From the NCBI GenBank assembly GCA_030062745.1, contig CP099850.1, positions 1,364,001 through 1,428,000 of the forward strand: DNA of 64,000 bases. The letters run 5' to 3'. Position 1 is the first letter of the stretch; every line of letters starts with the position of its first letter. Positions 1-64,000 of this stretch are shown here, piece by piece. Both the position numbers and the translations under genes were made by a program. Origin of the DNA: Capitulum mitella (lineage: Eukaryota > Arthropoda > Thecostraca > Pollicipedomorpha > Pollicipedidae). The notes under the pieces are model-generated. The model was not told the DNA's origin, made no database searches, and was given only the letters and a program-made list of their open reading frames with translations.

Positions 1-173
1 CACATCACTGCATGTTTAATGTCACTGCTAAACATGGCTTCATGCTGCTGAATGCATTCTCACCAAAATTCTGACATTGCCGGATGTCATGACATAAACA
101 AATAACGGAATCGTTATCTGCGTAATCTGTCCAGAAATTCTATATTTGCTGGATTCCCACAAAGGTAAACTAT
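1..173 (+). repeat. Repeat R1, right-hand part (cut by window edge)
   Basis: This stretch matches 15600-15799 on the same strand and 38701-38860 on the opposite strand. Shared blocks include a segment near 90-112 reading ATGACATAAACAAATAACGG and the right end near 146-173 that finishes in a CCCACAAAGGTAAACT-type sequence. It is the right end of a non-autonomous repeat whose fullest uninterrupted copy is about 645 bp (38701-39345). No coding content is seen. Confidence 0.6.
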
Positions 174-1426
174 GCCCCTCTAAATGGCCATTTTAGCTGC
201 GTTCAGTATTCTCTTTCATTTTTGAATTATTTATATAAAAATACCGTATCCCCTGGAATAATGAAGGTGCATTATTATTCGAATATATACAACGTCTTTT
301 TTTCTGTTGAGAGCAAAGCAACTTGCGCTCAAGCATCCAATTTTAAGACCAGCTGTCAGGCGTTAGTCGGTCAGTCAGAACAAGCAGTAGCTGTCACAGA
401 CCGCTCCCTTTGCACTACAAATGTGTTTTATTCAGACACGGCCGTCGCGGAAAGTTCTACGTTTGATAGTTTAGAGGACCGTAAAACCATCGACAGATGT
501 GGCGTGTATCTGTTCTAATTCCTCTGCATTAGTACGAGCAAAAACAGCACGAGCAGCAATAGGGCTGTTGGAAACGATCTGAGGAATTGCTTTGTAAGAT
601 GTTAGCATATAAGTCACCCTTAAGCACTGAATGAACTGCCTAAACGCATGCATTGTTTCACCTTATAGAACCTGATATAGCACATTAACAAAGTGCAAAT
701 AAGCACACTCACAGTTTTGCCGACAACTTGCAAAGTTAGTTCAGGTTTTATGATGTCATTTTTGAGCGTATGTTAGGGAATTTGGCGGCTTTTCGTACAA
801 GTTCAAGTTCAAGTTCGAAGAAGTTCGCACAGTTTGTTGAACAAGAGGTTGTTGGTTGTTGTTTGTTGAACTAGTCTTTTGGGTCGTAGTCGTCGTTAAT
901 AAATAACTACGATAGCGTATTATTTAGAGACAGGAGTCGTTTGTCATTAGCCAAAAATGGGAACCGCGTTGCATGAGTCATTTCCGTTGGAAATGTCCGA
1001 ATACTCGGTTCCGGTTGCGCAGGCTGGCCGAGGACATCACAGTTCATCGCTCGCCGCTGGTGGTGAGGGACCAGGCCGTGATGCAAAAACAGCCACCTTC
1101 GGCTGGAATTACGCGTCATTGGTGGCATCACACGGAGGCCGATTTTGGACGCCATTAATTCGGTGCATGTCAGGCAATTGTGAAACAGACTAGCTTCCCT
1201 TGCCGAGGTACAGTGTCGGAACAAGTGAATCTGGAAACGCGCATTACAGGGAATTTGCTTTGTTCTAGGAACAGCAACCGTGTGAAGTCACTATTGATGA
1301 GATTTTTGCCACTTTATGACATGGTTAAGAAGTGATTCGGTTCCCCTCGAACTCATCATTCTAGAAAAGCAAGGGCCAGATTTTAAATATGTAGTCTTCC
1401 GTTGAGGTGGACTACTAAAAAGGGCT
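174..1426. other. Intergenic, no recognised gene
   Basis: About 1.25 kb with only short open frames and no recognisable protein, RNA gene or repeat end. A run of GTTCAAGTTCAAGTTCGAAG near 800-825 is simple local repetition. Confidence 0.5.
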
Positions 1427-1603
1427 GACGTCCCGTGACCACGGTGGTGGAGTGGGTCGAACGTTTGATGACTGGTCGCATGGTTGCTGGTTCAAATCCA
1501 GGGCAGTAGGCGAAAAATCCGTGTTCGATATATTTCCATGATGCAAGTGTAAACAATAAATAATTGAGGAAAACCGTGGCTAATCCCTGTACTACCACCA
1601 CGG
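1427..1603 (+). repeat. tRNA-derived SINE-like unit
   Basis: The segment has a pol III type A-box-like sequence (TGGTGGAGTGG, near 1444-1454) and a B-box-like sequence (GGTTCAAATCC, near 1490-1500), spaced as in a tRNA head, followed by a roughly 100-bp unrelated body. It does not fold into an obvious tRNA cloverleaf with an anticodon arm, so it is more likely a SINE than a tRNA gene. Oddly, the 3' end (CTACCACCACGG, near 1590-1601) is complementary to the start (CCACGGTGGTGG, near 1437-1448), so the ends can pair. Only one copy is seen in this window, so the SINE call rests on the promoter boxes. Confidence 0.5.
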
Positions 1604-4069
1604 AAAAAGCCGTCAGTCACTCCTTCACGCATTTACGCGGAAGCGAGCTGTATTCCTCCATAACTCGCCTTCGAACTGGAGAATTGGGGCTGCATTGCTG
1701 ACAGATTGGTGCCCATCATCTCAGCCCGTTGACACAAACCGTCTCATATGGGCTCTGGTGATGGACGGCGCCATATGACATCATACAGGCGTTGAATGAT
1801 GTTCTCACGTCAGCGGTATTCACATTCAGATATCTAGTAAAAGGAAAAATCCTAATTTTGGCCGTCATAGCGCAGTCACGCCGGCCTAGCGAGAAATGCC
1901 AGGTCAGCGGTAATAGCTGTATGGAATATTTAAGATCTTCACTATGGAAAAAGAGACGCTGTTCCATTCTTGACCATCAGGCAACAAGGGAAATAGATAT
2001 GGCAGAATCTGCAGGTGGTGTAGAAAGGCCCTGCTTTCATCCTTTTCATCTGACCGAAAGATGTATGAAATGGAAACGCACTTCTGCGGCGCCACGCTGG
2101 CAGTCCTAAGCTGAAGCTGTGCAGTGAAAGAAAATAATTCGTATTTCCGTCCGGAGCTTTGCGAACAAAAAGCAGCGAACATCAGTCCGCACACGCCGGG
2201 AGGACAAATATGTGGCGTGTTGAAGAATCGCATTAAAAACCATGATGAGCACTGATCTTTCCATCCTGGCGAGACAGATTTCAATCGGCTCGGTTGGCCA
2301 GTTGGTCAGCTGGCAACCGGCCAGTGCAGGGCTGTGCTGACTACCACATGGTCGTCTGGCGACCTTGGCGGCATGTCGAACTTTCGCCACTTTTATCTCG
2401 GTTATCTCGATTTGCCCGATCGGGTGTAGGGATCGAAATCTATTCAGCAAGCTATGCTAGCGCGGACTCAGGTCTCCGGCATTGCGTGAGCAACATAAAT
2501 ATTTCGTCCTTTTAGTGCATTAAGAATGCAATGTTGTTCTGTCAAGCTCCTACTGTTGGCTCAGTGCTCGGGATGAAGCTGGGTCTATATGGCGTAAATG
2601 GCCATTTTTGCTTTTCGAAGAAATGGGCTGCATTTGATCACCGTTGATGTGTGCATGTCGTCAGTTCTTAAGAGTATCATGCTGTTACCATACGTACACT
2701 CATTTGGAGCCCTTCACAATCATAGGTCAGGTCGAGCGGGCATGTTCATCCGATTTCGAAACGACTGCCTTGTGGAACGAATGACTGATTGATTGGAAAT
2801 CAGGTAAAGGATGTAGGATGGTGGATAATCAGAACGATACGGAAACTACCATAGGCTTCCCCGTACTGATGTACATATTTTTCGAGTCCGCAAAGTTGGA
2901 AGTCCGTCTCAATATTCCCTCCTTGGCTTCGGGCTAACAATACAAAGTGTGGGCCCTGAGCTGGAGCGGTGCCTGGATATTCGGAAACAGGGGCGCAAAA
3001 GCATTCCGTAAACCGTAAGGAAATATGAAAACAACAACGCAAGAGCCACTGCCGAATCGGCGCCTCCTAACATGGATATTGCCAGAGTCATCCGAAATGT
3101 TGTCCTTGATGTACGATCCCGCAAGCCTGTCGTGATGCAAACGCAAAGATGCAAGTAACGAGAAATATCCACGACCAGAGCATCAGATGCAGGTACGCCT
3201 GTTGCCTGACCGTTCTACCGCGCTTTTCCCATCAGGGGTGTGCCCGTGCGTAGAAAGGTAAGTGCGTTAGAACAGTTGAAATGAAAATAGCACAGGCATG
3301 AATAATTTCCCTCGTATTGTACGCCGAGCCTCTCGTCTTTATTTCGGTCGAGACGGCCTAGTTCCAGGCCTCTTGCGTGCGCCTATGCATCCGGTAACGA
3401 GTCAGTATGGTCGCCTATTGTTTGTCGGGTCGGGTATTGTTTGTCGGGTAACTAATGTGAAGTAATGCAGGAGGTGGTCGGATGTCTCATAACCTTTACT
3501 CGAGCGTCCGCAGGAGGTGCCTTTAATTTTGGTTTGATTTGGGTTGGACTTTTTCGGAAATCGGCGTCTTAACTTAAATGGCGATATGCAAATGTTCATC
3601 AACGTGAAGCCACTATTGCTGAAATTATCGAGTAAATTTGGACACGAAGAGTTTGACGACGACAGTCGCACGTTCATACCAACCGACCAGGCAATGCGCG
3701 CTGTCCCATGAGGCGGGTCCAGAAAATGAATGGTAAAAAATAGATTACATCGCCGAATGCCAGACGCTGAACACAACGGTATATATATCTTCTTATCTGC
3801 CTTTCTGACTGTTCCGCAACAAGTCAACAACAACAACGACAAGCAACAGTCGACGGAGCTTTGCGCTCTACACTCATCATGAGAATGTGTGATACGTAAG
3901 AAATGCGGCCACCATTGTACGCCCGTGAAACAATTTTGGCCCGAAAGTCAGTCGCCTCCCGTGCTTTGGTGCGGTGACACGCTGCATCTCCGCCCCAGAC
4001 GGAGAATCAGCACAGGATGCGAGGAAAAACATGACTCGGGATTAGGATTTTCTAGACGTATGATGTGAT
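1604..4069. other. Intergenic, mostly featureless
   Basis: No gene recognised; all frames are short and unlike known proteins. The part at 2380-2500, around CGATCGGGTGTAGGG and a CGCGGACTCAGG-like block, weakly resembles 25400-25480 and may be an old copy of the same SINE-like repeat. Confidence 0.4.
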
Positions 4070-4077
4070 GCGGTGGT

Positions 4078-4347
4078 CAGGGACGCAGCCAAGGAGGGCC
4101 ATGGGGACCATGCCCCCCCCCCCCCCTGAGCCAAGAGGTCTGCGTCGGATATATAGCGATTTCGCACGAATACGGAACAGTGATCACATATGTGTTGCAA
4201 AAGCAAACATTCGAGGCATTTCTGTGGGTTAAATATGAGGTCACTTACGCAACATTGCTGCTTTTCCCATAAATTTCGCCATATGACAGTGGCATATGAC
4301 AAAATTTGACACTGAGCCCCCTGGAGAAAATCCTGGCTACGTGCCTG
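4078..4347 (-). mobile_element. hAT-like MITE, family F2
   Basis: A 270-bp non-autonomous element. Its ends are imperfect inverted repeats: the left reads CAGGGACGCAGCCAAGGA and the right reads TCCTGGCTACGTGCCTG. It is flanked by GCGGTGGT (4070-4077) and GCGGTGGC (4348-4355), an 8-bp target duplication with one mismatch, as expected for hAT transposons. The interior, including a long C run near 4111-4125 and a CATATGACAGTGGCATATGAC palindrome-like block near 4281, matches 12750-13026 in the opposite orientation. No transposase is encoded. Confidence 0.7.
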
Positions 4348-4355
4348 GCGGTGGC

Positions 4356-5657
4356 GAATGTTGTACAAGCAAATGCTGCCGTAGCACTCGATCACGAGCT
4401 AACGATGAAAACCCTGAGAGAGGATTTGGCCGCTTGCCATTGCATGTTTTAAACTGAACATGAAAAACCGGCTGAATGGCATAATCGCTGAAATTGTTTT
4501 GCGACAGCGTTGCTGTCACGCGTCACGTTGCTCTTCCAAGCCCGGCAGAAATGGGAACGAACTGGGTGAACTAGTTGAATCGGCGAGCTCGTTGAAAGGC
4601 GAATGGAGCCTGAACTGTGGATTCTAACCGAAGAACTCGGCAGTGTAACAAGAAGTAACGCCATATATTATCTTAGCAGGGTCAGAGCCTAGCACTATAA
4701 AGCTGAGCCCCACCAATACGTTTAAAGCCCACTAATTCGAGTATCGGAACGCGTATCGCTTTTTACAATCCAGTCCGATCCTTATCCATGTCACGCTATA
4801 CCCGGACCAGTCCGCGTCAAAGGGAAAATTTACCTCGTACATTAAAATAATGATGCCGATCTCCTGACGTACCTAGAAAGGGCCGGTATAATATGCACAC
4901 TGCATATAAAATGAGTCCCAGTCATCCACCTGCAACATTCTTCATGAAAAATTACTCGCACCGCCAGTTCTGCATACGATTTCTAAAACAATATTTGTAT
5001 TTTCGTGTAGTCAGCTTGAATGACCTTGTCAGATCAACACATCGACAGCGGTAAGGTCATCACCAATGCAAGAATATCTTTTGTTTGAGGCGGTGTTGCC
5101 ATATATTTGATCCTTTTCTAGTGGGTGCATTTAGTTATTTCAATACCGTTTTTTTTTTTTAAATCCCTTATTCATTTAGATCGCATATTTGTAACATAGT
5201 AGGAATTCACTTATGCGTATTGCTGCCTTGAGGAGGATTTTCTTCCAGGGTTTTTGTTGCCTGACATAACCGTGGAAAATATAAACCAGCATGAATTTGT
5301 GCTTCAGAACTGTCTCAGTTTTCGAAGACTGATGGTACGTGGCACATAGTAAGTACCCCGTAACGAGAAAATGGTGAAAACGTTCCTGGGCCTCAGAGAC
5401 CGATGTCCAGTATTATTTCTCCACAGGAAAATTGACCATTTTTCAGTCCACTTTTTGGTCTCACGGGTACAGACTTTTTAAGACCACTTTTTAATACCAC
5501 ATAATACTGAATGTCGGTTGTGGCCTCAACTGAAACCAGTTCGTTGACACTTCTAGTCTCCAATATCTATAACATTTCCCCAGTGAACTTAAACATTTGT
5601 CTGGTGTTCTGCCCAGTGAGGTTAAATACTTGGTGTCTGGGCCATTGATAGACATAA
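4356..5657. other. Intergenic, no recognised gene
   Basis: AT-rich DNA with no open frame resembling a protein and no repeat end that I can identify. Confidence 0.45.
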
Positions 5658-6367
5658 GGCGCGTTTATACGAGCATTTGAAAAGCTGCCAAATTCCCGGC
5701 CAGATTGGCCAGGGTGCACTTTTCTGGCCAGTTTAAGCATCCGCGAGGCTCTGGGTTTCCTTCACGTTCTCTCCACTTGATGTTTGACATGACAGTTTAA
5801 ACACCACTGCGGCCTATGCTGATTTGCATGAAATTACTGCTGACTTAATCCGTGTACCAACCCACTTATCTTCTTTAGGCTTCGAAAATCACAAATCGCT
5901 TCAAACACAGACGCTACGATTATAAACAGGGACCACGCGCACAATGGGTAAAGGAATTTTCCGCTCCCTTGCCACTCTTCCTACGCTTCCAGCTTGTCAG
6001 TCTTCGGCAAATCAGCGCCTTCGTTGTACAACCTTTCAGCCTTGTGAAGGTACCTAGCCTTTGTGAACCACTGGATTTGGCCGGTGGCTGCATTGGCGAG
6101 ACGCGGCCAGGCTGGCCAGAAGCTACCATATCAACCGCAGAACACGCGAGGAAATTACTGCGCATGACATGGAGTACAGAAAGCCAAGGTTTCTCCTCCT
6201 TTCATTTCAAGCTTGTTTGCATTGCGATCAATTCATTCTGTCCCATGATGTTAAAATATGTCTTTCCAGAACCAACTGTGGTTTAAATCAGCTTTTTTTA
6301 AAGCTGGTCAATCCGGCCAACCTGGCCGGGAATCTGGCAGCTTTCCAAATGCTCGTATAAACGCACC
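5658..6367. mobile_element. Non-autonomous DNA transposon with ~50-bp terminal inverted repeats
   Basis: The left end starts GGCGCGTTTATACGAGCATT and the right end is its reverse complement with few mismatches (GGTGCGTTTATACGAGCATT when read from the other strand). The inverted match continues through AAGCTGCCA, ATTCCCGGCCAG and TTGGCC, about 50 bp per arm. The 710-bp unit has no long conserved frame; short frames inside do not resemble a transposase. The flanks do not give a clear target duplication, so the superfamily is undecided. No second copy is seen in this window. Confidence 0.75.
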
Positions 6368-7015
6368 TATTGATGTGTCTCTGGCACGTTTCAGTCACGA
6401 CTTAGAATCCAATTAAGGCGCGGTCACTCATCACATTCGCGAGCACAACCCACAATGGCCGACGAACCGTCTGCTTGCTTGCGTCAAAATCTGCAAAGTT
6501 CCGAATGTTGTTGGTACCAAAAATCATTCTTACGTCATCGATTTAGCTCGGTTTTCAACGCGCATTTTCTGGCGTGTAATTTTTAAGCATCAGGAAAATC
6601 AATAAAAATAACTAACACAACCAAAAAGAAGACCAGAAATGGCTTTCCTTGGATACCATACGCCGGAGAACTGGTCTTCAGTAAACAACTTCATGAAACG
6701 TTCTCAGGCTGTTTTCCTAGTGTGGCCATGAAAATCGAGGAAGCTGAGGTGCACAAATCTGCCAACTTGCTACCAGCGTGGGTGACAGATATTGGTAAAA
6801 ATATGGCGGACTTGTGACCGGTAATCATCATTTGAGAAAAACAGAAACGTCAGATATGCAATATAAGAAGTCACAGTAAATATGGTGGCGGCTCCATGCA
6901 CTGGAGCTGGAAGGAGGCGATTTATGTATGACTTCGACTGGTAGGATCAAATTTGGCCAAATTAGAAATGTGACAAATTTGGGGTACTTAAGCTTTTGTA
7001 GGTGACAGTTTTGAC
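6368..7015. other. Intergenic, no recognised gene
   Basis: About 650 bp without a recognised gene or repeat end. It lies immediately left of the truncated TTAA element and does not match the 5' part of the intact copy at 30407, so the junction near 7016 is a truncation point. Confidence 0.4.
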
Positions 7016-7813
7016 GTTTTGTGTACTTCTACTAGTCATGATATGCTAAACAAGTACAAATCGTATTACACAGTTTGTATAATGTTAGCATGGGCGGTGC
7101 CCGGGACATGAAAAAGGGGAACTGTCATGGTCACATGTTCTTCAGATCAACTTGTGACCTTTGACCTTAAATAACCTTCAGTAACCTTGGGGTCACTTGG
7201 AATAATCTCGTGTGCATTTAGTATTATCCGTAAACGTTTTCGATCAGTTGAATTCACTCTATTTCAAAGATTCCATTTTACGGCTATTGTGATATAGGGT
7301 ACGCTCACTGGCATTTTAGGTCATAGCTCCGTGACCCGACCTGATATCAAGCTCAAGCTTGGTGCACAAGTAGGGGGCAACCTTCTACGTCCTATGTATT
7401 CTGGGTTTGGCATTTGAAAAATGGCACCGAAATTATTACTATAAAACCCAATTTTGACTTTTAACCTTGACCTGGCCTTGTAAGTGACCTCAGACCAACA
7501 AAATTGCATTTGTATGCTCCCGAACTACTTAGCTATACATCCGTATAAAGTTGTAAGTTCTATCTTAAAAGCCCTATTTTTCGCAGTCATTTTCCTTTTA
7601 CCCTCAACAGGGCCAAAAACGACCTGAGGTGCCTCCCAAAAACGTTGCTTGGCTCCGTCCTTGAGCAGAATAGAATTTCGAAATTTTGTCACAATGCGTA
7701 GAAAAAATAGCTAGGAAAAGTCACCAAGTTTTGTGAAGCTGCGTCAAAAAGCCTAGAATTGGCAAGCAAAAAAGCCGAGGGGGCGAATTCGCCCCCCCCT
7801 GCTGGGAATGGAG
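7016..7813 (+). mobile_element. piggyBac-like TTAA element, family A, 5'-truncated
   Basis: It matches 30817-31586 almost throughout, including the block near 7081-7140 containing GTTAGCATGGGCGGTGCC, the repeated TGACCT hexamers at 7150-7195, and the 3' end CCCCCCCTGCTGGGAATGGAG followed directly by TTAA (7814-7817). The roughly 410 bp that begin the intact copy are missing here. It encodes no transposase, so it is a non-autonomous (MITE-like) element. Family assignment rests on TTAA flanks and a terminus that reads CTCC/CCCT inward. Confidence 0.65.
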
Positions 7814-7817
7814 TTAA

Positions 7818-8215
7818 ATAAAGACACAAACCTGAATTCTGTCTGACCAGAACCAGAACAAAGTCTGGTTTGATTGCTTATGCATTAAATGAATCCATCC
7901 ATGTGGTAGGTATTTTTTTGCACTTGCATATTACGAACATATAAAATTTTGTCCGGATGCTGTCGGAATAAACACCGCTGAAATAGGCTTGATGCCTTGT
8001 CAGATGTTTATTAGTGTGACCAAAAATGATTTCTTTTTAAACTGGACTCATGAGTTCCAGAATATTGCTGAACACTTTTGTACCTACGTATATAATATAT
8101 ATATATGTATATAAATATATATAATTATACATAATTGATGTAGAATTTATGAATATGTACCTATATAATTTATGTATCACATCATCAAGCTTCTGACCTA
8201 CCAGGCAGAAGGTAA
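7818..8215. other. AT-rich intergenic DNA
   Basis: Contains a TA-rich low-complexity stretch at 8088-8170. No gene recognised. Homology to the peroxidase copy 2 flank begins at about 8216. Confidence 0.5.
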
Positions 8216-9550
8216 TGTTCTGCTTTTTTTGCATCGCAATCGACTCCATGTTCAATATCTTTGTAGGTGGTTGGGCAAATGGCAAGTGTCATATTCTTTT
8301 CTGCTACAGCTTTGAAAATTTAGCATTGTCTAGAAGTCGTAACTTATCTACTCCTTGCCGACAAAGGTAAGAACCTTTTTACACGGATATCCTCTAAGTT
8401 GTTTACATTCAAGTCGCTTCTCGTGACAGAAATTTATGAGTTCAGAGGTGATCCGTATCCAGTCGGTATCCATGAAATTCTCAAAAGATTATCCAGTTTT
8501 CTCCATGATCCAATCCATATGGATATACACACGGATATCTGGTCCATGTTATGCTCTGCCACCCGTGCCGTTACCAAGAATAGCTTTTACAAATCTGGAT
8601 TAGAAATGGCGTTGATAGTTGGCTGTCGATCAGGAAAAGAATATTATTGGCCAGTCCCACGTAATATATTTACATTGTTACAAAGGTGGCAAGTGATCTG
8701 TACTATCTATGCGTGACGTAGACTTTTAATCCATAAACCATAACTACAATATATTTAGTGAAAAAATGGCATCGTGGAACTATTTTGAAAAAGCAGCTGC
8801 CATGAGGCAGAATAAACTACATTAAATCCATTCGGAAATTCATGTTTTGATGAATGTCACGATCTTTAGTCAAAACCACACCCCGAAGTGTATGTGACAC
8901 GGGTATGGGATCCACAGCTATGGGACGTCTCACAGCCATTTTTCGGAGATCAGGATAGAGGCCATATGTCTATTGCATTTCCATGGGTCTTGGAACCTAG
9001 CGGGGAAACTGATGTTTTTTTATAGCTGGACTTGTGTCTGGTAATTTTTATGGTTGCACTTGTGTCTGGTGAATTAGCTGTGGACTAGTTAGGATAAATT
9101 TATAAAAAAAAACGGATGTTATGTTTATCATTCTGATTCTGTATTCCTTCTTTACAAATTATTGTTTCAGATATCACTGCCACTTCAGTCTTCCATAAAA
9201 TTCACAAATCAGAAGAAGCAGGTGACTATCATTTTAGGAATCCACAGACTTTTTAATCGCAAGGCGTTTGACGTTCTCATGTTAAATATGCTTTGAGATC
9301 GTGTTTTTGTGAACAGTAACAATCGCTTTGCTGCTGAAGAAGTTTCTTCTTCTATTCCTTCTCTGTAGACTTTGCTCGGAAAAATGATACCATAATGTAA
9401 CAAGGACCAAGCTACGTTAAACAAGGGTCCCATACTGCTTAAATAATGAAATAATGAATTGAATATTGAAATAATGCTGCTTTGAGCGCCCAAAATTTCA
9501 ACGGTCTCGTCGTGGGCACGTAAATCAACACTTGCCTCCTTGTGTTTCAG
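8216..9550 (+). promoter_or_regulatory. Conserved upstream block of peroxidase copy 1 (5' flank, intron and probable leader)
   Basis: This 1.3 kb is homologous, inverted, to 37312-38690 upstream of copy 2, and its last ~400 bp also to 61886-62275 upstream of copy 3. Matching landmarks include a GTTTACATTCAAGTCGC block near 8401, an ACAAATCAGAAGAAGCAGGT block near 9206, and TTTGCTCGGAAAAATG near 9371. The block ends in a pyrimidine tract and TGTGTTTCAG (9541-9550), a strong 3' splice acceptor conserved in all three copies, which suggests an upstream leader exon and an intron here. A 105-residue open frame at 8399-8716 is not kept open in copy 2, so I do not call it coding. Confidence 0.55.
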
Positions 9551-12031
9551 ATGCAACTGTTGGCAGGCAGCTGCATGGTAGCAGCGTTTTGCGATGCCAC
9601 TCCGCAGCATGAAGGCGGCAGCTACCAAAGCGGCTTGGGGGTGTCCGGAACGAGCGTCCACGTCGATCTCACTTACCTGCCCCCTCCGACACGCACGCCA
9701 AACGGCGGTCCCTGCATACCGCTGGTGCTCTGTCCGCCGGTGGTGGCCACGCCCAGCGCCCTCTTCATGAACGGCTGTCGGCTCTCGGACGGCTCGCTGG
9801 GAATCGTCTGCACCTTCGGCGGCACGCAGCTGCTCTCCAGGTCGTCTTTGGCCGGCCTCAGCAACTTTGGCGGCGGCGGCGGCGGCGGCGGTGGAGGAGG
9901 AGCGGCGCTGGCTGGTCTGCAGCCGATGGGGACGACGCTGTCAGCGGCGCAGGACGCCCTGGCGGTCAGCCCGCAGTCGTCCGACGTCTTGAGCCAGGCG
10001 GAAGCGGCCGGCCGCCAGGCGGCGACCGTCGTCAGCAGCGTGACGTCGCAGCTGCTGTCCAGCGGGCAGGCGCCGGACCCGAACAGTCCGACGGCGCTGT
10101 TCTTCTTGAACGCCCAGTCGACCCAGGAGGCGCAGGAGCTCGGCTTGCAGGCCCTTCAGTCGCTGGCGACCATCACTAACCTGGAGGCCGTCGCGCCCGG
10201 CAGCGTGCAGGCGTTTCAGAACTTTGCCTCGTTTGGTACCGGTCCGGGTGCGGGCGGAGCGCCGGTCTCCGGAGTAAATGCGATGCCCGGCTGCACGCCT
10301 AAACCGCCGATCGACTGCTCCAACAGCCGTTATCGCACAGTCACCGGCGAGTGCAACAACCTGCAGCGGCCGCGTCTCGGCCGCTCGCTGACCGGTTTCA
10401 AGCGCCTGCTGCCCAACACGTACGACGACGGCGTGTTCGCCTTCCGCACCAGGGCCTTCCGCGGTGGCTTCCTCCCGGGCGCCCGGCTGGTGACCGAGCG
10501 CGTGCTGGACACCTTTTCCAACGAGCTGCGTGACCACACGCTCTCCTTGATGCAGTTCAGCCAGTTCGTCGACCACGATCTGACGCACGCCCTCGTGTTC
10601 CGGCTGGACAATGGCACCGGCATCGAGTGCTGTTTGGACAACGGGCAGACGCTGCCAACTACCCCGCGTCACCCGCAGTGCATCCCGATCCCCATACCGC
10701 AATTCGATCCGTTCTACAGCCGCTTCGGCCAGCGCTGCATGAGCCTGGTGCGCTCGCTGCCGGCGCCGGACCCCAACTGCATTCCTCGACCAGCCCGGCC
10801 GCTCAACGAGCTCACGTCCTTCCTGGACGCGTCCAACGTGTACGGCAGCCAGGAGGAGGAGATGGAGTTACTGCGCTCCCCCAGTGACGGTCTGATGCGC
10901 ACCAGCGCTGGCCAGCTGCTGCCGCTGGACAGCAGGAGTCTGCCCGACCGACCCTGCCGCTTCCCCCTCTGCTTCCGGGCCGGTGACACGCGGGTCAACG
11001 AACAGAGCGGTCTCGTCATCATGCACACCATCTTTGTGCGCGAGCACAACAGAATTGCAGTCATCCTGAAGCAGAACCATCCCGGCTGGGATAACGAGCA
11101 GCTGTTCCAGGAGGCGCGCCGTATCCTGATTGCCGAGTGGCAGCACATCATTTACAACGAGTGGCTGCCGGTCGTCGTCGGGTTCAACTACGCCGACACG
11201 CACGGCCTGCTGCCGCTACCGTCGGGATACTCGTTCTTCTACAACCCCAGCATAGACCCGACCATCTCCAATTCTTTTGCCACAGCAGCGTTCCGGTTCG
11301 GCCACAGCATGGTCCGCGACCTTTACGACCTGCTGGACGCTAACGGACAGGTGACCCGCACGATCAACCTTACCAGCACCTTCTTCGAACCAACAGTCGT
11401 GGCAGAGAGCTTCATAGAACACGCTCGCACCTTGGTCGCCCGCCGGTCGGAGACCTTCGATCAGAACTTCGCAACGGCAATTCACGAGCAGCTGTTTACC
11501 ACCAATTTTGTTTTCGGCTTGGACTTGCTCGCTCTCAATACGCAGCGAGGTCGTGACCATGGAACACCGACTTACGCACAAGTGGTGGAGGCATGCAACA
11601 TCGGAAGAGTGCAGCATTGGGGTGACCTCTTCCGCCTGATGGACTCGAGCACGATCGACCGGCTGCGGTCCGTGTACGACCACCCTCGCGACGTGGACCT
11701 CTTCATCGGTGGTGTGGTCGAGCGACTGGCGCCCGGCGCCCAGGTCGGACCCACCTTCCAGTGCCTGATCGGGCAGCAGTTCTTCGACTTGCGCTACGGA
11801 GACCGCTTCTTCTACGACAACGGCGGCATGCCGCACAGTTTTTCGGAGGCGCAGCTCAGGGAGATCAGGAGGAGCAGCTGGGCACGTATAATGTGTGACA
11901 CTCTTGGCCCTGGGTTCGGAAACGACTTCACGAAGGTGCAGCCCCTCGCCATCCTGACGACGGCCGGTCAGAACCAGGTGACGAGCTGCAACTCGCAGGC
12001 CATTCCTTTCGTTGATCTTTCCGTTTTCTGA
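9551..12031 (+). CDS. Animal haem peroxidase, copy 1 (peroxinectin/chorion-peroxidase type, secreted)
   Basis: Encodes a haem peroxidase of about 826 residues, predicted to oxidise small substrates with H2O2 outside the cell. The start is the ATG directly after the conserved splice acceptor; a second ATG at 9575 aligns with the start of copy 3. Residues 1-16 (MQLLAGSCMVAAFCDA) look like a short signal peptide. A partial cysteine module (Cys55, Cys61 and two more) precedes a glycine run and an Ala/Ser/Gln-rich linker. The catalytic domain begins near residue 250. Visible motifs are the distal DHD at 341-343 with its upstream Gln, a calcium loop (TSFLDAS, 422-428), the catalytic Arg/Glu in REHNR (497-501), the proximal His585 in FRFGHSM, and NTQRGRDHG (663-671). 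Compared with copy 2 it lacks the first cysteine module, a net loss of 43 residues in frame, and has 24 extra bases at its start. It is the only copy with ATG, secretion signal and full frame intact. The family call is firm; the substrate is unknown. Confidence 0.92.
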   Translation: MQLLAGSCMVAAFCDATPQHEGGSYQSGLGVSGTSVHVDLTYLPPPTRTPNGGPCIPLVLCPPVVATPSALFMNGCRLSDGSLGIVCTFGGTQLLSRSSLAGLSNFGGGGGGGGGGGAALAGLQPMGTTLSAAQDALAVSPQSSDVLSQAEAAGRQAATVVSSVTSQLLSSGQAPDPNSPTALFFLNAQSTQEAQELGLQALQSLATITNLEAVAPGSVQAFQNFASFGTGPGAGGAPVSGVNAMPGCTPKPPIDCSNSRYRTVTGECNNLQRPRLGRSLTGFKRLLPNTYDDGVFAFRTRAFRGGFLPGARLVTERVLDTFSNELRDHTLSLMQFSQFVDHDLTHALVFRLDNGTGIECCLDNGQTLPTTPRHPQCIPIPIPQFDPFYSRFGQRCMSLVRSLPAPDPNCIPRPARPLNELTSFLDASNVYGSQEEEMELLRSPSDGLMRTSAGQLLPLDSRSLPDRPCRFPLCFRAGDTRVNEQSGLVIMHTIFVREHNRIAVILKQNHPGWDNEQLFQEARRILIAEWQHIIYNEWLPVVVGFNYADTHGLLPLPSGYSFFYNPSIDPTISNSFATAAFRFGHSMVRDLYDLLDANGQVTRTINLTSTFFEPTVVAESFIEHARTLVARRSETFDQNFATAIHEQLFTTNFVFGLDLLALNTQRGRDHGTPTYAQVVEACNIGRVQHWGDLFRLMDSSTIDRLRSVYDHPRDVDLFIGGVVERLAPGAQVGPTFQCLIGQQFFDLRYGDRFFYDNGGMPHSFSEAQLREIRRSSWARIMCDTLGPGFGNDFTKVQPLAILTTAGQNQVTSCNSQAIPFVDLSVF

Positions 12032-12749
12032 TTTGGTGGCGCTTTCATAGCAACGGTTCTATGTCCAAGTTAGACGTGGCGCTTTGTCTCTGGACTTCCT
12101 AGAACTTCAGTCTGATCTTGGCCTAACACCGTTGTATCGGCACAGTGAATCTCGGATTTTACACGAACACGTTTCATGGAAAAATCATGCTTCCAGAGTG
12201 TTTGTTCGGGAACGCCAAAGTATCAGAGCTGGCAGGCGTTTTTAGCTATACGTTTGGTTGTGCCTGGGTAGCAGCAGCTAAGGCAGCAACTGGTTTCGAA
12301 TGGTATGTGTTGACGGCATGTAAACAAGCGTGCGATTTTTAAAGTTATCACATGGATGTCCGTTTTGTTTTGTTATTCCTCAACTTTGCCAGTAAAGCGT
12401 TGCATCGCCTTCCCCTAACTGAGTTCTGTTTGAAGTGCACCGCTGGAGTGAAATGACGCGCGAGACGAGATTGCCCAGGAACGTTTCAACTGAAGCGTGT
12501 TTGGAATAAATTTGTTTCTTACTGATACAAACCGGCATTTATCAAACTCCTTAGCATTTTGTTTCGCAAGAGTCAAAGTTCTTCCTATAAAGTCAGTGCA
12601 GACTGGACAATTCTGCTGGTGACGGTACACGTCTAGCTGGGTTATTACGTCCACAGCGGTGACCCCGCTAACAATGCTAATCTGTTGCCCCCCCCCCCTC
12701 CCCCGGCTATCACGGACACGACAGGCGGTTGCTGGAAGTTTCTCTGCGC
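12032..12749 (+). other. 3' flank and probable 3' UTR of peroxidase copy 1
   Basis: The first ~25 bp after the stop (TTTGGTGGCGCTTTC) match the 3' flanks of copies 2 and 3, after which the sequence diverges. A consensus AATAAA lies at 12505-12510 and could serve as a polyadenylation signal. No other gene is seen. Confidence 0.4.
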
Positions 12750-13026
12750 CAGGCACGTAGCCAGGATTTTCCTCGGGGGAGGGGGTAAATGTCAAATTTC
12801 GTCATATGCCACAGGCGTATGACAAACTGTGTAGAAAGAAGCATGACTTTTACGTTACCGACCTCATATTCAACGTACACGAAAACCTGATATGTTTGCT
12901 TTTGCACCATATATATGATGACTATTCCGTATTCCTACGAAATCGCTAAATAGCTAGTGTAGACCACTTGGCTCGGGGGATGACATGGCTCCCACACTCG
13001 CCGCCCCCTCCTTGGCTACGCCCGTC
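12750..13026 (+). mobile_element. hAT-like MITE, family F2, second copy
   Basis: Left end CAGGCACGTAGCCAGGA and right end TCCTTGGCTACGCCC are inverted repeats. The interior matches 4078-4347 in the opposite orientation, including the CATATGCCACAGGCGTATGAC block near 12804. No convincing target duplication is visible here, so this copy may be older or its flank altered. It sits about 720 bp downstream of peroxidase copy 1. Confidence 0.65.
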
Positions 13027-14660
13027 AGTCAATCTGTACCAATTTGAATGTCGGCAGCACTGTGGGAGCGACGCAAGCCAGGTCATTGGAAGAACCCAGA
13101 GGCGTGATGAAGGGTGGGGTCTTCTTGATGCTTTTTTCTTTTAGTTATGTGGTGTGATCGTCATCGTCTAGTGTTCTATTAATAACGCCACAGACTAAAA
13201 AATCTTCGTACCACTCTCAGTAATCAAACTTTCACTAAGACCATTGCCGGGAAACGGAAATCAAGCCTTCCATAAACCCTATTTATATCCATCAAAGGGT
13301 TTATAAAACATTAACTACTCACATTTTTTTAGCATTATAAGGGATTAAAACGTGGCGTTATTGTTGGGATTCCTGAAGGAAACTTTGCGTCCTTCCATGA
13401 AAGCCAACAGTTGTATGACAAATGAGCCAACATCGGAGAACAAACCCATTTTCATATTCCTTCTCTCCCACAGATTATAGGCGGCTATTTCCTGTGCAGA
13501 TAGCGCTCCATAGAACATGAAATCAGATAATTTGTTCAATGTTCTCCAGAGCTGTGAGCATATCAAAAGAAACAGAACAGTCCCAAAAGGTGTGTGAAAA
13601 TATATTTTGGGTAAATACAGACCTGAATCCCAAAAACGGCGTGAAAAGTGGCCGACGAAGTAAGCTAAACTGAAGCCTGTAATGGAAGCCCATTCTATAA
13701 ACTCTTGAAACTGATATACAGTGTTAAAAATCGTGCTTTATACGTTCTTCCGTTTTCTTTTTTTTTTGTTCAAAATTAACGTCACTTTGAATTAACCCCA
13801 GCTCGTACCCGAACATGATACGTCCTGCAATCCGGTTGGCGTTACTAACCTGCAACCTGCTTGTCGTGGTCGCGAGGCCCATCACTAACTTATTTTGGTG
13901 TCAGGAAAAGATAAAAAAGAAAATAGAGGACGTGGTGTGAACTGAGGCGATTTTTGAAGCAGTGAATGGTATCGCATTTATTTATTAACCATGGTATTTA
14001 ACGTTATTGGGCCACACGGGAATGAAAAGAAAATCCTACCCACAGATTAATGGGTAGGAGAATAAGATAATTTCAAAAAAACGTAAAGTATCCATGATAC
14101 TGTTCGCTGCCATTTCTGAGCGGTTCAAAATAATCCGTGGAAAAATAGATCTCAGCGCGCAAAGGCTGTTCCTGGGATACTTAGCCAGTCCGATCTCAGT
14201 CACGACCTCCGGGCGGGAGGATTTGACAGCATGCGAGCGGTCGCTCGGCTGGCTGCGGCGAGGCGCCGGCCAGCTGCGGTGAGGCTCACTGGAAGGCCGC
14301 GATTGCCTCAGACCCGTGGCGGCGCAATTTCGCCACGAATGGTTGGGACACCGCTGGAAGCTGGCCTAGATTAAACCCGCATCGTGACGCTGGCAACGAC
14401 GGGGTGACGTGCACGGTGCATCGTGCACAGAATGCGCACCCAATATGTGGCTCGACCAAGCACCACGCGCCCGTTATTGTCTTGGTCTGCTTAAAACTTC
14501 GGACCAGGATACCCAGCAGTGATGTGGGACAACGCATTGCTGTGAGCAGGTAATCGCTTGCGCTGCTTCATACGTTCTTGATTATTTATAATTTGATCAC
14601 TGATTTGCTCGCATTACGCTAGCAGGCTCCATTTCACATAAGTACAGCGGAATTTAAAGG
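13027..14660. other. Intergenic, no recognised gene
   Basis: About 1.6 kb with short unconvincing frames. A short GC-rich patch with tandem-like GGCTGCGGCGAGGCG lies near 14250-14285. Nothing else is recognised. Confidence 0.45.
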
Positions 14661-15799
14661 GAACTGTTCACCTTTGTATGGGGTTTTGAACCGAGATAGC
14701 AGGATTGTAGCTTAGATATACAAATCATATCCAAACTCCATTTGCTCTAAAACTCTTCCTTTACGATGCTAGAACAGATTATGTGGACGATTTTGGAGGG
14801 AAGTACCATATTTGGGGAAGTGCCAGATGCATGGTGACGTCATAGTACTAATGGCCAAATTTTGTTGACGACGTCGCAGACCTTGGCTAACCCGGCCAAG
14901 GGCGTTGAGCTTCGTTGCAATTCAGCTGGTGCGTCAGCAGCAAGGACGGATCCAGCGGATCGGTTGGGGGGGGGAGAAAACCAGAACATATGCTGGATAT
15001 GGATGGTAAATCGGTGGCGAGTCTGCGACCAGGGGGAGGGGGAGGTGGAAGACGCTGGCCGTGGTTTCGAAGCGTCCAGTTACATCAAACTGGTTGTTAA
15101 GGCATAATAATAGAGGCAATAATCGTAGTAATAATAGTAAAAGTAATAGCCATGTTTTTCTGGGGGGGGGGCATATGGCTATTTGCCCCCCCAATCGCGG
15201 TTGGGGGAACCATGGCCGGGATGCTCCCCCTCCCTCTGGATCCGCCAGTGGTCAGCAGACAACCGACTGACGTCCGGCGACACACACGACTTGACTCAAG
15301 ACTAGTCAGCTTCCGGCTACGACGCCAATGGTTAAGCCTGATTGATGCGTGAAAAAAGCCAGGAAACAACGAACAACTCGTTGCGGCTGCCAGCGATTGC
15401 TACTTGTGAGAGTAATGGCGACCTGAGTCCCGAGTCATGCGGCTGAAACACCGCGTGTGTGGTACCACGAGGACCGTTTTTTCGTGAGTATTTGTCAATG
15501 CGATGTTGCAAATGTCAGTGTCAGTACAGTGCATATGCAGTTGGCAATGCGATGTTGCACGAACTGTCGTTGCTGCGTATCGGTTGCATATTTGGTTCAC
15601 CGTTACTCCTGGAGGCATGACGCACATCGTTGCGTGTCTGACGTCACACCTAAAAGTGACTCCGTGGCGTTGAATACTTTCTTCATAATTTTTTCTTGTA
15701 TTTCCCGGGTTACATGACAGAAGCAAATAACATAATTGTTACCTGCGCACTCTTTTTAGGCATTTCATTTTGTTTGCTGGATTTCCAACGAGGTGAATT
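14661..15799 (+). repeat. Repeat R1, copy interrupted by a later insertion
   Basis: The parts 14661-14918 and 15377-15799 align to one continuous 645-bp copy at 38701-39345 on the other strand. Landmarks include a left end near TGTTCACCTTTGTATGGGG, a block around ATTGTAGCTTAGATATACAA, and a right end near AACGAGGTGAATTATTG. The ends are loosely inverted (TTCACCTTTGT against AAAGGTAAAC at other copies), so R1 is probably a non-autonomous DNA transposon. The 458-bp stretch 14919-15376 is absent from the other copy and lies between TTCGTTGC (14911-14918) and CTCGTTGC (15377-15384), resembling an 8-bp target duplication. Confidence 0.65.
14941..15250 (+). mobile_element. hAT-like MITE, family F1, with perfect target duplication
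   Basis: A 310-bp element starting CAAGGACGGATCCAG and ending CTGGATCCGCCAGTG. It is flanked by the identical 8-mer GTCAGCAG at 14933-14940 and 15251-15258, the hallmark length for hAT insertion. The interior has G-rich and C-rich blocks that can pair near each end and matches 16110-16440 and, inverted, 32732-32989. There is no open frame of note. It is nested inside the larger insertion in repeat R1. Confidence 0.85.
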
Positions 15800-16101
15800 A
15801 TTGTCTTTAATAGACCTGAAGTCATCAGTCCCTCGGAAAGCACTGCTTTTCTTTTATTATGGACCGTGACAAATACCAGATTGTATTTTCAGAGAACGAG
15901 CTGGAACTTAAATAGATGCCTGCGTGTAGCCCCGAAAACAAACACCCTTGCAGATAACATCCGCACTAGCCAGAACTGCCGGCCGCAGGCCAGCTGGGTT
16001 CCAGCCAACAGAACGATTCGCCGTCGGACGAACCCACAAGCGGGCCGCTCTGACTCGGTTGGTTTGATCCACAAAGACAACCTTGTAACGGAGGGGAGGG
16101 C
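15800..16101. other. Short intergenic spacer
   Basis: About 300 bp between repeat R1 and the next F1 element; nothing recognised. Confidence 0.4.
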
Positions 16102-16109
16102 TGAGCGCT

Positions 16110-16440
16110 CAGGGGCGGATCCAGCGGCTCCGTTTGGAGGATAAACCAGAGTTTCCTAGGTCTGGATGGGAGGTCAGCGGAGTCACTGACCGGGAGGGGG
16201 GGAGGTGGAAGACACTGGCCGTGGGTTCGGAGTGTGACTTCAGCGGTTGTGTATGAATGGTAAGTCATCGACCGGGTGGGATGGGGTGGAAGACCCTGGC
16301 CATAGGTTAGATTCGAAATTCCAGCAACTTTAAGCTCTGAGTAGGGATACCCATGTCTTTTGGGGAGGGGCCAAATGACCATTCCCCCCCTAATCGCGGT
16401 TAGGGGGGCATGGCCGAGATGCCCCCTGGATCCGCCAATG
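16110..16440 (+). mobile_element. hAT-like MITE, family F1, second copy
   Basis: A 331-bp element starting CAGGGGCGGATCCAG and ending CTGGATCCGCCAATG, the same orientation as 14941-15250. Flanks TGAGCGCT (16102-16109) and GTAGCGTT (16441-16448) are an eroded 8-bp duplication sharing AGCG. It contains the family's GGAGGTGGAAGACRCTGGCC and TAATCGCGGTTAGGGGGGCA-type segments. Non-coding. Confidence 0.8.
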
Positions 16441-16448
16441 GTAGCGTT

Positions 16449-17239
16449 AGGATCAGTCCATCTTAAAAAACGCTTGCTGCATTGCTCCTGCCCCTGGCCG
16501 TGACACTGCAATCTTGTTGCTTCCACATATGGAGTTGTGTTGCCTCAGGCACCGATTTTTTTGGTAGGTTTAATCTGAATGGTTGCTGGGGTGAGGTTAG
16601 CGACATAACCACGTGAGAGACATCTCGATGACTATTTGTTAGCCAATTACCAGCTGACCCTCGGGCCATTAAATGTCCAGGTAACTTGAACCTCTTCTGC
16701 CAGGACGGGAAGACCAATGCTTGAACGCTCGCACTGGTGGCAAGTCAATCATAACGCGCTGGAATGGGAAGGGGTCAGCTTGAGCCCCCCCCCCCGCCCT
16801 AAGATCTCGAAAACTATCCAGGCCAGAGCCACCAGCCTTGCAGGGTAGATGTGGCATAGAAGAACTCTATTGTGTAGAAGTGTGTTGTTTCTAGCGTGTG
16901 GCTTTCAAAGTCAAATGAGGTTAAAAAGGTGCCTGCATGTATGGTGCGTCTCGCCAGACCATACATGCAAATTCGGTGCGTCTCGCCAGACTTTCGCGTG
17001 TGCTGCGGAAACCGTTAGTCATAGCGCTAAAATGTATGCGCCATTTTTTGTCGGACACACAGAACTGCAACAGATGGTGTACAATATGGGACGCTTGGTT
17101 TTGTACCTGTGCTTCAGTCATTGCTTCAGGAGAACTTAGGCCGCGTGGTTATAGTGTGACGAAATGTCATATGCCTTTTTCTATCGTCTCTCGGGAGTAA
17201 ATTCTGATGCCGAATTCGAATTAGGCAACTGAAAATATC
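16449..17239. other. Intergenic with a perfect short palindrome
   Basis: No gene recognised. At 16937-16968 the arms CATGTATGGT and ACCATACATG pair perfectly around a 12-base centre, and the core GGTGCGTCTCGCCAGAC is repeated immediately downstream (16974-16990). Confidence 0.5.
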
Positions 17240-18090
17240 ACACAGGCCACGTTTTCACCACAAAGGTCGCCAAAGGTCGGCCGTTGTGGTGTACCTACCT
17301 AGGTCACTGACCTAAAGTAACCTCGGAAAATGGCGAAATGTGCTCCACGGAGCCAACTACCGTCATCCGGTACAATTTTATCGCAAAAGTAAATATTCAG
17401 CACTGGTAAATATAACTTAATTGCGTCTTCGGGCTTTCCAAGAATAGTACACGGGCATGGCATACGAAGGCATTCCCATCTGATCTAGTTCTTTTTGACG
17501 CCTGTTTACTCCAACCCATACCATGCATAGGCAGTTTTGGGCACTGAGTTCCAAATCGGCATAAAAAGTTCCCAAGCATGCAGTTTTTTCAGAAAAGGTG
17601 CACCAAGGCCAATATGGCTCATCCAGTCAGTGACTTCAGATGACCTAGAAGATGTCACACCCATGGGAAAGTGCGTCCGGTCATCCCCTACATTGTTTTT
17701 GCGCAATTTTAACCTTGCATTAGATATTGAACATGAGATTGGGGACGTTTCGTTGCTTAACTCCTACAGAAAAAGGGTACACGCGGCCATATTTTTTTGC
17801 TATCTGTCCGTGACCTGATCTGAAACTTGTTGCACCGGTAGACGAAGAAGTGGCCCTTTATTCATGTTCCAGGTTTTTGGCTGAGAAAATTACAGCGGAA
17901 GTTCTATGTCTGAAAATAATTTTCAACTCCTGACTTTGACTTCACCTCGTGACCTCACCTGAGATCAACCAACCTATTTTACATTTTCTTGGTTGGTCAT
18001 CTGTGAACCCATAAGAAGTGCAAAAGACTGTCTTTAATACTCTAATCGTGGCAGCAGCTTGAAGTTTACCCTAAAAATAAAAAAAATTAT
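17240..18090 (+). repeat. Diverged relative of TTAA family A
   Basis: The section 17805-18060 aligns in order with 7325-7570, sharing the succession of GTGACCTGATCTGAAACTTG, a TTTTGACTT-type segment, a TGACCTCACCTGAGATCAAC block, and a CATCTGTGAACCCATA-like block. Several TGACCT/AGGTCA hexamers are present (17295-17325). I cannot find the TTAA-flanked ends, so this is an old fragment. No protein is encoded. Confidence 0.45.
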
Positions 18091-18174
18091 TTTCATGGAC
18101 TATGTTTGATCCGTTCTAGCTTTATCATCGTAAATGACCTTGGCATCTTTCACCCCGAAAATCTGCTCTTCAGT

Positions 18175-18385
18175 TATTTATTACATTACAGCTGTTTATT
18201 TTTATTATATTATATTACATTATGTTACATTTATTATTATTATATTATTTATTATTATGTTATTATATTATATATTATTATATATAATACAATATAATAT
18301 ACAATTGTATTATATGTTATCACATTATATATATTATTATTATTATATATATTATATTTATTATATTACATTTATTCTATTACAG
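18175..18385. repeat. AT-rich low-complexity tract
   Basis: About 210 bp almost entirely of TTATTA/TATAT-type simple sequence. Open frames across it are low-complexity artefacts. Confidence 0.85.
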
Positions 18386-18812
18386 CTGTCCTAAATTTGG
18401 TGCGGCTGCGCCGCACCGTTCGGGACCTATTTTGGAAAACCTCAGGTGGGCCAAATTGACCCCCACCCGAGCCCGTGTTAACCAGATCGTCTGAGAAAAG
18501 GCGGAATCTGCGTTTCTTGGCTCGGGCCGGAGCATGCCGTTTCCGTCGATGGGGCCACACCAGTGGATCCGGGACAGCCTCGTCGGTGGCCATCCGTTGG
18601 ACGGCCTAAAGCAGCTGCCGGTTTGACTGGAGAGCCGTCCGGCAGGCCGCTCTCGGGTTGTGGATGTCATGTCGTCTTGCACCAAATAACAGTGGTGCCT
18701 GTCGTGAAGCGGTGCGTGCTTCACGGCGTGGAAACTGCCGAGATTATGTACGTGGAAAATGAGAATGTGTGATCGAGCCTTAGGTCGGACACAATGTCCA
18801 GGGCAGTAGATT

Positions 18813-19976
18813 GGAAAGGACTAAATGACCGGCGTTCACCACAGGCAATTCCACGCTCCGAGCCTACGGAACAGATTCCCCTCAAATCTTCACCAATCGG
18901 TGTGTATCAAAAATCGCGCGTTTCCAGAACCTCGTGACCCTAGGTCAGGTCAGAGGTCGGCAAAAAAAACACTGAAAACTCCGGTGCTGCCATGTCCGAG
19001 CTGCAGGCAATCCCATGCTCCGATCCTATGGGACCGATTGTCGCCACAGCTTTACCAATCGATGCGCCATATGCGATTTACTTTTCTTTCCAGAACCTGG
19101 TGACCTCAGGTCAGGTCAACCATATCCAAAAGCAGCAAAAACCACCATTTTTGGCTCCATGAAATCCCATGCTCCGAGCACATGGGATGGATCGCCATCA
19201 GTTTTTCACCAGTCGACGCACCGTTTGCAATTTGGTGTTCCCTCCAGAACTTGGTGACCTTAGGTCAGGTCAGTCACATCCAAAACGAGTAAAAATCTCA
19301 TTTTCTTGGGTGCACGTATTCCCATGACGGTCCCATCCCATCCCATCCCAGGTAATCCCATGAAAAACAACGACATATGCGATTTACTTTTCTTTCCAGA
19401 ACTTGGTGACCTCAGGTCAGATTCTTCGCATCCAAAACAAATAAAACCAGTTTTGGCTTCAGTCAGTCCCATGCTCTGAGTCTATGGGGCAGATCGCCTC
19501 CAAATCCTTATCAATCGACGCACCGTACGCGATTTAATTTTCTTTCCAGAACCTGGTGGTCTCAGGTCAGGTCAATCACATCCAAAAGCAGCGAAAACAT
19601 CTATCTTTAGCTCCAGGCAACCCTATGCTCCGAGCCTATGGGATCGAATTGGCGCAGCAACATGGAAGCCTATCATATGGACGCCAGTGCCTATGGAGCC
19701 GGATGGGAGTTTTTGTTGGTTTTGGATGTGGTTGACCTGACCTGAGGTCACCACGCTCCGGACGAAGAGTAAATGGCATACGGCGCGTCGATTGGTGAAA
19801 GTTTGGTGGCGATCAATCCCATAGGTTCGGAACATGGGATTGCCTGTATTTCGTATACGGCAGCACCGGGGTTTTCAGTGGCTTCTTGTCGACCTCTGAC
19901 CTGACCTAAGGTCACGGGGTTCTGGAGAAAAGCGTGGAATTGACTGTGGTTATCGCCGGTTGTTTAGTCCATCCCC
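18813..19976. mobile_element. Foldback element with internal ~150-bp tandem subrepeats
   Basis: The left arm contains five head-to-tail subrepeats that begin CCAGAACYTNGTGACC at 18924, 19090, 19244, 19396 and 19546 (spacings 166, 154, 152, 150). The right arm carries two of the same units in inverted order, centred near 19737 and 19915. The outermost right unit matches the outermost left one, down to its GAGGTCG and ACTGAAAACYCCGG blocks. The outer ends are inverted (GGAAAGGACTAAATG on the left, GTTTAGTCCATCCCC on the right). They are flanked by AGTAGATT (18805-18812) and AATAGATT (19977-19984), a possible 8-bp duplication. Each unit carries TGACCTNAGGTCAGGTCA. No transposase is encoded. Inverted arms built of tandem repeats are the defining plan of foldback transposons. 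Confidence 0.75.
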
Positions 19977-19989
19977 AATAGATTAAGAC

Positions 19990-22140
19990 TGACTCTTCCA
20001 ATTGTTTTCCATCTATTCGGGATATAACGATGATCTGCCAGACATATATCTGATTCCTGCAGACTGCAGTCATGACAAAGAACGTAATATGGTGTCAGAA
20101 GTAAAGTATCAAAGTCTGAGTTGGGCGGAGCAAGTCTGGCTCTGAGGAAGCCTGGCTCATGACAAACTTCTCGGCCCCGACACAGTTAAATATCTGTAAC
20201 ACAACGTCCTTGGATGTTGTGTTGGATGTGCTTCATGACTTAAAGAGGTTGCGTCCCCAGTGGAATAATTACGGGCAGACAAGGATTACGGAGACACGGT
20301 AACAGACGAGAGCGAAGAAATTCAAGTCGCGACGTTACTAGCCTGCATCGGCTCTGAGGCTGCTGACGCAATAAAAGGGCTGTGCCCAAACGAAGGTAAA
20401 TGGCAATGGCTTGCAACTGTTCTGGGCCAAGTTCGACGAATTTTGTGTGGGAAAAACAACCAAAATTTTGAAAGGTACAAGTTTGCCACTCATCACCAAG
20501 GCAGTAGTCAGACCACTGATGCTTACGTGGCCGATTTGCGGCACCTCGCGCGCTCGTGCAACTCCAGAACTTTAGAGGACAGTCTCGTCCGAGATAAAAT
20601 AGTGCTGGGAATACCGAGGGACAGCGTCCATAAACGGCTGCTACATGAGGCAGAGCTGAACCTTGGACACGCCATCACGACGGTGAATGCTCATGAAGCG
20701 CCCCGCAGACAGATAGATAGTCTCGCTGAGCGTTTTGGCGCAACACTTCAGGCAGTAAGACAGTGTTGGTCACCGCCAGAGCAAGACAGGGTCACAAGAT
20801 GGGCTGTCATACGTACGGTACAAACTCAGGCATGCAAGTTTTTTTTTTTAAATGGCACGGCTTCAAGAAAGAATTGCTCTCCGCGTGGGTTACAACCTGC
20901 CAAGCGTGTAGAGTGAAAAAAAAACATTTCGCCTTGAGGTGTAGCACGCGGAAATCAGGCTAATCCCCGACAACTGACCTCGATCTATATCTCAGTGGTA
21001 CGGGCTCATGTCCGAACGTATAGCGCAAAATGAACCTTGAAGTATACTGACTCTGGAAGTAGGAAGCGTCAGTGATAACAGACAAGGATAGTTGTTTGGT
21101 GTCCTCCTACTAGACTCTGATCACCGTAAGTGTTTCCGATTAGACAATGGTGCAACAGTGAATGTGATACCCCAAAATATGTACAAGCAAGTTTCTGGAG
21201 ATCTCTCTGTGAGGCAACTGAGGGACACTGATGCAACTTAGATGATGTTCAGCAATATATTTACCAAGTCCGTGGGAGCAACTGTCGTGGAAGTGACAAA
21301 TCCCAAGACAACGACCGCATGCAATGTCGATTTCCTGTTCGTGGCGGGAATCTAACTCCCCTTATTGGAGCAAACACCCTGCAAAAAATGGAACTGTCCA
21401 CCATGAAAACATGCAACGGTAAGTCATGATGAAAACGGTACCACAGACCTCCAAGGTCCGAGCTGACCAAAGATGAAATTGCGCAGCGTTTTCCCGAAAT
21501 ATTCCAAGGGACGGGCAGGCTGCCTCGAAAGTGGTGCATATAGATGTAGACTCAATTCCTATAGCCCTGGAAAATGAGGTGCAGTGAGAACTTAACAACA
21601 TGGTGCAGGAGAATATAACTGCATCTGTGTCAAGTCCCACTGACTGGGTGTCAGGCATTGTGTTGACTGAAAACACAAACAAGAAGATTCGTATCTGCAT
21701 TGACCCGAAGTCCCTGAACAAGGTTCTAAAGAAAAATCGCCCCCCGCAATACATATCTTATATCTAGCATAGCATATCTCGGCGCCCCAAGCAATACATA
21801 GCTTGCGATCCTATGGATTTCGAGGGATTTCATACCTGGTGACGGTGGACTCGTCCTCCGACATCAGACTGTGATCGCCTGATTGGAAAGACATTGACTG
21901 AAATTATCAGACTGCTGAAAGGACAAATGGAACGCCATGGCATACCAGAAAAGCTCTCCAGTGACAATGGCCACCTTTCCGCTAAGCCGATTTCAAAGAC
22001 TACATCGCTGTTCGAATTTCAGCGTGTCAGGAGCTCGCCGGGGTACCTTCAGTCCAACAGAAAAGCAGAAAGTGCAGTCAAAGTGCTGAAGAATCTAATG
22101 ATCAACCCAGCATTGACTGGGATATTTGTATACCTTCCAC
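19990..22140 (+). mobile_element. Ty3/gypsy LTR retrotransposon fossil, broken
   Basis: A fossil recognisable by order of parts: a possible LTR end followed by a primer-binding-site-like TGGTGTCAGAA (20090-20100), a gag-like region (about 20330-20760), a protease-like patch (about 21110-21240), the start of a reverse-transcriptase-like region (about 21540-21740) and an integrase-like patch (about 21890-22110). It is much shorter than a whole element, broken in many places, and no right-hand LTR was identified. It looks old. Confidence 0.75.
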
Positions 22141-22149
22141 TGACGGGTG

Positions 22150-22532
22150 CGTTTAGCCCCCCCCACCCCCGTCTATCCTGAGAACCAATCGTCCGATTCG
22201 GCTGATTCAAAGGGTAATCGATAGCGACGAACTTTGCGGTCCTGTGACGTATATTTTCCTTCTTATTTTTGGATCATCCATGATGTTACAAGTCAGGCCA
22301 AACACGAAAAGGCGCCCATTTTCTCCAGAGTCGCCTAATCACAATGACAAGTATAACGAAATTGCATTTGATGTAGGGCGTGGAAATTTACTCCTGGCAA
22401 CTCAATCTCATGTTTTAGTGCCACCTGATCCAATGTCATGCAAGGTCAAGGTCACAGGTCGGGCCAAAGTTTGCCTCCATTGTAACATGTCATGCAGTAC
22501 ATGTCTTCTGATCCATTTGTTTCGGCGGAGAT
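22150..22532. repeat. C-rich-headed repeat fragment
   Basis: Begins with a run of C (22158-22172) followed by text resembling the start of TTAA family A (ACCAATCGTCCGATTCGGC against ACTAATCCGATTTCATCGC) and continues with AAGGTCAAGGTCACAGGTC. It is cut off at 22533 by the family B element, so it is probably the left part of another non-autonomous element. Confidence 0.35.
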
Positions 22533-22536
22533 GTAA

Positions 22537-23719
22537 CCCGCCCTCGACTGGGGGGGGCAGTTGACTGCCCCCCTGAGGTTTTTCTGGGATTGCAAGAGAA
22601 TGAACAAATACAGAGTCACGAAACTTTGTGCACCTTTTGCTTCATTATTTTTACATCTTGTGTCAAAGTTTTGACCTCGGGTCAGCTCAGGTGCCTGACC
22701 CAGATCAGGTCAAACAGACCTATGTACAGAAAAGTTTAGCGCCCTGTAGCTTCTTCGGAAAACAAGATATCACAATAATACTTTCAGGGATTAGTGATCT
22801 TGATAGATAAAACAAATCTGCTATTTCAGATTTTTCCGAATTTTCTGGGTTATTGACCTAAGGTCAAGCCCATTTTTTAAGACATGTCGTTTTTTCGGAA
22901 ATTGACGGGATATTTCATAACATTTTTAGCGTGGAGTGAAGCAGACATCGAATTACCGTCATTGGGCAAAGTATCAATGACTTCCAGCCATTGGCCTGAG
23001 GTCAGGTCACGAATAGCTGTTGTGAGGCAAAATGTACCACCGTCAAAATCAGCGATGAATTATTCAGAATGGGTAGTAAATGGCAGACTTGGCTTGCACA
23101 GACGTCAGTAATACCAGGAACCTCAAAAAGTTAAAAAAACTGGATGTTTTGGCAATAAACAGTCTCTCGCGAACAAAGCCCCGCCAAATGTGTAGGTTGG
23201 TAACTAACGAATTTTTCCGAAATTTAAGCATGAAAAACCATCACAAGAACCACTAAGATCAATAAAATGTACATGGATAGGCTTTTTTCGCGAAAATTGC
23301 GTACGGCTGCGGCGCACGCCGACAGCCGGCGCGAAAATTGCCGTGCCTTTAAATCAACGTTTCGGAGTATATATTGAACAAATCCGAGAAATCAGACGTG
23401 TATCGGCATTTGCGGACCTTTACTCGTGCGCTGGTGCCTTTACCTATGCGTTATAAGTCACAGCCCTTGAGATTCAGGGCATTTCTTGGTCTCATGCAGT
23501 CGGCTATGAGAAAACATATATAGGACGTAAATTGCATACATATTATCTAAAACTAAAAATGAGACCAGTTTCGAGCTTTACTCTTCACAAGCTTGCCAAC
23601 GGTGTGCTTATTTTTATCGTGCGACCAACGGTTCGTGAGTTAAAGGTAGGGGCGGCCAACTGCCCCGCCCCCCCCCCCCAGTCGGGCATGATTGTAACCG
23701 ACCGACGGTCGTGCGCGGG
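22537..23719 (+). mobile_element. piggyBac-like TTAA element, family B
   Basis: A 1183-bp unit flanked by GTAA (22533-22536, a probable mutated TTAA) and TTAA (23720-23723). It begins CCCGCCCTCGACTGGGGG and ends in CCCAGTCGGG followed by an extra block and CGTGCGCGGG, giving inverted ends headed by CCCG. It matches 49329-50550 along its whole length. It contains paired GGGGGCAGTTGAC/GTTGACTGCCCCC blocks near the left end, and TGACCT/AGGTCA hexamers near 22672-22712, 22855-22865 and 22996-23008. Frames inside are short and unlike piggyBac transposase. Confidence 0.75.
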
Positions 23720-23723
23720 TTAA

Positions 23724-24529
23724 AAAAGACACTCCCAAAGAGCCTCGGCCACCAAAAAACTTGAAATACCACTAACTATCTTGCACATGCAACGTTGCAA
23801 CAATTTATAGTTCCAAACTCGGAGAAATCGAGCACGCTAACGACGTTCATCTAACGTCTCTGGATGACTCTACAAGTCAGTCTGTCCATGTTGCGCATTT
23901 CCACGGAGTGTTGCGCAACATTGCAAAGGCCAATATCTGCATATCGCACAGACATTGCTAGTTTACTCGCCAGGCTGAAGTCTGCGTGAAATCACCTGAA
24001 GCCAAACTACGAAAAAAATACTGTCGATGCTGCAAGAACCTGCTATGCAAGTTGTACATGCAGTTTTTTGTAATACAGTTCAATAATCCATCTGACCGTT
24101 TCGAAAAATCAGGTAATCCCGTTCCTTTTCTGCGATGTGTTCTCCCTTGGCTCGGAACATGAAAAATGCATATTTGACCCAGGATAACCTAGCATTAGGT
24201 CACAGGAGTTCCATATCGAGCCCGCCGGTCATGCTGATTGCAATGCAGGCCTTAAGTCCCATTCTTTTAAAAAGCACCGACAATACGACGAAGTAAAATT
24301 GGGCGTCAAATCGCGAAACATGATCGTATTTACGGCGTCATTAGGACGTGACCTAAGATGATCTCGTTTCCAAATCCTTGTCATTATGTGTGGTAATGAT
24401 GCAAAAATGTACGGAACATTTCAGGACGTGGCATTCATTCCTTTGGGAAATATCCAAGAAATGTGCCAGGGGTCGTTAAACGCCCCATTCGCCCCAGTCA
24501 TTGGCGGTTTAAAACATAAGGGATAACGC
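23724..24529. other. Intergenic, no recognised gene
   Basis: About 800 bp without a recognised gene or repeat end. Confidence 0.4.
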
Positions 24530-25020
24530 AGACTCGCAACAAACCCTGCTAGACTGACGCACTGCACCGACCGAGGGCATCGGCTAGTCACCAGCACAAC
24601 GGCTTTTTCGCCGTCGAACCAGGGCAACAAGTTGAAAGGGCGCCAGGAGAAGCAAACACGAACGTACAATGAGAACGCCTATGATCTGCATCCGTTAAAC
24701 CCCGTGGATAAGATTTCTCTAGAGCCCAACCCCGAAAGCTGTCGAATGGAAACCAGAAGCTGTCTGGGAAACTATTCCTACAAAGTGAAACAAAATCGAG
24801 TGCGCTATTCTGGGCAACCAACCATCTCAGCACTAAACACGAACACCGGTGGGAACAAGGATGAGGACATATCCACTCCTCGCGGTGACCTTTTCCGGCT
24901 CCCGGCCACGCATCACACACTACCTGTCCGTCAGCCGTATATGCTGCGAAGCAGGCAGGTCATCAGAAGTTGGAAAAGAATTAGTGATCGGGCCAATGCA
25001 CCCTCTAGGAGGTAAAGTCG
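24530..25020 (+). mobile_element. Ty3/gypsy pol 3'-end fossil, broken
   Basis: Translated patches resemble the C-terminal part of a gypsy integrase and its downstream tail: a SPAQRLF-type segment near 24577-24600 and a following region rich in the K/R-x-G-D/V motif order typical of that tail (about 24640-24960). It is an isolated fragment with a few breaks. No LTR is seen beside it. Old. Confidence 0.5.
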
Positions 25021-25231
25021 CCATGCGATTTGTTTACAAACTGGGCAGGCAGCTGTGTGACGTCACTGGGCGTGACCGCGTCAGCACACGCCATGGCCAT
25101 AGAATAATCGGCCTAGATCTCCGCCAACGGACGTTTGTGCTTCCGCTTCATCTCGATTCCAACGGACGCAGTATCATGCGTTGTGCCATTTTTTCACGAG
25201 CGCAAAGTAATAAACCATATGAAAGGCGTAT

Positions 25232-25535
25232 GTCTGATTGTCGTGTCGGTGGCTCAGTTGGTGGGTTTCGTGTCGCCTCAGCCCTCCCTATTTCTTCCGA
25301 GTGTCACTTGGCCTCCAAGCAACCCATAGGAGAGACTGGCTACCATGCGATTGTGCGGGTCATGTCAGCCCGTTAAACTTTTGCCTCCGAATTATGCCGT
25401 TTAGCTGGAATTGCTCAATCGGGTGTAGGGCAGTCCGTACAACAAACACTGCTCAGCGCGGGCTCCGGCCTGAAAGGCCCCCAGCGAACCATTTAAATCA
25501 CTTTTATAAATATGATAATAATAATAATAATGATG

Positions 25536-25594
<59 letters not shown>

Positions 25595-25596
25595 GC
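25232..25596 (+). repeat. SINE-like unit with (TAA)n tail
   Basis: Starts with a tRNA-head-like A-box (GGTGGCTCAGTTGG near 25248-25261), continues through CAATCGGGTGTAGGG and GCTCAGCGCGGGCTCCGGCC (25410-25470), and ends in a long (TAA)n tract. A related tail block is at 2395-2470. A tRNA-like head plus microsatellite tail suits a SINE, but a clear B-box is not visible, so the call is tentative. Confidence 0.35.
25514..25593. repeat. (TAA)n microsatellite
   Basis: About 80 bp of ATA/TAA repeats with two GAT variants. Long Asn, Ile or Tyr runs translated from it are artefacts. Confidence 0.95.
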
Positions 25597-25739
25597 AGGG
25601 GCAAAGACAGGAAGCAAAGTTATTTACTTCAACATTTCTCAACACGGTCAGGACGTCTCTTCGAGTGGCTCGACGGGCCAGGAGACATTCGAGCGTCACG
25701 GCAAATCGGGACAACTCCCAAAGAGCGTGGCATGGTGTG

Positions 25740-26060
25740 TTACCTTCTGACGCTGAGGCCCGCACGCCTCTCCGAGAGGCGCGGCAAGCTGTCGCTTCTC
25801 CGAGCGACGAGGCGAACTCGGGCTTCAGACTTCAGACTTCAGACTGAAGTCTGGAGTCTGAAGGGACGCCTCTCCAAGCGGCACGGCACGTTCAGTTACT
25901 TTCTCGGCAGAGCGGCACGCCGAGACAGCTCTCCAAACCGCGCAGCAGGCCGGGACACGGGCCGAGACACCTCTCCGAGTGCCGCGGTAGGTCAGTGGAC
26001 CTCTCCCAGCGGCACAGCAGACCGGGACACCTCTCCCAGCGGCAGGCCTGGTTACTTCTC
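25740..26060. repeat. GC-rich minisatellite-like region with a strong hairpin
   Basis: Degenerate units of about 30 bp around CTCTCCNAGYGGCRCRGCAG recur from 25765 to 26050. At 25823-25863 three CTTCAGAC units are followed by GAAGTCTGGAGTCTGAAG, forming a near-perfect hairpin. No protein family is recognised in the open frames across it. Confidence 0.6.
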
Positions 26061-26549
26061 GAGCTGCGCGGCAGCCAGGGGACGATGTGCTGCCCGCTGC
26101 CGTCCGACTGCTGTCGTGCATCCGTACGGCATGCGCTGAGCTGTCTCCCGCGGCTGTATGATCTGCCGGGGTACCGACGGAATGCAGATTACCCTCATCC
26201 AGCGTCGGATTCTGAGCTGACCAGGGCAAATGTTGCGTCACCTGGGCACCGCCTTGCTCCGGAGGGACACGACCGTTCAGAGATGACGCAAAGACCCGCT
26301 CAGGTCAACGAGGGGCTGAATGCAACACGGGGATATCCCGCATCCTGGCACATGTCTGCAGCCATTTCCATGAAGCGCGGCTCAGTCATAACTGCTCGGC
26401 CTGGCTACTACCTTGCTGCCGTAACTTTTACGCTTATCTTGCTGCTTAAACTTTTACGCAATACACTGGCTGGGGTCAGCTAACCGGCCGTCTCTGCGGC
26501 CGCTGGCGTCGCCGCAGACCGAGTCCAGTCCGCAGCCGCCTCGCGGGCA
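26061..26549. other. GC-rich intergenic DNA
   Basis: No recognised gene. Open frames are explained by GC-rich composition. Confidence 0.35.
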
Positions 26550-26960
26550 GCACTGACGGAGCGCTGGCGCCCGCGCGGTCACTGCCGCACGCACCGCCGC
26601 TGACGCAACCGCCCCCGAAGTTGCCACATCCATTCATCACGGCCGTCGACGACGCGGCCTCCGCCGGCGTCGAGGCAGCCGCCGCGCCGTCGCCATCGTC
26701 TCGACCGCTGCCGCCACCCTGAGACCGTCACGAGCGGTCGCAGGGGCCGGCGACACCGGCGGTGGCGCCAGTAAAGGCGCCCGCTGGGCATGCGCACCAG
26801 GTAGTTTCGTCGCCTGCTGACGCCCGTGACAGTCCCCGACCGGTCCCTTAGACCCGTCTTCGGGTCCTGCATGATGACGTGCTGTCCGGTACGGGGAAGC
26901 CGGAGCGGAGGTGCGCACATGTAGTTAACAAACGTAGCTACATGCGCCCGAGATGCACAG
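26550..26960 (-). mobile_element. Ty3/gypsy-like polyprotein C-terminal fossil
   Basis: On the minus strand, near 26740-26930, the translation resembles the small SH3-like tail after retroelement integrases (a QDPKTG-DRSG-TVTGVSRRRNYLVR-SGR pattern). It is an isolated fragment with no flanking LTR. Broken and old; I cannot assign a lineage within the LTR retrotransposons with certainty. Confidence 0.5.
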
Positions 26961-28773
26961 GTAGTTCCATGCATAAAACTACACATCGTCACCTCCGGTT
27001 GTAACATGTACAAAGTTCACTGACTGTTTCTGCGCGACACAGTGACATGCATCATGTTGCCCATTGCCTCATGACACCTCTAATGCAGGTTGCACCCAGC
27101 TTTAATCCTTCAGAATTAATTTTGTCTAGCATGTCAAAAACAGGTGCGTAATCCAGATGTCAATGAATCCAATCCAACCACACAAAGTCACGCGAAAACA
27201 AGACAAGTGGCATGAAAGCCTGTAAAACTCGGGAGTCACACTGAACCGTTCATGCTCTATTGTTCTTTATATATCCTATATATATGTCTATTGTTATATA
27301 TGTATATTGTTATACGTATATATATATATATATATATATATACATGTTGTTCTATGTGTATTCTATAATAGGGAATTAAGTATAGCCTAAAGATGTGCTA
27401 AATTCGATCTATGATAAGTTATCTGGGCACTACTTGTAATTACAATTAATTTGATTCATATTCCCACATCTAGCATTACATGGTCCAGATGCAAAGTGAA
27501 ACACTGTGCACAGTCAATATTGAGAGGCTACTGACACTGCAGTGATATACCCAGACAGACATGACTCAGTAATTGGTGACATGAGCGCTCAGCAAGCACT
27601 GGTGGGCATGCATTTTGCAGTGAGGCTGTGGAAAAGAGAAACTAGGGGCACTCCTCTTCAGTTGAGGGGCCGAGCAACATTTTGGGCCAATTTTTTCAAG
27701 TTAACGCTCAGAGAGTCAGTGTTAATTTTCAAAAAAGTTGAGGGGCCGAAGCCCCCGGCCCCACGGTCCCGCATCTATGAGAAAGGCTGTTAAGACTGAT
27801 GACTGAATGACTGATTCAGTCATACTGTCTTGAATGAATGAAGATCATTGTTTGCAGACTGAAAAGCTGTAGACGGCTCAGAAGCTTATCCAACTAAAAT
27901 GCATTTTCATTAGCATCAGTGATACACTATCTGCCTTTTGGCATAGGCCACTTGCATATGCAATTAATGATTGTTCTTCGGGTCATGTCTGCTTGGACTG
28001 GTAGATGATACCTGCTTGCAGAGTAGCGCCAGAAGTTTACAATACCAAGAGAACACTGAACCTCTCCCAATACAACTGCCCCTCGCCCGCACTTGCGATT
28101 TCGTCATCCTAGAACGCACCTGAGGGGGGTGGGGTTGCCGCCCCCCAAGTCATTTACCTCCTAATTAAGAGAGAACCACGCAACAAAGACCAGTGGATTG
28201 TTTGGAACGTGCTGAACCTTGACCTTCCAGGTCAAGTCAACCAAAAAGAGTTTACCTTTTTTGCGCTTCAGATGGAATGTCTCTCACGTTAGTACCATCT
28301 AGCAACGGCACAGCCATCCGCGGTGCTAAATCAGATAGAAAAGCCTCTGGTCTTTCTTATGACGTGTAGTTTTACTGCCCGAGTTCAGTTTGCCGCATTC
28401 CGGGGCAGGTCAGCATATGCCCTTTTCAGCAGAATCCGCTCCCGACGCTACTTTAAGGGCAATTTGTTACGCATCGATGTTTGTTCATAAATCGAAAACA
28501 GCTAAAAGTGATTTATCGGACCAAATTCATGCGCAGAACAGAAAAATAACAGGTCAGTCGGGGTCATCTGAGGTCAAACGCTTCACTTCGCACTGAGCAG
28601 TGTGAACTGGATATTCACTGCAAATTTCTCTCCCCTTAAAAATAACAGATGATGTCGGACTGCGTCTCTAGCGTCCAAACACATTGTGGAAAGCCAGGCC
28701 ATGGCCTGACATGGCCTTATAACATACCAGACTAAGTAATGGCCTAAACTCAACACAGGTAATGTAACACTGC
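26961..28773. other. Intergenic with a (TA)n microsatellite
   Basis: A (TA)n run lies at 27315-27342. A pair of AGTTGAGGGGCCGA blocks at 27660 and 27738 may be the remains of a small element. A C-rich/G-rich inverted patch near 28120-28150, followed by TGACCTTCCAGGTCAAGTCAA, resembles the style of the TTAA families, but I see no clear ends. No gene. Confidence 0.4.
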
Positions 28774-28946
28774 CACCGGCGCAGCCACACGGGAGCCGGG
28801 GAGCCCGCGGCCTCCCCCCTCCCCCAGGCCCGTACTGTTTGTTAAAACCATTGCACATCGTCTTCACAACAGCCAATTTTCGTATGATTTCAGTTCACAC
28901 TGAGCTCCCGGCCCCTCCTTCTAAGAGGATCCTGGATGCGCCCCTG
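28774..28946. mobile_element. Possible small hAT-like MITE
   Basis: Left end CACCGGCGCAGCC and right end CCTGGATGCGCCCCTG are imperfect inverted repeats, with G-rich and C-rich subterminal blocks as in families F1 and F2. Flanks AACACTGC and AGCGCTAC agree at five of eight positions, the differences all being transitions. Weak evidence. Confidence 0.3.
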
Positions 28947-29089
28947 AGCGCTACGAAAGATAATCTTCAATGGCAGCTTCTGAGGAGGCTCAAAAAGTTC
29001 AGGATGGAAGAAATATGTTTTCCGTATTCCATAGGCTTTCCTCCCGTGCCCATCCTCCCAGTCGCCGATGTGAGACCAAAGAAGAAAGT

Positions 29090-30030
29090 TCTTTTTCACG
29101 TCGCGATCGCTTGTATTTCTCATTTTGCTCGTATGCATCGACCAACATATGTACTTCGGCGAACATCCATAAAGCTGTGAAAGACGAAGTGGTTCCGAAC
29201 AATGTCTACTCGGGTGAAGGTCTTCTACGCGAGATCATTTCGCGCTTTAGAGGTGTCCGAAATCAGGCACCTCACGTGTGCGTAAATCAGGGCCTCATCT
29301 AACATGTTAATTGGGGGGCCAGGCCACACACTGGAAACGCCACCCCCCCCCAAGCAAGGCGGAACTGGTTAAGTGGGGAGGGGTTTCAAGCTGAAGTGTT
29401 CCAATTGGGAATTTTAGACCGTTTGCTGCCAACGAATAGCCGTCTCTCTAATTATGGCATACGCCATTTAAACGAATGCGACAGATATCCTGGACAGAGT
29501 GAATCTACTACGCACATGTTCTGGTACTGTCCCGATGTCAGGAGGTTCTGGACCAGTTTACAGCGGGCCTCGCGACTGCAAAACCAACCAGTTCAGTTGG
29601 TAACCCCGGACTGTCACGAGGGAGCCCACTCCCTTTGTCCAAGTTCCCTCTTTATGTACATTACGTAAGACAAACACTGTATGGTTCTGCAGGTATGGGC
29701 GCCGAATGACCTCGAAATCGGTGCGCTCCTAATCCCCAATTATCAGTCAATCTGCATGTATTCAGGCGTTCGTCGAGAGCTCCAGGGCGTTTTACAATCA
29801 AGCTGCGTTATATCAGAGTAGAAAAATATGTAGCTACCTTATCAAACAAGCTAACTTTCATGCCGAGTGGACTCGCTTAACCGAGCTTCTGAAGGCTCGT
29901 GAGCAACCACCATGAGCTGCCCATCGGATCTCGCGATGCCTACGTGTGGAAGGTCAGGCCACCAGGTCACTGCTTGGTGTTGGTCAACCACGTTGTTGGG
30001 CCGCGTTGGTGGGCCGAGATCCTGCAGAAC
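29090..30030 (+). mobile_element. LINE 3' fragment, copy 1
   Basis: Homologous to 57838-58735. The frame near 29396-29620 translates to a region typical of the zinc-binding tail after a non-LTR reverse transcriptase: LPTNSRLSNYGI, a Cys-containing ECDRYPGQSE segment, then HMFWYC (His-x4-Cys) and DVRRFW. The usual second Cys of the first pair is Tyr here. No reverse transcriptase core is present, so it is a 5'-truncated remnant, probably L1/Tx1-like. It belongs to a block duplicated beside peroxidase copies 2 and 3. Confidence 0.55.
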
Positions 30031-30406
30031 GGAATAATCTGCCCTTCTCGAGCTGGTGGCATAGCCGTCGTGGGGGAGAGGGTCTGGGGGAGGAGTTACC
30101 GAGGTCAGCTAAACCTGACGCGCATCGACTTCACCGCACTGTGCTCGTCCTATGACAGTAATATGTGTTTGAGTCTGTAATCGATTATCTGATTGTGTGT
30201 TTGTGCAGTATGAAGTTGAGTGTTTATTGATTTGAAGTATACAAAGGCACCAGCGATGGAAACCTAGGCAAACTGGAAAACTGGGATTGAGGGAGTTACA
30301 GTCCCCCAAGTCATGTGATCTAATACACGATTTTTAGTGGAGATGGAAGATTTTTCATAATACAAAGTCACTGCAACAATCTTCGTCTATTAGTTTTTTT
30401 TTTTAA

Positions 30407-31586
30407 CCCTACTCCCGGAGGGCTAGACGGTATGGTCGATTCCCAGCAGGGGGGGAGCGGATTCGGCCCTCTCTGAGATCTCGAGAACTACTAATCCGAT
30501 TTCATCGCAACAAACGGCAATCGATTTGCCATGACGTCAACTACATTTTTATAAGAAGAAATTCTCAAAATTTTGAAATGTGTGGATACAAGGGAGAAAA
30601 ATGTCAAAATCAGGGGTGCTTTTGGACTTCTTATAACTCCGTTGTTTATCGACCGATTTCAGTGAAACTGGCATGGATCGAGAGATTATGGATAGGGATT
30701 TTACCATGGGTGCACACATCTGAAACTTTGAGAAAATTTATGGGCGTTCACAGGGTTTCAAAAATAGGAGGATTAGTTTTCTAACAACTGAATGAACAAA
30801 AGAGGCAAAAACGCTTTTTTGGCTTCTGCTAGTCATGTTATGCTAAAGAAGTACAAATCGCACCACATTGTTTGTATAATGTTAGCATAGGCGGTGCCAG
30901 GGACATGAAAAAGGGGAACTGTCATGGTCACACGTTCTTCAGATCAACTTGTGACCTTTCACCTTAAATGACCTCCAGTGACCTTGGAATCACTTGGAAT
31001 GATTTCGTGTGCATTTGATATTATCTGTAAGCGTTTTCAATCATTTGAATTCACTTTATTTAAAAAAAATTTCATTTTATGGCTATTGCGATATAGGGTA
31101 CGCGCCCTGACATTTTAGGTCATAGCTCCGTGACCTGACCTAATATCAAGCTGAAACTTGATACACAAGTAGAGGGCGCCGTTCTACGTCATATGTATTT
31201 CGGGTTTGGCATTTGAAAGGACGGCGCGGAAATTATTGCAAAAAAACAAATTTTGACTTTTGACCTTGACCCGACCTTGTAAAATGACCTCAGATGAACA
31301 AAATTACATCTGCACATTGCCCAACTATTTAGCTATACATCCATATAAAGTTTTAAATTCTATCCTAAAAACTCTGTTTTTGGCAGACATTGTCCTTTTA
31401 CCCTCAACATGGCCAAAAATGGCATGTGGTGCCTCCCAACAACGTTGCTTGAAATTTTGTCACGGCGCGTAGAAAGAATAGCTAAGAGAAGTCACCAAGT
31501 TTCGTGAAGCTGCGTCAAAAAGCCTGGAATTGGCAGGCAAAAAACCCGAGGGGGGCGGATTCAGCCCCCCCCTGCCGGGAATAGGG
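30407..31586 (+). mobile_element. piggyBac-like TTAA element, family A, intact length
   Basis: An 1180-bp unit starting CCCTACTCCCGG next to TTAA (30403-30406) and ending CCGGGAATAGGG next to TTGG (31587-31590, probably mutated TTAA). Inverted ends are AACCCTAYTCCCGG plus nearby G/C runs. The interior carries the family landmark GTTAGCATAGGCGGTGCC (30884-30901), a DR1-like TGACCTTTCACCTT, and further TGACCT hexamers (30951-30985, 31260-31290). No transposase is encoded. The same flanking DNA exists without the element at 58800-58850, an empty site that marks the insertion. Confidence 0.8.
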
Positions 31587-31590
31587 TTGG

Positions 31591-31725
31591 CGTTTCAGCT
31601 GAGACCTTCCTGCGCAGTCCTGTCTCGGGTTTTATTCCAATCCAGCAGCGCACTTTAGAAAGAACCCAATCAAAAATAGGCCAGGCAACACTTTCTTTGC
31701 AAAGTTATATAATAACAGTGGTGTC
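31591..31725 (+). other. Right half of duplicated block, continuing after the TTAA insertion
   Basis: Matches 58832-58955 (CCTTCCTGCGCAGTCCTGTC, AATCCAGCAGCGCACTT, AACACTTTCTTTGCA). Together with 30331-30402 it reconstitutes a segment that is continuous next to peroxidase copy 3. Confidence 0.65.
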
Positions 31726-32723
31726 GATTTGTATTCTTTCGAGGGGGCCCTGGCCCACCCAATGTTGATTTGCCCCCCCCCCCACGTTAGGCAAAAAGTA
31801 TAGAATAAGGGCATAAAGTGATCACGCGACCTGGACACCAGTCAATATCCCCGAGGGCGTGGGAGTCGCCTAAAACCATTTAACTAAAGGCACTGTGCCA
31901 CGGTACCAACCACGTCCGGTCATTTAGTGCCCGAGTAAATCTCATAACAGAGATGATCACGGTGCTCGAGCACGTTGTGATATTAGCAGTCGGGAGTCCG
32001 AAATACCAATGGTTTTGAAACAGCCGGGTGACTTTATATGGACACAGAGCTGACCAGGGCTAACTCAGAAAGTTGGTCCTCAATATGATCGAAGCACGTT
32101 AGCATGGGCAGCACCCGAACCAATACCGAGCTGGCCACTAGACGATGACAAATTTCGAAACGATGCGACGTTGCTATTGCCAGTGGTACGAACTGGCCGT
32201 GTCGACTCGAGCTATGAGTGCCAGCGGAGCAGAATGCAGATGATGACTTGGAGCGTTGAGTTGAATGATTATTATTACTGATGACTGCCGCTTATTGATG
32301 ACCCACATGTACCTTGACTATCATACAACATAGCTTTCCTTTACGTGTCATGGACCTCAAACGCAGCGAGCCTGTCACAGACGTAGACAGCAAGCTACAT
32401 CATCTCTTATTTACGACGAACAGATTACCACTGCTGGCACCCACACCACACACATCATGGCACATGGGACACTAAGGCTGGCGGACGGGAGGACCGTGCT
32501 AGCATCTGTGGTCTCTTTGGACCGTAAGTACTTTTTCCCGCCCGAAGTCTCTTGCGCGAAGTAACTTGACCGCAAGGGGCGTCCGAAGCATTCGATCTGT
32601 TAAGCGTTGCTGTTTTCCGAGAACGCTTGGATCTGAATGGTGTCTGTGCCTGGATTTGGGCATTCCTGGAAAGCTACAGCTCTCGAGTTTCTGGAAGTGA
32701 AGGCTCTGAGGGGACCGTGTCAG
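31726..32723. other. Intergenic, no recognised gene
   Basis: A C run (31767-31780) lies within otherwise unremarkable DNA. There is no counterpart beside copy 3, so it was inserted here or lost there. Confidence 0.4.
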
Positions 32724-32731
32724 TCGTGACC

Positions 32732-32989
32732 ACTGGCGGATGGGGGGGGGGGCATCTCGGCTTTGCCCCCGGCCGCAAGTGGGGGGGCATGATGGTGCAT
32801 GCCTACTACCCAAAATGCATGACTACCACCACACAGCCAGAGTTTGAAGTCGCTCGACACTCCGAGTACCCGGCCAGCGTCTTCGACCCCCACCCCCTCC
32901 GGCCACTGACTCGCTGACCTGCCGTCAACACAGCAAATTTTTGTTTGTTCCCGCCCCATCCCCGAACCGAGCCGGTGGATCCGCCCCTG
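32732..32989 (-). mobile_element. hAT-like MITE, family F1, third copy (inverted)
   Basis: A 258-bp element reading CACTGGCGGAT at its left and GGTGGATCCGCCCCTG at its right, inverted relative to the other two F1 copies. Flanks GTCGTGAC (32724-32731) and GTCGTGGT (32990-32997) are an 8-bp duplication with two changes. It keeps the family's GCCAGCGTCTTCGACCCCC block (complement of GGTGGAAGACGCTGGC). Confidence 0.8.
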
Positions 32990-32997
32990 GTCGTGGT

Positions 32998-34580
32998 CTA
33001 TTCCATCTCTCGTACCTTAGTGATCAGCACGAGCTGCGCATCTCTGCGCAGATGGGCCACCGCAACAGATTTGGCCTGCTCGGCCAGCGCTGTCAGCTTG
33101 TGTGTGATGTTGTACGGTAGGTCGGCAGTTCTGCCATATTGGCAGGCGGGTGGACGTCGTGATGATCATGTCATCTGGACTGGACGCATGACCAGTCGTT
33201 ATTTTTCGACGCGTGGTCCGTGCCAGCCAGCTCTTCCGCCACTGTAGTGCCAACAGCACCGGACGTGGAGTAGCCGCCGCCGGCGCCGACGGCTAGTGCC
33301 TGAAGCACTGCACGGAGAGGAGTCACATCGCCAACACCGGACGTGGAGGCACCGAGGTCGGTTCTTAACGGTATTGAAAAGGGCTGATACATAGCATGAC
33401 GGGAATGGACCAGACTGTCCCAGACCAGATTGGATTGCATGACGCTGGACCAGACCAGCATAGACCAGACCATTGAGCAGACTGGAGGGGAGACAAAGGT
33501 AACCAAGATGGGACAGGGTGGGGTGTAACAGAATTAGGCAAACAAGAACATACCAGAATAGATCAGACCAGACCAAATCAATCTGGTCTATCCCCTCTTG
33601 TCTTGATCAGCATGTGATCAGTGGTTGGTTGATTGGTTATTGGGGCTTAGGGGCGCACCGACTGCAGGGTCATTCGGCGCCCACATGGGGTTTAAGTGAG
33701 TTTGGACAAGCATCAGGTAACACCAGCAGAAAGCCAATATAAATTGCAAGTCACGAGCAGCAAATACCCCCACTCCAGGCAGCATTAACATGAACCCTAT
33801 GGCACTGCTTGGCAAGAAACAAGGCAAAAATTATTTGCCGCCCCCCCCCCTCATGAAAGTTTCATTGCTGCTGCGGGAAATGCTATACTGGAAAAGATGT
33901 TGGAGATAATAACATTCGTCACAGAACAATCTGACTAGCCGAAATGCAATCTGGTGAAACATGTAGATATTTTTTTCAAGTGGCATAGCCTACTGACAGG
34001 ACCTACAATGCTCCAGGCACAAGAACATAGCTGGACCAGCTTGTTAAGTCTTAATGTGAGTGACATGTTTGCTGCCTGTGAAGATAATTCATTAGTATTT
34101 GAAAAAAGGTCGTCAAAAGATAGTTTAAACACATGAAAAGCAGCATATATTGTTTCTGGACTCAGCAGTATCCAGGCACTCATATCTGATTTCAGACAGA
34201 TTTATGTGCTAGAACACCAAACTTATATGAATGAATGATTAAACAATTCAGAACACCAGTTCTCAAATATACCTTTCCAGTTAAAGGCATGTGCTATTTC
34301 ATATCACTATTCTATCAACAAATGCGGTTAAAACTCAAGTATTTACCCAGTTTCAAGTACACACCCATATAAGAACTAAGATAATCCCAAACGTCAAAGG
34401 AATATAACCAAGTATGTGATTCGGTGTGTGATCAAATACAGGCATCGAAGACCTCGTTCCCCTACGGTCGGACCACGAGAATACACGGAACCCTTTTACA
34501 CAACGATGCACTATTTTCCGCCTCTATTGCGCCATAATGGGATGCAGTGATTTCTGGGTACGCACCCCAAACAACAGAAT
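32998..34580. other. Intergenic with small repeats
   Basis: No gene recognised. CCAACANCACCGGACGTGGAG occurs twice (33250, 33338). AGACCAGACC-type units recur at 33410-33590. The segment 33636-33692 is a ~50-bp repeat found inverted in the two LINE fragments (29697-29750, 58541-58595), with core CGAATGACCCTGCAGTCGGT when read on the minus strand. Confidence 0.4.
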
Positions 34581-34701
34581 ACCAGATTCACAGCGTCAAT
34601 ACAGTGGTGTTGAGCCAAGACCACATCAGTGTTGCAGAACCAGAGGCGGAACACCTCGTCCAAGGTGAACATAGAGTAGTCACTAGGAAAGCGCCATCAG
34701 A
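34581..34701 (-). other. 3' flank of peroxidase copy 2, shared with copy 3
   Basis: Aligns with 59166-59288 (GTGGTGTTGAGCCAA, CACCTCGTCCAAGGT, CACTAGGAAAGCGCCA). Probably 3' UTR. No AATAAA was found close by on the minus strand. Confidence 0.5.
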
Positions 34702-37311
34702 TCAGAAAACGGAAAGATCAACGAAAGGAATGGCCTGCGAGTTGCAGCTCGTCACCTGGTTCTGACCGGCCGTCGTCAGGATGGCGAGGGGCTGCACCTT
34801 CGTGAAGTCGTTTCCGAACCCAGGGCCAAGAGTGTCACACATTATACGTGCCCAGCTGCTCCTCCTGATCTCCCTGAGCTGCGCCTCCGAAAAACTGTGC
34901 GGCATGCCGCCGTTGTCGTAGAAGAAGCGGTCTCCGTAGCGCAAGTCGAAGAACTGCTGCCCGATCAGGCACTGGAAGGTGGGTCCGACCTGGGCGCCCG
35001 GCGCCAGTCGCTCGACCACACCACCGATGAAGAGGTCCACGTCGCGAGGGTGGTCGTACACGGACCGCAGCCGGTCGATCGTGCTCGAGTCCATCAGGCG
35101 GAAGAGGTCACCCCAATGCTGCACTCTTCCGATGTTGCATGCCTCCACCACTTGTGCGTAAGTGGGCGTTCCATGGTCACGACTTCGCTGAGTATTGAGA
35201 GCGAGCAAGTCCAAGCCGAAAACAAAATTGGTGGTGAACAGCTGCTCGTGAATCGCCGTTGCGAAGTTCTGATCGAAGGTCTCCGACCGGCGGGCGACCA
35301 AGGTGCGAGCATGTTCTATGAAGCTCTCTGCCACGACCGTTGGTTCGAAGAAGGTGCTGGTAAGGTTGATCGTGCGGGTCACCTGCCCGTTAGCGTCCAA
35401 CAGGTCGTAAAGGTCGCGGACCATGCTGTGGCCGAACCGGAACGCTGCTGTGGCAAAAGAGTTGGAGATGGTCGGGTCGATGTTGGGGTCGTAGAAGAAT
35501 GAGTATCCCGACGGTAGCGGCAGCAGGCCGTGCGTGTCGGCGTAGTTGAACCCGACGACGACCGGCAGCCACTCGTTGTAGATGATGTGCTGCCACTCGG
35601 CAATCAGGATACGGCGCGCCTCCTGGAACAGCTGCTCGTTATCCCAGCCGGGATGGTTTTGCTTCAGGACGACTGCAATCCTGTTGTGCTCGCGCACAAA
35701 GATGGTGTGCATGATGACGAGACCGCTCTGTTCATTGGCCCGCGTGTCACCGGCCCGGAAGCAGAAGGAGAAGCGGCAGGGTCGATCGGAGATACTCCCA
35801 CCGTCCAGCGGCAGCAGCTGGCCAGCGCTGGTGCGCATCAGACCGTCACTGGGGGAGCGCAGTGCCTCCAGCTCCTCCTCCTGGCTGCCGTACACGTTGG
35901 ACGCGTCCAGGAAGGAGGTGAGCTCGTTGAGCGGCCTCGCCGGGCGGAACTGGCAGTTGGGGTCCGGCGCCGGCAGCGAGCGCACCAGGCTCATGCAGCG
36001 CTGGCCGAAGCGGCTGTAGAACGGATCGAATTGCGGTATGGGGATCGGGATGCACTGCGGGTGACGCGGGGTAGTTGGCAGCGTCTGCCCGTTGTCCAAA
36101 CAGCACTCGATGCCTGCGCCAGTGTTCAGCCGGAACACGAGGGCGTGCGCGAAGTCGTGGTCGACGAACTGACTGAACTGCATCAGCGAGAGCGTGTGGT
36201 CACGCAGCTCGTTGGAAAAGGTGTCCAGCACGCGCTCGGTCACCAGCCGGGCGCCCGGGAGGAAGCCACCGCGGAAGGCCCTGGTGCGGAAGGCGAACAC
36301 GCCGTCGTCGTACGTGTTGGGCAGCAGGCGCTTGAAGCCGGTCAGCGAACGTCCAAGTCGCGGCCGCTGCAGGTTGTTGCACTCGCCGGTGACTGTGCGA
36401 TAGCGGCTGTTGGAGCAGCTGATCGGCGGTTCAGGCGTGCAGCCGGGCACCGCATTCACGCCGGAGACCGGCGCTCCGCCTGCGACCTGGCCGCCACCAA
36501 ACGAGGCAAGGTTCTGAAACGCCTGCACGCTGCCGGGCGCGACGGCCTCCAGGTTAGTGATAGTCGCCAGCGACTGCAGGGCCTGCAAGCCGAGCTCCTG
36601 CGCCTCCTGGGTCGACTGGGCGTTCAAGAAGAACAGCGCCGTCGGACTGTTCGGGTCCGGCGCCTGCCCGCTGGACAGCAGCTGCGACGTCACGCTGCTG
36701 ACGACGGTCGCCGCCTGGCGGCCGGCCGCTTCCGCCTGGCTCAAGACGTTGGACGACTGCGGGCTGACCGCCAGGGCGTCCTGCGTCGCTGACAGCGTCG
36801 TCCCCATCGGCTGCAGACCAGCCAGCGCCGCTCCTCCTCCACCGCCGCCGCCGCCGACGCCGCCAAAATTGCTGCGGCCGGCCAAAGACGACCTGGAGAG
36901 CAGCTGCGTGCCGCCGAAGGTGCAGACGATTCCCAGCGATCCATCAGAGAGCCGACAGCCGTTCATGGAGAGGGCGCTGGGCGTGGCCACCACCGGCGGA
37001 CAGAGCACCAGCGGTATGCAGGGACCGCCGTTTGGCGTGCGTGTCGGAGGGGGCAGGTAAGTGAGATCGACGTGGACGCTCGTTCCGGACACCCCCAAGC
37101 CGGACGGGGCGCTTTGGTAGCCGCCTCCGACGGGCCCGGGAAAGTGGACAGGACCCAGCTGCGGACAGCAGAGGCCGACGCCGCCGTGCGGCAGACGGCA
37201 CTGCAGCAGGTGGCCGGCTCTCAGCGCCTGCGGACAGGAGGCCGCCGTGCTGCAGTAGCACTGACCTTCCGCCAGCGGAATGGCCGCGCAAAGCGCAGCT
37301 GCGCTCCATAT
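34702..37311 (-). CDS. Animal haem peroxidase, copy 2, with two CLIP-like cysteine modules; start codon uncertain
   Basis: Reads 869 residues from the conserved splice acceptor (CAG at 37314-37312) to the stop. The first codon is ATA, where copies 1 and 3 have ATG nearby, so either the start was lost, or an upstream exon supplies it, or the in-frame ATG at 37401 is used with the intron retained. Residues 2-16 (WSAAALCAAIPLAEG) resemble a signal peptide core. Cys18, 20, 26, 38, 48 and 49 form a six-cysteine CLIP-like module; Cys98, 104, 118 and 129 form a second, incomplete one. A glycine run and a helical-looking Ala/Gln/Ser linker follow. The catalytic domain has the DHD motif with distal His385, TSFLDAS, REHNR, FRFGHSM and NTQRSRDHG. 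Differences from copy 1 in this domain are few and none hits a catalytic residue. Family certain; whether it is expressed is not. Confidence 0.85.
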   Translation of the reverse strand: MWSAAALCAAIPLAEGQCYCSTAASCPQALRAGHLLQCRLPHGGVGLCCPQLGPVHFPGPVGGGYQSAPSGLGVSGTSVHVDLTYLPPPTRTPNGGPCIPLVLCPPVVATPSALSMNGCRLSDGSLGIVCTFGGTQLLSRSSLAGRSNFGGVGGGGGGGGAALAGLQPMGTTLSATQDALAVSPQSSNVLSQAEAAGRQAATVVSSVTSQLLSSGQAPDPNSPTALFFLNAQSTQEAQELGLQALQSLATITNLEAVAPGSVQAFQNLASFGGGQVAGGAPVSGVNAVPGCTPEPPISCSNSRYRTVTGECNNLQRPRLGRSLTGFKRLLPNTYDDGVFAFRTRAFRGGFLPGARLVTERVLDTFSNELRDHTLSLMQFSQFVDHDFAHALVFRLNTGAGIECCLDNGQTLPTTPRHPQCIPIPIPQFDPFYSRFGQRCMSLVRSLPAPDPNCQFRPARPLNELTSFLDASNVYGSQEEELEALRSPSDGLMRTSAGQLLPLDGGSISDRPCRFSFCFRAGDTRANEQSGLVIMHTIFVREHNRIAVVLKQNHPGWDNEQLFQEARRILIAEWQHIIYNEWLPVVVGFNYADTHGLLPLPSGYSFFYDPNIDPTISNSFATAAFRFGHSMVRDLYDLLDANGQVTRTINLTSTFFEPTVVAESFIEHARTLVARRSETFDQNFATAIHEQLFTTNFVFGLDLLALNTQRSRDHGTPTYAQVVEACNIGRVQHWGDLFRLMDSSTIDRLRSVYDHPRDVDLFIGGVVERLAPGAQVGPTFQCLIGQQFFDLRYGDRFFYDNGGMPHSFSEAQLREIRRSSWARIMCDTLGPGFGNDFTKVQPLAILTTAGQNQVTSCNSQAIPFVDLSVF

Positions 37312-38690
37312 CTGAAACACAGGGAGGCAGGGGTCGATTTGCGTACGCACGACTAGATCGTTATAGTTGTGCGCGCTGAAAACCGCATCATTCCATGCCA
37401 TTTGTGGGACCCTCGTTTAACTTAAATTGAGCTTTGTTACATTATGGTACCATTTTTCCGAGCAAATTCCACACAGAAAAACAAAGAACAAAAAAGCCAA
37501 CTTCAGCAGCAAAGCGATTGATACTAAATGGGCGTAAAAATTAAGTAAAAACGATACATAAAAACATACAAAACGATACAAAACATAAACGCCAAGACAC
37601 TGAAAGCGTCATCCCAAGGCATATTAAACATAAGAACGTCAAACACCTCGCGATAAAAAAAGCTTGCCGATTCCTAAAATGATAGGCACCTGCTTCTTCT
37701 GATTTGTGAATGTCATGGAAGATTGAAGTGGCAGCGTACGATATTGGAAACAATAAGCATAAAAAATTCAAGGCCAGAATTACAAGCATAAAACCCGTTT
37801 TTATGAATTTTCCTAACTAGTCCACAATTAAGCAGCAAATTTACCACACACAAACCGAACTATAAAAATCACATCAGTTTCCCCGCTTCAAGAAAGATGG
37901 AAATCCCGTAGATGGCCCCTATCAAATGGCAAATCAGATATCAAATGGCCTCTATCCTGATGTCCGAAATAATGGCTGTGAGACATCCCATAACTGTGGA
38001 TACCATACCCGTTTCATATACACTCCGGGACGTCATTTTGACCGGAGGTCGTGACGTTCACCAAAACATGAATTCCTGAATGGATTTCATGTAGTTTTGG
38101 CTCATGCTGGTTTTTCGAAATAGTGGCACGATGGTATTTTTTTTCTCTACAAAATATTGTAGTTATGCTTTATGGACCGAAAATTCCACGCTACTCATAG
38201 ATGGTATAGATCACTGGCAGCCTTTGTAACAATGAAGATATATTACGTGGGACTGTATCAATAATATCCTTTTTCCGGATGACAGCGAACTGTCAACTCC
38301 ATTTGAAATCCCAACTTGAAAACGTCATTCTGGCCAACTGCACGGGTAGCAGAGCATAACACGGACCGGATATCCGTGTGAATATCCACATGGGACTAGA
38401 TAACGTAGTTAACTGGACAATCTTTTGAGAATTCCGTGGATTGGATACGGTTCACCTCTGAACTCACGAATTTCTGTCACAAGAAACGGCGACTTAAATG
38501 TAAACAACTTACAGCATATCTGCATAAAAAGCGTTTTTGTCTCTGTCGGCAAGGGTTAGATAAGTTCCAACTTCCAGACATGGCTAAATTCTCAAAGCTA
38601 CAGCAGAAAAGGATATGGTACTTGCCATTTGTTCAACCACCGACAAAAATATTTACGATGGAGGCAGTTGCGATGCAAAAAAAAGAACCA
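37312..38690 (-). promoter_or_regulatory. Conserved upstream block of peroxidase copy 2
   Basis: The inverted counterpart of 8216-9550, including the splice acceptor TGTGTTTCAG (37321-37312 on the minus strand) and the leader or intron sequence before it. Alignment with copy 1 runs to about 38690 and then stops abruptly at repeat R1, whose end is at 38701. Any promoter and 5' exon should lie in this block, but I cannot place them. Confidence 0.55.
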
Positions 38691-38700
38691 TGACTTTTGA

Positions 38701-39345
38701 ATAGTTTACCTTGGTGGGACTCCAGCAAATAATACAAAATCACCGAACAGATTGCGCAAATGATTCCGTTATTTGTTTATGTCATGGAACCAGGGAAATG
38801 TCAAAATTCTGGTGAAAAATGCATTCAACACCATGAGGTCATATAAAGGAGTGACACCAGACACGCAACGACGTGACGTCATGCCTCCAGGATTTACGGT
38901 GAACCAAATATAGGCCAGCGACGCGCTGCAATGACAATTCATATGCTGAGTGTGAAGTGGCAGTTCGTCGTTCGGTGGTCTGAAGAGAATAATTGTGCTG
39001 CTCATCTGTCACGTCACGCTGGCAAATACTCACGAAAAAACGGTCCCCGCGGCACCACACCCGCAACATCTCAGCCGCGTGACTTGGGACTCAGGCCGCC
39101 ATTATTCCCACGAGTGGCAACCACTGGCAACCGAAACGAAGTCAACGCCCGAGGATGGCCGAGGTCGGCCGACTCGCACTCCCCCAAATCTCGCGCTCCC
39201 CTCCAAAATCATTGACATAATTTATTCTAGCATCGTAGAGGAAAACAAATGAGCTTTGGATCATGTAGTTTCTACATCTAAGCTACAATTCCCGGTATCT
39301 CAGTTCAAAATCCCATACAGAGGTGAGCAGCTCACTATCATTTTC
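38701..39345 (-). repeat. Repeat R1, uninterrupted copy
   Basis: About 645 bp, inverted relative to 14661-15799 and 1-173. It contains, read on the minus strand, ATTGTAGCTTAGATGTAGAA, a GGACCGTTTTTTCGTGAGTA block and the right end AAGGTAAACTAT. It lacks the 458-bp insertion present in the 14661 copy. It abuts the end of the duplicated peroxidase upstream block. No coding content. Confidence 0.65.
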
Positions 39346-41040
39346 TCTCATTTAAACAACATAATAACTAAGCTAAATGTCTAAAAAGCATTTAATAACC
39401 ATTCTCCAAGACATTTAACAGAATAAGAGAAACATCCTAGAAATTGGTATGGCTTATATTGCGTCACAAAGGAGTTGTTTCAGTTGCGCATCTTCATTTC
39501 AGTAAAAAAAAGATAAAATTATGGGCGATAAATCGCACGATCATTTCCGTATTATATTTCATTTTGCGTCGTAGAGATGTCCCAGGCCGAAAACGATTGA
39601 ATTGAGGCAGAGCACGGATTCGTGTGCGAAGCAAAATACAAGCATGTTTGATTGGTTCTTATCGGGACAGAGTTCATGGTTTTAATTCAAGCTATGTAGT
39701 TTTCTTGACTGGGGGCGAAAAGTGTTCTGGCAAGGGGAGGGGCGCCGGCTGCTTTTCGAGCCATTTCTTTCCATGCAGCGCCATAGGGCTAATGTTAAAC
39801 TTCGCCGGGGTCAGGGGCACGGTGTCACGGTGCCTCCCGTTCCGCCGTCTATGGCTTCTGTACGCGTTTTAGAAAGATTCACGTATTATAACGATCACAT
39901 TATGGCACATATGGACGACGAATACTTCTTTTTGCCTTAACTGCTCGATGACGAACCACGATGCGCCACGAAAATACGGAGTTGCCCAGGCTTGTTGCCG
40001 CCTGGTGCAATGATTATGGGTAGCAGGACAACTTCAGTACGTTTCAAGATGTTTATCGAATGTCCCGAAGACGATCCAACGTAAGATTTTAAATGTTGTG
40101 GGCAAGTCAATGGACCACCAGCCTTCCTAGTTGGGTAAGCCGTTGAAACCAGCGAACCCATCAACTTTCCCGTCCAGGTAAAGCACAGTACGGGCGCGTT
40201 TTACGGCCCTATCGTCGCCGTAACACCGGTAACGGCACGGCGTGTCCCAAGTAGACACTTCCAGTTCAATGAAACACTGTTTGGCAACCTTTTGTTTCCA
40301 TGATTTTCCGGTTTTGACCGCAGCTTATCACTGCTGACTTTATTGTGACGCAACATACCTTGGAGCGTGAGCGGGTCTTGCCGTCCCAAATCACATTGTT
40401 TATCATCACTGCTCCCCAAAAATTCTTCCTAGGCTTCTTTGTAGGAGCGCCGCCTACTGACAGGACGGCGTCCCAGCGCGCCGCCTGCGCGCGTGCGGGG
40501 CTTACCCATAGCGTCCACATGGCGCCGCTTCCCGGCCTGGAAACGGTGTCCGTTGCCGACCTCCACCGCCGGCCGCTGCCGCCTCTATCCCGGCCAAGCA
40601 CAGAACGCCGCTTTTATAGGGTGGCACCGGCTGGCCGATTTGCCGGCTGGCCGCAGATGGGGATTGCCGTGCAACTCCCTCGTATCAGACAACCGCAAGC
40701 CGGCGCAGCGCTCAGACAAGCAGACCGAGCACGGCGGCACAGTCTACCCCTAGCGGCGGGACTAGTACTGATTGTCTGAATCCGAAAATCGATTTTCCCA
40801 AGATTTTCCGATTTCCGAATGAGAAATAAGTTTAACATAGCACTTATTTTCTTAAAAATTGGACTTTACCTCAGTTGCCTGGAGTTAAAAACGACGCTTT
40901 TGAGGTGACGTATATTAATGTTTTAAGATCAAAAAAGGTCATCTGGGGTCATTGACCTTGTTTGACCTTTAACAGACTATTGACTTCTCCCAAGTGACCT
41001 GTTCGCTTGTGAATGACCATTCTGAAACGATTTCATGCTC
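39346..41040. other. Intergenic, no recognised gene
   Basis: GC-rich frames at 40345-40780 show no recognisable domain. At 40905-41010 a cluster of TGACCT/AGGTCA-like hexamers (GGGGTCATTGACC, TTTGACCTTT) resembles the interior of the TTAA families and may be a fragment. Block 39700-39830 shares a CGCCATAGGGCTAATGTTAA segment with the complement of 33780-33810. Confidence 0.4.
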
Positions 41041-42370
41041 GTCATCTGCCGTTTATCATCATCATCATCATCATCACGTATTTCGCTCAGCCTCCATGTA
41101 ATGGTTTTTCAGGCCGCGTGTCATACATTGAATCGCAGCATAGATACAGGGCCACAGTGAGAGCAAACAGTCAAAACGTACGCACATGGTTAAGAACAGG
41201 CTACCGCTCATCTAAACACCCCAGCCACGGCCGCACCGCCCTCCGGCAACCGCCAGCGCTCACCGACTCCCTAAAATCAGCTGGGGCCCGAGTCCACACG
41301 GCAGCCGCCCGGTAGGTGAAACGCCTACGGGGCAGCTCCATGCGAACGAGGGGCGGCTGCAGAAGGCCGGCCCGAACCCCGCGGGTGCCGCGGGCCGCCA
41401 CGTCACTCCGGTGCACCGCCTGATACCGTAGTGTCGGGGACGCGCGGGTGGCGCAGCGCCCGGTACATCATGGCAATGTCACGTTCGGGAACTGGGTCAT
41501 CAATGGTCGGCCAGCTAAGTTGTTGCAAAAGCGGTGACACATGATTTCGTCTTTTTGAGCAGAGCACAATGCGAGCACAGTGGTTCAAAATCTTTTGCAG
41601 CCGGTGGCGTAGCGTTGCTTCACACCCGCCTTACACAGTCATACAGTACAAAATATGAGGCAACACTAACGCTTCAAAATGAAACTTTTTGACTTCCGCT
41701 GGTAAACGGTGAGATAGTTTAGATATGTCACTGATTGTTGCTTAACAACGGCGCATTACCATAAACACGAGCGAGGCCCACGTCAGATTACAGTCAACAA
41801 TCATGCCCAAAACCTTAACAGCTGATGATGGGTTTATAACGGCGCGCCCACATTTCACAGTAAACCTGTATTTGAGCGTCGCTGCCTCGTCTCGTTTTAT
41901 GTGGGCTGATGCACAGACTGTTCTCCGCAAACCGCACGCTCGCCATCTTCAAACTTTCCTCAACGCGTGACGGAAGGCTGGGTAAGTCTTTGGCATTACA
42001 GCGGCGAATGTACTGAGTGTCGTCAGCGTACATAACAATCTTACAGTCTGTCATGTAAGAAAGCAAGTCATTGGTAAATGAAAGAAACAAAATGGTTTCG
42101 CGCAGCGATCCCTGGATCACACCGTGAGTGACCGGCGCGTTCGTGAATCCTCCCCGGACGCGCTGAGAACGACCGGCAAACCAGCATTCAAACCAATGAA
42201 TGGCTGAACCGTGCCAACCTCATTTTCCTACCACACGGGTGTGTTTAACAGAATCAAAAGCCTCAGAGGTGTCAACTGTCGTAAGCATGGAATGTGGCCC
42301 AGAACCCATGTTAAGTACTAAATGGCTGATGACATCGAGCATTGTCGACTCTGTAGAGTGTCCAGGTTAG
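41041..42370 (-). mobile_element. CR1/L2/jockey-like LINE, 5'-truncated, with (ATG)n-type tail
   Basis: Minus-strand translations show reverse transcriptase motifs in order: DTSEAFDSV (near 42270-42240), WFECWFAGRSQRV, GVIQGSLRETI (near 42120), the catalytic YADDTQ (near 42035-42018) and SVKVLGMIVD (near 41825-41795). A C-terminal region follows, with LQKILNHCARIVL and PLLQQLSWPTIDD (41600-41490). The element ends at a trinucleotide run at 41055-41076 (CATCATCATC on the plus strand), a typical LINE tail. Frame changes and stops interrupt it, and the N-terminal endonuclease is missing, so it is dead. The fingers of the polymerase (before DTSEAFDSV) are not seen. Confidence 0.75.
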
Positions 42371-43944
42371 TTTATACAGACCTATTGCACTAAAACAATA
42401 CGAAACCGACATCTGGCACAAAAATCATTCTGTAAACCCTGAGCAATGACGTCATAGACCGGTGCCCTGAGATGACCTGGGTTAACTTCTTCTTTTTAAA
42501 CATGTGCAATGAATGTATCGTCAGCTGCGCCAAATTCCACGGCGCTGTAGTAACGCCATTTTGCCGTGGTCCCGGGAACACTGCTTGGGGGTGATGGCAT
42601 CCACCCACCTCGTTCGATGAGGGTTAGTATTCCAGGTATAAGCTCAACTCCAAGCAAAGCACAAAATTAACATCTTGATAAAGTTACACAACACCATGTT
42701 TGGTTAAACTTCTGCGCTTTGCGTATCCAGTTCAAGTCCACATCTTTAAATACTGATATCCACATTGCATACATTTGAAGTGAAACATGACTGTTGCTGG
42801 AAAAACCAATCATTATGGACTTCGAAGTGGAAAATGGAATGTACCACATTGGATTTAGTTTAAATGTCATTATTACCTCTATATCCAAACAGAAAATAGG
42901 ATATTATGCCACGACTATCCAGGAAAACCAACAGACTAGGCTAAATGACTTTCAATATATTATGATTTGAGGATGACCCATAAATGTAGTTTTATAAAAT
43001 TATTGAGTGTCCAACAAGCTTTTGCGTCCATTTTCCCATGCTTTGCCCAGAAGCACAATGTTCCGTTTTGAGATAACTGGGGATGTCCATTGCCCATGCA
43101 CCCCAGAAATGTAAGTACAACATTACCTCCATGGAAGGCCTAGAGCTGTTTTATATCACTACAAAGAGGAAACTGGCACAGAAATTTACAGACGACCTAC
43201 AGCTATTTTACGGCGTGTGCAAACTGCAAACTGGCGTCCATTATGTGCTACATGACTGAAGCACACTTCTCTCTCATAACACTGGCTTTTAACATACTGA
43301 ATAACGGCAAATATGTTGGCTCAGCGTTAAATCCTACTCCTTTCCTACCATGAAACCTATCTTTTTATCTATATAAAATGGTTGGATTGCCAGTCACCCG
43401 CGTCATTTATCATCTTGCACCACACAGTCTTTCCTAAGGCCCTATATACCAGGTAGTTAATCGGGGATTTAACCATTCTGTGACGTAGGCACGTGACGTC
43501 AGTGGTACTGACAGACGTAGACTGCCCTTGCACTTGGTGATAAAACGGAACTGCAAAGTCGCCGTATTTTCTTTATGGTTGTTGGCCTGTGAAATGTATC
43601 CAATTTTAATATCATTATGTTCATGTTTTGCAATGTTTGACCCAAGAAACATAAACATTTACGGACCTAAGAAAAAAAAGAAAACATGTTTGTTTTGTCC
43701 CTCCTGTTTCCTTCAATCATGACCGAGTCATTTTTTGTGAAAAACAGGCAATACATGAAGTCTTAGCTGTTTGGAAACCGGAAGCAGGCCTCAAAATTTG
43801 GAAAAAAATATGTCGGAATTTCCTTGGACAGACATAGATCTTGGACAGCCTCGGGCACTGACATCGCTTCCTCTTCGGACTTTGGTCGGAAATTGGTTTG
43901 GATTTCTCTCCTAATAATCAAAACTAGTTGACACTCTATCGCCA
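42371..43944. other. Intergenic, no recognised gene
   Basis: AT-rich DNA without recognised coding sequence or repeat ends. Confidence 0.45.
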
Positions 43945-44225
43945 GACGCCCTCGCCTTTCCCCGTTAGCGACCATCCTCGTCCTCATCGACGTTTGGAAG
44001 CCCATCTTCCCCTCAAAGTTATCTTCCCCCTCCGTGTTCTTCCTCGCCCTCCGTGAAAGCATGGGAGCCCATCTTCCCTTTAATATCCTCCTCCCCCTCC
44101 GCAACCCTCCTCGTTTTCCATCGACGCATCGAAGCCCATCTTCCCTTCAAACTTCTCTTCCTCCTCCTCGAACATCACCGTCCTTCATCAATGCATGGAA
44201 GCCAATCTTCCCTTCAAACATGGCT
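43945..44225. repeat. 67-bp minisatellite, about four units
   Basis: The phrase GAAGCCCATCTTCCC and variants begin at 43997, 44064, 44131 and 44198, exactly 67 bp apart. Because 67 is not a multiple of three, the pyrimidine-rich repeat is unlikely to be coding even though open frames cross it. Confidence 0.8.
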
Positions 44226-45122
44226 GGCGATCTAGAGGTGGGGTTGATGGGTCCGGACCCCCCAGTACTCAGGGATTTTAACAGCTTATGGCAATAACTG
44301 GAGAAACGTTCCAAAATCCTGTGTCGATCTCCCCACGCAATTATTTTCGTAAGCCTCCGCCATGTCCTGAAAATCTTTCTCATCCTTTTGTTCGCATCAA
44401 AATGGCTTGAAGAAAGCTTTACCGGAAAACGTATACAAAACTCCACCAACTATCCCTTGCGAAACTGGCGTTTGGTTATAATATGATCCGAATGATTATC
44501 TAGGATATGTTCGGATCAGAATCTACCATAACCAGTGTTTGTAGCGAAGTCTGATCCCTACACTGGATCGCATAATTACAGTTTAACGGCATGATTTTGA
44601 GGTGAACGTTTCACGTGCGACACGCACGAAACCCTGCGCAGGCGGCCCACTGGGACCGTGTCAGCCAGGGCTTGCTGTCAGAAGGCCGGCGTGCAGTGCG
44701 GCGTCTGGTTTGGACAGCACTGTGCAGCAGGCACGCCCATTTCTGTAAAACGTAGCGCATCACGCACTCATGCACGCAGCAGATGCCGCTGGCGGATTAA
44801 CAGGCACGAATATGGTGTTTTGCACTGCATCATCCTGCGTTCCATGCTGAGTTTTCGGTGAGGGCAGTGGGACGTTCAGAGTACTATGAATGTAAAAGAA
44901 AATGTTTTGTACATATATCGGTTTTATACTGATGTTCGGGTTTTATTTGCATGCATTAAAATTTAATACTCCTGTATATATACGGAAAATGCATCGTTGT
45001 TAAACGTACTCTTGGAGCAGGTGCAATGAATAAAATGGGTAATTGCGATCAACTGCTAGGACAAACCACTTGCAGGCACTTCTAAAATGAACACAAAAAG
45101 GGGACTGTCGATAACCTCTAAT
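44226..45122. other. Intergenic, no recognised gene
   Basis: Nothing recognised beyond short frames. Confidence 0.4.
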
Positions 45123-45126
45123 TTAA

Positions 45127-46367
45127 CCCGGCACCACCTGGGGCGCGCCAAAGAGGGCACCTCCTCGGTTTTTCGTGAATAACTTCTGAACCATTAAAGC
45201 AAGCCCAACCAAACTTCCAGTGGTCATTTATCAATCCATTCTACATATTTTGACATTAGAGCCATTTCCATGCTAGGTCAAGTCATAGGGATATGACGTC
45301 ATAAGTGAGCCCTTACATGCGTGTTTTCGCCGCTTCGGGCGCTGGCCCGAACATGTTTCGTTTTTTTTTTTTACAATATTAGCGAATATATTGTACGGAC
45401 CATTTGGATTTCCATAGGACATGGTCCCCGAAAAAATAAACAACCGTGACACGCCAAAGTCAGAGGTCATGCTAGGCCACATGCATGATGACAATTGGAC
45501 TGATTTGCATTGTGGGCGATAAAAGTGGATGCCGTTGACCTTCCCCATCGTTAAAGCCAGACAAGCAAATAGTTTGTTTGTCTTAGAAAGGCCCACTAAA
45601 TGCAATATGAAGTCATGTCAGGTCACGTCACAGGTTGATGTCAAAATGAATGAAATACATCGTTGCCTGTGGTAGATCGTTCAGTGGTAGGAAAGAACAA
45701 CTATTGTTCCTAATCAGAAAAAGAAAAATGACGTTCTGACCTGACCTGGCTTGAGCAGATTTAATTAACACGAGATGTCATTTCAGTTCAGTACTTATGC
45801 AGTTAAGAATCCCAGCGAGTAATTAATGCTCTCTGCCAGGAGGAATAATGCAACCTTATCTGACCTGCCCTATAATGACCTTGACTAGATGAAAAGCAGG
45901 CAATGCGATACTGATCATCAGAAGATTCCACTTCTGTTCTTTTTGTCACGTGGATCAAAACGGGTGCGGGTTAGTACCGATCTTTTGCATGTTAAGTAAA
46001 ACCAATATTTCACCTGACCTATGTGGACCTTGACCCGGCATTTTTGTTACATTTTGGCATGCTTCTGGTGTAGGAGATCGGCAGCCTTTTGTTTGCTAGT
46101 TAACTGAAGGCTCTAAGACCAGTATTATCGATGATATGATGTACGAACCAGTGTCAGTTTTTTTTCGACGTCGTGCAATGTGTCTTGCATGACGTCATCA
46201 GTCACGTGATTAGGTTTTATATAGTATTTTATGAATCGTAAGACTCAGGGCTACCGATTGGTGGTAGACCAGTTCTGATCAGACAGTTAGATCCTGAGAT
46301 AGATGGGGTGCTCTTTTTGACTCCCAAAGACGGTCGGGAGTATAAAAACACGCCAGGCGGTGCCGGG
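45127..46367. mobile_element. piggyBac-like TTAA element, family C
   Basis: A 1241-bp unit flanked by TTAA (45123-45126) and TGAA (46368-46371). The left end CCCGGCACCACCTGG and right end CCAGGCGGTGCCGGG are near-perfect inverted repeats. The interior carries many TGACCT/AGGTCA and GGTCACGTCA-type hexamers (45273-45283, 45618-45632, 45741-45753, 46012-46033). It encodes no transposase. Its right end abuts a family A element at the shared tetramer. Confidence 0.75.
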
Positions 46368-46371
46368 TGAA

Positions 46372-47831
46372 CCCTTTCCCATATGGAGCAGGAGGGGGCA
46401 GGGAACTTTAGAAGTACCCAAGTTTTTTTTCGCTCGCCATTTCAAGGGCTTTGAAAGCAATTTCGCGAAACTTGACAAATATTCCTACCTGTCCTTCCTA
46501 CGTATCATGCCAAATTCAAAATAATTTTATTTTACTCATGGTATTTTCGCACTATTGAACGCAAAAAAATGACTGTCAAAAATACGGATTTTGAGATAGA
46601 TCCATAAACTTTTTAAGGGTATATAGAAAAACAGACGGGCAATAAAAAATATGTTTGTTGTGATGTCATTGCAGAAGATCACGTCAAGGTTAAAAAGAAA
46701 AGTTCGGTTTTATGTGACTATTTCCCACGCTGGTTTTCAAAACGAGAAATCAGGAACATGTATGATCCATCACATGTGCTTTATGTGTATCAGGTTTCAG
46801 GCGTATATCAGATCGAGTTAACGAAGCTATGACCCAAAATGTTCGCGCGAGTACCCTCTATCACGACGTTCATAAAAATCAATTTTAGAAATAACGTCAG
46901 TGCAGATGACTGAAAATAAATTTCAAACAGTATGAAACAGGGTTAAAAAACTGCTCTCATGCCTGGGGTCGGAGCATAATTTTTGGTTTTCAGGACAAAA
47001 TCTTGCAAACAGTAATAATGGTTTAAGTTGGCGCTCATGAAGTAAGTCATCATTACATCACACCTGCATCTTACTGAATGGAGAGAGAATTATTTGCTTA
47101 TAGAGTAACAAATTTGTCAAAATGGTAACTTTTTGATGGAGGCACAAGATCAAACTTTTTGGTGAATAAAATGTTTCTGGAGCACGTAATTTCTGCTCTT
47201 TTTCAACACCAAAAAACAGTACCTTTTGCAACCCCGGCATGAAATGAACCCAAGGCTTTTCCACGTGACCCTGAGGTCATTTGAGGTCATCTGAGGTCGA
47301 GATTGCAAGTTGACATGATGAATCTGAAACCATGACAATTTCCTGTTTTCCCTGGTGCCGCCCATGCCAATATTACACAAACAATGGAATGCGATTTTTA
47401 CTTCTGAACTATAATTAGACTAAAATGAGATTTTTGACTTTGTGGATCCATTAAAAAATCACTCTTCCCATTTTTCAAGCATTGTGATGGTCTATGAGTT
47501 TTCTCAAAATTCTGAATATACGGGCTAAAAGGAAACGTCCCATCTATTAGCTCTCGCTTCATGCCAGTGGCATCCAAATTGGTCCATAAATACCAGAGTT
47601 ATAACAAGACGTAAATACCTCCTTTCTGAACTTTTTGCCCCCAGCATCCGCCCTTTGCAACGTTTCCCATTTTCTTTTGTTGTAAAAATATAGTTAACGT
47701 CGTCGCAAACCGATGCCGTTTGCTGTGATCAAATCGGCAGGGTGGTTCTCGAGATCTCAGGCGGAGCAAAGGGCGAATGAGTCTCCATGCGTACGGGAAT
47801 GCGTCCTAGCGTTATGAGTACGGGAATGAGG
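46372..47831 (-). mobile_element. piggyBac-like TTAA element, family A, diverged inverted copy
   Basis: A 1460-bp unit between TGAA (46368-46371) and TTAA (47832-47835). Read on the minus strand, its start CCTCATTCCCG, GAGATCTCGAGAACCACC, TAATATTGGCATGGGCGGC and end match family A at 30407-31586 in order, with many substitutions. It includes the TGACCT series (47268-47297) and the G-rich subterminal block (46385-46400). Non-coding and older-looking than the other two family A copies. Confidence 0.65.
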
Positions 47832-47835
47832 TTAA

Positions 47836-49324
47836 GTAGAGAAACTTAAACAGGTAAGCTTACGTTTTAAAACTGCCCATTCTCATCCATTCATACATTT
47901 CAATTTTGTATGGCTTGTAGTGTTCCAGTGCCAGCCATGGGCCACCAACAGCGAAATGCCATCACGAAACTGTATGCAATATCCGAAACGTTATAACAGC
48001 ATCCTTAAAATATAAACTAATATGCTCTTTTGGTCCATTCTGCATGTCTTCAACCAGGTGTGGCGCCACAGATTTTTGACAGCGGGATACTACGAGGGGC
48101 GCAGCCCAGAAGATGACCTGTTAAAAGGAGATTCCCCGTTCAAAGTGTTTCAGGGATATATTGTGTTTCGGGGAGTCTCTTGTTTTGAAGAGTCTCTTGA
48201 AAGGAGACACTCCGTTCAACTTCATTTTACAATTTACGATCTTTATAGTAAAAAGAAATTGTCACCTATCTGGCGTAAATGACGGTAAAATTGGCACTCG
48301 CCTAAATAAAATTTTGCGTCTTACATAATAAAACAAAACTGCCTTCTTCGCCCACCACTACATGTTCTTTTATTGTTTGGACTTTACTTCCTCCTCCGAG
48401 CAACAGCCAGATTTTCGTTACACATCTCATTTTCGTTAGATCTCATTTAAGAAACCAAAGTTTGTTACAATGCATCCGGATTAAAACTTCACCGGCCAAA
48501 CGTGTCATAAATTTTGCTTTACTAGTTATGCACCGGATTTCAGATATTTAACGACGTCAGGCTGATAATCGTCTCGCACCAGCCAGTTTCGCTAATGGAT
48601 TAAGATTTTAGAATGCTTTCACATGCAAACAAGCTTCGCAATTTTCTCCTCATCTCAGAGATATAAGGATCCATCGTATGCTTCACCACAATATTTCACC
48701 CCGCGACTTACGATGACTGTGGGGTATTGGGTATAGGCAGTAACCAACAATCAAATGACTATGGGGCACCGATACGCTACGTATGCACGTACAGTGGCGC
48801 CGCCCATGCCCTCAATAACGAAGTAAAACTGGAGGCAAACCAACGCGTTAAACGGTTGGTGATGGGTCGAAATCGAAGCTTTGTATCGCAGACAGACCTG
48901 TGCACCCGCGCAGTACCTTTGTCTAAATAAAGGTGCTAAGGTAGGTGTTACAAACTTCCCGCAAACGGAGGACTAGGTCCTGCGCGTTGCACGCTCACAT
49001 GGATAGCATCTGGCCACTGAGACCCTAAATCATGCTTGTTGTGGATGGCGTTTGACTTTGCATCTCAACACATAATTTAACGTTTTCAGCATAAACGGTT
49101 CCCAAACCAAAAGCCTGAATGGCAAAGGGGCATGGGTGTGGTTTTTGAAAATAATTGTGGGTACCCAAAACGCATATGGGGACATCCAGGCATCGCATTT
49201 TGGGGGGGGGATCACGACAAGCGTTTATGCCTTAAGTTCACAGAAATGGATTTAAAAGGGTATTATGGAAGGCAAATTACCCAAGGATACGTAAATAATG
49301 TATGGCTTTATGGCGGCGACATCC
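47836..49324. other. Intergenic, no recognised gene
   Basis: Nothing recognised. A CAGTGGCGCCGCCCATG at 48792 and a G run at 49203-49211 could be eroded element ends, but I find no partner. Confidence 0.4.
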
Positions 49325-49328
49325 TTAA

Positions 49329-50550
49329 CCCGTCCCCGACTGGGGGGCAGTTGACCGTCCCCCCCCGAGGTTTTTCTGGGATTGCGAGAGAACGATCAAA
49401 CACAGCGCCATGAAACAATGTATACCTTTTGTTTGATCATCTTTACACATTGCGCCAAAGTTTGACCTCAGGTCAGGTCAGATGCCTGACCTAGGTTAGG
49501 TCAAACGGACCTATGTCCAAAAAAGTTTAGCGCCAGGTAACTTCTTCGGTAAACAAGATATCACATAATACTTTCAGGGTTTAGTGATCTTGACAGATGC
49601 AACAAATCTGCTATCTCAGATTTTTTGGTATTTTCATAGTCATTGACCTAAGGCCAAGCCCATTTTAAGACATGTCGTCGTTTTTTTTCGGAAATTGACG
49701 GGATATTTCATAACATTTTTAGTGTGAAGTGAAGCAGACATCTAGTTACCGCCATTGGACAAAGTACTAATGACTTCCAGCCATTGACCTGAGGTCAGGT
49801 CACGAATAACTGTTGTGAGCCAAAATGTACCGCGGTCAAAATTCAGCGTTAAATTACTCAGAATGGGTAGAAAATGGCAGAGACGTAAGCTTGCACAGAC
49901 GTAAGTAATACCAGGAAATTCAAAAAGTTTTAAAAAATTGCATAGTTTGGAAATAAACAGGCTCTCGCGAATAAAACTCCGCCAATTGTGGAGACTAATA
50001 ACTAATCAATGTTTCCAAAATTTAAAGATGGAAACCCATCACAAGAACGACTAAGATCAATAAAATTTACATTGATGGGCTTTTTTCGCGAAAATACAGA
50101 CACGGTAAAATTAGTTCCGTTAATTTCTTACTGCGTACGGCTGTGGCGCCGACCGACAGCCGGCACGAAAATTGCCGTGTCTTTAACTCAACGTTTCAGA
50201 GTATATATTGAACAAAGACGAGAAATTAGATGTGCATCGGCATTTGCGGACCTTTACTTGTGCACTGGTTCCTTTACCTATGCGTTATTAGTCACAGCCG
50301 TTGAGATTCAGGCCGTTTCTCGGTCGCATGCAGTCGGCTATGAGAAAACATATATAGGACGTAAATTGCTTACGTATTATCTAAAACTAAAAATGAGATC
50401 AGTTTCGAGCTCGCTCTACTCGTCACAAGCTTTCCAACAGTGTGCTTATTTTTTATCGTGCAACCAATCGTTCGTGAGTTAGAGGGGGGCGGCCAACTGC
50501 CCCCCCCCCCAGTCGGGCGTGATCGTCGCCGACCGACGGTCGTGCGCGGG
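49329..50550 (+). mobile_element. piggyBac-like TTAA element, family B, intact ends
   Basis: A 1222-bp unit with TTAA on both sides (49325-49328 and 50551-50554). It starts CCCGTCCCCGACTGGGGGG and ends CGTGCGCGGG, with the inverted GACTGGGGGG/CCCCCCAGTC blocks inside each end. The whole length matches 22537-23719. Hexamer clusters such as TGACCTCAGGTCAGGTCA lie at 49465-49500 and 49787-49801. A 157-residue frame at 50009-50482 is not conserved as a frame in the other copy and resembles no known protein. Confidence 0.8.
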
Positions 50551-50554
50551 TTAA

Positions 50555-52599
50555 AGGTAATATATCCGGTTTTTGCAGTTTCACAAAAACCACATTCGGG
50601 GGCAAAATTTGAAATTGATGATGAATTATGGTGCAACTGAAAAGTGCATTTTGGTCATTTTAGACCAATATTTCATGTATTTCAATTGTTCTATTTATCG
50701 ACAGTGCTATCGGTGCGCGAAATACAATAACACATTGCTAAAGAAAGGAACCAATCAGCGAGCAAAAAATACGTAGGTAAACCTTTGACGCACCTGATGC
50801 TTATCGAACACTCTGTCTTGCTATGACAGAGTACACGGTAGCGATGACTGTTTTGACAAACACTAGCTTATTTCGACCAATTCAAACGTAATGCATACCT
50901 GCGGAAGAAATTCGTGGAATTGCAGCGGTACTTGCCTGAATCCATGATGGCCAATTTCATAATTTCGGTGTTCGTCAACTGCTGTCACCTTCAACATCGC
51001 TAATGTTGACGATACTCTAACACGTTTTATCGGTGATTTTAGTGTTGAAAGAAAACTGGAATAAATCGATTAAATTTGGGCTGGCAGCTAGCGTACTTAC
51101 TCTAACAAAATATGAGCAAACGAGAGCGAGTTGGCAAGAATGAATGGTACCTACGCTTCGATTTATAAAAATGTCCCCTTCAATCGTACCAGTACAGTTA
51201 AAAATCACGATTTGAGTAGATAGCACTCAAACACAAGGTCCTCCCTTTAATGGAGGACCTTGCTCACGACTCTGCTTGACACAATTTTAATTGGAGGGTC
51301 ACTGGGAAAGGCAGTTCGTGGTTGACGATGAAGCAAAGAAAAGTCCCGACCATTGCTGATAAAGCTGATTTTAGGTGGTTAACGTTATGGACCTGAGAAT
51401 ATCATTATCCTTCGATATTTAAACATACTTTAAAATGTGGGTGCCCAAGTTGTATTGTGGATGCCCATTTCCCCTTTGTGGATGCCGAGGCACCCACAAA
51501 AAGATACGAAACCACATCCCTCCAAAGGGATGCACATCGTAAGTGCGTCCGGCACACACCAGGCTGAAACAATTGACTTGCATGCAGCCACATCTATCGA
51601 CTGCGACGCGCCACGTGCTCCTGTGCGCCAATGTCCAGCATTCCAGAGGCAGTAGTTTGAAGCAATGAAGGAAGAACGTTAATCGTTTGAGCACTTCGCG
51701 TTTCACGTGCAAGCTGCATCGCCGTTTCGACCTGAATCCACCGAAACTGACCGCCCAGCTGCCCGTCTACCTTTCCAAGCCATCTTCGCACGAAAATGCG
51801 CCGTTTGCGTCTCGGTAGTTGGCCCACAAGAAATAGAGGGGTGGAAAAAAGGCGCACGTGAGATGCTCGCCACCCGTTAGACCATGCCCATTATGTGTGG
51901 TATCATTGGATAGCACTAATGCTGACCTATCTACCCACCGAATATCAGCCGCCTAGGTTACTTCTGACGGCAGTCAGAGGCCCCCAGAGTCCAAAAACAC
52001 GTGCCTATGGATCGCAGCCGTTTCCCCTGTATCCCCTGATTAACTGAATTCTACAGAGGTCCGACTCGCGCCACGTGGCACGTGCCGTACGCCATGAATC
52101 GCTTCGGAACCTGCACCACAATCTGTCCGCCGAATCGGCGCATCAGATGGTTCTACTTGTGTCGCGATCGGCTGGCGCGTTTGGGTACCTGACGCCTGAC
52201 GCTCGGAAGCATGGATTCACTGACTGACTGACCAACTGACGAACACCTCAATCTGGACTTTTCCGAGCGACTGCCACGCATCAAATCTCATTCGCTAAAA
52301 GCGTGCAAAGCACGCTTTCAGCTCCTCCGATCTTGAAACATCGGGAATGCTTTGTTTTCATCAGTGTTTCCGTCGTTTCTTTTCGATATTACGGATAGTA
52401 TGTTTTGGGCCATGATTCAAGGCACGTCAAAATGAATGAAACGATCATATTAATTTGTTTGGTGGGTATTATTATGACTTAGCAAATATCTCATTATCAG
52501 TGTTCGAATTCAAATTGCACAACATTATATACACACATACAGAACACTTGCTTCACAAAAATACATTACACACGTTCGCCGATGGGATTCTGCATGTCA
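50555..52599. other. Intergenic with a perfect hairpin
   Basis: No gene recognised. At 51235-51261 the arms AAGGTCCTCC and GGAGGACCTT pair perfectly over a 7-base loop. Its role, if any, is unknown. Confidence 0.45.
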
Positions 52600-53570
52600 T
52601 ACCACGGCTCATATATCTTGTCCTCTTTTCCGTTTCCTCATTCAGTTAACTTCAGAGTTATGCCAGCGGTGTTCTGCTTGTTGAGTGTGGGACTGAGGTG
52701 TCGGATGCATAGAAATTCAAGGATGTACCGTTTTCTCTTGTCAGCCGTAAATGTTATGATTTGGCTGTTGGTAGTCAGGTCTTCTAATCCATCTTCCATG
52801 CTTGACTTTCACGTGTGTTTTCAGGGCTCCGTCTTGTTCGTGGAGAGTCGCCTTGATAATGTTGTAGTTGTTACTCCGTAGCAGTGAAATTATTCTGCCC
52901 AGCGTGATATTATTGTCTGTTGGTGACCTCGTTTGTGCCAGAGTCTAAGTCAAAGAGTTGTGGCTTCATACGTCCACAGTGTATTGCAATTTGCGGCATC
53001 CGCAAGGTTACACCGAAAGAATTTCGCAGAGTAGCATACAGAGAGTTTCCAGCTTTACTCAACAGCACCGAGAGAGCTTCTCAGAGCAGTACGGAGACAG
53101 CTCCCATGCGTCAAGCAACAGCACCGAGAGAGAGAGAGGGGGGGGGGGGGACAACGCGCGAAGCGTTTTTTATACAGCCTACACATGGACGTGGTTGCCG
53201 AATGCGGTGCAGTCATCACATTCTGGCCAATCAGAGAGCTTCGTACCGCCTCGCGATTCCGAGAACTGGCTGATATAAGGCTGATGCAGTTGAGGCAACC
53301 TTGAGAGTTAGAATTGGAATAGAGTAGAATTCTAGTTTAAAGAAACACAGGACAAAGGAATTTTAGAGTGTCAGAGAAAAGCCTGTTACACACACCAACG
53401 TAATCGGAGGTGCCATGAAGTCTCCAACCTTCATTCGGGCAAGGAAATTTGTTTACTACATGGGTGTGCTCCAGTTGGTCGTGTTTCTTGACGATACTGT
53501 TTCTCGTCATAATGTGGCGGATTTTCTTGTTCTCGTCGAAGATGGTGGGTTTCAGTTCGATATCCTTCAT
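52600..53570 (-). mobile_element. Penelope-like retroelement, C-terminal fragment (GIY-YIG region)
   Basis: On the minus strand, 53570-53345 translates to text typical of the Penelope-like connector and GIY-YIG nuclease start: KIRHIMTRN, then VVNKFPCPNEG and TSDYVGVCNRL. Further on, 52800-52655 gives ITFTADKRKRYILEFLCIRHLSPTLN, seen as a KRKRYILEFL motif followed by IRHLSPTLN, which matches the end of that nuclease region. Between them, about 52915-53335 does not fit and may be an inserted sequence or decay. No reverse transcriptase core is found upstream, so this is a 5'-truncated, inactive copy. Confidence 0.55.
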
Positions 53571-54535
53571 GGTAAATTCGATGTTATTTTTTTACTATCT
53601 GACGGAACATCTATTCATTTATATTGTGGGCTGATGTCATCGGGTACGACACTACACAGTTGTCATGCCTATCATAACTATTAATCCAGCGATAGTCGGC
53701 CTGTGCGCTATTAAGAGGCAAAGGTATCGGTTTCATTCGACTTCAGGAATAAATTTTAAGATTCGAGATCACTGCCGAGGACACGAGAACCAAAGCGCTG
53801 CTATGTAATGAGACGTGCGCAAACAGGAAAGTGTGTCCTTACAATGCATACACGTGAGTTCCAACGTGGGTTCTCCGATCAACGCACAGTAGAGCAAGTT
53901 CTTTTGCGAGATTGATTGTGGGAGGGATGGGGCGAGGGGAAAACCGGCCTTCCCCGTGAACGAAGTCCCGGATTTTCCCGGCGACTCAGAAGTTATTTTT
54001 TGCCATTTCTTATGTTCCTTCTTTTATAACTTCTTTCCTTGGTCAGGATCGTCAGTCCAGGGTAATTCAGACCTGCCGCGGAGAAGCTCAGCTTTACTGA
54101 GGATTTGAAAATGAATCGCGAAACTGTGAAAAATTACATCGAGCTCCACCAAGTAACCAGCTCGCGAAACCAGGCACGTCAGATGACGCCGTGCGCATGT
54201 ATTGTTACATGCGATGCTACCTCAACTGTGAGGAATGAACACAGCGTCTCAGCTGTGTAACAGATGGGCCGAGCGCCCTCTACGGGCGCGAAACGCAAGA
54301 GACCAAGAGCGGCGAATAGGGGGGGAGGGGCAGGAGGGACAGTTGTTCCCGTCCGAAAACTTGGGGTTAAACTATGGTTTTGTCCCCCCCAAAAAAAAAA
54401 TCTTGCGCAGGATTTTCTTGACGGCAAACACCGAGCTTGTGGAAAGGCCCCCAGAATAAGATAAAATGCACGCGTTGATTTTGTACTAGGTAAATGCAGA
54501 CTTTAAACTTGTCACCAAAAGGCCGTTGTTCCCCT
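53571..54535. other. Intergenic, no recognised gene
   Basis: No Penelope-type polymerase motifs or other genes found. Confidence 0.4.
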
Positions 54536-56110
54536 AGAAACTCATGTACATACCTGGAGGATGTCTGGACCTTACCACCAGGCCAGGGGCCCTTTATTTT
54601 TATTTATCCGGATCCCTTTGAAAGCCACGGGCCCCAATTCATAGCAGTCACAGGGCCCTCTGACTCCCAGTGGCCCCCGAATACATTAGGCCCCTAAGCC
54701 TAGCCGGAAGCCCTGACTTTCATAGAGCGGCCCAAACACACCGAGGTCCCCTGGTCAAGACTGAAGACCCTCCAGATATCTAGAGGGTATTCCAAAGAGG
54801 GCCATGGCCCTCGTTGTGTCTGGGGCCCCTTGAAATTCAGGAGCCTCAATAGGTCCCTAACAGTCACAGGAGCGTCTGACTTCCATTGGGCCCCTGGTCA
54901 TGACTGAAGCCCTGCAGATGGGTAAAGGGTGTTCTGGAGAGGGCCAGGGGCCCTTGGAATACCTGCGGACCCTTCGAAAGTCAGGGACCCCAATGGACCT
55001 TTAACAGCCACACGGACCTCCTCCTTCTAATGGGCACCCAAATACACAGGGACCCCTCGCTCTCTCCAGAACACCCTGTACATGCTTGGAGTTTTTGGGC
55101 CTGTTCAGTGCTAAGGGCCCTTGGTGTGCCCAGGACCCTTGGAAAGTCAGTGACCACAATGGGTTCCTTATAAGGGGAGCTGAAATTCAGGGGCCGCAAG
55201 ACTTCTTGATTTTCAGCAATAACCCAAATACATAGGGCCCTTAAGCCTGTTCAGGGACCCTGGCCACCTTCAGACCTTTTAAACACACCCAGTAGAGTCG
55301 ACCCATATAGTCTACCTACCCAGTGGAGTAGGTAGAGTCCAAAGATATGCGTAGGGTATTCGGGAGAGGGCTGGGGCCCTTGGTGTATCCAGGGGTCATT
55401 CGAAAGTCAGGGGCTCCAATGGACCTTTAACAACAACCACAGAGGCCCCTGACTTCCAGCAGTCCCCAGACACGCTGGGTCCCCTGCAGTGGCGCACCCA
55501 GGATTTCGTCCAGGAGAGGGGCAAACGGAGTCAAGGGGCCCTGCCAGCCAAGGGTCCCTCTTTGTGGCTTATGTACTCCGTTTCTATTCGGAGGCCTTTT
55601 GATGCGTAAGGTCCTATTTTTGTACCTCGGTGGTCAGGATTTGTAGCCAGGATTTCGTCCAGGAGGGGCGCCAGATCGGGTCAAGCGGACCATCCCAACC
55701 AAGGGGGCCCATCTTCGCGGCTTAGGGGACGCTGCTTTTAGTTTTGGGGGCCTTTTCAGCCTTGAGGTCCTATTCTGATGTCGCAGAGGCCCCTTTTTTC
55801 GTCTTGGACGCCATGCGGGCGCCTTAAACTGCCAAAAAGTAGTAGGCGTTAGGCCCAAGGGGGCCCCTACCGCCTCCTGGGAGGCGTGTTCCCCTTGTTC
55901 ACGCCACTGGGCCCCTGTTCAAGTCCAGGGACCCTCCACATATGTAAATGGGCCTCTTAAGAGGGCCAGGCTAGTATTTAAGAGCCGATTAAAAGTCAGA
56001 AGCCCTGCTTTTCGATGGCTGTCTTCAGCCATCGAAATTCAGGGCTCGAATCGCAGGGGTCCTTGGTGTATTCTAGAGCCCATTAAAAGCTAGGAGTTCG
56101 GGGCCAATGT
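54536..56110. repeat. Degenerate GGGCCC-rich tandem array
   Basis: The phrase GGGCCCTTGGTGTGYCCAGG, then GAAAGTCAGGGRCCCCAATGG, ACAGTCACAGGGGCCCCTGAC and CCCCTGGTCAAGACTGAAG, recurs in the same order from about 54582, 54801, 54943, 55111 and 55370. Spacings of about 140-260 bp are irregular because of indels. The array resumes after an inserted element (55487-55909). No gene is present. Confidence 0.65.
55487..55909. mobile_element. hAT-like MITE with internal tandem duplication, inserted in the GGGCCC array
   Basis: Starts CAGTGGCGCACCCAGG and ends TTCACGCCACTG, giving 8-9 bp inverted ends. The flanks GTCCCCTG (55479-55486) and GGCCCCTG (55910-55917) are an 8-bp duplication with one mismatch. 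The interior is two copies of a ~150-bp unit, each beginning CCAGGATTTCGTCCAGGAG (about 55498 and 55647) and continuing through a CCAAGGG block. Non-coding. Confidence 0.7.
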
Positions 56111-57509
56111 TCTAGTAGTCACTAATAGCAGACCAGGATAATCTCTGAGCAACTTTACCCATAGGCAATCCGTCCCACGAAGACTTTTAGAATTGCAAAC
56201 CCATTTTACGCTATTGGTCTATAGCAAGGGTGATGACTCGTTAACGAACGACATAGACAAATCGTTGTAGATGAAGAGGGCATAATCTTCACGGCGCCTT
56301 TGAAGGTCAAAAAGGCTTGACATAACTGAAGACCCCTGCAGGCTGGCCCAATATAAGCTGGCCCTTGCGCACACGGCAGTTCGGCCAATTTACGTGAGAG
56401 TGATGTCACGCCCCCCCCCCCCCGCTTCTGCACGGACGGTAGAATAAACGTTTTTAAAATCCGCGGCTCCCACCCAGTTAACGCGTCCGGGCCCGCCGGG
56501 CTTTTGCGAACCCTGCGGGCGAAGTGCGTGGGTGTTGTGGTCTTCAGAAATCAGGTTTCGAGTAGAAAATTGCTCTTTGCAGTCCGTTTCGCGGTTATTC
56601 GGAGCGACTGGCTTTGGGTTTGGCTTTGGGTTTGGGTTTGGGATTGGCTTTGGCCCATGGGTTTCACTGGTTCAAAGATTGCAGCTAAAACAGCTAACCT
56701 AAACACCTAAGACAAGCAGCTACAGATTTGACGGGGCCACCACCATCTCACCACGGTGGCTGGGAAGACGGAACACTAAGGCAAGGATAGGATTAGAAGT
56801 CACGCCCTTGCCAAGTGAAATCAGAGACATTGCCAGCTGAGCCATCTGGCGTGTTTGTGCTGTGTGTTTCTGCATGCGGGTCAGTGTACACGGTGCGCTT
56901 GATGTGCGTGAGTAACCGTTTGCGTGTCTTGACACATGTGCGCCATTTTCCTCCCTTCCTTCCGCCGTTGGCCCGCACTGATCCTGAGACCGAATAGTCA
57001 CTTCGCATTCTGTCACCGCGAGTGTCCCGAGGTGGCGCAATATGAATACGCACAATAATGCAATTAGCACAGACAATATACTACAATATAACTGTGTACT
57101 CATTCTTCATTCTATGCAATTTTCACCGTCGGTGGTTTTGGTATATACAAGCAACGCAGTTTTTTATTCTACAACGTTCCCGCAATCGTGATTGGTGCTT
57201 AGCTATGTTTCGTTGTAACTGTAGTCCAAATTGTAGTCCAAAACATACTGGCCGAGATCGCAAACAGGCATAACCTGGGGATTTGCATAGCTTCATTATG
57301 TACAATATGCATGCCTATACCTATTTTAACTTAGGCCGTACATAAAAAACATGTAGGTATCTAGGCGCTTGCGCATGTACACTTGAACATATATTGCATC
57401 CCAAATATTTTCATTTTTGAGCCTTTTTTGCCTACTCTTAATTTTTTTCTGACAAAGGGCCAGAACTGCCTACTTTTAATTTTTTCTGGCCAGAGCCATT
57501 GCCGCCAGA
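56111..57509. other. Intergenic, no recognised gene
   Basis: A GGCTTTGGGTTTGG-type simple repeat lies at 56610-56652. Nothing else is recognised. Confidence 0.4.
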
Positions 57510-57835
57510 ACGAACTCACGTCGTTTGAGGGGCCCCTGAAAAGTTGGTGGCACACGTCCGAAAACACAATCTTCCGCCACCGTAAAAGACATGGGTGTAG
57601 TGTAGAGAGCAATCTTCTGTCGCCGCCGCCCACAGCCGCTGCTTCACGTCGTCGACGCTGTTCGAGAACGAAGTCACAACGTTTGAGGGGCCCCTGAAAA
57701 GTTGGTGGCACACATCTGAAAACACAGTCTTCCCCACCTGCAGAAGACATGGGTGTAGTGCAGAGAGCAATATCCTGTCGCCGCCGCCCACAGCCGCTGC
57801 TTCACGTCGTCGACGTCGTTCGTTCGTCCGCGTCG
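57510..57835. repeat. 158-bp tandem duplication
   Basis: GAGGGGCCCCTGAAAAGTTG starts at 57527 and again at 57685. Both units continue through AGACATGGGTGTAGTG and CGCCGCCGCCCACAGCCGCT to a TTCACGTCGTCGACG end. A small number of differences separate the two units. It abuts the LINE fragment at 57838. Confidence 0.85.
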
Positions 57836-57837
57836 TT

Positions 57838-58735
57838 TGTCACGTCGATCGTTTGTATTTCTGGTGTTACTCGTATGCGTCGACCAACATATGTACTTTG
57901 GCGAACATTCACAAAGCTGTGAAAGACGAAGTGGTTCCGATCGGTGTCTTCTCGGGTGAAGACCTTCTGCGCGAGGTCATTTCGCGCTTTAGAGATGTGC
58001 GTAATTAGGCACCTCATGTTTGTGTACATCAGGGTCTCATTGAACATGTTAACTGGGGGCTCAACCCCCACAATGGAGTCGCCATCCCTCCCCCCATCAA
58101 GGCAAAATTGACGAAGTGGGGCGTTCAAGCTGACGTGACTCCGATTTGGAATTTTACGTTTACTGCCAACTAATAGCCGTCTAGCTAGTTATGGCATACG
58201 CCACTCAGGCGAATGCGACTATGTCCTGGACAGAGAGAATCTATTACGCACATCTTCTGCTACTGTCCCGATGTTAAGAGGTTCTGTACCAGCGGGCCTC
58301 GCGACTGCAAAGCCAACTAACAATTCAGTCGGTAATCCTGGACCGTCACGAGGGAGGTCACTCCCTTTGCCAAAGTGCCCTCTTTATGTGCATTACGTTA
58401 GACAAACACTGTATGGTTCTGCAGGTACTCTGGCGTTCTTTTAGAACCGTAGGGCTTTATGAAATCGACCTGCATTACATCAGAGTAAAAAATACGTAGC
58501 TGTCGTATCAAACAAGCTGACCAGGTTTCACGACAAGTGGGCGCCGAATGACCCTGTAGTCGGTGCGTCCCTAAGCCGCAATAACCAAGTGGGCTCGCTT
58601 GGCCGAATTTCTGAAGGCTTGTGAGCGACCACCATGAATTGCCATAGGACCTCGCGGCGTATACTTGTGAAATGTCAGGCCACCAGGTCACTGCTTCGTG
58701 TTGGTCAATAACGTTGTTGGGCTGCGTTGATGGGT
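57838..58735 (+). mobile_element. LINE 3' fragment, copy 2
   Basis: Homologous to 29090-30030. The same zinc-binding tail region is present near 58165-58300, more disrupted than in copy 1, so it is a dead remnant. Its right part carries the CGAATGACCCTGTAGTCGGT repeat (58548-58567). Confidence 0.55.
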
Positions 58736-59288
58736 CAAGTTATAATGTAATGCGCGGTTTCCAGTACTGACGTAAGGTTTTCTATAATGCGAAATCACTG
58801 CAAAAATGTTCGTCTATCAATTTTTCGAACACTTCTGCTAGCGACCTTCTGCGCAGTCATATCTTGCGTTTTACTTCAATCCAGCAGTGAACTTCAGAGA
58901 ACCCAGTTAAGAAAAGGCGGTGCAACGCTTTCTCTGCAGAGTTGTGTAATAACAATACAAAAGGGACATCCACGTGATAACTTCAACAATCGCACACTTG
59001 TACACATTTCATCAACATCTTCCCCTCAAGATCAGTTGTTGTCCTGCAGTCTGCTGTCACACAGGCAGAACTAAACATACAGTTAAACATGCCTGACATG
59101 TGAAAATGGCATCTCTGAACAAACATGACGAAGCATAATTTGTTTACTGGGCGCATTCGTGAAAAAAACGAGATTCACCGTGCCAATACAATGGTGTTGA
59201 GCCAATACCAGACAAACAGTGCAGAACCACAGGCGAAGCACCTCGTCCAAGGTAAATACAGAGCCGCCACTAGGAAAGCGCCACCAGA
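58736..59288. other. Duplicated block with empty site, and 3' flank of peroxidase copy 3
   Basis: 58755-58955 aligns with 30331-30402 joined to 31591-31725 without the TTAA element, so it is a paralogous empty site. 59166-59288 aligns with the 3' flank of peroxidase copy 2. Confidence 0.65.
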
Positions 59289-61885
59289 TCAGAAAACGGA
59301 AAGATCAACGAAGGGAATGGCCTGCAAGTTGCAGCTCGTCACCTGGTTCTGACCGGCCGTCGTCAGGATGGCGAGGGGCTGCACCTTCGTGAAGTCGTTT
59401 CCGAACCCAGGGCCAAGCGTGTCACACATTATACGTGCCCAGCTGCTCCTCCTGATCTCCCTGAGCTGCGCCTCCGAAAAGCTGTGCGGCATGCCGCCGT
59501 TGTCGTAGAAGAAGCGGTCTCCGTAGCGCAAGTCGAAGAACTGCTGCCCGATCAGGCACTGGAAGGTGGGTCCGACCTGGGCGCCGGGCGCCAGCCTCTC
59601 GGCCACACCACCGATGAAGAGGTCCACGTCGCGAGGGTGGTCGTACACGGACCGCAGCCGGTCGATCGCGTTCGAGTCCATCAGGCGGAAGAGGTCACCC
59701 CAATGCTGCACTCTTCCGATGTTGCATGCCTCCACCACTTGTGCGTAAGTCGGTGTTCCATGGTCACGACCTCGCTGAATGTTGAGGGCGAGCAAGTCCA
59801 AACCGAAAACAAAATTGGTGGTAAACAGTTGCTCGTGAATCGCCGTGGCGACGTTGCGATCGAAGGCCTCCGACCGACGGGCGACCAAGGTGCGAGCATG
59901 TTCTATGAAGCTCTCTGCCACAACAGTTGGTTCGAAGAAGGTGCTGGTAAGGTTGATCGTGCGGGTCACCTGTCCGTTAGCGTCCAACAGGTCGTAAAGG
60001 TCACGGACCAGGGTGTGGCCGAACCGGAACGCCGCTGTGGCAAAGGAGTTGGAGATGGTCGGGTCGATGTTGGGGTTGTAGAAGAACGAGTATCCCGACG
60101 GTAGCGGCAGCAGGCCGTGAACGTCGGCATACTTGAACCCGATGACCACCGGCAGCCACTCGTTGTAGATGATGTGCTGCCACTCGGCCGTCAGGATACG
60201 GCGCGCCTCCTGGAACAGCTGCTCGTTATCCCAGCCGGGATGGTTCTGCTTCAGGACGACTGCAATCCTGTTGTGCTCGCGCACAAAGATGGTGTGCATG
60301 ATGGTGAGACCGCTCTGTTCGTTGACCCGCGTGTCACCGGCCCGGAAGCAGAGGGGGAAGCGGCAGGGTCGATCGGAGATACTCCCACCGTCCAGCGGCA
60401 GCAGCTGGCCAGCGCTGGTGCGCATCAAACCGTCACTGGATGAGCGCAGTGCCTCCAGCTCCTCCTCCTGGCTGCCGTATACGTTGGACGCATCCAGGAA
60501 GGATGTGAGCTCGTTGAGCGGCCGGGCTGGTCGAGGAATGCAGTTGGGGTCCGGTGCCGGCAGCGAGCGCACCAGGCTCATGCAGCGCTGGCCGAAGCGG
60601 CTGTAGAACGGATCGTAGAACGGTATGGGGATCGGGATGCACTGCGGGTGACGCGGGGTAGTTGGCAGCGTCTGCCCGTTGTCCAAGCAGCACTCGATGC
60701 CTGCGCCAGTGTCCAGCCGGAACACGAGGGCGTGCGTCAGATCGTGGTCAACGAACTGGCTGAACTGCATCAGCGAGAGCGTGTGGTCACGCAGCTCGTT
60801 GGAGAAGGTGTCCAGCACGCGCTCACTCACCAACCGGGCACTCGGGAGGAAGCCACCGCGGAAGGCCCTGGTGCGGAAGGCGAACACGCCGTCGTCGTAC
60901 GTGTTGGGCAGCAGGCGCTTGAAGCCAGTCAGCGAGCGGCCGAGACGAGGCACCTGCAGGTTGTTGCACTCGCCGGTGACTGTGCGGTAGCGGCTGTGGG
61001 AGCAGTCGATCGGCGGTTCAGGCGTGCAGCCGGGCACCACATTTGCGTCGGAGGCTGGCGCTCCGCCCACATCCGGGTCTATGCCAAAAGCGGTACCCGC
61101 CTGCACGCTGCCGGGCGCGACGGCCTCTAGGTTAGTGATAGTCGCCAGCGACTGCAGGGCCTGCAGGCCGAGCTCCTGCGCCTCCTGGGTCGACTGGGCG
61201 TTCAAGAAGAACAGCGCCGTCGGACTGTTCGGGTCCGGCGCCTGCCCGCTGGACAGCAGCTGCGACGTCACGCTGCTGACGACGGTCGCCGCCTGGCGGC
61301 CGGCCGCTTCCGCCTGGCTCAAGACGTTGGACGACTGCGGGCTGACCGCCAGGGCGTCCTGCGCCGCTGACAGCGTCGTCCCCATCGGCTGCAGACCAGC
61401 CAGCGCCGCTCCTCCTCCACCGCCGCCGCCGCCGCCGCCGCCAAAATTGCTGCGGCCGGCCAAAGACGACCTGGAGAGCAGCTGCGTGCCGCCGAAGGTG
61501 CAGACGATTCCCAGCGAGCCGTCCGAGAGCCGACAGCCGTTCATGAAGAGGGCGCTGGGCGTGGCCACCACCGGCGGACAGAGCACCAGCGGTATGCAGG
61601 GACCGCCGTTGTGCCAGCTCGTCGGGGGCAGGTAGGCGATATCGGCTTGGCCGCTCGTTCCGGACACCCCAAGCCGGACGGGGCGCTTTGGTAGCCGCCT
61701 CCGACGGGCCCGGGAAAGTGGACAGGACCCAGCTGCGGACAGCAGAGGCCGACGCCGCCGTGCGGCAGACGGCACTGCAGCAGGTGGCCGGCTCTCAGCG
61801 CCTGCGGACAGGAGGCCGCCGTGCTGCAGTAGCACTGACCTTCCGCCAGCGGAATGGCCGCGCAAAGCGCAGCTGCGCTCCACAT
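59289..61885 (-). pseudogene. Animal haem peroxidase, copy 3, N-terminal frameshift
   Basis: The exon starts with ATG (61885-61883) directly after the conserved splice acceptor and encodes MWSAAALCAAIPLAEG, a good signal peptide, followed by the same six-cysteine module as copy 2. At 61667-61670 a run of four C replaces five C in copy 2 (GGGGG in copy 1), so this frame leaves the peroxidase frame and stops near 61541. The rest of the domain is open and complete: DHD, TSFLDAS, REHNR, FRFGHTL and NIQRGRDHG are intact through the shared C-terminus FVDLSVF. Near the linker it differs from the other copies, with QAGTAFGIDPDVGG instead of the QAFQN type. Either it is a recent pseudogene, or the one-base difference is a sequence error, or a downstream ATG gives a form without a secretion signal. 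Confidence 0.75.
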
Positions 61886-62275
61886 CTGAAACACAGGGAG
61901 GCAGGGGTCGATTTGCGTATCCACGACGAGAACATTGAAGCTATACGCGCTGAAAACAGCATGATTTTAGGCTATGGACGGGATCCTTGTTTGACTTTAT
62001 CCTCGTTACATTACCTCATCATTTTTTCAGGGAAAGGCTGAAGAAAAATGCTAGAACACAAAAGAGCTTGTTGTGCAGGATAACGATTGCTACTGAGCGT
62101 ACGCAAAAATGGAACAGAAGCAATACACGACGCAAACATCAATACATTAGAAACCTTCGCAGGACATACGGAATATCAAAACGTCAAACACCTGACGGCA
62201 AAAAATTGGGGATTCATAAAAAGATGTTCATGCTTGTTCTGAGCTGTGAATGCCGCGAAAAACTTAAGTAATGTC
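61886..62275 (-). promoter_or_regulatory. Upstream block of peroxidase copy 3
   Basis: Contains the conserved acceptor TGTGTTTCAG (61895-61886 on the minus strand) and aligns with 37312-37740 and 9200-9550, including the AAAACGTCAAACACCT segment (62179-62194). Homology ends near 62275, about 1 kb earlier than for copies 1 and 2, so any more distal 5' sequence shared by those copies is missing here. Confidence 0.5.
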
Positions 62276-64000
62276 CAGATTTAAATGTTTAACCATGGGC
62301 GACCTTTGAGGTCAAAGTTACGGGCCATAAAGGGTCACCGATTTTTGCAGACATTGCTTGATTCAAATGTCCGTAACCCGGTGAAAGGCTGTCACAGAAA
62401 GGTGCCATTCGAAAGAGAAACGTTCCGGCTTTCATATATACTTTTCATGTTTGGCGACCTTGAGGTGACCTTTGACCTGACTAGGATCACTTGGAACATT
62501 TTTGGCCTTAACCATGTTTGCCCATCGCGATCTCCCCGAAAATGTAACACAATACGTCACCACGTGTCCTTAATTATTGTGACAAAAAGCATTTCTGGGC
62601 AAACTGGAGCTTTTTCATATATTTTAATTCAGGTGTTGCGAAGTGGTGTTTGAGAAATATGCTCCCCCAAAAATTACCTTTTTTAACCATCACTAAAGAT
62701 CAGACAACCAGGAGTCCCCCTCCCTCAGCCCAGCGAAGCAGAGAACCATACGTTAACACCAAAAAACATGACTGAGACGCTGAGAAATGGAAACGAAGGT
62801 GAACAAGCGTGTAAAACAGAGCAGTGTTACTATGAAGTACAAAGAAGCCTGAAAGTAGTCATGACTTACGCCAGCTCATAACTGCACGCTATACCGTCCC
62901 GGACATGAACACTCTCAATCAGTATTAGTAATCAATCAGTCACACAATCGGAGGGGCTTTGCCTAGTCATCGACATGCGGACTCATGCTGGATCTCCGAG
63001 GAGTCCACCCAACTAAGCGTAGCTTGTTGAGAGGCCTTCAGGAGCCAGCGCCATTGGTCAGGGTGTCATTGGTCGATGATGATTCCGTGATAGCCATGAT
63101 TTATACGATTTAGGTATTCGGTAGCTATGGATTATGTGTATAGAAAAACTTTGTAGGGATTAATTTCCAAATTAAATATTTGGAATCGGAAATTTTGGCC
63201 ATAGTGAGATAATTGCTGGTAAACATCTCGTTCTATAGCCTGGAACCAAGGCATGAAATGGTCAAAAGTCTGTAACTTCGATTTGTGGATGGTTGTTCTA
63301 GATGTTTTACGTGCGTTGTTCTTTGGTCATTGTTTTCCTTTCTCTAATAGATTGAGTTGAGGGCTATGGGTAACTGATTAAGAGCCTACGCGTTACGGTG
63401 AGCATTTGTGACTGCAATGTCACTTAGTTTCAGAATTTTGTGTCTTACACATTGGCTCAGTGCTTACCGGGAGGGGGAAGTATACGTGTTTCATAGTCCC
63501 GAATGCATGTTTTTGCAGGACGATTAAACGACTCATTTGTGACGGGTAATTTGCACCCCACATAAGGTAAAACTTTGCCTTATATGGGGTGATGTGCCTT
63601 ATTTAACGACTTTTGATGTATTTCGTGTCTTTTGTTTGTTCTATACCTTGGTGTCATGCGTGCCTACTACACATTAGCTTAGTTTTAAATTATTTGACCG
63701 GAAACGTCAACGTCAAGGCACCTGGCCACTAATTGACCCTTGCCATCAAGTCTGACATAGCCGTTCTTCAGATTTCCTCAGAGATGAGTCTATCGGGTGT
63801 TCTTAATCCTGAGACAATTTTAGTCCAGCATCGAGGCCTTTTGAAGGTCAGCCAAGGTCACTGATCTCAACTGACCTCGGATAACCTGTTGGCCTCGGAC
63901 CTTTCATAGCTTTTTAGGGCAGTGATTCCGAATTTCACATATATTGTTCAGGTATCATAGTTCGCAAATTCCATGTCAGGTAGACGACGTTAATTTTCCG
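62276..64000. other. Intergenic with TGACCT clusters and a hairpin
   Basis: No gene recognised. TTGAGGTGACCTTTGACCTGAC (62460-62481) holds a DR1-like pair of half-sites, and another cluster lies at 63845-63885; both may be fragments of TTAA-type elements. At 63554-63591 CACCCCACATAAGG and CCTTATATGGGGTG form a 14-bp stem with one mismatch. Confidence 0.4.

Follow-up and report, generated by a model that had tools for sequence, protein, structure and literature searches.

We find that the window, the whole 64,000-base stretch of DNA analysed here (C12:1364001-1428000), carries three haem peroxidase genes. We read them, with a probability of roughly 70%, as members of a local cluster of secreted lactoperoxidase-like enzymes that changes by birth and death of genes; purifying selection maintains the large exon, in which gene conversion may also have acted, and matrix cross-linking would be the most likely role. 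The duplicated unit would be an entire gene, from the promoter through a five-codon first exon and an intron to a single large exon. Sequence comparison shows that this unit was copied more than once, with copies 1 and 2 inverted relative to each other. Flanks and introns have since drifted apart and taken different insertions; purifying selection, perhaps aided by exchange between the copies, has kept the large exon more alike. Once exported, the protein would oxidise small phenols or tyrosines at the expense of hydrogen peroxide, and the most likely outcome would be cross-linking of an extracellular matrix such as cuticle or, in a barnacle, cement.

Three peroxidase exons and their predicted gene model

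The preliminary description of this DNA had announced three near-identical peroxidase genes. Three large exons indeed match the An_peroxidase profile (PF03098) in a Pfam profile search, with E values of 6.7e-174 to 9.7e-173, scores of 576-580 bits against a cut-off of 25, and coverage of profile positions 1-519 out of 530. The corresponding long open frames run from 9542 to 12031 (+), 34702 to 37401 (-) and 59289 to 61883 (-). Bases 9551, 37311 and 61885 are each the first after a TTTCAG splice acceptor and thus mark the exon ends.

9551..12031, forward strand: large exon 2 of copy 1 (g1), from open frame, PF03098, TTTCAG acceptor and alignment; most of the first Cys-rich module is missing.
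34702..37311, reverse strand: large exon 2 of copy 2 (g2), from open frame, PF03098, acceptor and alignment; both Cys-rich modules are present.
59289..61885, reverse strand: large exon 2 of copy 3 (g3), from open frame and PF03098; the frame is broken as assembled.

In aligned stretches that include flanks, DNA identity reaches 94.6% over 2555 columns for copies 1 and 2, 90.3% over 2878 columns for copies 1 and 3 and 90.2% over 3137 columns for copies 2 and 3. The corresponding protein identities, counted from GVSG onward, which is the part in one common frame in copies 1-3, are 96.0% of 797, 93.1% of 793 and 92.9% of 793 residues. Chance is excluded as the source of this likeness, and with proteins 93-96% identical the term near-identical was slightly strong.

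The closest solved structures are lactoperoxidase and myeloperoxidase (PDB 2ikc and 12cl, E ~4e-80). The mammalian enzymes have the same catalytic domain of ~540 residues, to which the arthropod gene adds N-terminal Cys-rich modules, a poly-Gly stretch, a further linker and a five-codon first exon. The distal Gln-x2-Asp-His, the Arg/Glu pair, the proximal His, the Asn and the calcium loop were found by motif scan in copies 1-3 and in a fourth close copy described below (g4), and the haem and calcium motif residues of copy 2 align with lactoperoxidase in the printed structure-match alignment. We take these residues to serve in haem and calcium binding; with the motifs present, the window copies should bind both. 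A structure prediction for copy 2 from a five-row alignment gave a mean pLDDT of 29.8 and was set aside.

The copies are in different states. The exon of copy 2 is open from end to end. Copy 1 keeps a signal-like start, and in the alignment its first Cys-rich module is mostly gone. Near 61674 copy 3 has four Gs for the five in copy 2, and the frame breaks at this G run: read from the acceptor at 61885 it meets a stop near 61543, and the remainder of the exon is open in another frame with the same low dN/dS. This break may be a consensus error or real. Given this break and the module loss in copy 1, one or more of the copies may fall short of an active full-length enzyme.

When the upstream DNA of copies 1-4 is aligned, all four carry ATG TGG ACG CTA TGG (MWTLW) followed by a GTAAG donor, a five-codon first exon that sits 3-13 kb upstream of the large exon in each copy. 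The 20-base word running from the ATG into the donor lies at window -3176 (+), 40520 (-) and 72389 (-) and at C12:17289250 (-); the first three are its only occurrences in 224 kb assembled across the window and its surroundings, and the last lies near copy 4. A TATA-like box precedes the ATG by about 98 bases; copy 2 has TATAAAA at this place, copies 3 and 4 have TATATAA, and copy 1 has TACATAA. The four copies agree at 90 of 110 columns between -95 and the end of the first exon (+15). Conservation falls off on either side, to 40 of 67 columns upstream of this stretch and 35 of 63 at the start of the intron. A genome search with the 0.9 kb block at 39856-40751, upstream of the copy 2 exon, matched the upstream DNA of copies 1, 3 and 4 among the best 40 of 1868 candidates scored, a result from which alone absence elsewhere is not to be inferred. 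From the positions of the first-exon word and the acceptor, the predicted introns of copies 1 to 4 measure about 12.7, 3.2, 10.5 and 9.0 kb.

40506..40520, reverse strand: coding part of the copy 2 first exon, MWTLW and GTAAG donor, from the 20-base word upstream of copies 1-4 and a looser match upstream of g5.
40521..40618, reverse strand: promoter-proximal stretch of copy 2, with TATAAAA beginning 98 bases before the ATG, from the four-copy alignment.
37312..40505, reverse strand: predicted 3.2 kb intron of copy 2, from donor and acceptor positions.
1..9550, forward strand: part of the predicted intron of copy 1, whose first exon lies outside the window at C12:1360824, from the donor/acceptor word and shared blocks.
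61886..64000, reverse strand: part of the predicted intron of copy 3, whose first exon lies outside the window at C12:1436389, from the donor/acceptor word and shared blocks.

Joined in frame to IWSAAALCAAIPLAEG, MWTLW forms a signal-like peptide as judged by eye, so that the window peroxidases look like exported proteins. A profile built from copies 1-4 also gives a weaker promoter and first-exon match at window 107225-107407 (E 0.0004). It lies 7.6 kb before the large exon of g5, a diverged relative, on the same strand, and reads TATATAAG, then ATG AGG GCT CCA TGG (MRAPW) and GTAAG; the large exon of g5 begins, in frame, with another hydrophobic stretch. The same layout in partly different codons provides an independent check on the gene model. 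The predicted model thus rests on comparison, namely on promoter-proximal sequence, first exon and donor common to four copies and on the layout of g5. A single-exon reading would miss both the promoter and the five-codon first exon.

The shared features also bear on retroposition, in which the copies would be intronless derivatives of one peroxidase. The catalytic domain does sit in a single uninterrupted exon, as retroposition would predict. However, promoter-proximal sequence, first exon, donor, intron blocks and acceptor are all held in common and an mRNA would not carry these, which makes retroposition the most improbable of the explanations we considered.

Shared and unshared DNA around the copies

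Copies 1 and 2 had been described as mirror images with more than 1.3 kb of common upstream DNA. The inverted arrangement is real and continues in pieces well beyond that distance, as collinear inverted blocks of 71-79% identity that reach window -5205 and 43591 and are interrupted by insertions; the proposed duplication with inversion is borne out by these blocks. Next to the exon the common upstream DNA is only 71-77% identical. A genome search with the stretch at 37430-38700, just before the exon of copy 2, brought up a single other place, the DNA upstream of copy 1, if two short matches on C5 and C8 are set aside (all 4 of 4 candidates scored).

8217..9299 (forward) and 37611..38688 (reverse): inverted intron block common to copies 1 and 2, 77% identical, from alignment and genome search.
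38701..40398, reverse strand: next inverted block common to copy 1 (window -1566 to 173), 77% identical, from alignment.
29092..30013 and 57836..58734, both reverse strand: downstream block of ~0.9 kb common to copies 2 and 3, 83% identical in the best pieces, from alignment.
41056..42370, reverse strand: insertion that precedes the promoter of copy 2 and occurs many times in the genome, containing a reverse-transcriptase fragment at 41815-42219, from genome search and Pfam.

Copies 2 and 3 face the same way, as had been stated, and their stop codons lie 24,587 bases apart. They have 34578-37712 in common with 59165-62252, and a promoter block at 78%. The implied step of 24.6 kb does not hold as a duplicated unit: its interior is mostly unshared, and only the few hundred bases adjacent to the genes, the ~0.9 kb downstream block and dispersed repeats are common. 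The middle of that block (29092-30013) matches other places in the genome at 72-76% over ~300 bases (best 40 of 690 candidates scored), and by these matches the block and its partner at 57836-58734 hold a dispersed element. Just downstream of the genes, copy 1 has a short stretch at 12371-12497 in common with copy 2 at 31717-31591 (71%). Beyond these stretches, the DNA that separates the genes has nothing but dispersed repeats in common.

Three further segments, 7026-7816, 22534-23724 and 30390-31588, were considered as parts of the duplication and rejected, as they recur at several further places in the 224 kb and are dispersed repeats.

Assemblies of outbred marine animals often hold uncollapsed duplicates, and the preliminary description had raised the concern of an assembly artefact. 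A single gene would then appear three times because haplotypes were left uncollapsed or contigs were misjoined. The frame breaks in copy 3 and in g5, whose frame shifts near its end, would fit local consensus errors. Alleles, however, would match throughout, whereas here flanks and introns are mostly 71-83% alike and carry different insertions and the DNA between copies is mostly unshared. The concern is settled by these flanks without recourse to reads, and we consider an artefact very improbable. Diverged flanks, independent insertions and common non-coding parts mark copies 1-3, on comparison of their sequences, as fairly old segmental duplicates and not as a haplotype echo.

Among eight other open frames of the window, a Pfam scan found a single match, the reverse-transcriptase fragment; on the window Rfam gave 0 matches at the gathering score and ARAGORN 0 genes. 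The cluster is an ordinary kind of gene-family growth with a few unusual neighbours.

Constraint and possible gene conversion in the large exon

The large exon is under purifying selection. Its dS and dN are 0.086 and 0.022 for copies 1 and 2, 0.117 and 0.038 for copies 1 and 3, and 0.130 and 0.040 for copies 2 and 3, which gives dN/dS of 0.25-0.32 among the window copies. Each of copies 1-3 differs from copy 4 with dS of 0.23-0.25 and dN of 0.075-0.085. The GC3 of the exons is 0.82-0.83. High identity does not extend beyond the large exon, which makes the duplications older than a comparison of the exons alone would imply.

One explanation for this confinement is duplication and selection alone, in which coding sequence, its GC-rich synonymous sites included, evolves slowly and no conversion is needed. 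It would account for identity that drops at the exon ends, as observed. Constraint alone would be expected to give a similar ratio of intron divergence to dS across pairs. We addressed this on 787 codons, together with 564 intron columns that adjoin exon 1 and contain no gaps. The ratios (confidence ranges in parentheses) are 2.44 (1.73-3.49) for copies 1 and 2, 2.13 (1.55-2.94) for copies 1 and 3 and 1.75 (1.29-2.37) for copies 2 and 3. For pairs with copy 4 they are 1.55 (1.20-2.01) with copy 1, 1.32 (1.01-1.71) with copy 2 and 1.26 (0.97-1.65) with copy 3. Window pairs are thus higher than the copy 4 pairs, on which the same constraint should act, with ranges that overlap for most pairs.

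We also tested whether runs of agreeing sites exceed those in shuffled data. On all 342 polymorphic sites this run test is passed by five of the six pairs, namely the three window pairs (p 0.006, 0.0016 and <0.0002), copies 1 and 4 and copies 3 and 4. This all-site result can partly reflect uneven constraint along the exon. At the 124 silent sites the window pairs fail (p 0.12, 0.18 and 0.29) and only one of the six passes, copies 1 and 4 (p 0.0004), and counting runs at 56 informative sites gives no significant result (p 0.18); the silent and informative sites both favour selection alone. The run signals of copy 4 with copies 1 and 3 imply that copy 4 may itself have exchanged sequence, which makes it an imperfect control. 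Copies 2 and 3 share 100 identical alignment columns inside the exon start, beside intron that is ~69% alike.

Taken together, this moderate and mixed evidence tips us slightly towards gene conversion between copies in the coding exon, and selection without conversion remains a serious competitor that we place somewhat under even odds. Tandem gene families with concerted evolution typically comprise local duplicates whose coding part is more alike than the flanks. The window copies are likewise local, with one inverted, and conversion among them is only moderately supported.

Relatives elsewhere and the probable role of the cluster

The genome searched comprises 477,042,490 bases in 16 contigs of 18.3-45.5 Mb. 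It contains TTAGG x5 at 5,729 sites and TTAGGG x4 at 12, and a TTAGG telomere-type repeat is the arthropod pattern; COX1 was not found in the assembly. A search with copy 2, in which 51 of 182 candidates were scored, gave at least 54 matches at exon level. More copies outside the window had been suspected, and they exist: copy 4 lies at C12:17277580-17280249, on the same contig 16 Mb away, with 84% identity. Three more distant relatives follow the window copies within 130 kb, at C12:1.48-1.55 Mb (1481-1484 kb for g5, 1501-1503 kb for g6 and 1551-1553 kb for g7). Among the candidates scored, the best match after these is a gene on C10, at 55%.

We built a tree from 11 peroxidase rows, with g5 only up to its frame break and most other genome matches left out. 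Copies 1 and 2 group together (99/98) and join copy 3, copy 4 and g5 (97/99), followed by g6 (91/94), g7 (86/92) and the C10 gene (98/98). The tree fixes no branching order among copy 3, copy 4 and g5, and the C10 gene and the row L060 carry a long-branch warning. According to this tree, close copies make up one end of the cluster and older members the opposite end.

Two of the relatives carry long repeats between the first and second Cys-rich modules. In g5 the repeat stretch has 673 residues, 44% Ser and 42% Gly. In g6, a single frame of 1760 residues, it has 917, of which 26% are Gly, 24% Pro and 13% Ala. These Ser/Gly and Gly/Pro/Ala stretches are reminiscent of silk- or collagen-type proteins. 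In addition, g6 has Gln where the other frames read carry Glu, the residue that binds haem covalently in mammalian peroxidases.

Crustacean haem peroxidases include immune peroxinectins, and an integrin-binding KGD or RGD is typical of peroxinectin. The genes might accordingly encode immune or antioxidant, peroxinectin-like peroxidases rather than matrix cross-linkers, and g5 does have one RGD, within its Ser/Gly stretch. In the motif scan KGD and RGD were absent from copies 1-4, g7 and the C10 gene, and the complete frame of g6 has neither. Without it, the window copies are not claimed as peroxinectin in the strict sense; absence of the motif leaves room for an immune role, which we regard as unlikely without being negligible. 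Matrix or cement cross-linking would be the likeliest single role, at odds that we put just short of even, with immunity next.

Passages on barnacle cement report three peroxinectins and one peroxidase in Amphibalanus amphitrite (PMC5099703) and peroxidases in Pollicipes pollicipes (PMC7177777, PMC8371367), and propose these peroxidases as cross-linkers of cement (PMC5099703, PMC7177777, PMC8371367). Barnacles have several peroxidases per species, 4 and 10 in a table of PMC8371367. The cement peroxidases in those passages are also An_peroxidase proteins, likened to the window copies by description and not by sequence. The same holds for caddisfly silk peroxinectin, a secreted haem peroxidase proposed to cross-link underwater silk, as cited in PMC5099703. 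The cement passages in PMC5099703, PMC7177777 and PMC8371367 do not describe gene clusters or fused repeats, and among the literature matches listed, with passages including PMC9582164, no title concerns a barnacle peroxidase cluster or a repeat-fused peroxidase.

It is conceivable, if rather improbable, that the cluster works as an adhesive-curing module, with some of its peroxidases forming part of the very material that they cure. An enzyme with repeats like those of g5 and g6 would then assemble together with the fibres and cross-link these from within. The compact window copies would supply dose, and diversification would act on the variable linker.

As a local birth-and-death cluster, the locus offers a well-resolved case of growth in a secreted-enzyme family, by whole-gene units with one inversion, decay of the flanks and possible conversion. 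For a barnacle, it also provides candidate genes for the peroxidases of cement proteomes, with hints that some may be fused to silk-like repeats.

Diverged relatives beyond the window

Two more diverged peroxidase relatives, g5 and g6, lie on the same contig:

C12:1478989-1483308 (window coordinates 114989-119308, outside the window), + strand, g5
C12:1505996-1500714 (window coordinates 141996-136714, outside the window), - strand, g6

In g5, a Ser/Gly repeat of 673 residues containing a single RGD sits between two Cys-rich modules, and the reading frame shifts close to the gene end. The g6 gene is a single open frame of 1760 residues, 917 of them spanned by a Gly/Pro/Ala-rich stretch. Haem is usually linked in such peroxidases through a Glu (covalently in the mammalian enzymes); g6 has Gln at that position.

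Repeats within the window

7026-7816, 22534-23724 and 30390-31588, dispersed repeats
41056-42370, many-copy element upstream of the copy 2 promoter
43968-44219, tandem repeat (67-base unit, 3.8 copies)
57507-57822, tandem repeat (158-base unit, 2 copies, 90 % matches)

Each dispersed repeat has several more copies at about 69-88 % identity in the 224 kb around the window. The many-copy element holds a reverse-transcriptase fragment scoring 27.6 bits, slightly below the Pfam cut-off of 29.6.

A shared word in the first intron

40476-40492, - strand, GC-rich 17-base core directly inside the copy 2 intron

In copies 1, 3 and 4 the identical word likewise lies close to the first exon (4 of 4 copies), while just 35 of the 63 columns around it are identical across the four. 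This intron core could be a regulatory element.
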